DNA of 44,884 nt, taken from contig JAJZMF010000012.1 in the NCBI GenBank assembly GCA_021850325.1, positions 1 through 44,884 of the forward strand, written 5' to 3'. The notes beneath the pieces are model-generated. The model saw nothing but the letters and a program-made list of their open reading frames with translations, had not been told where the DNA came from and did no database searches. Source of the stretch: Actinomycetes bacterium. GTDB taxonomy: Bacteria > Actinomycetota > Acidimicrobiia > Acidimicrobiales > Palsa-688. How positions within the stretch are numbered: position 1 is the stretch's first letter; the number at the start of each line of letters is the position of its first letter. This document shows positions 1 through 44,884 of the stretch, piece by piece. A program made the translations under genes and the position numbers.

Positions 1-495
1 GGTGGCCGGGCCGGCGCCCTCGCGACGCCGGGCAAGAGCCTGGCGGACGAGCCCCGCCTCGGGGCCGGTCAGCTCCAGCGCCGCCGCGGAGGCCGCCCCG
101 CCACGGGCCGGGCCCGGCGGGCCAGGCGGGGCGGGCAGCACGGGCACGGCCCGAGGCGGCGAGGCCGTCGTGAGCAGGGCGCGCCGGCGCCCGGCCCAGC
201 GCCACGCCGCCCAGCCGGCCAGGTCCACCAGTGGCGCCTCCGGGCCCCAGCCCACGACACGGAGCACCGCCCGCAGCGGCCGGTCGGGCTCAGCCGGGAC
301 CGCCTCTGACAACGCCCATCCCCTGACCCGACGCCCCTGGAGGGGCACCCAGACCACCGACCCGGCCCGCACCTGCGCCGACAGCTCGGGCGGCACGAGG
401 TAGTCGAGCTCCCGGTCGAACCCCGCCACATCGGGTAGGACCCTGCACACGAGGACCGCTCCGGCCGGCGCCGGCCCTACCGGGGCCGCCTCCAA
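1..495 (-). CDS. priA: Primosomal protein N' (PriA), N-terminal part, cut by window edge
   Basis: PriA is the replication-restart helicase that recognises forked DNA. Only the first 165 codons lie in the window. The reading frame gives FDRELDYLVPPEL and then VWVPLQGRRVRGW, which match the start of the PriA 3'-DNA-end binding domain. The helicase domain would lie beyond base 1, so I cannot tell whether it is intact; actinobacterial PriA proteins often have degenerate ATPase motifs. The chosen start is TTG at 495, just after the metK stop (499-501), because no ATG precedes the conserved block. A GTG about 15 codons further in is an alternative. It is the last visible gene of the pepP-to-priA gene string, and metK-priA is a common actinobacterial order. 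Confidence 0.8.
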   Translation of the reverse strand, partial: MEAAPVGPAPAGAVLVCRVLPDVAGFDRELDYLVPPELSAQVRAGSVVWVPLQGRRVRGWALSEAVPAEPDRPLRAVLRVVGWGPEAPLVDLAGWAAWRWAGRRRALLTTASPPRAVPVLPAPPGPPGPARGGAASAAALELTGPEAGLVRQALARRREGAGPAT

Positions 496-498
496 GGC

Positions 499-1692
499 CT
501 ACAGGCCGACGGCGGACTTGAACTCGCCCAGGCGGCTGGTCACCTCCCAGGTGAGCTCCTTGTCCCCCCGGCCGAAGTGGCCATAGGTGGCCGTCCGGCG
601 GTAGATCGGGCGGCGCAGGTCGAGGTCACGGATGATGGCGGCGGGCCTCAGGTCGAACACCTCGGTGACCGCCTTCTCCACCCGGGCCGGGTCGACCGTC
701 TCCGTACCGAACAGGTCCACCATGAGCGACACAGGACGGGCCACGCCGATGGCGTAGGCGATCTGCACCTCGCAGCGCGATGCGGCGCCCGAAGCGACCA
801 CGTGCTTGGCCACCCAGCGGGCGGCATAGGCCCCGGAGCGGTCCACCTTGGAGGGGTCCTTGCCCGAGAAGGCACCACCGCCGTGGCGGGCCGCTCCCCC
901 GTAGGTGTCGACGATGATCTTGCGGCCGGTGAGGCCGGCATCGGCGCTGGGGCCGCCGTGCTCGAACCGCCCCGTGGGGTTGGCCAGGATCTCGAACCCG
1001 TCGTCGGCGAACTGAGCGGGCACGATGGGCGCCACCACGTGGTCGCGCAGGTCCGGCTTGAGCAGCGTCTCCAGGTCCACACTGGGCTTGTGCTGGGTCG
1101 ACACCAGCACCGTCTTCAGGCGCACCGGGCGCCCGTCCTCGTACTCGAAGGTGACCTGGGTCTTACCGTCCGGGCGGAGGTAGGGGAGCACGCCGGCCTT
1201 GCGCACCTGTGCCAGCCGCTGCGAGAGCCGGTGGGCCAGCCAGATGGGGACGGGCATCAGGTCGTCGGTCTCGTCGCAGGCGTAGCCGAACATCATGCCC
1301 TGGTCCCCGGCACCCTGGCTGAAGAGGACGTCCTCGCCGCTCACGCCCTGGCGCACCTCGTAGGCGTTGTCGACCCCGACGGCGATGTCGGGCGACTGCT
1401 GGCCGATGGACACGGCGACCCCGCACGTCTGGCCGTCGAAGCCCATCTCCGAGCTCGTGTAACCGATGGAGCTGACGACCTCCCGGACGATCTGGGGGAT
1501 CTCGACATAAGCGTCGGTGGTGATCTCGCCCGCCACCACGACCAGGCCCGTCGTGAGGAGGGTCTCACAGGCCACCCGCGCCACCGGGTCCTGGTCGAGG
1601 ATGGCGTCCAGGATGGCGTCCGATATCTGGTCCGCCATCTTGTCGGGGTGGCCCTCGGTCACCGATTCGGACGTGAACACCCAGCGGCTCAT
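499..1692 (-). CDS. metK: S-adenosylmethionine synthetase (MetK)
   Basis: Makes S-adenosylmethionine from methionine and ATP in the cytoplasm. The 397-residue length is typical. Visible family signatures are the N-terminal [17 protein letters not shown], the [12 protein letters not shown] hexapeptide region near residue 120, and [16 protein letters not shown] near residue 265, which forms the phosphate-binding loop. The ATG start is preceded by AAGGAG at good spacing. It lies 102 bp downstream of coaBC and directly upstream of priA on the same strand. No SAM riboswitch was recognised in the gap, but that gap carries a perfect 16-bp palindrome (1717-1732). Confidence 0.97.
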
Positions 1693-1716
1693 GTGCGTTG
1701 GCTCCTTGTCTAGCTC

Positions 1717-1732
1717 CGGCGGGGCCCCGCCG
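1717..1732. repeat. Perfect 16-bp palindrome upstream of metK
   Basis: CGGCGGGGCCCCGCCG reads the same on both strands and sits between the coaBC stop and the metK ribosome site. It could fold into a GC hairpin in the metK leader or be an operator. No U-tract follows, so it is not a classic terminator. At this GC content a chance origin cannot be excluded. Confidence 0.4.
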
Positions 1733-1794
1733 ACCGGCGGGTACCGGCCCGGTGCCGCCTGCAGCCGGCGGCCCGGGGCGGCCGGCCGGCCCCG

Positions 1795-3051
1795 CTAACG
1801 GTCACCGAGCTCCCGGACGACCATGTCGACCAGGCATGAGGCGACAGTACGCTTGTCCACCAGCCCGAGTTCCCGGACCTGTCCCCGAGACACGATAACA
1901 GCGCTGCTCAGGTCCCGGCCGAACCCGGCATCGTCCCGGCCCACGTCGTTGGCCACCACCAGGTCAGCTCCTTTTGCCTGCAGCTTGTCCCGGCCCAGGG
2001 CCACCAGGTCCTCGCCGCTCGCCGTCTCGGCGGCGAAGCCCACCAGTAGCTGGCCCGGCACCCGGCGCCTACCCAGCTCGGCCAGGATGTCGAGGGTCGG
2101 CACCAGCTCCAGGGAGAGCGTGGCCGAGGACTTCTTGATCTTGTGCGCTGCCGGCCGGCTGACCGTGTAGTCGGACACGGCAGCTGCCATGACGACGATG
2201 TCCGCGGTCCGGCTCGCTTCGAGCACGGCGTCCGCCATCTCCGCCGCCGTGCTGACCCTCGTGACGCGTGCCATGCCGGGCGGCGGCGCCAGTTCACTGG
2301 CGCTCACCAGGGTCACCTCCGCCCCCCGAGCGGCCAGCTCGGCTGCCACGGCGTGGCCCTGCTTGCCCGAGCTGCGGTTGGCGAGGTAGCGGACCGGGTC
2401 CAGGGGCTCACGCGTCCCCCCCGCGCTCACCACGGCCCGGCGCCCGGCCAGCTCCGCCCGGGGCGGCTCGGGGCCGTCCGGCCCGGGCCCCGTCGTGGCC
2501 GCGAGCAGGTCGGAGAGCTCGCGCACCACCACCTCGGGCTCGGGCAGCCGCCCGCGCCCCACGTCGCCCCCGGCCAGCCTGCCCTCGTCGGGCTCCAGGA
2601 CGGCCACGCCCCGTCGGCGGAGCACCGCCACGTTCTCCTGGACGGCGGGGTGCTCCCACATCTCGGTGTGCATGGCCGGACAGACCATGACGGGCGCCCT
2701 GGTGGCCAGCAGCGTGGCCACCAGGAGGTCCGAGGAGAGGCCGCAGGCGTAGGCGGCGAGGAAACGGGCCGTCGCCGGCGCGACCAGCACGGCGTCGGCG
2801 CGGGCCAGGACCAGGTGAGGACTGGTCTCGCCCATGTCCGGCGGGAAGAGCGACGTCCTGGCCGGCTCGTGGGCCAGGGCGCTGAAGGTGAGCGGCGCCA
2901 CGAACCGGGCTGCGCCAGCGGTCAGCACCGGGCTCACCAGAGCCCCGGCGTCGGCCAGGCGACGGCAGATCTCCACGGCCTTGTAGGCGGCGATCCCGCC
3001 GCACACCCCGAGGACGACCCGCCTGCCCGCCAGGTGGCCGGTGGCGTTCAC
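1795..3051 (-). CDS. coaBC: Bifunctional phosphopantothenoylcysteine decarboxylase / phosphopantothenate-cysteine ligase (CoaBC)
   Basis: Catalyses two steps of coenzyme A synthesis: joining 4'-phosphopantothenate to cysteine, then decarboxylating the product. The N-terminal flavoprotein half (about 1-185) shows GVCGGIAAYKAVEICRRL, LVAPATARFLA and PAMHTEMW. The C-terminal CoaB half (about 195-418) shows VSAGGTREPLDPVRYLANRS, AAAVSDY, KIKK and ADLVVANDV. The substrate-flap motif, usually ACG-x-x-G-x-GR, reads AGGDVGRGR here, so the usual Cys is replaced by Gly. The start codon overlaps the rpoZ stop in an ATGA arrangement, indicating translational coupling. The gmk-rpoZ-coaBC-metK order is standard in actinobacteria. 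Confidence 0.96.
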   Translation of the reverse strand: MNATGHLAGRRVVLGVCGGIAAYKAVEICRRLADAGALVSPVLTAGAARFVAPLTFSALAHEPARTSLFPPDMGETSPHLVLARADAVLVAPATARFLAAYACGLSSDLLVATLLATRAPVMVCPAMHTEMWEHPAVQENVAVLRRRGVAVLEPDEGRLAGGDVGRGRLPEPEVVVRELSDLLAATTGPGPDGPEPPRAELAGRRAVVSAGGTREPLDPVRYLANRSSGKQGHAVAAELAARGAEVTLVSASELAPPPGMARVTRVSTAAEMADAVLEASRTADIVVMAAAVSDYTVSRPAAHKIKKSSATLSLELVPTLDILAELGRRRVPGQLLVGFAAETASGEDLVALGRDKLQAKGADLVVANDVGRDDAGFGRDLSSAVIVSRGQVRELGLVDKRTVASCLVDMVVRELGDR

Positions 3052-3341
3052 GGCTGGCTCTCGGCTGCCTCCCCGCCCTCCTCCTCGGTGTCCACCAGAC
3101 TGCGGTGGTAGGTGATCTTGCCGGCCGCGACCTCGTCCAGGGCTATCGAGAGGGGCTTGCGCGAGATCGATGTCACCTGCGGGGGCACGATGGTGCCCAG
3201 GCCCTCGCCGAGCTGGTTGAAGTACGAGTTGACCTCGCGTCCGCGCCTGGCGGCCAGGCTCACCAGGGTGTACTTGGAGTCCACCCGCTCCAGCAGGGAC
3301 TCGATCGGCGGGTCCATCATGCTCGGCCGTCGCTCAGCCAT
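3048..3341 (-). CDS. rpoZ: RNA polymerase omega subunit (RpoZ)
   Basis: Small RNA polymerase subunit that helps beta-prime fold and assemble. The protein has 97 residues. Recognisable blocks are MMDPPIESLLERVDSKYTLV, AARRGREVNSYFNQLGEG and DEVAAGKITYH, which match actinobacterial omega. I chose ATG 3341 over an upstream ATG at 3386 because AGGAG lies 8 bases ahead and the protein then begins just before the conserved block. The start overlaps the gmk stop by 8 bases and the stop overlaps the coaBC start, so the three are probably co-translated. Confidence 0.94.
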   Translation of the reverse strand: MAERRPSMMDPPIESLLERVDSKYTLVSLAARRGREVNSYFNQLGEGLGTIVPPQVTSISRKPLSIALDEVAAGKITYHRSLVDTEEEGGEAAESQP

Positions 3342-3945
3342 CAACAGCGCTCCTGTCCTTGGTGCCGCACTCACGGCGGCAGGCATCGATTATACCGGCG
3401 AGCTGCTCGGACGCCCTGTAGAGGTCGTCGTTCACCACCACGTGGTGGGCCATCGCCCGCCCGGTCTGCTCCTCCTGCTCGCCCACCGCCAGCCGGCGCC
3501 GCACACTGTCGTCGTCGTCCCCCCGGGCACGCAGCCGCTGCTCCTGGGCCGCCCGGGAGGGTGCCACGACCATGACGAGGCACGCCGCGGGGTACATGGC
3601 CGCCACCTGACGGGCACCGTCGGTCTCGATCTCGAGCACGATGTCGTCGCCCGTCCTCCCCTCCGGCGGGGACAGGGTGGGGGTGCCGTAGTAGTGGCCG
3701 TTGCCCGGGAACCGGGTCCACTCCACAAAGCCGCCGGCACTGACCCGTGCCTCGAACTGCTCGGGAGTGGCCCACACATAGGCGTCCTCGGCCTCCCCGG
3801 GCCTGCGGCTGCGAGTCGTCCAGGAACGGGAGAGCCAGAGGCCGGGCCTGTCGCGCAACAGCCGGGCCACCAGGGTGCCCTTACCGACGCCGCCCGGCCC
3901 GAACACTACGAAGACGAGCGGCTCGCGTCCCCCGTCATTGCCCAC
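3334..3945 (-). CDS. gmk: Guanylate kinase (Gmk)
   Basis: Phosphorylates GMP to GDP. The 203-residue protein begins with the P-loop FGPGGVGKGTL; most family members have GPSG, so Ser is Gly here. It is followed by SWTTRSRRPGE (GMP-binding loop), VEWTRFPGNGHYYGTP and VLEIETDGARQV, all typical of Gmk. I chose GTG 3945 because GGGAG sits 6 bases upstream and the protein then starts next to the P-loop; the open frame continues 42 codons further upstream without conserved sequence. It overlaps rpoZ by 8 bases. Confidence 0.93.
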   Translation of the reverse strand: MGNDGGREPLVFVVFGPGGVGKGTLVARLLRDRPGLWLSRSWTTRSRRPGEAEDAYVWATPEQFEARVSAGGFVEWTRFPGNGHYYGTPTLSPPEGRTGDDIVLEIETDGARQVAAMYPAACLVMVVAPSRAAQEQRLRARGDDDDSVRRRLAVGEQEEQTGRAMAHHVVVNDDLYRASEQLAGIIDACRRECGTKDRSAVDG

Positions 3946-4119
3946 GCCAGCTCCCCGAGCCCGCACGGGCCCTCCCGGCCCGGGCGCCCACAAACCGGTA
4001 GGCGCAGGCCAGTCGCCCTTGGCCCACACCCCACCTCGGCGCGCCCGGAGCACACCGGCTCCCCTGGCCACGAGGCCCTTCGACCGGCAACGGGTGCCCT
4101 CCCGGCAGCGCGGCCCGCC

Positions 4120-4434
4120 TCAGCCGAGCTTTTCCAGCAGCTTGCGGCGCTGCTGGTCGCCCAGGCCCTGGACGCGTCGGGTCTCGCTGATACCAACCTC
4201 GTCCATGGCCCTGCGTGCCTTGACCTTGCCCAGGCCGGGCAGGCTCTCGAGCACGTTGATCACCTTCATCTTGCCGATGACCTCATCGCTCTGGCCCTGG
4301 TCCAGGAGCTCCTTCAGGGACACAGAGCCCATCTTCAGACGGTCCTTCAGCTCGGCACGCTGCTTGCGCACCGCGGCTGCCTTCTGGAGGGCAGCCTCTC
4401 TCTGGTCCTGCGAAAGGGTGGGCGGCAAAGGCAT
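4120..4434 (-). CDS. mihF: Actinobacterial integration host factor (mIHF)
   Basis: Nucleoid-associated DNA-binding protein of the actinobacterial mIHF family, unrelated in fold to enteric IHF. It has 104 residues and begins MPLPPTLSQDQREAALQKAA. A basic helical N-terminal arm is followed by LLDQGQSDEVIGKMKVINVL and ESLPGLGKVKARRAMDEVGI, the helix-two-turn-helix DNA-binding region. Start is ATG 4434; an in-frame GTG three codons earlier is an alternative. It lies between pyrF and gmk, the same setting as in mycobacteria and streptomycetes, which is one of the best indicators that this is an actinomycete. Confidence 0.93.
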   Translation of the reverse strand: MPLPPTLSQDQREAALQKAAAVRKQRAELKDRLKMGSVSLKELLDQGQSDEVIGKMKVINVLESLPGLGKVKARRAMDEVGISETRRVQGLGDQQRRKLLEKLG

Positions 4435-4518
4435 GGAGGGCACCCTAGCGCGTCGCCGACCGGGCGCGCACGGCCCCGGGCAAAATGTGCCTGGCCTACA
4501 CCCCGCCTGGCCTGGCCG

Positions 4519-5313
4519 TTAGCCCTCCTCGTGACCGGCGGCGGCCGCCCGCACCTCCTCCAGGACGGCCGTAGCCGCCTCCTCGGGCACCGCCGCCTGG
4601 GTGACGGTGCGGCCCACCACGAGCAGGCCGGCGCCGCGGCGCACCGCTTCGCCGGGGGAAGCGGCGCGGTGCTGGTCGTGGCGGCCCGAGCCCGTCAGCC
4701 GGATGCCGGGCACCACGGTCAGCAGCCCGGGTGCGCTGCCCAGCACGGTCACGAGGTCGGGAGCGGCGCACACCACCCCGCCACAACCCGCGGCCACGGC
4801 CAGGGCCACCCGCTGGCGGAGCACCTCCTCGGGCGCCTCGGGCTCGCTCGTGAGGACCGTCACCCCGAGCGCCACGGGCTCGGGGAGCCCGGCCCGGTCA
4901 GCCCCGGCCCGGAAGCCCTCCACCCCGGCCGCAAGCCCGGCCGGGCCGGTCATCGTGTGCAGTGTCAGGTAGGAGGCGCCCAGGGCTCCCAGCACTCTGG
5001 CCGCCCTGCCGGTCACGGTCGGGATGTCGGCCAGCTTCATGTCCACGAAGACCTTGAAACCAGCGGCGACCAGTTCGGCCACGACCGGCGGGCCGGCGGC
5101 GGAGAACAGCTCCAAGCCCACCTTGGCCACCCCGAAGTAAGGCCGAAGCCGCAGTGCCCAGCGCATCGCCTCGACCGAGTCGTCGAAGTCCAGGGCCAGG
5201 GCCAGGCGTGAACGCGCCTCGTCGTCCGGCCGGGCGTGCCCCGTGCCGGTCGGGCCCGTACCCGTCTGCAATGGCCCGGCCTTGCCCTCTGCAACTTGCT
5301 CAGGAGAGCTCAT
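4519..5313 (-). CDS. pyrF: Orotidine 5'-phosphate decarboxylase (PyrF)
   Basis: Last step of UMP synthesis, orotidylate to UMP. The 264 residues include KVGLELFSAAG (substrate Lys), the catalytic D-x-K-x-x-D block in VDMKLADIPTV, and PGIRLTGSGRHDQHR followed by GAGLLVVGRTVTQA at the phosphate site. The compact sequence resembles the type 1 family rather than the longer mycobacterial type. About 35 variable residues precede the barrel. The ATG start has AAGGAG 7 bases upstream. It follows pyrD by 55 bp in the pyr operon. Confidence 0.93.
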   Translation of the reverse strand: MSSPEQVAEGKAGPLQTGTGPTGTGHARPDDEARSRLALALDFDDSVEAMRWALRLRPYFGVAKVGLELFSAAGPPVVAELVAAGFKVFVDMKLADIPTVTGRAARVLGALGASYLTLHTMTGPAGLAAGVEGFRAGADRAGLPEPVALGVTVLTSEPEAPEEVLRQRVALAVAAGCGGVVCAAPDLVTVLGSAPGLLTVVPGIRLTGSGRHDQHRAASPGEAVRRGAGLLVVGRTVTQAAVPEEAATAVLEEVRAAAAGHEEG

Positions 5314-5368
5314 CGTGCTCCTTGGTCGTCGCCCCGTGGCAGCTCGGTGCGCTCACGTGGGCCAGACG

Positions 5369-6421
5369 CTAGCCAACCGGCCCACCGTCCAGCCATCGTT
5401 GCAGCGCCCGCACGGACGCGAGGTCGTGGCGGGCACAGAAGGCCTCCAGCTCCCTCACCACCCGGAGCGGTGCCCGGGGGTCTGCGAACGTCGCGGTACC
5501 GACCTGTACCGCATCGGCCCCGGCAGCCAGCATCTCCGCCGCGTCCCGACCGGTGGCCACCCCCCCTACGCCCACGATCGTGGCGGCGGGGAAGGCCAGC
5601 CGGCATTCCCGCACCATGCGCACGGCGACCGGGTGCAGGGCGGCGCCCGAGAGCCCACCGCCGCCGCCACCGAGCACCGGGCGACCGCTCAAAGGGTCCA
5701 CCGCCATGCCCATGAGCGTGTTCACCAGCGTCAGGGCGCCGGCCCCCGCCTCCATCACGGCGGCGGCCACCTCGACCACGTCGGTGACGTTCGGGCTCAA
5801 CTTCGCCCACACCGGCAGGCCCAGGCCGCTCAGGCCGTCCACCACCGCGCCCACAGCCGCCGCCGCCGACCCGGGCGAGTGGGCGAACATGCGCTGGCGG
5901 TCTTCGACGTTGGGGCAGCTTATGTTGGCCTCCACCGCCACGACCCGGCCCGGGTGCGCAGCCCGGGCACCGTCGCCGCTGCGCCCATGGCCCACGGCTG
6001 CCAGGCCGGCGGACAAGCGTTCTGCCACCTCCCGGTAGGAGCCCACGCTGCGGCCCCACACGCTCACCACGACCCGGGCACCGGCGTCCACCAGGCCGGG
6101 CAGGTCCCCCTGCAGCCAGGCGCCCACCCCGGGGTTCTGCAGGCCCACGCTGTTCAGCATCCCCGCCGCCGCCGGGTGGAGGCGGGGCGGGGGGTTGCCA
6201 GGCCAGGGCTCCGCCGAGAGCGACTTGACCACCACGGCGCCCAAGCGGGACAGCTCGAAGTAGGCCCCGAGCTCCGCCCCGTGCCCCGCCGTGCCCGACG
6301 CCGTCATGACCGGGTTGGGCAGCACCAGCGGGCCCACCCGTACCGCCATGTCAACCGTCCCCGGCGCAGTCCCCGTACCTCGTGCGCCCGGTGGGCGGGG
6401 GCGCCGGGCGAAACCGGCCAT
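5369..6421 (-). CDS. pyrD: Dihydroorotate dehydrogenase, class 1B type (PyrD)
   Basis: Oxidises dihydroorotate to orotate using FMN. Signatures are NPVMTASGTAGHG, VVKSLSAEPWPGNPPPR, NISCPNV and VGVGGVATGRDAAEML. The active-site base is the Cys of NISCPNV, which marks a soluble class 1 enzyme; class 2 uses Ser. The N-terminus resembles class 1B subunits. Those normally need PyrK to pass electrons to NAD, but no pyrK lies between carB and pyrF. The true start may be ATG 6349, just before the conserved AVRVGPLVLPNPV and preceded by GGGGA; ATG 6421 adds 24 Pro/Arg-rich residues. Confidence 0.92.
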   Translation of the reverse strand: MAGFARRPRPPGARGTGTAPGTVDMAVRVGPLVLPNPVMTASGTAGHGAELGAYFELSRLGAVVVKSLSAEPWPGNPPPRLHPAAAGMLNSVGLQNPGVGAWLQGDLPGLVDAGARVVVSVWGRSVGSYREVAERLSAGLAAVGHGRSGDGARAAHPGRVVAVEANISCPNVEDRQRMFAHSPGSAAAAVGAVVDGLSGLGLPVWAKLSPNVTDVVEVAAAVMEAGAGALTLVNTLMGMAVDPLSGRPVLGGGGGGLSGAALHPVAVRMVRECRLAFPAATIVGVGGVATGRDAAEMLAAGADAVQVGTATFADPRAPLRVVRELEAFCARHDLASVRALQRWLDGGPVG

Positions 6422-6442
6422 CTCAGGGCGTGCGCCGGCTGG

Positions 6443-9779
<3,337 letters not shown>

Positions 9780-9787
<8 letters not shown>

Positions 9788-10916
9788 TGGCCCTACCCCC
9801 CCTGGCGCCGCAGCGCCTCATCAGCCCGGCGAACTCATCGAACAGGTACCTGGCGTCGTGAGGGCCAGGGGCGGCCTCGGGGTGGTACTGGACCGAGAAG
9901 GCCGGCACCTCCAGGCAGCGCAGGCCCTCGATCACCCCGTCGTTCAGGTTGACGTGGGTCACCTCGGCCACCCCGTCCAGGCCCCCGGGGGCCACGGCGT
10001 AGTTGTGGTTCTGGCTGGTTATCTCGACGGCGCCCGTCTCCAGCCGCCGCACCGGGTGGTTACCGCCGTGGTGGCCAAAAGGCAGCTTGTAGGTACCGGC
10101 CCCGAGCGACAGGGCCAGGATCTGGTGGCCCAGGCATATACCGAAGACCGGCACCTCCCCTGCCAGCTCGCCCACCGCCTGGACCGCACCGCTGACCGCC
10201 GTGGGGTCACCGGGACCGTTGGAGAGGAAGACCCCGTCCGGTCCCAGCTCGAGGACCTCGCCGGCCGGCGTGCCGGCCGGCACGACCCTCACCGTTGCCA
10301 GCCCCGCCAGGTGGCGCAGGATGTTGCGCTTTACCCCGAAGTCGTAGGCCACCACCGAGAAGGGCCCGTCCCCGAAGGTGTAAGCCTCGTCGCATGTCAC
10401 CTCGCGGACCAGGTCCCGGCCCTCGGTCGAGGGCTCCGCCACCGCTGCCGCCACCAGCGCCGCCTCGTCGAAGGAGCCGTCCGCCCCATCGGTGGGCCCG
10501 AAGGCACCGGGCACCGAGCCCTCGTCGCGCAGGCGTCGGGTGAGCCGCCTGGTGTCCACCCCGGCGATGGCGCGCAGGCCATGGCGGCCCAGGAACTCGG
10601 CCAGCCCGCCCGTGGCCCTCCAGTTGCTCGGCCGTTCGGTGAGCTCACGCACGACCACGCCCCGGCAGAACGGCCGACGGCTCTCGTCGTCGTCGGGCGC
10701 CACCCCGTAGTTGCCGATGTGGGGGTAGGTGAAGGTGACGACCTGGCCGGCGTAGGAAGGGTCGGTGATGACCTCCTGGTACCCGGCCATTACCGTGTTG
10801 AACACCACCTCACCGGTGACCGGTGGCGCTCCGGGGTCGTCGAAACCGAGCACCTCCCCCTCGAAGACCGAGCCGTCGGCCAGTGCCAGCAGCCCTTCGC
10901 GCCAACGCGCTGTCAT
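9780..10916 (-). CDS. carA: Carbamoyl-phosphate synthase small chain (CarA)
   Basis: Glutaminase subunit that feeds ammonia to CarB. The 378 residues begin with the CarA-specific domain ([34 protein letters not shown]). They end in a class I glutamine amidotransferase domain with the nucleophile in [11 protein letters not shown] and the His-Glu pair in [10 protein letters not shown] 10916 overlaps the pyrC stop in an ATGA arrangement, which fixes the start; the open frame runs much further upstream but that part is antisense to pyrC codons. carA and carB overlap, as expected for a 1:1 complex. Confidence 0.97.
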
Positions 10917-12208
10917 CTCTGCGCCTCCTCTGCAACGACGACCGGTTCGCCCCTGAACAAGGTGTGCCGTGCCCTGCCAACCAGCTCGCGACCCTCGTAA
11001 GGGGTGTTGCGGGACCGGCTCGCCAGAGCCGCCCCCCGCACGACCCAACGGCGGCCCGGGTCGAGCACGCACAGGTTGGCAGGCGCACCGGGCACCACCG
11101 GCCCACCGTGCGCAGGTGCCAGCCCGGCGATCGCTGCGGGCTGCCACGACATCACCGCAAGCACCCTCTGCAGGGGCAGGCCCAGCCCCGCCACCACGCC
11201 GAAAGCCGTCTCCAGGCCGAGCATCCCCGGCGCCGCGTCGCAGAAGGAGACCTGCTTTGCCTCGGGTGGGTGAGGAGCGTGGTCGGTAGCCACGGCGTCC
11301 AACGCGCCGTCGGCCAACGCCGCGACCAGCGCCCTGCGGTCCGAGGCGGCCCGCAGGGGTGGGTTCACCTTGAAAACCGGGTCGTAGCCCTTCACGAGCT
11401 CGTCCTCCAGGGCCAGGTGGTGGGGGGTGACCTCTGCCGTGACCCTGGCCCCGGCCGCTCGTGCCGCCACGACGGCCGCCACCGAGGCCGCGGTCGAAAG
11501 GTGCAGCAGGTGGAGCCGGGCACCGGTCAGCCGGGCCAGGGCCAGGTCCCGCAGGACCATCACCTCCTCCGACACGGCCGGTCGCCCGGGCAGGCCGAGC
11601 AGCGACGACAGGGCGCCCTCGTTCATGCAGCCGTTGGCAGCCAGGGAGGCCTCCTCGCAGTGGTCGGCCACCACCACCCCCAGGGCGGAGGCGTACTCCA
11701 GGGCCCGGCGCATGAGCGCCGCGTCCTGGACACCGTTGCCGTCGTCGGTGAAGATGCGGGCTCCCTCGGCCGCCATCTCGGCCATGTTGGCCAGGGTGCG
11801 GCCGGCGCGGCCCTCGGTCACCGTGCCCGCGGGCTGGACCTCGCACAGTGCCCCCCGGGCCAGGTGCAGTACCTGGCGGACCACGGCTGCCGAGCTCGCC
11901 GCCGGTGAGGTGTTGGGCATCGCCACCACGGCCGTGTAGCCGCCCAGGGCGGCAGCTCGGGTACCCGTCTCGATGGTCTCCGCCTCCTCCCCCCCCGGCT
12001 CGCGCAGGTGGGCGTGGAGGTCCACCAGGCCGGGGGCAACGAAGGCACCCTCGGCATCGAGGACCACCGCCCCCGCCGGACGGGCGAGAGGGCCACCAGC
12101 GGACACCTCCGCCACCACGTCGCCCTTCACCAGCACGTCAGCCCGCCTGGTGCCCGTGGCGTCCACCACGGTCCCACCGGCCAACAGGACCTGTCGTTCA
12201 CGCGCCAA
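10913..12208 (-). CDS. pyrC: Dihydroorotase (PyrC), class I
   Basis: Cyclises carbamoyl-aspartate to dihydroorotate. This 431-residue amidohydrolase shows the zinc site [45 protein letters not shown] and the catalytic Asp in ATDHAPH, in class I order. The likely start is TTG 12208, which overlaps pyrB by 11 bases and has AGGGGG 6 bases upstream. The open frame extends 40 codons further, but that stretch is antisense-like and lacks family similarity. The stop couples to carA. Confidence 0.95.
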
Positions 12209-13172
12209 CCTGGGCCCCCTGTCCGAGGAGGTGGAACAGGACTGCCATCCGGACCGCCACACCGTTGGCGACCTGGGTGGTGATGACCGACGAGGGGCTG
12301 TCCGCCACCTCAGCGGCGAGCTCGACACCCCGGCGCACGGGCCCGGGGTGCATGACCAACGCCTGCGGCCCGAGCAGCCGGGCGCGCGAGGCGGTGAGAC
12401 CGTAGGTGGCTGTGTACTCGTGCACCGAGGGCAGGAACTGCTCGCTCATCCGCTCGTTCTGGAGGCGCAGCAGGTAGGCGACGTCGCACTTGGGCAGCAC
12501 CGACTCGATGTCATGGCTGACGGCCACGGGCCAGCCCTCCAGGCTGGGCGGCAACAGGGTGGGCGGGGCGACCAGGGTCACCGTCGCCCCGAGCGCACTG
12601 AAGGCCAGCACGTCCGAGCGGGCCACCCGGCTGTGACGGATGTCCCCCACGATGGCAATGTGCAGGCCCTCCAGTGCCCGGGCACCCTCGGGCACGGCGC
12701 CGAAGCGGGCCCGGCGCTCCCGGCTGACCGTGTAGCAGTCGAGCAGGGCCTGGGTCGGGTGCTCATGGGCGCCGTCACCGGCGTTGACCACGCTCGCCCC
12801 GCCCTCCTCCGCGAGCCAGCGGGCCACCTGCAGGGGCGTGCCGGCACAGGAGTGGCGGACCACGAAGGCGTCCGCTCCCATGGCAGCTATGTTGCGCACC
12901 GTGTCCCGCAGGGACTCGCCCTTGTTGAGCGAGCTCGACGAGCTGGTGAAGGTCATGACGTCCGCTGAGAGCCGCTTGGCCGCCGTCTCGAACGAAAGCC
13001 GGGTACGGGTCGAGTCCTCGAAGAACGCCGATACCACCGTCTTGCCCCGGAGCGCCGGCACCCTGGGTATCGGCCGACGGCCCACCTCCACGAAAGTGTC
13101 GGCCAACCTCAGCATCTCTGCGATGCCCTCGGCGCCGAGCTCGGCGATCCCGAGCAGGTGCCGTCCGGTCAC
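12198..13172 (-). CDS. pyrB: Aspartate carbamoyltransferase catalytic chain (PyrB)
   Basis: Condenses carbamoyl phosphate with aspartate, the first committed pyrimidine step. The 324 residues include the carbamoyl-phosphate loop FFEDSTRTRLSFE, the SSLNKGESLRDT loop and GAHEHPTQALLD. IVGDIRHSRVARS starts the aspartate domain. No pyrI regulatory chain gene is present, so feedback control probably rests on PyrR and CarB. GTG 13172 overlaps the pyrR stop as GTGA, so the two genes are coupled. Confidence 0.97.
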   Translation of the reverse strand: MTGRHLLGIAELGAEGIAEMLRLADTFVEVGRRPIPRVPALRGKTVVSAFFEDSTRTRLSFETAAKRLSADVMTFTSSSSSLNKGESLRDTVRNIAAMGADAFVVRHSCAGTPLQVARWLAEEGGASVVNAGDGAHEHPTQALLDCYTVSRERRARFGAVPEGARALEGLHIAIVGDIRHSRVARSDVLAFSALGATVTLVAPPTLLPPSLEGWPVAVSHDIESVLPKCDVAYLLRLQNERMSEQFLPSVHEYTATYGLTASRARLLGPQALVMHPGPVRRGVELAAEVADSPSSVITTQVANGVAVRMAVLFHLLGQGAQVGA

Positions 13173-13771
13173 TGGTCGCCCTCCTGCCCCTGCGGTGCGC
13201 CGTCGGGGCCTGCCAGGTCCCCCAGTACGACGCCCCCGGCTGTCACGTCCACCATCTCGGTGCGCCTGGTGGGCAGGTTCTTGCCCACGAAGTCCGGTCG
13301 CACGGGCAGCTCCCGGTGGCCACGGTCGACCATGACGGCAAGCTGCACGCAGGCCGGGCGACCGTGGTCGCCCAGGGCGTTGAGGGCGGCCCTCACGGTC
13401 CTCCCGGTGAACAGGACGTCGTCACACAGGACGACGACCGCCCCGTCCACGGGCACCGGCAGCTCCGTGGCGGCAGCTGGCACCACCGGTCGCAGCCCGA
13501 AGTCGTCACGGTAGTAGGCCACGTCCAGGCTGCCCACAGGGACAGCAGCACCGCTCACCGAGGTGATCACGGCACCGAGGGCCTCCGCGAACCACACGCC
13601 GCCCGTCTGGAGGCCGACCAGCACCAACGATGCCGTGCCCCGGTTGTGCTCGATCACCTCGTGGGCGATCCTCCATATGGCCCGCTGCACGTCCCCCGCG
13701 TCCATGACAACGGCCCTACCTTGGAAGGCCCCCCGGCCCGGGGCCACCATGGCGCGCTCACGCTCGCCCAA
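13169..13771 (-). CDS. pyrR: Pyrimidine operon regulator / uracil phosphoribosyltransferase (PyrR)
   Basis: RNA-binding regulator that senses UMP/UTP, with some uracil phosphoribosyltransferase activity. The 200 residues contain the PRPP-binding block VVVLCDDVLFTGRTV, YYRDDFG and VGLQTGGVWFA, which identify PyrR within the type I phosphoribosyltransferases. The chosen start is TTG 13771 because AGGAG is 7 bases upstream; ATG 13750 has no comparable site. Its own leader contains a PyrR-binding hairpin (13792-13811) ending 20 bases before the start codon. PyrR therefore probably represses its own operon by limiting ribosome access, as described for mycobacteria. Confidence 0.95.
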   Translation of the reverse strand: MGERERAMVAPGRGAFQGRAVVMDAGDVQRAIWRIAHEVIEHNRGTASLVLVGLQTGGVWFAEALGAVITSVSGAAVPVGSLDVAYYRDDFGLRPVVPAAATELPVPVDGAVVVLCDDVLFTGRTVRAALNALGDHGRPACVQLAVMVDRGHRELPVRPDFVGKNLPTRRTEMVDVTAGGVVLGDLAGPDGAPQGQEGDQ

Positions 13772-13791
13772 CCGGCTCTCCTCTCACCCGT

Positions 13792-13811
13792 CCCAGCCTC
13801 ACCGGACTGGG
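13792..13811 (-). promoter_or_regulatory. PyrR-binding loop in the pyrR leader
   Basis: On the minus strand the RNA reads AGUCCGGUGAGGCU, a perfect fit to the PyrR-binding consensus ARUCCNGNGAGGYU known from Bacillus and mycobacteria. It is enclosed by CCCAG and CUGGG, which pair to close the hairpin. It begins one base after the nusB stop and is followed 20 bases later by the pyrR start, with AGGAG between. There is no terminator or U-tract, so control would be at translation rather than by attenuation. Coupled starts would carry the effect through pyrB, pyrC and carA. Confidence 0.85.
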
Positions 13812-13812
13812 T

Positions 13813-14238
13813 TTACGGCCGAGCGCCGAGCTTATCCTCTCCGGGCCGCAGCTCGCCCGCAATGGCGGCCAGGAGGCCGTTCACAAAGCCGCTCGACTCG
13901 TCGGTCGAATAGGCCTTGGCCAGTTCGACCGCCTCCGAGATGACCACGCTCGTGGGCACGTCAGGGCTCCAGCCCAGCTCGTAGGTGGCCATACGGGCCA
14001 GCGCCCTGTCCACCACGGGCATCCGCTCCAGTGCCCAGTCGATGGCGTGGGCGCTGATCAGCCCGTCGATGCGCTCCCGGTGCCGCTCCACGCCTAGCGC
14101 CAGCTCGGCGGCGTAAGCCTGAGGGCTCACAGGCAGCTCCGCCAGGACCTCGTCGACCGGGGCCCCCTTGAGCTCGGCCTCGTAGAGGAGCTCGAGGGCC
14201 CGCTCCCGGGCGCTGTGGCGGCCCCCGACCCCGAACAG
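13813..14238 (-). CDS. nusB: Transcription antitermination factor NusB, probable CTG start
   Basis: RNA-binding factor that with NusE promotes antitermination on rRNA operons. In this frame the protein reads SARERALELLYEAELKG near the N-terminus, then LALGVERHRERID, DRALARMATYEL and VVISEAVELAKAYSTDESSGF, all classic NusB helices, and totals 141 residues. No ATG, GTG or TTG exists in frame before the first helix. The best start is CTG 14238, with GGGAG 6 bases upstream; CTG 14244, which overlaps the efp stop, is the alternative. The first ordinary start, GTG 14130, would remove the first helix. It lies between efp and pyrR. Confidence 0.85.
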   Translation of the reverse strand: MFGVGGRHSARERALELLYEAELKGAPVDEVLAELPVSPQAYAAELALGVERHRERIDGLISAHAIDWALERMPVVDRALARMATYELGWSPDVPTSVVISEAVELAKAYSTDESSGFVNGLLAAIAGELRPGEDKLGARP

Positions 14239-14240
14239 GG

Positions 14241-14810
14241 TCAGCTCCCGACGCGGGTCAGGTACTCGCCGCTGCGGGTGTCGACCTTGACCTTGTCGCC
14301 AGGGTTGACGAAGAGGGGCACCTGCACCGTGAGCCCGGTCTCCAGGGTCGCCGGCTTACGGGCACCCGACACCCGGTCCCCCTGCACCCCGGGCTCGGTC
14401 TGCGCCACGGTCAGCTCCACCGCCGCCGGCAGGTCGACGCCCACGATCTCGCCCTCGTAGAACTGCAGCAGCGCCGAGTCCCCCTCCTTCAAGAAGTTGG
14501 CCGCACTGCCCAGCGAGGCCCGCTCGGCCGTCATCTGCTCGTAGTCGCTGTTGTCCATGAACACATAGGCACCGCCGTCGCTGTAGAGGAACTGCATCTC
14601 GCGCTTGTCGATGATGGCCTGGTCCAGCTTCTCGTCGGCCCGGTAGGTCCGGTCGATCACCGAACCGGTACGGACGTTCTTGAGCTTGGTGCGTACGAAG
14701 GCACCACCCTTGCCCGGTTTGACGTGCTGGAACTCGACCACCGAGAAAAGGCCCTCGGGGATGTTGAGGGTCATGCCGTTCTTCAGGTCGTTAGTCGACA
14801 CAGCAGCCAT
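14241..14810 (-). CDS. efp: Elongation factor P
   Basis: Rescues ribosomes stalled at polyproline stretches by entering next to the P site. The 189 residues cover the three usual domains: KOW-like domain I with the loop [10 protein letters not shown] (tip residue Lys34), the domain II region [15 protein letters not shown] and domain III ending with [13 protein letters not shown] saw no gene for an EF-P modification enzyme in the window. ATG 14810 is preceded by a purine-rich GGAGAAGAGG site. It is linked to pepP upstream and nusB downstream. Confidence 0.97.
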
Positions 14811-14852
14811 GGTGGCGCCTCTTCTCCAGTCTTTCTTAGCTGGCGGTGCGCC

Positions 14853-16040
14853 CTAGGGCACCGGCCGGTACTTGGGTGACAAGGTCAGGACCTCACAGCC
14901 GTGCTCGGTGACCACCACGGTGTCCTCCGTCCGGGCACCGCCGACCCCTGGGAGGTACACGCCCGGCTCGACGGTCACCACCTGACCAGGCGAAAGTATA
15001 TCCTGCGAGGACGCACCCAGGGCCGGTGCCTCGTGCACCTCCAGCCCGACACCGTGCCCCGTCCCGTGAACGAACCGCTCCGCCAGCCCGGCGGCGCCCA
15101 CCACCTCCCGACAGGCCCGGTCCACCTCGGGCCCCCGCACGCCTCCCCGGACGGCGGCCAGGCCGGCGTCCTGGCTGGCCAGGACGACCTCCAGGGCGCG
15201 CCGCAGCTCGCCGGTCGGCCCCCCCGCCCGCTCCCCCTCCTCCAGGCCGGCCACCACGGTGCGGGTCATGTCCGAGCAGTAACCGTCGACCCGGGCGCCG
15301 AAGTCCAGCACGACCAGCTCCCCTCGTTCCACCGCCCGCCGGGTGGGCTGGTGGTGGGGCTCGGCGGCATTGGGCCCGGAAGCGACGATGGTGCTGAACG
15401 CCGGTGCCTCCGCCCCCAGGGACCGCATGGTGCTGTCCAGGGCGAGCGCAACCTCCGCCTCGCTCGGGCGCTCGGCCAGCATCGCTAGGCAGGCGCTGAG
15501 CGCCTGGTCGGCCAGGCTCGCTGCCGAGCGCACCCGGGCCAGCTCGGCCGGGCCCTTGTGCTGGCGCATGGCCTCGACGACCCCGACCGTACCCACCAAG
15601 GTGCAGTACCGGCCCCAGGCGGTCGCCCAAGAACGCTGGGTGGCCCAGCTCACGTGCTCGGCCTCCAAGCCGACCCGGGACCGCCCGGCCGTCGCCGCAG
15701 CTCCCACCAGTTCGCCGAGCAGCCGCACCTGGTCCGGCGCCGCCAGCGCCTCCACCCGCACCCGCGCTCCCCCCATGGCCACCTCGGCCGGCGCCTGCAG
15801 GCCGTAGCGCCCGTCGGTCACCAGGACGGCATCGCTCTCGGAGAGGACGAGCAGGCCGGCCGAACCGCTGAAACCGCACAGGTAGCGCACATTGACCAGG
15901 CTGGTGACCACCAGCAGGTCCAGCCGCCGGCGCACCATCTGTTCGCGGAGCCGGTCCAGGAACGGCTGACGGTCGACCGGGGGGAGCGAGGCTCGGTTGG
16001 CTGCCCCGAAGGGCGGGGCGGAGGCGGCCACGCCTCTCAT
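14853..16040 (-). CDS. pepP: M24-family aminopeptidase P (Xaa-Pro aminopeptidase)
   Basis: Metalloprotease that removes an N-terminal residue preceding proline. The N-terminal creatinase-like domain (about 20-150) includes [20 protein letters not shown]. The pita-bread domain carries all five metal ligands: two Asp in [16 protein letters not shown], His in GTGHGVG, and Glu in VTVEPGVY and GARTEDT. It has 395 residues. The start at ATG 16040 lies only 20 bp from the divergent purU start and lacks a strong ribosome site, so the true start may be a few codons further in. pepP-efp-nusB is a conserved actinobacterial order. Confidence 0.93.
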
Positions 16041-16060
16041 CGTGGCACGCTGGTGGCCCT

Positions 16061-17131
16061 ATGAGCGACCAGCGATCAGATACCGCAGCACGCGCCAGGT
16101 TGCTGTTGTCGGCCCCCGACCGGCCCGGCCTCGTGGCGGCAGTGGCGGACTTCGTCTACCGCCACGGCGGCGACGTCACCCAGGCCGACCAGCACAATGA
16201 CGAAGAGGAAGGCATGTTCTTCCAGCGGGTCGAGTTCCGCTTGGGCGGCATGGCGCTCAGCCGGGTGCAACTGGCGGAGGCCTTCGCCGAGGTGGCCGGG
16301 CCCCTGGAGATGCGCTGGAGCCTGCGCTACAGCGACGAGGAGCGCCGCGTCGCCGTGCTCGTCTCCCGCCAGGCCCACTGCCTGGTTGACCTGCTCGGGC
16401 GCTGGCACGCCCACGAGCTCCCCGGTCGCCCGGTGCTCGTGGCCTCCAACCACGCCGACCACGAGGCACTCGTGGGCCACTTCGGCCTCCCCTACCACCA
16501 CCTGCCGGTCACACCCGGCACGCGCCCCCAGCAGGAGGCGTCCCTCGTGGCCCTGCTCGACAAGGCCGGCGTGGAGCTGGTGGTGCTGGCGCGCTACATG
16601 CAGATCCTCTCCGAGGACGTGATCAACCGCTACCCGGGCCGGATCATCAACATCCACCACTCCTTCCTGCCCGCCTTCCAGGGCGGCCAGCCCTACCGGC
16701 AGGCCTTCGCCCGGGGCGTAAAGCTCATCGGTGCCACGGCCCACTACGCCACGGCCGACCTGGACGAGGGCCCGATAATCGACCAGGACACGGCCCGTGT
16801 GTCCCATCGCGACGGCGTGGCCGACCTGGCCAGGACCGGCCGCGACCTGGAGACCGTGGTGCTGGCCCGGGCCGTCCGCCTCCACCTGACCGACCGGGTG
16901 CTGGTCCACGGGCGCAAGACCGTGGTCTTCCAGCCAGGGGTCTTCCAGCCAGGGCTCCCCGGGCCCGGGCCCGGGCGTTCGGGCCCTCCCGGGGCTGTTG
17001 CCAGCGGGCACGGCCGGGGGGCGGCCTCTGCTGGCCGGGACGCGGCCTCTGCTAAGCGGCTCCGCGGCCCAGCAGGGCCGCCACCGCCTCCATTGCCAGT
17101 CGGTAGCCCTCCCCGCCGAAGCCGGCGATGA
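16061..17131 (+). CDS. purU: Formyltetrahydrofolate deformylase (PurU) with an unusual C-terminal tail
   Basis: Hydrolyses 10-formyl-THF to formate and THF. An ACT domain (about 12-90) is followed by a formyltransferase-like domain with VLASNHADHEAL-like sequence, NIHHSFLPAF and GATAHYATADLDEGPIIDQD. Family members usually end near HGRKTVVF, reached here at residue 291. This frame continues another ~65 residues rich in Gly, Pro, Ala and Arg, beginning with a 15-bp tandem duplication (16925-16954) that repeats VFQPG. The tail overlaps the 3' end of aroQ on the other strand by 80 bp. The core is certain; the tail looks like read-through after loss of the original stop. Confidence 0.9.
   Translation: MSDQRSDTAARARLLLSAPDRPGLVAAVADFVYRHGGDVTQADQHNDEEEGMFFQRVEFRLGGMALSRVQLAEAFAEVAGPLEMRWSLRYSDEERRVAVLVSRQAHCLVDLLGRWHAHELPGRPVLVASNHADHEALVGHFGLPYHHLPVTPGTRPQQEASLVALLDKAGVELVVLARYMQILSEDVINRYPGRIINIHHSFLPAFQGGQPYRQAFARGVKLIGATAHYATADLDEGPIIDQDTARVSHRDGVADLARTGRDLETVVLARAVRLHLTDRVLVHGRKTVVFQPGVFQPGLPGPGPGRSGPPGAVASGHGRGAASAGRDAASAKRLRGPAGPPPPPLPVGSPPRRSRR
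16925..16954 (+). repeat. 15-bp tandem duplication at the end of the purU core
   Basis: The unit GTCTTCCAGCCAGGG occurs twice in direct succession, in frame, right where PurU proteins normally end. It is followed by GC-rich inverted sequence around 16957-16994 that could act as a weak terminator. The duplication may be linked to loss of the ancestral stop codon. Confidence 0.7.
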
Positions 17132-17549
17132 CGCCGGTCGCCACGGGGGTGACGACCGAGGTGTGCCGCCACGGCTCCCTCCTGCCCGGGCTCGACAGGT
17201 GCAGTTCCACCACCGGACCGTCGAAGGCAGCCAACGCGTCGTGCAGCGACCACGAGTAGTGGGTCAACGCCCCGGGGTTCACCACGATGGCCGCCACCCG
17301 GCCCCTCGCACCGTGCACCGCCTCCACCAGGGCCCCCTCGTAGTCCGACTGCACGTGCTCCAGGCCCAGCCCCTGTGCACCGGCTGCGGCCCGCGCCGTG
17401 GCCACATGGTCGGCCAGGCTCTGGCGGCCGTAGACCTCCGGCTGGCGCTGGCCGAGCAGGGACAGGTTCGGGCCCGACAGCAACAGCACGGTCCCCCCCG
17501 GCGGGCCCCCCGCAGCGGCCCCGGTGCCATGTGGCCGGCCCTGTCCCAT
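17052..17549 (-). CDS. aroQ: Type II 3-dehydroquinate dehydratase (AroQ)
   Basis: Third step of the shikimate pathway. The 165 residues show the family order: SGPNLSLLGQRQPEVYG with the catalytic Tyr, SDYEGALVEAVHGA, NPGALTHYSWSLHDAL, VELHLSS with the catalytic His, and RREPWRHTSVVTPVATGVI. The start is ATG 17549, with AGGAGG ideally spaced; an earlier in-frame start at 17570 lacks this. It stands apart from aroB, aroK and aroC (24478-27327). Its 3' end overlaps the purU tail on the opposite strand. Confidence 0.93.
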   Translation of the reverse strand: MGQGRPHGTGAAAGGPPGGTVLLLSGPNLSLLGQRQPEVYGRQSLADHVATARAAAGAQGLGLEHVQSDYEGALVEAVHGARGRVAAIVVNPGALTHYSWSLHDALAAFDGPVVELHLSSPGRREPWRHTSVVTPVATGVIAGFGGEGYRLAMEAVAALLGRGAA

Positions 17550-17846
17550 GTGCGACCTCCTCGCAGGCACCGGCAGGCGCCGTCGCCCTCGGGACTGCAG
17601 ATGCTAGCGGGCACCGGGGGGCCTGTGCCGCTCCCCGGCGTTGCGCGATTTTCGCCCGCTCGGCCCACCAACACGACGCGCACCATGGCTGAGCTGGGGC
17701 CGGGGCTCAAGTTCGTCTTCTTCCGGGCCGACTCTAAAGACCAGGACAAGCCGCAGAGAACAAGACCCAGCAACAAGCCATGCCGACCGGACCAGGGCCA
17801 GCACTTACGGCTCACCCAAGGGCACAGCAGCCCTCGAGGTGCCGTT
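17550..17846. other. Intergenic region between aroQ and the conservon operon
   Basis: About 300 bp without a supported gene, separating divergent aroQ and the coiled-coil gene. It contains the sigma-28-like promoter at 17707-17734, leaving a leader of about 110 bases before GTG 17847. I saw no clear promoter for aroQ and no structured RNA here. The open frame on the plus strand that runs through the region is composition-driven and lacks family similarity. Confidence 0.6.
17707..17734 (+). promoter_or_regulatory. Sigma-28 (WhiG/FliA)-like promoter of the conservon operon
   Basis: TCAA, 16 bases, then GCCGACTC. The WhiG/FliA consensus is TAAA-N15/16-GCCGATAA. It is the only promoter-like sequence I noticed ahead of the five-gene operon and shares its exact spacing with six other sites in this window. 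Confidence 0.6.
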
Positions 17847-19040
17847 GTGACCCCCCAAGCAGACGGAGTAACCCAGGTGCGCTTCCAAGAACTTCGTGAC
17901 CAAGGTGGCACTGTGCTCGTCCGGGGCCTGCACGCCTCCATCGCCGTCGTGGCCGCCGGACCGGCAGCCCGCGCCGCCGTCGCTGCTGCCGTGGCCCACC
18001 AGGCCGGCGCCAGGTCCCTGAGCCCTGCGGACGTCGAGGAGCAGCTGCAAGCGGCTGCCGCGGCCATGGTGGCCGAGCGGGAGGCGAAGCTCCAGGACCA
18101 GAGAGCTGCCGTGGCCGGAGCCGGACAGGCGCTGGACAGCGCGGCCAAGGCCGCCGCCGACGCGGCCAGCGAGAGCACCCGGGCCGGTGACGACCTGGCC
18201 CGCCTGGACGAACTGGCCTCGCGACTGGCAGCCGCCGAGGAGACCTATGAGGCCGCAGTGCGGGCTGATGCCGAGGCAGCGCGCTCCCTGGCCGCCGCCC
18301 TGGGCGAACTGGACCGCATCCTGGGCCAGCGCCACAGCGCGAGCACCTCGCTCGACCAGGCCCGCCAGTCGCGCGAGCACCGCGGTGTGCCCGAGGCCGT
18401 GCTGGCCCAGGCGACCAACCTCCAGGCCGCGCTCGCCAATGCGGAGTCGGACAAGCGCGACGCAGTGCAGCAGGCAGACGAGACCTCGCAGGCGGCGCGG
18501 GCCGCCAGCCGGGACGCCCTGGCGTCTCTCGAAGCGGCTCACAGCGCTCTGCGGGCCGGGATGGCCGGGATCGCCTCCGGGGCGCCGGAATGGGGCACCG
18601 GGGTGCCTCTGCCCGGCCTGGTCGCCACCTACCGCGACAAGCTGGCCGCCGACGCGGCCAGCGCGCAGGCCACCGAGGCCCAGGCCCAGGAAGCCGAAAG
18701 GGCGGCGCGGGCGGCGCTCGACGAGCAGCAGGCCCAGCTCGAGGAGCTCGAGGGAGCGGGCGACGGCCCCCTCGCTCCGGGCAGCACCGTCGCCACGTGG
18801 CTGAACGGGCCCGACTTCGACCCGGATGAGGCCGTCCTGGCGGACGACGCCTTCCGCCGCTTCGGAGCGCCGGGCGCGGCTGAGCTCATCACTGCCCTCG
18901 CCGGGCACGGCTGCCAGGTGGTGTACCTGACCGATGACCCCGATGTACTGAGCTGGGCCATCGGCCTGCCGAACGATGTCGGAGGGGCGACCACCGTACC
19001 CACCGCCCCCGGGCGCCGGCCGGCCCTGGTGGGCGGCTGA
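17847..19040 (+). CDS. Coiled-coil protein resembling an SMC-type ATPase with degenerate nucleotide site
   Basis: Function unknown. The 397-residue protein has three parts. The N-terminal ~60 residues (VRFQELRDQGGTVLVRGL, then IAVVAAGPAARAAV) look like the first strands of an SMC/RecN head, but the Walker A lysine and glycine are missing. Residues ~70-310 are Ala/Glu/Gln-rich coiled coil with a short break near 240-265. The C-terminus has VLADDAFRRFG, like a Walker B and D-loop, then QVVYLTDDPDV, like the H-loop strand. It probably cannot bind ATP normally. Start GTG 17847 has GAGG 7 bases upstream; GTG 17877, with GGAG, is equally possible. It is first in the operon with cvnA-D, 110 bp ahead of cvnA. 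Confidence 0.75.
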   Translation: MTPQADGVTQVRFQELRDQGGTVLVRGLHASIAVVAAGPAARAAVAAAVAHQAGARSLSPADVEEQLQAAAAAMVAEREAKLQDQRAAVAGAGQALDSAAKAAADAASESTRAGDDLARLDELASRLAAAEETYEAAVRADAEAARSLAAALGELDRILGQRHSASTSLDQARQSREHRGVPEAVLAQATNLQAALANAESDKRDAVQQADETSQAARAASRDALASLEAAHSALRAGMAGIASGAPEWGTGVPLPGLVATYRDKLAADAASAQATEAQAQEAERAARAALDEQQAQLEELEGAGDGPLAPGSTVATWLNGPDFDPDEAVLADDAFRRFGAPGAAELITALAGHGCQVVYLTDDPDVLSWAIGLPNDVGGATTVPTAPGRRPALVGG

Positions 19041-19150
19041 GCCGTCCACCAGCTCCCCCGAGCCAAGCCCACCAGTAGAGCCGACCAGCCAGGCACCGCA
19101 CCGACGGGGCAGTCCACCCCCCGAGAGCTGAGCAACCAAGAAAGGCAACC

Positions 19151-22105
19151 GTGTTCCGGCACATCAGATCAAAACTCATTGCCGCCTTCGCCGTGCCGTT
19201 GGCCATCTTGGTGGCGGTGGCGGGCGTGCAGGCTCTCTCCGCGCTCCACCAGGTCAGCACGGTCGACAACCAGACCGCTCTGGCGTCGGCCTCCGTTGGC
19301 CCGGGCGGCCTCGTGCAGGCCCTCCAGGCCGAGCGCGAGTACGGCGAGCTGACGGTCCTGGCCGGCGCCATCAGCCCGGCTGCCGGCCTCAGAGGCCTGG
19401 GCCCCCACAGCGCGGGTTACTACCAGTCGCCCGGTCAGGTCACCACGGCCACCGACCAGGCGGTGGCTGCCTTCGAGCAGGACGTGCACAACCTGGGCGC
19501 GGCCGCCTCCAGTGTCTACGCGCCGGCGACCACCGCCCTGGACGGCATCACCCGGGCCCGCAGCTACTGGGAGCACGTACCCACCGGCCAGCGCACCGTC
19601 AGCGACTACCAGCTGCGCAGTGAGCTGGTCTACACGTCCTACGCGTCAATCGTGGCCAGCCTCGTCGACGCCACGGCGCAGGTCCCCCAGCAGGTGAACG
19701 ACCCGGTGCTGCGCAGCGGCGTCGAGGCCCTCAACGCCAGCCTGCAGGCAACCGAGGCCCAGTGGCAGACCTTCCAGGACATGGTCCGGGCCAGCTGGAG
19801 CACCGGGGCCGGCCGCGCGCAGGCCGTGGACCAGGCGAGCCAGGACTGGGGCAGCGCGCTGGCCTGGGCCAAGCAGCTGGCTTCGTTCGGCAACGGCCCG
19901 TACGGCACCGCGGTGAGGGACCTCGTGGGGGCCTACGGCACCTCCAACGCTGCTCATAGCGCACTGGCAGCCGCCGTCCAGGCCGACCTGGTGGCCTTCC
20001 ACCAGGGCCAGGCCCCGGCGCTCGGGCCGGTACTGGCCGCACTGAGCGGGCCCGCCCCCGCCGGCACGAGCAGCCCCCAGTCGGCGCAGACGTCGGGTAA
20101 CCAGCAGATAGCTGCCGTCGTGCGCCAGCGGGCCTCATCCCTTCACACCTCGGCCGTCGAACAGGTCCTGCTCTTCGGTGCCCTGGGAGCGCTGGGCACT
20201 GTCCTCGGCCTGGTCCTGGTGGCACTGGTCAGCCGTTCCATCTCCCGGCCGCTGGTCAACCTCGCCGAGCAGGCCGAGGAACTGGCCAACACAACGCTGC
20301 CCGCCACCGTGGCGGCCATCCTGGAGCACGGCAGCGCCGGCCCCGAAACGCCGAAGCCCTCCAAGGTCCGCGTCAGTACCCGGGACGAGCTCGGCCTGAT
20401 GGCACGGGCGCTCGAGGCCCTGAACAAGACCGCCGTGGAACTGGCAGCCGGGCAGGCCAACCTGCGGCGCAACCTGGCCGACGCATTCGTCAACCTCGGG
20501 CGGCGCAACCAGAACCTGGTCACCAGGCAGCTCGAGTACATAAGCGAGATAGAGCTCAAAGAGGCCGACCCGGAGTCCCTGGAGGAGCTGTTCCGCCTGG
20601 ACCACCTGGCCACCCGCATGCGCCGGAACGCCGAGTCGCTCCTCATCCTGGCCGGGAGCGGGCCTTCCCGTCAGTGGAGCGCCGCTGTGCCCGCCATGGA
20701 CGTCGCCAGGGCCGCCTCGGCCGAGGTGGAGGACTACAAGCGGCTGCGCCTGCACCACTTCGACCCGGCCCAGGTGACCGGATCGGTGACCACCGACCTG
20801 GTCCACATACTGGCCGAGCTGATCGAGAACTCCCTCACCTTCTCGCCTCCGGGGTCGCCGGTCGACATCTACGGCCGCTACCTGGAAGGTGGTTACGTGA
20901 TAGTGATCGTCGACTCCGGTATCGGGATGTCCGCCGAGGACCTGACGGTCGCCAACGGCCGCCTGCAGGGGGTGGGCTCGGCCACTGAGATACCGGGCCG
21001 TTACCTCGGGCACTTCGTCGCCGGCCGCCTGGCCGTCCGGCACGGGATCCTGATCTCGCTGCAGGCGTCGCACACCGGAGGCCTCGTCGCCAGGGTCAAG
21101 ATCCCCGCCACCCTCATAGAGGACGCTGTACCGGACCTCTCGGCGCAGGCCGAACTGAGCCCTGCCGAGCGCGAGGACCTCACGGGCGTCAACGGCTACG
21201 CACTGCCACCCGCCTCGCAGGCGCCCCCGGCCCAGGCAGCGCCCCCGAGGGCCACCGGCTACCCGGCCGCCACCGGGCCGGCCGTCCCCCAGGACGCCCA
21301 GGGGGCAGTCCCGGCGCCGAGCGCACCGGCACCTGCAACTGCCTACGCCGCTCCCGCCACGCCCCCTCAGGCCCCGCTGCCCGAGGCCAGCGTCCCACCA
21401 TCGGCCGCCGTCGCCCCCGAACCGCACGACGAGGCGCTACGGCCGGCCCCCCAGCCTGTCGGGCCAGCCCCGGCCGCGACGGTGCCGGCCGCAACAGGCC
21501 AGGTTGCGACAGGCCCGGCCACCAACAACCTCATCGACGACTACGGCGCCATGAACCCGGACGCCCTGACCAGGGCCCTGGCCGAGGCCAGTGCCGCAGC
21601 TGCCAGCCGGCCGCCCAGCCTCTTCGGCACCCACGACGACTGGGCCACCCCCACCAACCCGGCGGCCACCGGGGGCGCGACCGGCCAGCCTGCCGAGGCG
21701 GCCCTGTCCGGTGCGCCTGCCGACGCAGAACGAGCCGGGAGCACCCGCCCGGCCCTGGCACACCGGCTCCCGGCACCGGACCTCAACGCCGACGGCCCCC
21801 TGGCCGGCGCGCCCGCGCCCCAGGACGGGGGCCCGTCCTCCGCAGAGCCGGTCACTGCCGCCACCGGTGACCCCGGGGCAGGCACGGGCCCGGGCGCCCC
21901 CGTCGTGGAGGCGCACAGCGCGGCCGGCGGCGTGCGCAAGCTGACCAGGCGTGTACCCGGTGCATCGTTGCCGGCCGAGGACGGGGCACTGCGCAGGGAG
22001 ACCCCCACCACGACCTCCCGGAACCCCCTGGGCGTGACTGGCGCTCTCTCGCAATACCTTTCGGCCACCGGTCACGAGGGCCGCCCGGAAAAGGAGCACA
22101 ACTGA
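19151..22105 (+). CDS. Conservon sensor histidine kinase (CvnA-like)
   Basis: Membrane sensor kinase heading a conservon module. The 984 residues comprise: membrane helix 1 (about 9-30); an extracytoplasmic helical sensor resembling nitrate/nitrite-sensing domains (about 31-335); membrane helix 2 (about 336-361); HAMP (about 362-430); a helical region with RLDHLATRMRRNAESLL (His485 is the candidate phosphoacceptor); and a GHKL ATPase with Asn560 in AELIENSLTFS, Asp588 in DSGIGMS and GRYLGHFVAGRLAVRHG. The last ~300 residues are a Pro/Ala-rich, probably disordered tail. It ends 2 bases before the roadblock gene. In Streptomyces, CvnA proteins act with CvnB-D rather than with a classical response regulator, and none is adjacent here. 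Confidence 0.93.
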   Translation: MFRHIRSKLIAAFAVPLAILVAVAGVQALSALHQVSTVDNQTALASASVGPGGLVQALQAEREYGELTVLAGAISPAAGLRGLGPHSAGYYQSPGQVTTATDQAVAAFEQDVHNLGAAASSVYAPATTALDGITRARSYWEHVPTGQRTVSDYQLRSELVYTSYASIVASLVDATAQVPQQVNDPVLRSGVEALNASLQATEAQWQTFQDMVRASWSTGAGRAQAVDQASQDWGSALAWAKQLASFGNGPYGTAVRDLVGAYGTSNAAHSALAAAVQADLVAFHQGQAPALGPVLAALSGPAPAGTSSPQSAQTSGNQQIAAVVRQRASSLHTSAVEQVLLFGALGALGTVLGLVLVALVSRSISRPLVNLAEQAEELANTTLPATVAAILEHGSAGPETPKPSKVRVSTRDELGLMARALEALNKTAVELAAGQANLRRNLADAFVNLGRRNQNLVTRQLEYISEIELKEADPESLEELFRLDHLATRMRRNAESLLILAGSGPSRQWSAAVPAMDVARAASAEVEDYKRLRLHHFDPAQVTGSVTTDLVHILAELIENSLTFSPPGSPVDIYGRYLEGGYVIVIVDSGIGMSAEDLTVANGRLQGVGSATEIPGRYLGHFVAGRLAVRHGILISLQASHTGGLVARVKIPATLIEDAVPDLSAQAELSPAEREDLTGVNGYALPPASQAPPAQAAPPRATGYPAATGPAVPQDAQGAVPAPSAPAPATAYAAPATPPQAPLPEASVPPSAAVAPEPHDEALRPAPQPVGPAPAATVPAATGQVATGPATNNLIDDYGAMNPDALTRALAEASAAAASRPPSLFGTHDDWATPTNPAATGGATGQPAEAALSGAPADAERAGSTRPALAHRLPAPDLNADGPLAGAPAPQDGGPSSAEPVTAATGDPGAGTGPGAPVVEAHSAAGGVRKLTRRVPGASLPAEDGALRRETPTTTSRNPLGVTGALSQYLSATGHEGRPEKEHN

Positions 22106-22107
22106 CG

Positions 22108-22539
22108 ATGGGTACGGACGTTCTCAGCACTGACGTCAAGAACTTCAACTGGCTACTGGACAACTTCGTGGAGCGCAGTGCGGGTGTCTGTGACGCGGTC
22201 GCCGTCTCCTCCGACGGCCTGCTCATGGCCATGTCCCACACCCTCGACCGGGCCGGGGCCGAACGGGTGGCCGCCATCATCTCCGGCCTGGTCAGCCTGG
22301 CCAAGGGCTCGGCCAAAGCCTTCGGCTGGGAGCCCGTGCACCAGGTCATAGTGGCCATGGACGGTGGGTACCTCTTCGTGTCCTCCATCTCCGATGGCAG
22401 CAACCTGGGCGTCGTCGCCAATGCAGGCTGCGACGTAGGCCTCATCGGCTACCAGACAACGTTGCTGCTGGAAAAGATCGGCGCGCTCCTGAGCCCGGCG
22501 CTCATCGCCCAGTTGCGCGCCCAGGTCCTCAACAGTTAG
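22108..22539 (+). CDS. Roadblock/LC7-domain protein (CvnB-like, MglB family)
   Basis: Small regulator of the roadblock/LC7 fold, 143 residues. Recognisable parts are NFNWLLDNFVERSAGVCDAV, AVSSDGLLMAMSHTL and DGGYLFVSSISDGSNLGVVA, the alternating helix-strand pattern of the family. Relatives such as MglB act as GTPase-activating or scaffolding partners of small GTPases. It lies between the kinase and DUF742 genes, and the GTPase partner is two genes downstream. ATG 22108 begins 2 bases after the cvnA stop; GGAGC is seen upstream. Confidence 0.94.
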   Translation: MGTDVLSTDVKNFNWLLDNFVERSAGVCDAVAVSSDGLLMAMSHTLDRAGAERVAAIISGLVSLAKGSAKAFGWEPVHQVIVAMDGGYLFVSSISDGSNLGVVANAGCDVGLIGYQTTLLLEKIGALLSPALIAQLRAQVLNS

Positions 22540-22554
22540 GCAGAAAGGGCCCCA

Positions 22555-22905
22555 GTGAGCGTAGAAGAGACACCCAAACAGCTGGGGCTGATCCGGCCGT
22601 TCATCCTGACCGGCGGCCGTACCTCCACGACCAGGCCCGAGCTGCGCTGGGAGACGCTGGTTGAGTCTCTGGCAGACCGGGCACGCCTGGCCAAGACCAC
22701 AGAGCAGCGCAGCCTGCTCTCCCAGACCGACCACCCCGTGTCGATCGCCGAACTGTCGGCGTACCTGCACCTGCCCACGCAGGTGGTGGCCATACTCGTG
22801 GGAGACCTCCTGGACATGGGCGCCATCCGCATCCACCAGACTGACCCCGTCGAGATCGAGCTGTCCGCCCTAACGAGGATGATCCAACGTGTCCGTGCTC
22901 TCTGA
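22555..22905 (+). CDS. DUF742 protein (CvnC-like)
   Basis: A 116-residue member of DUF742, the third component of conservons. It begins with the conserved LIRPFILTGGRT and contains a predicted winged-helix-like stretch, PVSIAELSAYLHLPTQVVAI, ending with MGAIRIHQ. Its biochemical role is not established; helix-turn-helix character is predicted for the family. GTG 22555 follows AGAAAGG. Its last 17 bases overlap the start of the GTPase gene, so the two are coupled. Confidence 0.92.
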   Translation: MSVEETPKQLGLIRPFILTGGRTSTTRPELRWETLVESLADRARLAKTTEQRSLLSQTDHPVSIAELSAYLHLPTQVVAILVGDLLDMGAIRIHQTDPVEIELSALTRMIQRVRAL

Positions 22906-23482
22906 AGCGCCCAACCGCCACGTCACGGCGGTCAAGTTCGTCATCGCCGGCGGCTTCGGTGTCGGCAAGACTACGTTCGTCGGGGCGATCTCCGAGGTGG
23001 AACCCCTCACCACCGAAGCTGCCATGACCGTCGTGGCCACCGGGGTCGACGACCACATGGCCGTCGCCGGGACCACCAAGACGACGACCACCGTGGCCAT
23101 GGACTTCGGCCGTCTCACTGTCGACGACTCCCTGGTCATGTACCTCTTCGGTGCTCCGGGACAGGGACGCTTCACCTTCATGTGGGACGACCTGGTCACC
23201 GGGGCCCTGGGGGCCGTGGTCCTGGTGGACACCCGCCGGATAGAGGACTGCTTCGCCGCCATCGACTACTTCGAGAGGCGGGGCCTGCCCTTCGTGGTGG
23301 GCGTCAACGTCTTCGACGGGTCGGAGCGCTACGGACTGGAAGAGGTACGCGACGCGCTCGGCATCTCGCCCGGGGTCCCGGTGTTCGAGATGGACGCACG
23401 CCACCGCGGCTCGTGCCGCGACGCCCTGCTCGTCCTGCTGGAACTGCTGGTCAGCCGCCTCTCACCCAAGGTGCACTCCTGA
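22889..23482 (+). CDS. Small Ras-like GTPase (CvnD-like, MglA-related)
   Basis: The GTPase of the conservon, 197 residues. It has the P-loop GGFGVGKTTF, a switch I Thr in the TTTTVAMDFGR region, the switch II motif LFGAPGQGRF (G3) and NVFDG at the G4 position where Ras proteins have NKxD, as in other CvnD proteins. EMDARHRGS occupies the G5 region. Related MglA switches cell polarity and T4P use in Myxococcus. Here pilus genes begin 70 bp away on the other strand, which makes a T4P role attractive but unproven. Start is GTG 22889, inside the end of the DUF742 gene. Confidence 0.94.
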   Translation: MSVLSEAPNRHVTAVKFVIAGGFGVGKTTFVGAISEVEPLTTEAAMTVVATGVDDHMAVAGTTKTTTTVAMDFGRLTVDDSLVMYLFGAPGQGRFTFMWDDLVTGALGAVVLVDTRRIEDCFAAIDYFERRGLPFVVGVNVFDGSERYGLEEVRDALGISPGVPVFEMDARHRGSCRDALLVLLELLVSRLSPKVHS

Positions 23483-23555
23483 GGGCTGCCTGCGCCCGCA
23501 CCGGGGGGCACTGCCGGCACAGGGCACGCCGGGCGTGGAGCTCGGGGCCAAGGGG

Positions 23556-24353
23556 TTAGTGCAGGTGCACCAGGGACAGGTACCAGTTGACCACCGGTGA
23601 GCCGACCAGGGCGCTGGCGATGGCACCGGCGGCGAGGAAGCTCCCGAACGGGACCATGGTCCGCCGCCCTGCCCGGCCGAGGAGGATGAGGGTGACCCCC
23701 ACCACCGAGCCGAGCAGGCTGGCCAGCACGAACCCCAGGAAGGCGTAGGCGGCGCCGAGCCAGCCCAGGCCGAAGCCGATGAGCAGGGCCAGGCGCACGT
23801 CGCCGAAGCCGAGGGCTTGCGGCTTCAACCAGTTGAGCAGGTAGAACAACGCCCAGGGGACGGCGCCGGAGACCGCCGCCACTCCCAGGGCGCCCCAGCG
23901 GCCCGAGGTGGCTGCAGCGACCACCACGAGCAGTGCCACCAGGGCCAGGTCAACGTAGACCACCCGGCGCGGCAGCACCATGTGGTCGAAGTCGATGAAG
24001 CCCAGCGCGACCAGGCCCACCGCCATGACGGCCTCCGCCAGTGCCGTCCAGCTCAGCCCGAAGCGCCATCCCGCCCCGGCCACGACGGCGCCCACGAGAG
24101 CCTCGACCAGCGGGTAGCGAACAGCAATGGGAGCGTGGCAGTCCCGGCACCGGCCACCAAGCAGGGCCCAGGAGACGAGGGGCACGTTGTCCCAGGGGCG
24201 CACCCGGGCCTGGCAGTGGGGGCATGCCGAGGGGGGGGACACCACGGACAGCCCTTCGGGGACGCGGTAGATGACCACATTGGTGAACGACCCGGCCAGC
24301 AAACCGAAGAGCCCGAGGACCACGGCCGCCCGCAGGCCCGGCCCTACCAGCAC
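23556..24353 (-). CDS. pilD: Type IV prepilin peptidase / N-methyltransferase (PilD)
   Basis: Membrane aspartic protease that removes prepilin leaders and methylates the new N-terminus. Motifs are GSFTNVVIYRVP, the cytoplasmic zinc pairs CPHC and CRDC about 25 residues apart, and the two catalytic Asp sites FIDFDHMVLP and GFGDVRL. Several hydrophobic helices follow. I chose GTG 24353 because GGAGG lies 6 bases upstream and the sigma-28-like promoter (24406-24433) sits within the longer open frame that starts at 24437. The protein is 265 residues. Its substrates are presumably the six prepilin-like proteins with cleavable leaders in this window. Confidence 0.94.
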   Translation of the reverse strand: MLVGPGLRAAVVLGLFGLLAGSFTNVVIYRVPEGLSVVSPPSACPHCQARVRPWDNVPLVSWALLGGRCRDCHAPIAVRYPLVEALVGAVVAGAGWRFGLSWTALAEAVMAVGLVALGFIDFDHMVLPRRVVYVDLALVALLVVVAAATSGRWGALGVAAVSGAVPWALFYLLNWLKPQALGFGDVRLALLIGFGLGWLGAAYAFLGFVLASLLGSVVGVTLILLGRAGRRTMVPFGSFLAAGAIASALVGSPVVNWYLSLVHLH

Positions 24354-24405
24354 GGCACCCCTCCGACGCTGGGCCACCCACGGGCGAGCACGGTCACAAC
24401 CTGGA

Positions 24406-24433
24406 TCTTCGGCAACCCGGCACCGCGTGCTGA
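24406..24433 (-). promoter_or_regulatory. Sigma-28-like promoter of pilD
   Basis: On the minus strand: TCAG, 16 bases, GCCGAAGA. The same GCCGAAGA element precedes the minus-strand minor-pilin cassette. It would give a leader of about 45 bases containing the GGAGG site of GTG 24353. Confidence 0.5.
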
Positions 24434-24444
24434 GCACCGGTGCC
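24419..24444. repeat. Strong imperfect hairpin between aroB and pilD
   Basis: An 11-bp stem (GGCACCG then GTGC pairing with GCAC then CGGTGCC) with one bulged C and a TGA loop. It lies 34 bp after the aroB stop, so it may end aro transcription, although no U-tract follows. It overlaps the upstream half of the pilD promoter, so it could also be a regulatory site. Confidence 0.5.
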
Positions 24445-24477
24445 TCCGCCGGGCGTCAAGGGTGGCGGCGGCCGGGC

Positions 24478-25530
24478 TCAGCGCGACATCTCCTCCAGCA
24501 CCGCCCGGACGGCGTCAACCGGTACGCCGGGCACCACCTCCAGCCCGTCCGGGCCGTCGAGGACGAAGGTCAGCCCGCCCCCTGACGCCTTCTTGTCCCG
24601 CCCCATCGCCTCGACCAGCTCAGGGTGCCCCACCCCGGGGGGCAGGCGCGACGGCAGGTCGTAGGCGTGCACCACCCGCTCGTGCTCGGCCACGACGCCG
24701 TCGTCCACGCGGCCCAGTCGACGGGCCAGGCGTGCCGCGAACACCAGGCCCACGGCGACAGCCTCACCGTGGCGCAGGTCGTAGGCGCCCACGGTCTCCA
24801 GGGCATGTGCCAGGGTGTGGCCGTAGTTGAGCAGCGCCCGGCCGGCCGACCGCCCTCCCTCCCCGCCGCCCAGGGCGTCGGTCTCACGTTCGTCGGCCGA
24901 CACGAAGCGGGCCTTGCAGGCCACGCAGCTCGCCACTGCGTCCTCCAGGGTCATGGAGGCCAGGCCGGGCACACCCAGGAAGGCGTACTTGGCCATCTCG
25001 CCCAGACCGCTGCGCCTCTCCCGCTCAGGCAGGCCGGCCAGCACCTCGGTGTCGCACACGACGGCACTGGGCTGCCAGAAGGCACCCACCAGGTTCTTGC
25101 CCTCGGGCAGGTTGACTCCCGTCTTGCCCCCGATAGCCGCGTCCACCTGGGCGAGCAGGGTGGTGGCCACGTGGACGACGGCCACACCCCGGTGGTAGAC
25201 GGCAGCGGCAAAACCTGCGACGTCGGTCACCACACCCCCGCCCACGGCGACCACCACATCCGAACGGCTCAGGCCCCAGCGCGAGAAGCCCCGGCACAGC
25301 TCCTCGACGGTGGCCAGCTCCTTGGCCCGCTCACCGTCGCCGATGTGGAAGACCTCCTGGGCAAGGCCCGTCTCCACGCCCACCCCCACCCGTGCCTGGG
25401 TGACCACCGCAGCCAGCCGGGCCCCAGCGGGCATGAGACGCGCCAGTTCGTGACGGGCGCCGGGGCCCACGACCACCGGGTAGGAGCGCCCCGCCAGCTC
25501 AACCGAGAGTTGCTGCACCCTGCTCGCCAT
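24478..25530 (-). CDS. aroB: 3-dehydroquinate synthase (AroB)
   Basis: Second shikimate-pathway enzyme, converting DAHP to 3-dehydroquinate with NAD and a metal ion. The 350 residues include VAVGGGVVTDVAGFAAA (NAD site), GGKTGVNLPEGKNLVGAFWQ, and metal ligands in GLGEMAKYAF, NYGHTLAHALE and LRHGEAVAVG. ATG 25530 lies 32 bases inside the end of aroK. The order aroC-aroK-aroB is typical of actinobacteria, where efp often follows; here pilD follows instead. Confidence 0.95.
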   Translation of the reverse strand: MASRVQQLSVELAGRSYPVVVGPGARHELARLMPAGARLAAVVTQARVGVGVETGLAQEVFHIGDGERAKELATVEELCRGFSRWGLSRSDVVVAVGGGVVTDVAGFAAAVYHRGVAVVHVATTLLAQVDAAIGGKTGVNLPEGKNLVGAFWQPSAVVCDTEVLAGLPERERRSGLGEMAKYAFLGVPGLASMTLEDAVASCVACKARFVSADERETDALGGGEGGRSAGRALLNYGHTLAHALETVGAYDLRHGEAVAVGLVFAARLARRLGRVDDGVVAEHERVVHAYDLPSRLPPGVGHPELVEAMGRDKKASGGGLTFVLDGPDGLEVVPGVPVDAVRAVLEEMSR

Positions 25531-26116
25531 GGGTTGCGACGCTACCAGCAGCGGCGCGCCGGGCCAGGGCCTCGGCGACCCGCTCGGCCACGTCCCGGGC
25601 CAGCCCCTCCCCCACGTCCAACACCACGTCGGCGCAGTCCTCGTACCAGGGGCGGCGCAGCTCAACCAGCTCACGTACCCGCGCCAGCAGGGCCTCGGGC
25701 CCGGCCGGGCCCCCCAGCACGGGCCGGCCCTCGCCCCGTCCCAGGCGGCGCACCAGCACCTCGGGCGTGGCGCGCAGCCACACCACGGCACCGCTGGAGC
25801 GCATCACCCGTCGGTTCTGCTCCCGGCCCGGGGCGCCCCCACCCACGCTCAGCACCCCGGGGGCCGGCCCCTCGGCCAGTTGACGGATGAGCTCGGCCTC
25901 GCGCTGGCGGAACGCCTCCTCCCCTTCGGCCGCAAAGAGCTCCGCCACGCTCATGCCCGCCAGGTCCTCCACCAGCTGGTCCGTGTCGACGAACGGCCGC
26001 TCGAGCAGGCCGGCCAGGGCCCGTCCCACCGATGTCTTGCCCGAGCCCATCATCCCCACCAGCCAGATCCGGCCCGGCAGGCCGACCTGGCCCGCCGGCC
26101 CGGGCCCGGTCGGCAC
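25499..26116 (-). CDS. aroK: Shikimate kinase (AroK)
   Basis: Phosphorylates shikimate. Motifs are the Walker A loop VGMMGSGKTSVGRAL, FVDTDQLVED (shikimate-binding Asp), SVGGGAPGREQNRR and the lid/adenine region RRPWYEDCAD. With the chosen GTG 26116 it has 205 residues, longer than the usual ~170, with an Ala/Arg-rich end. The start is uncertain: no good ribosome site was seen, and TTG 26173, overlapping the aroC stop, is the alternative. Its 3' end overlaps aroB by 32 bases. Confidence 0.92.
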   Translation of the reverse strand: MPTGPGPAGQVGLPGRIWLVGMMGSGKTSVGRALAGLLERPFVDTDQLVEDLAGMSVAELFAAEGEEAFRQREAELIRQLAEGPAPGVLSVGGGAPGREQNRRVMRSSGAVVWLRATPEVLVRRLGRGEGRPVLGGPAGPEALLARVRELVELRRPWYEDCADVVLDVGEGLARDVAERVAEALARRAAAGSVATHGEQGAATLG

Positions 26117-26169
26117 CCGGGCGGGCGGCTGAGCGCGGCGCCCGCCTTGCGACGAAGGGCCCGTAGCGG

Positions 26170-27327
26170 TCAAGCCTGCAGGGACGCCAGGTAGGCGTCC
26201 CTGTTGCGGACCATCTCGCCCACCGAGTCGCCTCCGAACTTGCGCAACGACTCCGCGGCCAGGACCCAGGCCATCATGGTCTCGGCCACCACGCCCATGG
26301 CCGGCACCGCGGTGTGGTCGGTGCGCTCCTTGAACGACACCGTCTCCTGCTTGGTCACCACGTCCACCGTCTTCAGCACGGGACGGTTGAGGGTGGACAG
26401 CGGCTTCATGTAACAGCGGGCGAACAGGGGCTCGCCGTTGGTGATGCCACCCTCCAGCCCCCCGGCGTGGTTGGACCCACGCGGGTAGGTGCGGCTCACC
26501 GCGTCCCACCCGATGGGGTCGTGGGCCTCCGAGCCCCGCAGGCCGGCCACCTCGATGCCATCGCCGATCTCGACCGCCTTCACGGCGTGGATGCTCATCA
26601 GGGCCTGGGCCAGGAGAGCGTCGAGCTTGCGGTCCCAGTGCACGTGGCTGCCCAGGCCGACCGGCACTCCGTATGCGATCACCTCGGCGGCCCCACCCAG
26701 GGAGTCCCCATCCTTGGCGGCGGCTTTGACCGCCTCGATCATCTCGGCCTCGGTGCTCGGGTCGAAGCAGCGCACCGGTGACTCGTCAACGACCTCGAGG
26801 TCGCCGGGCAGGGGTTGGCGACCGTTCTTCGACACCACCTGCCCCATCTGGACGACGTGGCTGACGATCTCGGTCCCGAGATGCCTCAGGAGCAGCTTGC
26901 AGACGGCACCCGCGGCGACGCGCGCCGCCGTCTCGCGGGCGCTGGCCCGCTCGAGCACGTCGCGGGACTCGTCCAGGTCGTACTTCTGCATGCCCGCCAG
27001 GTCGGCATGGCCCGGACGCGGCTGGGTCAGGGGCTTCTCGGTGCGCCCGGGCGCAGGCGACATCTCCTCGGTCCACTTGGGCCACTCCGAGTTGCCGATC
27101 TCGATCGCCACCGGGGAGCCGAGGGTCCGACCGTGCCTTATGCCTCCGAGCAGGGTGAGCTCGTCCGCCTCGAAGCGCATCCGCGGGCCACGGCCGTAGC
27201 CGAGGCGACGCCTGGCCAGCTCGGAAGCTATGTCCTCCGTCGTCACGGACAGGCCGGCGGGGAGCCCCTCGATGACGACGACGAGGGCTTTGCCGTGTGA
27301 TTCCCCAGCGGTCAGGAAGCGCAGCAC
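26170..27327 (-). CDS. aroC: Chorismate synthase (AroC)
   Basis: Last step to chorismate; needs reduced FMN. The 385-residue protein starts LRFLTAGESHGKALVVVIEG, then RRRLGYGRGPRM, RPGHADLAGMQKY, SARETAARVAAGAV, SNHAGGLEGGITNGEP and RTDHTAVPAMGVVAE, covering the conserved His, Ser and Arg sites. Start is GTG 27327, supported by the first conserved residue directly after it. The gap to the minor-pilin gene upstream is 110 bp, and I found no sigma-28-like motif there. Confidence 0.97.
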   Translation of the reverse strand: MLRFLTAGESHGKALVVVIEGLPAGLSVTTEDIASELARRRLGYGRGPRMRFEADELTLLGGIRHGRTLGSPVAIEIGNSEWPKWTEEMSPAPGRTEKPLTQPRPGHADLAGMQKYDLDESRDVLERASARETAARVAAGAVCKLLLRHLGTEIVSHVVQMGQVVSKNGRQPLPGDLEVVDESPVRCFDPSTEAEMIEAVKAAAKDGDSLGGAAEVIAYGVPVGLGSHVHWDRKLDALLAQALMSIHAVKAVEIGDGIEVAGLRGSEAHDPIGWDAVSRTYPRGSNHAGGLEGGITNGEPLFARCYMKPLSTLNRPVLKTVDVVTKQETVSFKERTDHTAVPAMGVVAETMMAWVLAAESLRKFGGDSVGEMVRNRDAYLASLQA

Positions 27328-27436
27328 GCCTCGATCCTACATGGAGCCTCCAGCCCCCTCCGACCGGCGTCGGCGCAGGTCGCCGGCTTGCACGCCATGC
27401 CACCTCCCCGCCCTTGCCGAGCGGAGCGGCCCGTGG

Positions 27437-29794
27437 CTACTGGATCGTCGTCACCGAAGCAGCCCAGTTGGCACCGCCACCGCCGGTCGACACCACCCCG
27501 TACGGGAACAGGGCCGTCGCAGGCTCGACAACCGGGTCGAGGGCACTGCCCCCACCACCGGTGCACTCGCCCGCGGGGGCGATGACGCCTCCTGCGTACA
27601 CCTTGCCGTCCTGGACCTTGGGGCTGGCGGTGGCCAGCACGTTGTCGGGCGTGTAGACGAAGGCGTCGACAGCCGAACCGGAACTGCCGCCGATGCTGTT
27701 GGCGATGTAGACGTCCCCGTTGCCCGGCACGCCGGACAGGCTGGACGGGCAGAGGGTGTTGGCGGGCAGCGAGCTGCCGTCCCAGGGGACGATCAGGTAG
27801 AGCGCGTGCCCGTTGCCGACCACGGTCCCGGGGGAGCCGTCGTTCTCGAAGGTGAAGCCGCCCGAGGTACCGGATCCGCTCGGGTCCCCGGAGAAGACGG
27901 CGAGGTTCTGGTTGAGGGTAAGGGGGCTGCTGCCCGACAGTGACGTGTTGCCCCAGTCGATGGCGCAGGTGGTCGTGATCACGGTGGGCTTGGTGGCCGA
28001 GCTCATGGCCTTCAGCGCCACGTAGACACTGTCGGTCCCGCTGGCCGTGCAGTTGTCGTAGCCGAGGTCCCAGGTTATGCCGGAGGCCCCGCCCCCGCTC
28101 GGCTCGAAGCTCGAGTTCTCCCAGGCCTGCTGGTTGAACATGAGGGGCGGGAACGTGGCGATCAGCTGCTGCTGGGGCAACTTGACGCCGTAGGTGACGG
28201 GGCTGGTAGACACCTCGGCGCAGGCGTTGTACGGGAGGGGGGAGCTCGGAGCGTCGGTCAGGTACTGCGACGACGTGCTCCCCGGGCACTCGGGGGTGCC
28301 GAAGAAGGGCGCCGATGCGCTCGGCCCGGCCAGGTAACCGGCGGCATAGCCGGGGGCCCCGCCCCCCGCCGTGAACGACGTGTAGCAGGTCGACGGCGCG
28401 CTGCTCCCCCCCGACGCCCCGTTGGCACAGTTGCTGCCCCGGACCGAGATGGTGCCTCCGCTGGCCACCCAGGCCGAACCGCTGATGGTGGGCCAGTTGG
28501 TCACCGTCAGGTCACCATTGGCCACCACGTTGCCCTTCACGCTCCCCGCGCTGACGCTGACCGAGCCGTCAGCGAACACGGCCGGGGTGCACGAGCCGTT
28601 CGAGCAGAACCCTCCACCCGACGCGACCGTCCCGGCGCTGATGTCCACCGGCCCCCCGGAGTAGATGCTCCCCTTGACCGTTCCCCAGCCCGTCATGTCG
28701 ACACCCTGGGCGGCGAACACGCTCCCCCAGATGGTGCCGCCCTGGATGGTGACGGTCCCGTTCGAGACCACATCGCCACATATGGTCGCCCCGGCGTTGG
28801 TGATCGTTATATCGCCAGTGACGAATATCGACCCGGCACCGCTGCACGAGCCGTGGGACGACCCCTGCAACTGGGCCAGCGTCATGGTGCCGTCCACGAA
28901 CACGTTGCCGTCGATGGCGCACCCGTTGCTGGACCAGTTGGTCACGGGCGAAGCCGGCGTCCCGGCGAAGACGTTGCCGTTGTAGGTCCCATTGGAACAG
29001 GTCAGCGTCGACGCGTACGCGCTCCCGTCCAGGGTCATGTCGCCGCCGTTCTGGATCCCGTTCCAGCCTTCCATCGTGTAGGGGAAGTTGGCCGTCAGCG
29101 CTCCAGTGACAACACCCTGGACGACCTCGAGGACGACCACCGAGCTCGGCCCGGCCCACTGGTAGGCGGTGGACGAGGAGGCCCCCTGGGCCGCCAGCGC
29201 GAGGTACCAGGTGGCCGGCTCGGCCGACAACTGGGTACTGGTCTGGATCGTCGGTTGCACGGCGCAGGACAGCTCCCCGGGCTCCGACCCCCCGGCCATG
29301 TCGGCGACCTGGGCCGAGGTCGGTGCCGTGCCCGAAGAGAACACCGCGTACTGCAGTGAGTACGACTCGACGCTCGCCCCGTTCACGGCCTCACCCGTCC
29401 CGCCGGCGTTGATGCTCCCGTCGACCGGGCAGCTCAGCGAGCCTGCGTTCGCGCTCAGCTGAGCCTCGACGCTCGCCGCGGCCACGTCGACACCCGACCG
29501 GGCGGCCGTGGCGACCTCCAACTGCTTGGCCGTGCTCGCGGACTGGTGGCTGCCGTTCAGGTCCTCCGCAAGAGCGACCGTCCCGAGCATCGAGACCATG
29601 ACCACCACCAGCAGGGCCGCTATCATCGCCGCCCCACGGTCGCCGCGCCGGTCAGCTCCGGCCGCAGGCAACGGGAAACCCCACTGCAGCAAGCCGCTGC
29701 CCCGCCCCGACGGGACCGTCCTGCGCCTGCAGGCGCGGCCGGGAGCTGTGCTCCTGCCCTCCCTTTGTTGACGGCGACCGCCCAAGGTGATCAT
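27437..29794 (-). CDS. PilX-like pilus-associated protein with large bactofilin-like repetitive domain
   Basis: Third gene of the minus-strand minor-pilin cassette. The 785 residues have a basic 50-residue start, then GDRGAAMIAALLVVVMVSML, a PilX-type single membrane helix (about 55-76). About 650 exported residues follow, rich in Gly, Ser, Thr and Asn. Residues ~260-460 carry short repeats such as GNVFVDGTMTL, GDVVSNGTVTIQG and GNVVANGDLTVTN that resemble bactofilin/beta-helix rungs. About a dozen Cys suggest disulphides. PilX-type proteins join the pilus-tip complex in other systems. ATG 29794 overlaps the PilW-like stop as ATGA. No sortase or lipid signal was seen. Confidence 0.85.
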   Translation of the reverse strand: MITLGGRRQQREGRSTAPGRACRRRTVPSGRGSGLLQWGFPLPAAGADRRGDRGAAMIAALLVVVMVSMLGTVALAEDLNGSHQSASTAKQLEVATAARSGVDVAAASVEAQLSANAGSLSCPVDGSINAGGTGEAVNGASVESYSLQYAVFSSGTAPTSAQVADMAGGSEPGELSCAVQPTIQTSTQLSAEPATWYLALAAQGASSSTAYQWAGPSSVVVLEVVQGVVTGALTANFPYTMEGWNGIQNGGDMTLDGSAYASTLTCSNGTYNGNVFAGTPASPVTNWSSNGCAIDGNVFVDGTMTLAQLQGSSHGSCSGAGSIFVTGDITITNAGATICGDVVSNGTVTIQGGTIWGSVFAAQGVDMTGWGTVKGSIYSGGPVDISAGTVASGGGFCSNGSCTPAVFADGSVSVSAGSVKGNVVANGDLTVTNWPTISGSAWVASGGTISVRGSNCANGASGGSSAPSTCYTSFTAGGGAPGYAAGYLAGPSASAPFFGTPECPGSTSSQYLTDAPSSPLPYNACAEVSTSPVTYGVKLPQQQLIATFPPLMFNQQAWENSSFEPSGGGASGITWDLGYDNCTASGTDSVYVALKAMSSATKPTVITTTCAIDWGNTSLSGSSPLTLNQNLAVFSGDPSGSGTSGGFTFENDGSPGTVVGNGHALYLIVPWDGSSLPANTLCPSSLSGVPGNGDVYIANSIGGSSGSAVDAFVYTPDNVLATASPKVQDGKVYAGGVIAPAGECTGGGGSALDPVVEPATALFPYGVVSTGGGGANWAASVTTIQ

Positions 29795-30399
29795 GACGCA
29801 CAGCTCCCCGCTGGGTAGGTGGAGGCGACGGCCGTGGAGACATCGGGGTCGTCCACCTCGAGCTCCAGGGCTGCCGGTGCTCCGGCGTCCAGCCGCCCGT
29901 TGCCCGTGCTCACCTGCTGCTGCTCGACGCTCAAGCTGATGTCCACAAGCCCGGCGTAGTTGGCGAAGCCGGTGAAAGAGCCACTGGTGACACCCGTGAG
30001 CTGCACACCGAGATCCCCGATAGTCGAACGCGAAGCCCCGGAGCCGCTCTCGAGCTCGTCAGACGGCGACCCGGTGAAGACCCACTCCGTGCAGGCCGTT
30101 CCCGAGCTGACCCAGAGCTGGGACTCCGAGTCGTTCGTCACGATCCCGAGCGCCGAGGCCTGGCGGACCTGAGTGGCGATCCGGTCGACGACCGACTGGG
30201 CTGCGTTCGCGTCCTGGGTCTTGGCGACCGCCGTGTCCACGGTCCTCTGCCCCTCCACCACGGCCATGAGCGCCATCGCGATCACGAGCATGGCGATCGC
30301 AGTGGCGATCGTCATCTCGACCAGCGTGAAACCACGCTCGTCCGCCGCCCTGTCGCGGAGCCGGTCCCGGCCAGTGGACCGGCATCTGGCCGCCGTCAC
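29791..30399 (-). CDS. PilW-like minor prepilin
   Basis: Second gene of the minus-strand cassette, 202 residues. The prepilin cleavage site is ADERG/FTLVEMTIATAIAM, with Gly before the cut and Glu at position 5 after it, followed by a 25-residue hydrophobic helix. The C-terminal globular part has a Cys near the middle and one near the end and no recognised domain. I chose GTG 30399 because it overlaps the PilV-like stop as GTGA and gives a 23-residue leader; TTG 30426 is also in frame. It also overlaps the following gene by 4 bases. Confidence 0.88.
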   Translation of the reverse strand: MTAARCRSTGRDRLRDRAADERGFTLVEMTIATAIAMLVIAMALMAVVEGQRTVDTAVAKTQDANAAQSVVDRIATQVRQASALGIVTNDSESQLWVSSGTACTEWVFTGSPSDELESGSGASRSTIGDLGVQLTGVTSGSFTGFANYAGLVDISLSVEQQQVSTGNGRLDAGAPAALELEVDDPDVSTAVASTYPAGSCAS

Positions 30400-31085
30400 G
30401 AACACCGCGGGCCGCTCGTCCCGCAATCGGTGAGCACCACCGTGTCGGTCACCCTGTCCTCCCCCGTCGCGGCACTGGCACCCCCACCCCAGGTCACGAC
30501 CACCGTGACCTCGACCGCCGCCCCCGCCGACGCAACGGCACCGCCGCTGTGCAACGTGGGGTACACGGCTATCTCGAAGTCAGCCGAGCCGGTACCGGCC
30601 GGGAGCGTAACGCACGACTGATGAGGCACCAGAGGCAGGGTGCTCGACCCGCTCACGGCCGTGGCCAGCGACCCGCTGCAGCTCGGGCCGTTCACATCCT
30701 GCCACGGGTAGGTCGGCCCGCCGGGACTGGAACCGGACGGGCAGGCCGAGGCGGTCGCCGTGCCGCCCACAACCAGTGGCGCCCCCTCGAAGCAACCGCC
30801 TGAGATATTGGGGTCGGTATTGAAGTAGGGGTCCGACCCCTGGCTGAGACCTTGCGAGATCGTCGACCACGGCAGCGCCTCGGCCTCTGCGACCACCGAT
30901 GCCGCCAGGTTGCTCGCCTCCTGGGACTGCTGGCTCCTGCTCACTGCGGCTACCGACCCCATCGACACGGCAGCGAGCGCAAGGATCCCGACCAGCAGGA
31001 CCGAGCACGCGATCATCACCTCGATGACCGTGAAACCGCCCTGGCCGCCACGCCTACGGGGGAGGCGTTCCGGTCCAAAGAGCAT
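30396..31085 (-). CDS. PilV-like minor prepilin
   Basis: First gene of the minus-strand cassette, 229 residues. The leader MLFGPERLPRRRGGQGG precedes FTVIEVMIACSVLLVGILAL, a canonical prepilin N-terminus. Four Cys occur in the C-terminal half. ATG 31085 lies 7 bases after the -10-like GCCGAAGA, so the mRNA may have no leader. I reject the long upstream extension of this frame because the promoter lies within it. The order V-W-X with overlapping ends implies one operon. Confidence 0.9.
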   Translation of the reverse strand: MLFGPERLPRRRGGQGGFTVIEVMIACSVLLVGILALAAVSMGSVAAVSRSQQSQEASNLAASVVAEAEALPWSTISQGLSQGSDPYFNTDPNISGGCFEGAPLVVGGTATASACPSGSSPGGPTYPWQDVNGPSCSGSLATAVSGSSTLPLVPHQSCVTLPAGTGSADFEIAVYPTLHSGGAVASAGAAVEVTVVVTWGGGASAATGEDRVTDTVVLTDCGTSGPRCS

Positions 31086-31092
31086 CTCAGTT

Positions 31093-31120
31093 TCTTCGGC
31101 GCGAACAGGTCTGGGCCTTA
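31093..31120 (-). promoter_or_regulatory. Sigma-28-like promoter of the minus-strand minor-pilin cassette
   Basis: On the minus strand: TAAG, 16 bases, GCCGAAGA. The -10-like block ends 7 bases before ATG 31085, so transcription would begin at or next to the start codon. Confidence 0.6.
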
Positions 31121-31265
31121 GTTCCCCTATCGGATGAAACGGACATATACGCACTACCCGCCCTCCAAAGTCGCCCGACCAGACCGGGGACCGGGGTGAC
31201 GGCACCGCGTGACCGCGACAGGCGACGACCACCGCGTCCGTCGCACCGGAAGGCTCACCTGGGCC

Positions 31266-31293
31266 TAAAGCCGCCCCGGCACACAGCCGACTA
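31266..31293 (+). promoter_or_regulatory. Sigma-28-like promoter facing the plus-strand minor-pilin cassette
   Basis: TAAA, 16 bases, GCCGACTA. The -35-like TAAA is exact. It lies about 280 bases before the preferred pilin start, so either the leader is long or translation starts earlier, for example at ATG 31339. Confidence 0.55.
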
Positions 31294-31360
31294 ACTGCAG
31301 GGGAACCCCCCGGGCGCGATAGGAGCCATGGCAGGGCCATGAGGCAACCACACTCTGCAG

Positions 31361-31378
31361 GCCCCCGGTCCCGGGGGC
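31361..31378. repeat. 8-bp inverted repeat in the pilin leader
   Basis: GCCCCCGG and CCGGGGGC are separated by TC. If the plus-strand promoter at 31266 is used, this would form a hairpin in the 5' leader. No U-tract follows. Confidence 0.5.
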
Positions 31379-31572
31379 GACGACGGCCGACCCAGGGGGG
31401 CGCCGCGTCCCGCAGCGACCGGCCTCGCTCCGCTGCCCGCTCGGCCGACGGGGCCCGTCCCGGGCCCGCCTCGGCCCACACCGCACAGGCGCGCAGCGCA
31501 AAGCACGTCAACAGCGAAACCCCGGAAGCCCCGGCGCTATTCCGCATGCTGCATTACCGTAAACTCTCCTTT

Positions 31573-32973
31573 ATGCCAAGGGACCCGGGAAGCCCGGCGC
31601 GTGACGTAGCGACGCGACATGACCGCGCGTACGACGCAGGCTTTACCCTCGTCGAGGTCATGATCGCGATAAGCCTCCTGGTCCTCATGACACTGCCGTT
31701 CGCGAGCTCTTACGTGACCTCGATAACGGCGACCACCGACAGCCATATAGCCGACGTCGCCGTCACGCTCGCCAGCACCGCCCTGGACAAGGCGCAGGCC
31801 CTCGACGCCACCAACCTCGGTGGGAGCACGCTGCTCCAGGGACGTGACTGTACGAGCGTCGACACCCAGTGGGGGGCCACCCTGCCCCCAGGCCTGAGCC
31901 TGGCGGACACCCTCAAGCAGTGCGACGTTTCTGCCGCGACGGGCAGCGGCGCGACGGCGCCGTTGCCTACTTCGCCCGTGACGACATCGGTGAGCGGTCA
32001 CACTTTCACCGTCTATTACTACGTGGGCACCTGCTATTACCAGAGCACCGGCGACTGCCTGCAGACCCCGACCACCAACAACGAGCTCTACCGGGTCATA
32101 GTCGACGTCACCTGGTCGGCCCCCCAAGGGGGCTGCGGGACGGCCGGGTGCGACTACGTAGCCTCCACCCTGATCAGCGGTGCCAGCGACCCCACCTTCA
32201 ACCTCAACGGCGGGACACCGGTGGCGTCGGCCACCACAACCACCACGACTTCCGGTACGACGACGACGACGGCTTACGTCTCCGCCGGCGGTGGGACCAC
32301 AACCACCTCCGCCAGTACCACGACAACAGCCGCTGGTGGCGGGACGACGACCACGACGTCCGGTGCGGGCCCGACAACCTCGACCACGGCGGCCGGTACC
32401 ACAACGACAAGCACCGGTACCAGCACCACCACGAGCACGACTACCAGCACCAGCACCACCACGACTACCAGCACCAGCACCACCACGACCACCTCGCAGA
32501 CCGAGGGCACCATCGCCGGCTCCAACTGCAACGCCGGCAACCTGAGCAACCGCCTCGACCGGGGCAACTGGACCGCGAGCTCCGACACCGCCGACAACCA
32601 GGGGTACCAGGCTGCCTCCAATGCCATCGGTGGGGACGGTAACTTCAGCAGCGGCAGCAACCAGGCCGCGGGCTACACCTTCACCGTCGACCGCTCGGGT
32701 GGCGAGCAGGGCAGCCTGCCGTCCTTCTCCGCCCTGAAGATGGCCGCATCTTCTCCGTCCAGTGACTACGCCCGCTCCTTTGCCGTCGAGGTATCCAATG
32801 ACGGCCAGAGCTGGACCACCATCGCCACCTGCTCGGGCTCCTCTTCAACAGCGCAGGTCAGCTTCAGTCCGCAGACCGCGCGGTACGTGCAGGTCCTCCT
32901 GACGGGGGATTACCCGGTGGCCTGGACCATAGGGAACTTCAACCTCTACGGCTCGGCCGGCTCCGGTGGCTGA
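31573..32973 (+). CDS. PilV-like prepilin with Thr-rich stalk and C-terminal discoidin-like (F5/8 type C) domain
   Basis: First gene of the plus-strand cassette, 466 residues. The leader ends ...DRAYDAG before FTLVEVMIAISLLVLMTLPF, a prepilin N-terminus. Residues ~25-215 form a pilin-like head with several Cys pairs. Residues ~215-310 are a Thr/Ser/Gly stalk with long Thr runs, likely O-glycosylated. Residues ~315-466 resemble an F5/8 type C or CBM32 jellyroll: GNWTASSDTADNQGYQAASN, VEVSNDGQSWTTIATC, TARYVQVLLTGD and a final IGNFNLYG. Such domains bind sugars or phospholipids. ATG 31573 has no ribosome site but follows TAAACT by 7 bases, suggesting a leaderless mRNA; ATG 31546 or 31339 are alternatives. 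Confidence 0.85.
   Translation: MPRDPGSPARDVATRHDRAYDAGFTLVEVMIAISLLVLMTLPFASSYVTSITATTDSHIADVAVTLASTALDKAQALDATNLGGSTLLQGRDCTSVDTQWGATLPPGLSLADTLKQCDVSAATGSGATAPLPTSPVTTSVSGHTFTVYYYVGTCYYQSTGDCLQTPTTNNELYRVIVDVTWSAPQGGCGTAGCDYVASTLISGASDPTFNLNGGTPVASATTTTTTSGTTTTTAYVSAGGGTTTTSASTTTTAAGGGTTTTTSGAGPTTSTTAAGTTTTSTGTSTTTSTTTSTSTTTTTSTSTTTTTSQTEGTIAGSNCNAGNLSNRLDRGNWTASSDTADNQGYQAASNAIGGDGNFSSGSNQAAGYTFTVDRSGGEQGSLPSFSALKMAASSPSSDYARSFAVEVSNDGQSWTTIATCSGSSSTAQVSFSPQTARYVQVLLTGDYPVAWTIGNFNLYGSAGSGG
32437..32484 (+). repeat. 24-bp tandem repeat within the Thr-rich stalk
   Basis: Two identical 24-bp units starting ACGACTACCAGCACC lie head to tail inside the stalk. Surrounding sequence is built of the same ACC/ACG/AGC codons, so the stalk length could vary by slippage or recombination between strains. 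Confidence 0.8.
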
Positions 32974-33598
32974 GCTCGCCCACCGGCGCGTTGAGCCTTC
33001 GCCCGAGCAGCGCTCGCTGGGCTTCACCCTGGTCGAGATGGCGGTGGCGATGATGCTGATGTCCGTCGTCCTCGTCCTGACCATGACCGGGATGGTCCAC
33101 CTGCTCAACCCCACCCTGCAGACCCAGGCCATCGGTACGACGACGTCCCAGCTGGACCTGGCGTTCTTCAACCTCGACCAACAGGTCCACTACGCCTCCT
33201 CGATCTGGGCCCCTTACCAGGGCACGGGGGGCAACTACGACGTCCTGTTCGAGTGGACCTTCAACGGCCAGAGCAACGCCTCGTGCTCGCAGCTGCAGCT
33301 GTCGACGACCACGGGCGAGCTGCTCGAGCGTACGTGGCCGGCCGCCTCGCCACCGTCCAGCGCCCCCGGTTGGCACATCTGGGCCACCAACCTGATCGTG
33401 CCCTCACCGGCCACCAACCCCTTCAGCTTCCCTACGACGCTGTACGCCAAACAGGAGCTCACGGTGACCCTGACCGCTGCTTCAGGCACGGGCCAGGCTC
33501 ACAGGACCGAGGTGTCATCCATGACCTTCACCGCCCTTGACACATCTTCGGCCAATGCCCCCAACACCACGACCTGCAACGCGAGCTGGACGGCCTAG
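32966..33598 (+). CDS. PilW-like minor prepilin
   Basis: Second gene of the plus-strand cassette, 210 residues. The leader ends PEQRSLG before FTLVEMAVAMMLMSVVLVL, with Gly before the cut and Glu5. The globular part includes LDLAFFNLDQQVHYASSIW, typical of PilW/PilJ-like pilins where a helix follows the membrane segment, and two Cys. It starts with GTG 32966 inside the end of the preceding gene (8-base overlap) and is followed immediately by the PilX-like gene. Confidence 0.88.
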   Translation: MAELAHRRVEPSPEQRSLGFTLVEMAVAMMLMSVVLVLTMTGMVHLLNPTLQTQAIGTTTSQLDLAFFNLDQQVHYASSIWAPYQGTGGNYDVLFEWTFNGQSNASCSQLQLSTTTGELLERTWPAASPPSSAPGWHIWATNLIVPSPATNPFSFPTTLYAKQELTVTLTAASGTGQAHRTEVSSMTFTALDTSSANAPNTTTCNASWTA

Positions 33599-35284
33599 GT
33601 GCGCAGGTACGCCAAGCCCCAGCCCGGGCGCCGGGCCGCCTCCGACGACCGGCACGCGGGCAACGACGAGCGGGGCTCGATCGTGATGGTGCTCTTCATC
33701 ATCATCACAGCCTCGATACTCACCCTCACGGCAGCCGGAGTCGCCGTCAGCCAGATGGGCCTGTCCCGGCAGGCCTTCCAGCGCACCGACGGCTTCGAGG
33801 CCGCCCAGGCGGGCCTTGACGTGGCGCTCGCCGACATCCGTGCCGCCAACGACGGCGCCGGCAACGGCGTCCTCTCCAAGCTGCCCTGCAACCAGCTCTC
33901 GGGAGTGCCCAACGAGGTCGCCAAGGGCACCGTGGAGCTCGGGCACCAGGCCCAGTACACCCTCCGCATCACCTATCTCACTGCCGACCCCACCGGCCAC
34001 ACCAGCGACGCCACCTGGCTCAGCTCGCACGACGTCGGCTGCACCAGCGGTGCCCCCAGCTCCGTGCCCAGCTACGCGCTCCTGTCCGCGACGGGGGCCG
34101 ACCCCGCCGCAGGCGGTTTCGTGCCCGCCAGGACCGTGGACGAGACCTACTACTTCCGTACCACGAACGCCAACATCGCCGGCGGGCTCATCGACGACTA
34201 CCAGGGGACCCTGTGCCTCGCAGACAACGCCGCCAACGGCACACCCGCTGCAGGCGACACACTGTCCATGGAGAGCTGCACCGTCAACAGCCCACTGCAG
34301 ACCTGGGCCTACCGCTCGGACTGGACCCTCGTCCTTACCAGCACAGAGACCGCCACATCAGCCGGGCTCTGCCTCACCCAGGGCTCCAGCTCCACCACCG
34401 TCTCGCTCACCACCTGCAGCGACGGCATCTGGTCGGGCAGTACCCCGGCGGGCACCCCCAACTACACACAACAGTGGGGCGTGAACGACAACGGCGGTCT
34501 CCAGACCGTGTCGAGCTCGGGTGGGGGCCCCGGTTCCGCGTGCCTCACCACCCAGGACAACCCTCCCGTTGCGAACGACAGCCTCCAGCTGTCCAGCTGC
34601 TCAGGCGGTTTCACGGACAACCAGACCTGGCTGCCCTCAGCCCGTGTAGGCGCAGGCGACGCCGGGGCCAGCACCACCCAGCAGTTCGTGAACTTCCAGG
34701 AGTTCGGGCGCTGCATAGACGTCACGAACCAGAACCCGACCGGCGGGTTCCCCAACGGTGCCGGGCCCGGTGGGAACACGCCCTCGTCGGGCGGTACAGG
34801 CCCCGGCGGGTTCCTCATCGACTACATGTGCAAGCAGTTCCCCGACACCACCAACTACCCGGCGTGGAACCAGCGCTTCAAGACGGTGCCCATCGTCTAC
34901 AACGGGACCTCCTATTTCGAGCTCCAGACGACTGACGGTTCGACCACCTACTGCCTGTGGAGCCCCCTGGACGTCGTCAGCTCCACGACCCATGCCTGGG
35001 CCGAGACGGTCCCCTGCAGCAGCGCCACGACGGCCAACGTGGCGTGGACAGTGAACTACCAGACGAACAACGCCCTCACCAGCTACACCCTGGAGGACTC
35101 GAGCGGCAACTGCCTGGAGTCCAACGTGGCGGACCCCCAGCAGCCGGGTGGCAACGGGGACGCCTTCAGCACCATCGCAGTGGCCACGTGCAACGGCTCG
35201 TACATCCAGAAGTGGAACGCCCCCCCGACGCTCGGGCTGTCCGGCGTCAACAACGCCTTCGAGCCCTCCATCAGCGGCAACTGA
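33599..35284 (+). CDS. PilX-like pilus protein carrying ricin-B-type beta-trefoil lectin domains
   Basis: Third gene of the plus-strand cassette, 561 residues. After a basic start, NDERGSIVMVLFIIITASIL gives the single PilX-type helix (about 25-48). QAGLDVALADIRAAND matches the PilX helical region. Residues ~195-355 and ~365-550 look like two beta-trefoil lectin regions: GTLCLADNAANG with QTW, then QQWGV, CLTTQDN and QTWLP; then GRCIDVTNQN, YCLWSPLDV, NCLESNVADP and QKWNAPP. These Cys-led sugar pockets with Q-x-W strands are the ricin-B signature. GTG 33599 begins directly after the preceding stop. A glycan-binding role at the pilus tip is inferred. Confidence 0.85.
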   Translation: MRRYAKPQPGRRAASDDRHAGNDERGSIVMVLFIIITASILTLTAAGVAVSQMGLSRQAFQRTDGFEAAQAGLDVALADIRAANDGAGNGVLSKLPCNQLSGVPNEVAKGTVELGHQAQYTLRITYLTADPTGHTSDATWLSSHDVGCTSGAPSSVPSYALLSATGADPAAGGFVPARTVDETYYFRTTNANIAGGLIDDYQGTLCLADNAANGTPAAGDTLSMESCTVNSPLQTWAYRSDWTLVLTSTETATSAGLCLTQGSSSTTVSLTTCSDGIWSGSTPAGTPNYTQQWGVNDNGGLQTVSSSGGGPGSACLTTQDNPPVANDSLQLSSCSGGFTDNQTWLPSARVGAGDAGASTTQQFVNFQEFGRCIDVTNQNPTGGFPNGAGPGGNTPSSGGTGPGGFLIDYMCKQFPDTTNYPAWNQRFKTVPIVYNGTSYFELQTTDGSTTYCLWSPLDVVSSTTHAWAETVPCSSATTANVAWTVNYQTNNALTSYTLEDSSGNCLESNVADPQQPGGNGDAFSTIAVATCNGSYIQKWNAPPTLGLSGVNNAFEPSISGN

Positions 35285-35357
35285 CGCCCCGCTCCGAGCA
35301 GGCCACAGATCAGCCCCGCTCCGCTCTCACCCGGCCCGCCTGTGCTGGCGCCCGCCC

Positions 35358-35385
35358 TAAAGGACCACCAGATCGCCTCCGATTA
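35358..35385 (+). promoter_or_regulatory. Sigma-28-like promoter of the mannose-transfer operon
   Basis: TAAA, 16 bases, TCCGATTA, ending 8 bases before GTG 35394. As with the minus-strand pilin cassette, the predicted transcript would be almost leaderless. Confidence 0.6.
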
Positions 35386-35393
35386 CCATAATT

Positions 35394-36290
35394 GTGAGGG
35401 CATACGAGACGCTTGGCAGAGAGGCCCGATTGTTCCCCCACCCGCTCGACCTCAGCGAGCAGAGCCCCACCGCCCACGCCGTCCCACCCGTCGTTGTGAT
35501 AGTCCCGACTTACAACGAAGCCGAGAACATACAGGCCGCGTGCGAACGACTGCGCAGGGCTGTTCCCACCGCCGGGATCCTGATAGTCGACGACAACAGC
35601 CCCGATGGGACAGGTGTCATCGCCGACCGCCTGGCAGCCGAGGGCTCCCTCACCTGGGTGCTCCACAGGCCGGGTAAGGGGGGCCTGGGCCGTGCCTACG
35701 GAGAGGGGATGACCTGGGCCCTGGACCATGGCGCCAGGTTCCTGGTCGAGATCGACGCTGACGGCTCCCACGACCCGGCCGCCTTGCCGGCGCTGCTGGA
35801 CGAGGCCCGCCGCGGAACCGACCTGGTGATCGGGTCCCGCTACGTACCAGGTGGCACAACACGAGGCTGGTCACCATGGCGCCTCGCGCTCTCGCGCCTC
35901 GGCAACACGTACGCCCGGGCGCTCCTGCGCCTTGGCGTCCACGACGCAACCAGCGGCTACCGCGTCTACTCCGCGCGCGCGCTGCGCCAGATCCAGCTCG
36001 CCACGGTGTCATCCCGCGGGTACTGCTTCCAGATCGAGATGACACTTGCCGCCGTGGCCGCCGGGCTGCCGGTGAGCGAGGTGCCCATCGAGTTCACCGA
36101 ACGCCAGCACGGCAGCTCCAAGATGAGCTGGGCCGTTGGCCTCGAGGCGCTCTGGAACGTGACCAGGTGGCGCCTCGCCGGACGCTCCGGTCCCTCCAGA
36201 GGTGAGGTCGGCCGCCCCGGCCCTGGCCCATGTGGGCCCCCGGCGGCACCCGCTCCGGGCCGGAGGGCGGCGGCAACCACTGATGCCTGA
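35394..36290 (+). CDS. Polyprenol-phosphate mannose synthase-like GT2 glycosyltransferase (DPM1 family)
   Basis: Predicted to load mannose (or another hexose) from a GDP-sugar onto polyprenyl phosphate at the cytoplasmic face. The 298 residues show VIVPTYNEAENIQAAC, LIVDDNSPDGTG, KGGLGRAYGEGM, the metal-binding EIDADGSHDP, IGSRYVPGG and DATSGYRVYSARAL, all DPM1-type. The sequence after ~255 is Pro/Gly-rich with no clear membrane helices. GTG 35394 fits a leaderless mRNA; TTG 35430 with GAGG upstream is the alternative. It overlaps the next gene by 8 bases, which encodes a possible user of the lipid-linked sugar. Confidence 0.9.
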   Translation: MRAYETLGREARLFPHPLDLSEQSPTAHAVPPVVVIVPTYNEAENIQAACERLRRAVPTAGILIVDDNSPDGTGVIADRLAAEGSLTWVLHRPGKGGLGRAYGEGMTWALDHGARFLVEIDADGSHDPAALPALLDEARRGTDLVIGSRYVPGGTTRGWSPWRLALSRLGNTYARALLRLGVHDATSGYRVYSARALRQIQLATVSSRGYCFQIEMTLAAVAAGLPVSEVPIEFTERQHGSSKMSWAVGLEALWNVTRWRLAGRSGPSRGEVGRPGPGPCGPPAAPAPGRRAAATTDA

Positions 36291-37503
36291 GAGGGGCCGT
36301 AAGGCTACCGCCACCCTGTTGGCAGGCGGAGGCGGCCTCCTGCTGGGCGCTCTCGCTGTCCTCTTTGCCGGTGCTGTCACCAAGTTGCCCTGCATGGGCA
36401 CCCTCGACAACGGCCTGCTCCCGCGCCACTACTGCTATGCCGATATAGCGAACCTGTTCCGGCCCAGGCAACTGGGCGCGCACGTCTTCCCGTACGTCCA
36501 CGGCAGGATGAGCGTGAGCGGGACGGGCAACGCCTTCATGGGGCACGGCGAGATCGAGTACCCCGTCCTCACCGGCCTGTTCATCTGGCTGTCCGCGCTC
36601 CCGGTCGGCACAGCGGGCGCGTTCCAGGTTTCGAGCAGCCTGATGCTCGCGCCCTTTGGGATCCTGGCCGCTTGGTGCCTGTGGCGCCTGGCTGGGCGCC
36701 GGGCCTGGTACTTCGTCCTCACCCCGGCCCTCGCCACCTACGCCTTCCTCAACTGGGACCTGATCGGCGTGGCGCTCGCGCTCACCGGCATCTACCTCTG
36801 GTCACGTGAGCACCCGAACTGGGCTGCGGTGGCGTTCGCTGTCGGCACCTGCGCGAAGGTGTGGCCCGGCCTCCTTCTCCTCCCCCTCGTGACCCAGTAC
36901 GCCCTCCTCGACCGGCGGCGGGCGTGGACCATCGCCGGTCTGGCGGGTGCAACCGCTCTGCTCCTGAACGCGCCCTTCATCATCGTCAACCCCCGAGGGT
37001 GGTACATACCCTTCGCCTTTCAATCGCTCCGGCCCGTCAGCATCGACACCAACAGCCTCTGGTACTGGGACGCCCACATGCTTTCCACGCCGGCGGTGAA
37101 CCTCGCGTCTACGGTCGCGGTAGCCATCGGCTTGGTCGTCGCCATAACCTGGAGCGTCCAGCACTACCGCCGTACCGGGACCTACCCCTTCTTGCAGGTG
37201 GGAGCGCTCAGCGTGGCCTGGTACCTGCTGACCTGGAAGGTCTACTCGCCCCAGTACGACCTCTGGCTCCTGCCATTTTTCGCACTCGGGACGTACCGTC
37301 GTGCGTTGTGGGCAGATTTCGTCCTGGCCGACACTGCCCTCTACACCTGGTGGCTCCTCGGTCCGCCCGCCTCCCTCCACTGGCTCCTCGCCGTCCTCGT
37401 GTTCTGGAGGGCTGTCACCGTAGCCTGGTTCATGCGCTCGTCGATCGTTGGCGCAACCGTCCACGCTTCCGACAATGCCCATGCCGTTCTCTTCGCACCC
37501 TGA
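36283..37503 (+). CDS. Multispanning GT-C-type glycosyltransferase (GT87/DUF2029-like)
   Basis: Polytopic membrane protein of 406 residues with about ten hydrophobic segments. GEIEYPVLTGLFIWLSALP, with acidic residues in the first loop, and AFLNWDLIGVALALTGIYLW resemble polyprenol-phosphate-mannose-dependent mannosyltransferases of the DUF2029 group. KVYSPQYDLWLLPFFAL is the conserved late block of that group. It probably transfers a lipid-linked sugar outside the membrane, but its acceptor is unknown. ATG 36283 overlaps the end of the DPM1-like gene by 8 bases, supporting a joint pathway. Confidence 0.8.
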   Translation: MPERGRKATATLLAGGGGLLLGALAVLFAGAVTKLPCMGTLDNGLLPRHYCYADIANLFRPRQLGAHVFPYVHGRMSVSGTGNAFMGHGEIEYPVLTGLFIWLSALPVGTAGAFQVSSSLMLAPFGILAAWCLWRLAGRRAWYFVLTPALATYAFLNWDLIGVALALTGIYLWSREHPNWAAVAFAVGTCAKVWPGLLLLPLVTQYALLDRRRAWTIAGLAGATALLLNAPFIIVNPRGWYIPFAFQSLRPVSIDTNSLWYWDAHMLSTPAVNLASTVAVAIGLVVAITWSVQHYRRTGTYPFLQVGALSVAWYLLTWKVYSPQYDLWLLPFFALGTYRRALWADFVLADTALYTWWLLGPPASLHWLLAVLVFWRAVTVAWFMRSSIVGATVHASDNAHAVLFAP

Positions 37504-37578
37504 CCGCTGCGCGCCGCCCCGGGATGAGCGCCCCCCTGGTCCTACGGTCGAGCGCACCGCCACCCGGGCACCTTCTGT

Positions 37579-38871
37579 GTGACCACTGAACCGCTCGCCA
37601 CTGCCGCCATGGGACGCTCTTGCGGGACGTCCCCAGTCATGGTGCCGGCAGCGCTCCCACAGGACCACGGTCGGACCGCCAACGGCCTCGGCCAGCGTCG
37701 CCCGCAGCAACGCTGGCCGGCACTCGATGGCCTCAGGGGGATAGCGGTCCTCCTCGTCGTCTTCTACCACTTCCACGCACCGGGGCCCGGCCTGCTCCAC
37801 CTCCGCGGTGGATGGGCAGGTGTGGACGTCTTCTTCGTCCTGTCCGGATTCCTGATAACCGGCCTGCTGCTAAGGGAGCACGACCGGACGGGACGGGTCA
37901 GCCTGGGAGCCTTCTACCGACGTCGCTTCTGGCGGCTCGTGCCCGCGCTGCTCCTCTTGGTCCTGGGTTGGGAGGTCGCCTCAACCTTCTTGAGCTGGCC
38001 GGGGCAGACGGTGGTGTACACGGCCGGCGCCCGGGCGCGCGACCTGCTCATGTTGTCGTCAATGGGCTTGAACTGGTGGGGGATCGCCGGGGCTCCCGTC
38101 CCGCCGGGGTTCGGTGCCCTGTGGTCACTCGCAGTCGAAGACCAGTTCTACCTGCTCTGGGCGCCCGTCGTCGCACTACTGTGCCTGGTCCGGGCAAGAG
38201 CGCAGCGCACGCGGCTCATCCTGATGATCGCCGCCGGCGGAGCAGCGATCTCGGCGGTCGAGTGCTTCGCCCTCTATCCAACCCACCACGACCAGGTCCG
38301 CATCTACTTCGCCACCGACACCCGGGCTCAGGGTTTGCTGATCGGTGCGGTGGCAGCAGTGCTGTGGGAGCAGCATAAGGTGCTGCCTGAGCACATGAGC
38401 CGTGTGCTCGCCGTGGCAGGCGCTTTCGCCATAGCCCTCGTCGGCGTCTTCATCGATGACGCGAGCCCCTGGCGCGTAGAGGGCTCTTTCACCTTACTGG
38501 CGCTGGCAACCCTGTTCGTCGTCAGCCACGTGGTGAACTACGAGCAGTCCCGCTTTGCACATGCGCTGTCCTGGCGGCCCCTGCGCTGGACCGGTAGACG
38601 TTCATATGCCATCTACCTCTGGCACGCGCCGATCGCGACCTATATGTACAGCTTGCCCGGGAGCACGAGCTCGAGCCGCTTCGGGTGGCCGGCGTACTTC
38701 GGCGGCATCGCTCTGGCGCTGGTCATGGCCGAGGTGTCGTGGCGGCTGGTCGAGCGGCGCTGCTTCGATCACGCCCACGCGCATGCACCGAGAGCTGGCG
38801 GGACCGCCCAGAGGCAGTTTCCTGCACCCGGTGGGACAGTCGGTGGTGGCCTGCCACGAGCACCTGCATAG
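37579..38871 (+). CDS. Acyltransferase-3 family membrane protein (OafA/YrhL type)
   Basis: Membrane O-acyltransferase for sugars of surface polymers, 430 residues. ALDGLRGIAVLLVVFYHFH holds the catalytic His. GGWAGVDVFFVLSGFLITGLL, YRRRFWRLVPALLLL and LWSLAVEDQFYLLWAPV are the standard acyltransferase-3 blocks, followed by about six more hydrophobic helices and RRSYAIYLWHAP near the end. There is no fused SGNH esterase domain. It starts with GTG 37579, 75 bp after the glycosyltransferase, probably in the same operon. It may acetylate the pilus or surface glycan. Confidence 0.92.
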   Translation: MTTEPLATAAMGRSCGTSPVMVPAALPQDHGRTANGLGQRRPQQRWPALDGLRGIAVLLVVFYHFHAPGPGLLHLRGGWAGVDVFFVLSGFLITGLLLREHDRTGRVSLGAFYRRRFWRLVPALLLLVLGWEVASTFLSWPGQTVVYTAGARARDLLMLSSMGLNWWGIAGAPVPPGFGALWSLAVEDQFYLLWAPVVALLCLVRARAQRTRLILMIAAGGAAISAVECFALYPTHHDQVRIYFATDTRAQGLLIGAVAAVLWEQHKVLPEHMSRVLAVAGAFAIALVGVFIDDASPWRVEGSFTLLALATLFVVSHVVNYEQSRFAHALSWRPLRWTGRRSYAIYLWHAPIATYMYSLPGSTSSSRFGWPAYFGGIALALVMAEVSWRLVERRCFDHAHAHAPRAGGTAQRQFPAPGGTVGGGLPRAPA

Positions 38872-39325
38872 GCGACCGCACAAGGCAGGAAAGCGTTCCC
38901 TCTGGCAACCCGGACAGCCGATAACGCTTGGTGTCGTCCGGCACCAAAGCCAGCGGCCGTGAAAGCCCGGCCGCCAAGAGCGCCGGGCAGCCATAACCGA
39001 GATGCCGAGCGGCGGCGCCCCGGAGGCCCTGCCGCTACAACCGGAACCAGGTGGCAGGCACGTACGACACCGACGCCCTGCGGCTCGAGGAGCGGCACAA
39101 GCCAACGGACAAGGCGCGGACGCACACAGGCTTGCCTGGCTCCACCGTGGTGGCAACCCAGGGGTACCGGCACGACGAGGTTCCCCGGCGGCTCCGCCCA
39201 ACCGCTACGCTGGCGGCCGTCACGACGTGCCGCGCAACGGCAACGGTGTTGCACTCCTCGAACCAGCAACCATTGTTGCCAATAGCGACACGACGGCGGC
39301 GACCACGCTCGACGCCGGACCGAGC
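38872..39325. other. Noncoding region between convergent acyltransferase and pilO genes
   Basis: About 450 bp with no credible gene; open frames here are Arg/Pro-rich shadows. It contains several hairpins, among them TTGGTG/CACCAA (38928-38947), whose loop can instead pair with CCGGAC at 38910, and GCGGCCG/CGGCCGC (38953-38974). An exact GCCGATAA lies at 38917-38924 on the plus strand, but the -35 position reads TCCC. It could hold terminators for both genes or a small RNA. Confidence 0.5.
38953..38974. repeat. GC-rich hairpin downstream of the acyltransferase gene
   Basis: A 7-bp perfect stem GCGGCCG/CGGCCGC with an 8-base loop TGAAAGCC. It lies about 80 bp after the acyltransferase stop. 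There is no U-tract, so a terminator role is only possible. Confidence 0.4.
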
Positions 39326-39931
39326 TCAGCCGGGGAACACCGGGCTGATCGAGGTCGCCGACGAGTAGAACGTGTTGATACTGAAGGTCGTCGACTCATG
39401 GCCGGTACCGGTGTTGCCGACCGAAGAGAGGGCGAAGGAGTTCACCACGTACAGGCGTGGCTGCGCGTCCACGGCTCGCACAAAAGCCAGCAACTGGGCC
39501 TGGCTACCTGTCGCTGCAACCGACAGGCCGAGGCTCAGCGGGCCCGACGGGCTGGCCGGAGTGCCGGCCGGGGAGCTCGCCGGCGTGCCCCAGCCCGTGG
39601 GCTCCGGCACGCTCACACTCTGCAGTGTGACCCCTGCACGGCGGGCGGCAGCCCGCAGGGTGGTGAGGGCCTGGTCGAGGCTGGGACCGTTGGGCACTGC
39701 CTGTACCAGCTTCTTGAGGACAGCCCGCTCGCCCTTCACCTTCGGGACCTGTGCCTTCAGCTGTGCCAGCTGCGCCTGGTCCGTGGCCACCTGGCCCTGC
39801 GCCTGCTGGAGCGAGGCCTGTGCGGTCTTCAGGCTGGCCCCCTCGGGCTTCCAGAGTGCCATGTACCAGACCACCGCCACCACCAGCACGGCTGCCAAGG
39901 CACCCAGCGCGATGAGCTTCTGCTGCTTCAC
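39326..39931 (-). CDS. pilO: Type IV pilus inner-membrane alignment protein PilO
   Basis: Partner of PilN in the inner-membrane alignment complex. The 201 residues have a short cytoplasmic start, one membrane helix (about 7-27, ALAAVLVVAVVWYMALW), a Gln/Ala/Leu coiled coil (about 33-70) and a ferredoxin-like C-terminal half with LSVAATGSQAQLLAFVRAVD and YVVNSFALSS, typical of PilO. The start is GTG 39931, overlapping the pilMN stop as GTGA. No PilP or PilQ is expected in this single-membrane organism, and none was seen. Confidence 0.88.
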   Translation of the reverse strand: MKQQKLIALGALAAVLVVAVVWYMALWKPEGASLKTAQASLQQAQGQVATDQAQLAQLKAQVPKVKGERAVLKKLVQAVPNGPSLDQALTTLRAAARRAGVTLQSVSVPEPTGWGTPASSPAGTPASPSGPLSLGLSVAATGSQAQLLAFVRAVDAQPRLYVVNSFALSSVGNTGTGHESTTFSINTFYSSATSISPVFPG

Positions 39932-41577
39932 TTGGTACCTCCGGGCAACTTGGCCGCACGGTTGCTGAGCGCGGCGGAGGTGACCTGGCCGGTCACCGAG
40001 AACGAGTCCGTGCCTTTGGTGATCTCATTGGAGGACACCCACACAGCGCTCAGGCCTTTGACGCGCGACATGGCCCGCTCGAAGGACGCCACGGACCTGA
40101 GGCCTCCGGTGGTCTGACCGCTCATCGTGATGTTACCGACAATGGTGGCAGTGTTAGCCGTTGGCGGCGCTGTGGGCGCCGACGAGGGGCTTGCGGGTGG
40201 TGCGGCGGTGAAGTTGACTGCCGTCACCACCACCCCACCGGGCAGCGCGTGCTCAATCCGGTGCTGCAGGCCGACCCAGTCGACGTCACTCTGGAGCGCA
40301 GCAGCCGCCAGGGCGCGACGGGCCTGCATGTCGTCGGCAGCCCTGGTCACATAGGCCAGCTTGTCGATCTGTTGGGCCAGGGCACCGGCTTGTTGCTGAG
40401 CAACCGTGGTCTGTGCCTTGACGTTGTCGATGGAAGTCGTCTTCTGGTAGGCGAGCACGCCGAGCCCGGCAGCGACGACCACAACGCCGGCGCCGGCCAT
40501 TGCGATCGTCTGGCGCTGACGAGCCCGCTCAGCCACCTCCGCCGGGATGAGGTTGGGCGACTGCGAGCCCTCTGTTCCCCACAGGGCGAGGCCGACGGCC
40601 GCCGTCCAGCGCAGCCCGGCCTCGGCCAACTGCTCCTCTGCGAGCCCGAGGACGTCCCCATCGGCCTGGGCCACCAAGCCGGCCGGCCCCACGGGCACAC
40701 CGAGCACCGATGCCATGCGCTCCTTCAGTCCCGGCGTGAGCGCAGACCCGCCCGTGACGCTCACCCGGTCAAGGCGTGCGCCATGGGCATGGGAAAGGAA
40801 GTACTCGATCGAGCTGCGCACCTCCTCGACCGCCGTCTCGGTCCGCGGCGCCGGTGACCGCTCCTCGGGGTGGTCCTTGACAGCGCCGGGCGACACCCGG
40901 GCCACCACGCCCGTGCGGGCCGGGCTCTCCACGTCGGCGCCCAGAGCCGTGGTACGGATGAAGCGCGGGACACCACCTTGGCGCACGGCCACGACCGCCA
41001 GTTGCGCACCGAGGGACACCACGGCGTCCATCTCTCCCTCGCCCGGCAGAGGTACGGCCCGCAGCAGGGCCAGGGCCGAGGCGTCAACGGCACGGGGGCG
41101 AAGCCCCGCCTTGCGCACGACCTCGATCTCATCGCGGACGATGTCCTTCTGCGCCACCACCACGAGGACCTGGGTCGTCGGGCCTCCGTCGCTGTTCGGG
41201 CGCCCCGGTCCGAGGATTTCGAAGTCGAACACCGCCTGTTCGAGCGGTATCGGCAGCACATCGCCGATCTCGTACCGCAGGGCCGACCGCAGGTCCTTGC
41301 CCAGGGTGCCCGGCATCTCCAGCACGCGGACCATCGCCCGCTGGCTCGAGACCCCGACCACGACCTGACGGGACTTGAAGCCGCCGTCGCCCCACAGGCG
41401 CTTTATGGCCGCGCTCACGGCGTCCGCGTCGCGCACCTCGCCCTCGACCACGGCCCCCGGGGCAAGGCCCACCTGGGCGAAGCGGCGCAGCTCCGCGCGC
41501 TTACCGTCGATAACCACCTCAGCCGCACGGACGGCCGATGAGCCTATGTCAAGCCCTACGCTCGTACGCTTACGCAC
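39928..41577 (-). CDS. Fused PilM-PilN type IV pilus assembly protein
   Basis: A 549-residue protein joining two usually separate factors. Residues 1-~330 are actin-like PilM: TSVGLDIGSSAVRAAEV, VVVGVSSQRAMVRVLEMP, LRYEIGDVLPIPLEQAVFDF and VSVTGGSALTPGLKERM. Then PNLIPAEVAERARQRQ corresponds to the N-terminal NLLP-type motif of PilN that binds PilM. A membrane helix (about 356-378), coiled coil and PilN-like periplasmic domain (VDWVGLQHRIEHALPGGVVV) follow. The membrane topology of PilN is kept. GTG 41577 has GGAGG 6 bases upstream. No stop or frameshift separates the halves. Confidence 0.92.
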   Translation of the reverse strand: MRKRTSVGLDIGSSAVRAAEVVIDGKRAELRRFAQVGLAPGAVVEGEVRDADAVSAAIKRLWGDGGFKSRQVVVGVSSQRAMVRVLEMPGTLGKDLRSALRYEIGDVLPIPLEQAVFDFEILGPGRPNSDGGPTTQVLVVVAQKDIVRDEIEVVRKAGLRPRAVDASALALLRAVPLPGEGEMDAVVSLGAQLAVVAVRQGGVPRFIRTTALGADVESPARTGVVARVSPGAVKDHPEERSPAPRTETAVEEVRSSIEYFLSHAHGARLDRVSVTGGSALTPGLKERMASVLGVPVGPAGLVAQADGDVLGLAEEQLAEAGLRWTAAVGLALWGTEGSQSPNLIPAEVAERARQRQTIAMAGAGVVVVAAGLGVLAYQKTTSIDNVKAQTTVAQQQAGALAQQIDKLAYVTRAADDMQARRALAAAALQSDVDWVGLQHRIEHALPGGVVVTAVNFTAAPPASPSSAPTAPPTANTATIVGNITMSGQTTGGLRSVASFERAMSRVKGLSAVWVSSNEITKGTDSFSVTGQVTSAALSNRAAKLPGGTK

Positions 41578-41612
41578 AGCTGACCTCCAGGTGCGACCTG
41601 TTCACCTCGCAA

Positions 41613-41640
41613 CTATCGGCGCCCTCGTGGCGCGGCTTGA
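41613..41640 (-). promoter_or_regulatory. Sigma-28-like promoter of pilMN-pilO
   Basis: On the minus strand: TCAA, 16 bases, GCCGATAG, the closest match in the window to the WhiG/FliA -10 GCCGATAA. It sits 35 bases before GTG 41577, leaving room for the GGAGG ribosome site. Confidence 0.65.
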
Positions 41641-41658
41641 GCGGCGCCCGCAACACGG

Positions 41659-42285
41659 TCACCACCGCGCGTACCAGTCACTGGCGGAAATGGCATTTCC
41701 TGTCACCACATGGGTGCCCGCTGCCCCTCCGGTGGGCGCGGGCGACGACACAGGGAACGTGACCGCCGTGCCTGCGCAGCCACCCGGTCCTGATGATTCC
41801 GCGAAACCCAGGATGCTGAGGCTCGTGCTGACCTCGAAGTCGGCCACGTAGAAGCAGGTACCGGACCCGCCCAAGGCCTCGATGACAACGGCCTGCCCCC
41901 TGTCCCCGGCGGCAGCGGCCTCACTGAAGACCCCCGTCGCCCGGTCAACGCTTCCCGCCAGTGCCGTCACGTCCCCCGGCCGTACCGTCGTCGAACCGCT
42001 CCAGTGCAACCCCGGGTCGAGGTCCTGGGCTGCTTTCAGCGCTCCGCGTCCGGCCGCTACGTCCTCGAACCCGAGCGTCGAGGAGTACAGGGCCTTCTCG
42101 TCCGTCAGGGCGCTCTGAGCCTCCGACGTGGCCGACGCAGCCGTGGCCGCCTTGCGTGTCCCCAGGAACGTGGGGAGTGCTATTGCCATGAGCACACCCA
42201 GGACGAGCACCACCACCATCATCTCCACCAGGGTGAAGCCCCGTTCCTCAGCTGCCCCCCGGGCCATCTCCCGTTCCGTGCCCAC
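41659..42285 (-). CDS. Type IV prepilin (PilA/PilE-like)
   Basis: Pilin of 208 residues. The 16-residue leader ends AAEERG before FTLVEMMVVVLVLGVLMAIALP, with Glu5. The conserved TFLGTRKAATAASATSEAQS region and a Cys pair (GSGTCFYVADFE and GPGGCAG) resemble the major pilin at the window end, so this may be a second major or accessory pilin. GTG 42285 is preceded by GGAGG and shares its first base with the stop codon of the glycosyltransferase gene (TAGTG), so both are co-translated. Confidence 0.9.
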   Translation of the reverse strand: MGTEREMARGAAEERGFTLVEMMVVVLVLGVLMAIALPTFLGTRKAATAASATSEAQSALTDEKALYSSTLGFEDVAAGRGALKAAQDLDPGLHWSGSTTVRPGDVTALAGSVDRATGVFSEAAAAGDRGQAVVIEALGGSGTCFYVADFEVSTSLSILGFAESSGPGGCAGTAVTFPVSSPAPTGGAAGTHVVTGNAISASDWYARW

Positions 42286-44156
42286 TACCCCTCCTGTCCT
42301 GCCCGATGGCTGACGGGCCTTCCCAGGTCGAACAACCTCTCGCCCCCGATGGTCACCTCTCTGAAGTGCGAGGCCACCCAAGCCGTGATCTGCCCCGCCT
42401 GCGTACGCGCCAGGGACTTCGGGACGAACACGCCTGCTGTAGGGCTGGCGGGCACGAAGTACCCCACTCTGCCCGCCCTCACCAGCGCCTCGAACCTCCC
42501 GAGCGTCGGGACGGGGTCCGTCCCGCGCCAACCCCCCACCGCCATGGCCGCCCGGCCGCTCGCCAACTGGTAACCGGCCGCCGGGTCACCCCCCACGACC
42601 GCCACCACCCATTCCCTGCTCTGCGGCTCTGTACGCAGGGCACGGACAAGAGCCGCACTGGGCCGGCTCACCTGGGTCAAGCTGCCGCGTCGCGGTCCGG
42701 GCTCCAGGGCTGGTGCCAGTCCCGGTAGCACCGCCATCGGGTCCACGGACGGTACCGGTGCCGAAGCGGTGCCGACGGCGTAGCTGACCGGCCCCGCCAG
42801 GGCTGTCCAGGTCGTTGCGGCCACGAGGGCCACCCTCGCCCCCCGCCGCCTCAGGTCACCGGCGACCAGCACCGCAGCTGCCAGCAGGGCGCACAGAAGG
42901 ACCGCGTACCTCACCCAGGGCACCCAACCCCGCTCACGGTCGAGCAGGTCGAAGGCCCACAGCCCGCTGACCACAAGGACGCAGCCTCCCCACCACCGTG
43001 CCGTCCGGTCATGGAGCTGCCGTACAAGCACCGCCCCACCAACGGCAACCGCCGCAGCCACGGCTGGGGCCAGCAGCACTGTGTAGTACGCGTTGATCAA
43101 CCCCTGCCCGCTGCTGAAGACGAGGGCTCCCACACCAAGCCACGCTCCCCAGGCCCACAAGGCCGTCTGCTCCTCCCCGGCCAGCCTCGCACCTCCCAAG
43201 GCCAACCCCCCTACAAGCAGCAGGCCCGCAGCGGGTACCAGCCATGCCACCTGTGCCCCCATCTCCCCGCCGAACAGGCGCAGCACGCTCGCCCAGAGCG
43301 CGTGCCAGAAGGGCCCTGCACCACCGTTGAAGCCGGTGCCGGTAAGCCGGTTGAACCCGTCGTAGCCGAACACCAGCGACCAGATGCTGTTGTCCTGCGT
43401 GCTGCCGACGAACGGACGCCTCCCGGCAGGCACCAACCAGTACAGGGCGAGCCACCAACCACCCGAGAGCACGGCACCCGCAGCAGCCCTGGCACCCAAT
43501 GACGTACGCTTGGCCCAGCTGCCGCGGCCCCTGAGCAGGACCACCAGAACGGCTGGGACCACCACGCCCACGGCCAGTAGCTTCGCCAGGAACCCCAGCC
43601 CAAGGAGCACACCCGCCAGCCAGGCCCAGCCCCTGGCATCGGTGGTCCTCGAACGCACGGCTGCGTACATCGCGCCAACGCAGAGCAGGGTCAACAGCGC
43701 GTCAGGGTTGTTGAAGCGGAAACTCGCAACTGCCACCGGTGCCGCCGCCATGAGGATCGCCGCCACCAGCCCCGCCCACCGTCCGGCGACCCGTGCCACG
43801 ACTGCGTACAACAGCGCCACCGTCCCGACACCCTCGAGCGCGTAAGGCACCAGTACCGACCAGGGGCTCAAACCGAACAGCCGGACGGCCACTTCCGGCG
43901 GCCACAGCGATGCCGGTCCCTTGTCGATGCTGACGACGCCGTTGGGGTCCAGAGAACCGAAAATCGCGGCCGGGAGACTGCGGGACCCGGCCTCCACGGC
44001 AGCAGCGTAATAGCCGTAGCCCCAACCCCAGTGCCCCAGGTCCCACAGATAGAGCAGGGCGCTCACACCGAGCACCAACGCCAGAGCAACGGCCCACCTC
44101 ACGCCGTTCCAGCCCTGTTTGTGGGCCGAGCCTGCGTCGGCATGCCGCAGATCCAC
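42285..44156 (-). CDS. GT39-family membrane glycosyltransferase (PMT/ArnT-like)
   Basis: Polytopic transferase predicted to use polyprenyl-phosphate sugars outside the membrane, 623 residues. YLWDLGHWGWGYGYYAAAVEA is the first extracytoplasmic loop, and FGSLDPNGVVSIDKGPASLW is the equivalent of the DKPPL motif of this family. About eleven hydrophobic helices and a ~150-residue C-terminal soluble domain follow. I chose GTG 44156 because GGAGG is 7 bases upstream; the frame is open back to 44315 but that part contains a promoter. It lies between two pilin genes, which suggests pilin glycosylation. Confidence 0.88.
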   Translation of the reverse strand: MDLRHADAGSAHKQGWNGVRWAVALALVLGVSALLYLWDLGHWGWGYGYYAAAVEAGSRSLPAAIFGSLDPNGVVSIDKGPASLWPPEVAVRLFGLSPWSVLVPYALEGVGTVALLYAVVARVAGRWAGLVAAILMAAAPVAVASFRFNNPDALLTLLCVGAMYAAVRSRTTDARGWAWLAGVLLGLGFLAKLLAVGVVVPAVLVVLLRGRGSWAKRTSLGARAAAGAVLSGGWWLALYWLVPAGRRPFVGSTQDNSIWSLVFGYDGFNRLTGTGFNGGAGPFWHALWASVLRLFGGEMGAQVAWLVPAAGLLLVGGLALGGARLAGEEQTALWAWGAWLGVGALVFSSGQGLINAYYTVLLAPAVAAAVAVGGAVLVRQLHDRTARWWGGCVLVVSGLWAFDLLDRERGWVPWVRYAVLLCALLAAAVLVAGDLRRRGARVALVAATTWTALAGPVSYAVGTASAPVPSVDPMAVLPGLAPALEPGPRRGSLTQVSRPSAALVRALRTEPQSREWVVAVVGGDPAAGYQLASGRAAMAVGGWRGTDPVPTLGRFEALVRAGRVGYFVPASPTAGVFVPKSLARTQAGQITAWVASHFREVTIGGERLFDLGRPVSHRAGQEG

Positions 44157-44239
44157 AGGGTGCCCTCCCGGTCGGCCCACAAGCGCCTCCTGCCCGACCG
44201 TCAAGCCCACGTCACAACTGTCCCCCGCTGGACCGGCGC

Positions 44240-44255
44240 GGCCTGGTACCAGGCC
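44240..44255. repeat. Perfect 16-bp palindrome upstream of the GT39 gene
   Basis: GGCCTGGTACCAGGCC, centred 35 bp after the sigma-28-like promoter towards the gene. A perfect palindrome without a spacer is more like a protein-binding site than a hairpin. It could be an operator near the transcription start. Confidence 0.4.
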
Positions 44256-44274
44256 AAGGGATGCCATTACCTGA

Positions 44275-44302
44275 TCATCGGGACATCGGACGGCAGGCTT
44301 GA
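44275..44302 (-). promoter_or_regulatory. Sigma-28-like promoter of the GT39 gene and second pilin
   Basis: On the minus strand: TCAA, 16 bases, CCCGATGA. It is located just after the terminator-like hairpin of pilA, as expected for a fresh transcription start. Confidence 0.5.
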
Positions 44303-44322
44303 AGCTCTGGCACAACTACGCA

Positions 44323-44352
44323 AATGAGCGCCGGCCTTCGCCGGCGCTCATT
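44323..44352 (-). terminator. Intrinsic terminator-like hairpin after pilA
   Basis: A perfect 13-bp stem (AATGAGCGCCGGC with its complement) closed by a four-base loop, 31 bp after the pilA stop. On the minus strand the stem is followed by TTTGCG, a short T run. It would end or weaken transcription between the abundant pilin and the glycosyltransferase. Confidence 0.75.
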
Positions 44353-44383
44353 CCAACATCTTACCGCTAGGGTGCCGGTGTGC

Positions 44384-44884
44384 TTACCAGGCTGCTGCCC
44401 ACGTCATGGCACTCACGCTCGCAGCCACCCCGGAGTTGGTGTTGCCCGCGGGAGCGGCCGTAGGCAGGGTGAGGCCGGAGGAGGCGGTGCAGGGAGCCGA
44501 GGTGGTCCCCTTCACGGCGCTGTAGGCGATGATCGAGCTGGAGCCCGTCTCGTCATCGTAGATGTAGAAGCAGTTGCCCGACGTCGACGAAGCCGAGACC
44601 AGCACGGCACAACCGGCGCTGGAACTGCAGGACGTGCTCGTCACCGTAGCGTCCACCACGTTCGTAGCGCTGGTGGGGTTGCCCCAAGGGAGCGAGCTGT
44701 CCAGCGTGGCACCGGCCTCGGAGGCGTTGGCGGCCTCGAAGATCTGGTTCGCAGCGTAGTAGGACTTCTCGTTGGTGAAGGCGTTGGTGGCGTTGGACTT
44801 GGCCGAGGCGTCGTTGGCGCTGCCCCGGGTGGACAGGAAGGTCGGGATGGCGATCGCCATCAGGATGCCCATGATGAGCACGAC
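44384..44884 (-). CDS. pilA: Major type IV pilin (PilA), N-terminus cut by window edge
   Basis: Visible part has 166 residues. It begins inside the hydrophobic helix (VVLIMGILMAIAIPTFLSTR), so the leader and cleavage site lie beyond the window. GSANDASAKSNATNAFTNEK and YYAANQIFEAANAS form the rest of the long alpha helix. The head holds four Cys and many Ser, Thr and Ala residues that could be glycosylated. The sequence parallels the second pilin (41659-42285) around TFLSTRG and NEKSYY. It is followed by a strong terminator-like hairpin, as often seen for highly expressed pilins. Its promoter is outside the window. Confidence 0.9.
   Translation of the reverse strand, partial: VVLIMGILMAIAIPTFLSTRGSANDASAKSNATNAFTNEKSYYAANQIFEAANASEAGATLDSSLPWGNPTSATNVVDATVTSTSCSSSAGCAVLVSASSTSGNCFYIYDDETGSSSIIAYSAVKGTTSAPCTASSGLTLPTAAPAGNTNSGVAASVSAMTWAAAW

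Follow-up and report, generated by a model that had tools for sequence, protein, structure and literature searches.

The closest described system is that of Rubrobacter radiotolerans, in which type IV pili are controlled by a switch made of the sigma factor WhiG, its partner RsiG and c-di-GMP (Schumacher et al., 2021, PMC8325347). As described in the accessible text of that study, c-di-GMP makes RsiG bind WhiG in both Streptomyces and Rubrobacter, and low c-di-GMP frees WhiG; Rubrobacter has 12 such promoters with mapped starts, of which three belong to the pil cluster and five precede genes for c-di-GMP enzymes. RsiG with a twin motif is recorded there for three of four Acidimicrobiales species, for which the accessible text reports no pilus targets (PMC8325347). 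Conservon-type G protein systems also occur in Acidimicrobiales, typically one per genome according to the accessible part of a second study (PMC13343842).

Here we analyze a 44,884-nt stretch of DNA (the window) in which a sequence-only reading had proposed that seven promoter-like sites with an exact 16-base spacing form one sigma-28 (WhiG/FliA-type) regulon of conservon, pilus and glycosylation genes. We favor, at a probability of roughly 0.77, the reading that these sites are WhiG promoters of the pilus, conservon and probably pilin-glycosylation genes, gated by c-di-GMP through RsiG in an Acidimicrobiia-type genome. The predicted promoter consensus, about TMAAG-N14/15-GCCGATAN, belongs to the sigma-28 or flagellar family.

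The putative pilM promoter and its candidate sigma factor

All seven strings are present in the window at the coordinates given in Table 1, each with N16 spacing. This exactness was partly forced by the search pattern itself, and the 12 sites of relatives that trained our scoring matrix (see below) have spacers of N15 (n = 9) or N16 (n = 3).

Table 1. Putative promoters and genes of the window; scores and ranks are those of the matrix scan of the window.
Feature	Coordinates	Strand	Basis or remark
Putative WhiG-type promoter TCAA-N16-GCCGACTC, divergent aroQ/conservon intergenic region	17707..17734	+	12.4 bits, rank 7
First conservon-operon gene, family unassigned	17877..19040	+	start inferred, open from 17844
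cvnA-like sensor kinase	19151..22105	+	HATPase_c, HAMP; NIT below cut-off
cvnB-like roadblock protein	22108..22539	+	Robl_LC7
cvnC-like DUF742 protein	22555..22905	+	DUF742
cvnD-like small GTPase	22889..23482	+	ATP_bind_1; operon place
pilD prepilin peptidase	23556..24437	-	A24_N_bact, Peptidase_A24
Putative degenerate WhiG-type promoter TCAG-N16-GCCGAAGA before pilD	24406..24433	-	6.8 bits, rank 62
Large protein ending minor-pilin cassette, family unassigned	27437..29794	-	no Pfam match
Minor prepilin	29791..30426	-	N_methyl
Minor prepilin, short leader from ATG 31085	30396..31085	-	N_methyl
Putative WhiG-type promoter TAAG-N16-GCCGAAGA, 7 nt before ATG 31085, leaderless geometry	31093..31120	-	12.2 bits, rank 9
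Putative WhiG-type promoter TAAA-N16-GCCGACTA before second minor-pilin cassette	31266..31293	+	16.1 bits, rank 2
Minor prepilin with F5/8 type C domain	31575..32973	+	N_methyl, F5_F8_type_C; start ATG 31575 inferred
Minor prepilin	32966..33598	+	N_methyl
PilX-like protein with ricin-type lectin domain	33599..35284	+	Ricin_B_lectin; PilX_N below cut-off
Putative WhiG-type promoter TAAA-N16-TCCGATTA, 8 nt before GTG 35394	35358..35385	+	15.1 bits, rank 3
Family 2 glycosyltransferase, first gene of likely glycosylation operon	35394..36290	+	Glycos_transf_2
Possible GT87-like membrane glycosyltransferase	36202..37503	+	GT87 E 0.0011, below cut-off
Acyltransferase	37579..38871	+	Acyl_transf_3
pilO	39326..39931	-	T2SSM / PilO
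pilM-pilN fusion	39928..41577	-	PilM_2; matches in 24/41 genomes, own included
Putative WhiG-type promoter TCAA-N16-GCCGATAG before pilMN-pilO	41613..41640	-	20.3 bits, rank 1; conservation
Prepilin, true start near 42250	41659..42531	-	N_methyl at ORF residue 96
PMT/YkcB-type mannosyltransferase, start inferred	42285..44267	-	PMT_2, YkcB_C
Putative WhiG-type promoter TCAA-N16-CCCGATGA, 7 nt before ATG 44267	44275..44302	-	13.8 bits, rank 4
Pilin, probably major pilin pilA, truncated by contig end	44384..44884	-	contig overlap, reading

Conservation argues strongly that the site before the pilM-pilN fusion (whose PilN half we name by assumption) is a promoter. Of 18 relatives, 15 have upstream of pilM a two-block site of the form T[ACT][AC]A-N15/16-[GA][CA]CGA, with the -35 block starting 58 to 134 nt upstream of the homologous start; this count is partly by construction, because 11 of these sites trained the matrix. 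Among the 18 relatives read, pilM of L159, L160 and L161 has no site at the usual place, and L160 and L161 carry 14.0-bit sites farther upstream. At its end the window shares 127 nt with contig C15, in which the truncated pilin gene continues downstream of pilB and pilC; pilB-pilC-pilA thus lie directly before the window's pilus genes. The pilB gene of this genome is preceded by TAAA-N16-GCCGACAA, 7 nt before its ATG, and in seven of eight distinct relatives the best pilB site lies 7-8 nt before the ATG, three of them with weak scores. We retain a leaderless geometry for pilB only. As a general feature it was rejected, for the 143 loose matches listed for relatives show no peak (an ATG lies at distance 10 from GCCGA in 15 of them, at about 12 per distance), and of the six own-genome TAAR matches (out of seven) with an ATG 10 nt after GCCGA, five had prompted the idea.

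The genome encodes a sigma factor of the type that the sequence-only reading called for: a FliA/WhiG-family protein that matches TIGR02479 at 275.6 bits, against a curated FliA/WhiG cut-off of 189.6. Its closest solved protein is 6pfj_A, labelled RNA polymerase sigma factor (336.7 bits), compared with 156.2 bits to FliA 6pmi and 132.6 bits to 7lq4_A, a 198-residue chain labelled WhiG that is matched in two stretches. We take 6pfj_A to be WhiG and chains A and T of 6pfj to be the S. venezuelae pair. The whiG locus of actinobacteria adjoins rpsB-tsf, and the candidate gene lies in this context, its neighbors being, as we read their translations, presumably rpsB, tsf, pyrH and frr. A 216-aa frame of the genome holds two PF22802 (RsiG) repeats, at 63.1 and 31.3 bits with a cut-off of 27; the first copy of the motif, ETELSYLRRLAQARID, agrees exactly with E(X)3S(X)2R(X)3Q(X)3D, and the second, EREVSRQRRELHDVMD, has H in place of Q. 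The sole solved match of this protein is 6pfj_T (59.7 bits; labelled AmfC protein), the partner chain of 6pfj_A. By this resemblance, the RsiG relative would bind both WhiG and c-di-GMP, and WhiG is the predicted reader of the window sites.

The sites might instead be real sigma-28 promoters read by a second, FliA-like sigma, with pili and flagella forming one motility regulon. This genome does have flagellin matches and a FliA-like gene (190.1 bits, contig C26) beside genes that we take to be flgN, flgK and flgL, and a site lies upstream of the flgN-like gene. However, the genome's own flagellin locus (L201) has no match over 11.5 bits, and eight relatives with a single family sigma (TIGR02479, E <= 1e-40) and no flagellin match keep their pilM sites (G003, G005, G006, G008, G009, G013, G016 and G020), both of which make WhiG the likelier reader. 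The single sigma is WhiG-like in seven of the eight (264.9-274.2 bits) and shorter in G003 (214.1 bits). Across 41 genomes, this one included, TIGR02479 is matched in 37 (E <= 1e-40), PF22802 in 33, pilMN in 24 and flagellin in 13, with completeness ranging from 61 to 100%, which weakens every absence. We consider the FliA-like reader unlikely, and of the WhiG/FliA type proposed earlier it is WhiG that is favored, the FliA-like gene having the company of putative flagellar genes. G001, which belongs to the same genus and is 93% complete, encodes both WhiG and RsiG and has no pilMN match; the link between switch and pili is therefore not universal.

An independent matrix test

The sequence-only reading conceded that its pattern was partly built from its own hits, and the loose pattern is indeed weak. 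It has 279 matches in the 3.18 Mb genome, a rate at which about 3.9 would be expected per window; the eight found here are a mild excess, and the eighth (8421-8445, minus strand) lies within a same-strand 1114-codon ORF. A pattern this common genome-wide proves little by itself. Spacers of N13 to N19 gave 6, 2, 8, 14, 3, 5 and 11 matches, respectively, and we discarded the N16 peak as proof because N13 and N19 are also raised, which points to a contribution of codon phase. The sites of relatives have a G after TMAA, which the earlier pattern did not use and which is present in six of the seven window sites.

Our scoring matrix was made from the 11 pilM sites and one pilB site of relatives, with the window sequence excluded, and was run over the whole window on both strands. 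The seven sites rank 1, 2, 3, 4, 7, 9 and 62 (Table 1). Three window matches reach at least 15 bits, all among the seven sites, compared with 0.1 expected in Markov-1 sequence; five scans with wrong spacers yielded two such matches together, with top scores of 14.1, 15.3, 12.5, 12.8 and 19.2 bits. By score alone, only the pilM site stands clear, and there is an enrichment for the sites at 31266, 35358 and 44302 when they are taken together. Those at 17707, 31120 and 24433 are unremarkable by score and draw their support from position and conservation; we asked for support other than score for any site below about 14 bits.

Upstream regions were then scored for matches of at least 13 bits. The training loci (11 pilM, one pilB) were removed beforehand, as were eight loci that were duplicates, three that overlapped others, and any region of insufficient length or lying off the locus. 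Matches precede pilM in 9 of 18 regions (wrong-spacer mean 0.4), pilB in 3 of 7 (mean 0) and pilA in 9 of 24 (mean 1.2); pilD has 1 of 16 (mean 0.2) and the other pilus genes have 1 of 36 (mean 0). Housekeeping genes have 2 matches in 315 regions, equal to the wrong-spacer mean of 2.0; one query, carB, owes its name to its size and neighbors rather than to a family search. The sequence-only reading, which saw no such site ahead of housekeeping genes, thus passes most of the refuting tests it had named that could be run on sequence, and enrichment before pilus genes is found for pilM, pilB and pilA. For pilD the enrichment is weak, and what supports that site is its conserved position in close relatives.

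These numbers bear on the possibility that the motif was simply drawn from its own matches in a GC-rich genome. The abundance of loose matches, the codon phase in the spacing peak and the two wrong-spacer scans that reach 15.3 and 19.2 bits are what such a motif would give; against it stand the matrix, which derives from other genomes, the recurrence of sites at homologous positions and their scarcity before housekeeping genes, and for the pilM and conservon sites conservation opposes it directly. We regard chance as very improbable for the set, although individual sites may be chance matches, 24433, 35358 and 44275 most of all.

Sites at the other operons and at c-di-GMP genes

The conservon genes occur in the order CvnA kinase-like protein, roadblock protein, DUF742 protein and small GTPase, and the facing aroQ gene was identified by DHquinase_II. 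In both close relatives read, the conservon site is kept in the form TCAA-N15/16-GCCGACT[CA], as TCAA-N15-GCCGACTC in L013 and TCAA-N16-GCCGACTA in L018. This footprint is a direct reading of the DNA; in a MAFFT alignment the site falls out of register, since in the window it is separated from the start by about 100 additional bases. The first gene of the operon has no Pfam match, and its GGAG-GTG start block is conserved. Further, conservon genes lie less than 20 kb from pilMN in G005 and G019, and the G005 locus runs pilMN-pilO, a gene without assignment, cvnA-D and minor pilins, with such sites present.

The degenerate site before pilD has counterparts at the same place in five of six close relatives, at 11.0-11.8 bits: TAA[CG]-N15/16-GCCGAT[CT]A in L013, L015, L016 and L018, and TCAG-N16-GCCGACAG in L014. 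Of the six read, L017 has no site at that place. The true start of pilD is probably downstream of 24437.

Among the relatives with homologous minor pilins, two have such a site and three do not. For the first cassette, L152 has TAAA-N16-ACCGATGA 8 nt before a GTG, and the homologous minor pilins of L153 and L158 are without such a site. For the second, L157 (from G005) has TCAA-N16-GCCGATAG 7 nt before the ATG of the homologous operon, and L147 has no site over 9.9 bits. In the window, about 280 nt separate 31266(+) from the start of this cassette, and the leader would be about 275 nt long.

For the candidate glycosylation-gene sites at 35358 and 44275, the evidence is score and position, a search for orthologous regions for footprinting having returned none. 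By eye, the 44275(-) site lies after a terminator-like hairpin behind pilA, and G004 has a marginal 11.2-bit site upstream of a mannosyltransferase. The sigma-28 regulon proposed earlier is thus partly supported: conservation backs its pilus and conservon parts, and its glycosylation part is a prediction from score and position.

Outside the window, sites were collected from selected stretches of the genome. A PAS-GGDEF gene has TAAA-N16-GCCGATAA 7 nt before its ATG, and high-scoring sites lie about 40 nt upstream of a GAF-EAL gene and about 150 nt upstream of a GAF-GGDEF-HD gene. Sites thus occur within the pil cluster and before three c-di-GMP turnover genes, the distribution of a Rubrobacter-like regulon. 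Two other sites stand apart: one of 22.2 bits in L103, whose next same-strand gene call is about 740 nt on, and one of 17.6 bits in L095, probably a false match, on the antisense strand of a called gene.

In 7 of the 18 relatives, c-di-GMP-I riboswitches (Rfam; nine matches) lie upstream of pilin genes. For those of L151, L152, L159, L160 (two) and L161, a distance of 17 to 20 nt separates the riboswitch start from the preceding -10 block, which belongs to a site of 12.8 to 17.7 bits. No such site of at least 12 bits was found for the riboswitches of L148 and L153 or the third of L160, and no riboswitch was found in the window or at the genome's own pilA.

That the conserved element is the binding site of another regulator, with no core promoter role, is the least probable reading: it draws on the fact that our analysis rests on sequence, and it is opposed by the two-block form with a 15/16 spacing like that of the flagellar consensus, the near-constant 7-8 nt to the pilB ATG and the 17-20 nt to riboswitch starts in five relatives.

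The proposed switch and its relation to known systems

What the sequence shows directly is the motif, which is conserved ahead of homologous genes and rare ahead of housekeeping genes, together with homologues of whiG and rsiG; that WhiG reads the sites is a prediction. By analogy with the described switches, at high c-di-GMP the twin-motif RsiG would hold WhiG off, and a fall in c-di-GMP would free it. Free WhiG would then transcribe pilB-pilC-pilA, pilMN-pilO, the minor-pilin cassettes and the conservon, as well as several c-di-GMP enzymes, which would close a feedback loop. We infer from these systems both the gating by RsiG and c-di-GMP and the direction of the response; all of these genes would be switched jointly, and one chemical signal probably decides pilus building. 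RsiG, the c-di-GMP enzymes and the Rubrobacter precedent are absent from the sequence-only reading, and it is RsiG and these enzymes that make the regulon interpretable.

More tentatively, c-di-GMP might govern pili at several levels, through RsiG and, in relatives, through riboswitches, and the conservon's Ras-like GTPase, as a member of the regulon, might act on the pilus in the manner of MglA in Myxococcus. Such a broader scheme is possible, at somewhat less than even odds; if true, it would give a conservon a pilus role.

The predicted regulon is most likely an Acidimicrobiia form of the known switch with a conservon added. It would extend pilus control by WhiG, RsiG and c-di-GMP from Rubrobacter to a second actinobacterial lineage, with a twin-motif RsiG; the twin form would then not necessarily be restricted to sporulation, and controlling pili may be an older function of WhiG. 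A role that can be tested is thereby suggested for the conservon, and a little-studied group gains a predicted regulon. Literature on conservons with type IV pili and on Acidimicrobiia with WhiG, searched outside subscription papers, contained no report of such a regulon. What appears to be new is the Acidimicrobiia-type version itself, which combines a twin-motif RsiG with a conservon that shares the promoter type and, in relatives, with c-di-GMP riboswitches located between the promoter and the pilin gene.

The comparisons that follow concern the published systems as the accessible parts of their reports describe them. Like known conservons (PMC13343842), the operon has the CvnA-D gene order; it differs in lying under a putative pilus-type promoter and adjoining pilus genes. 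As in Actinoplanes missouriensis, where a FliA-family sigma serves zoospore pili and flagella, a WhiG-like flagellar sigma would direct pilus genes; Actinoplanes is without RsiG (PMC8325347), and here pilM sites persist in genomes with no flagellin match. The Streptomyces WhiG-RsiG sporulation switch (PMC8325347; PDB 6pfj, 6pfv) shares the twin-motif RsiG, and the best solved matches of the genome's WhiG and RsiG are the partner chains of 6pfj, but the targets found here are pilus and c-di-GMP genes. With Rubrobacter, the locus shares a WhiG-family sigma, RsiG and promoters of the TAAA / GCCGATAA-like kind, located within the pil cluster as well as upstream of c-di-GMP enzymes (PMC8325347). 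It differs in having a twin-motif RsiG where Rubrobacter has a single-motif, homodimeric one (PMC8325347), and in a conservon that shares this kind of promoter; relatives further add a riboswitch before pilin genes.

Pilin genes and a candidate adhesin

In relatives, nine Rfam matches to the c-di-GMP-I riboswitch lie ahead of pilin genes, six of them immediately preceded by a WhiG-type site (a predicted sigma-28-type promoter, approximately TMAA-N15/16-GCCGA). The pilin gene at position 44884, the end of the window's contig, is divided between this contig and contig C15 of the same genome, whose ends are joined by a 127-nt overlap. The last protein of the minor-pilin cassette is a candidate tip adhesin.

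Features at pilus loci of the window and of relatives (L-numbers, fetched loci)
Feature	Position	Context
c-di-GMP-I riboswitch	L148:519-608	upstream of pilin gene, relative
c-di-GMP-I riboswitch	L151:6375-6463	upstream of pilin gene, relative
c-di-GMP-I riboswitch	L152:9926-10011	upstream of pilin gene, relative
c-di-GMP-I riboswitch	L153:12755-12841	upstream of pilin gene, relative
c-di-GMP-I riboswitch	L159:2057-2149	upstream of pilin gene, relative
c-di-GMP-I riboswitches (n = 3)	L160	upstream of pilin genes, relative
c-di-GMP-I riboswitch	L161:7317-7408	upstream of pilin gene, relative
785-aa protein	window 27437-29794	last in minor-pilin cassette; no Pfam match found

Probable WhiG targets and flagellin loci

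PilMN (the pilM-pilN fusion protein) found no match in G001, a genome of the same genus, though matches to WhiG, its c-di-GMP-armed anti-sigma RsiG and flagellin are present; therefore, other targets of WhiG are probable in that genome. Flagellin loci differ from pilus genes in the scarcity of upstream sigma-28-type matches: scored against a matrix of relatives' pilM and pilB promoter sites, only one of eight (L195, 14.6 bits; loci L194-L201) has a match above 13 bits close to the gene on its upstream side and in the same orientation, a count limited by short upstream DNA in some.

Further sites in the window's own genome

On contig C11 (L094:1586-2571), TAAG-N16-GCCGATAC lies 7 nt upstream of the ATG of a gene for a sigma factor with regions 1.2, 2, 3 and 4; this arrangement may represent a sigma cascade. 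An 18.1-bit site on contig C48 (L110:1392-2999) lies upstream of gene calls weakly similar, below the cut-off, to L-type lectins. On contig C17 (L097:2487-4307), a 20.0-bit WhiG-type site lies ~170 nt upstream of a gene for a camelysin-like (Peptidase_M73) protein, which is followed by a signal peptidase-like gene, a pair that we take to resemble TasA-SipW matrix fibres.
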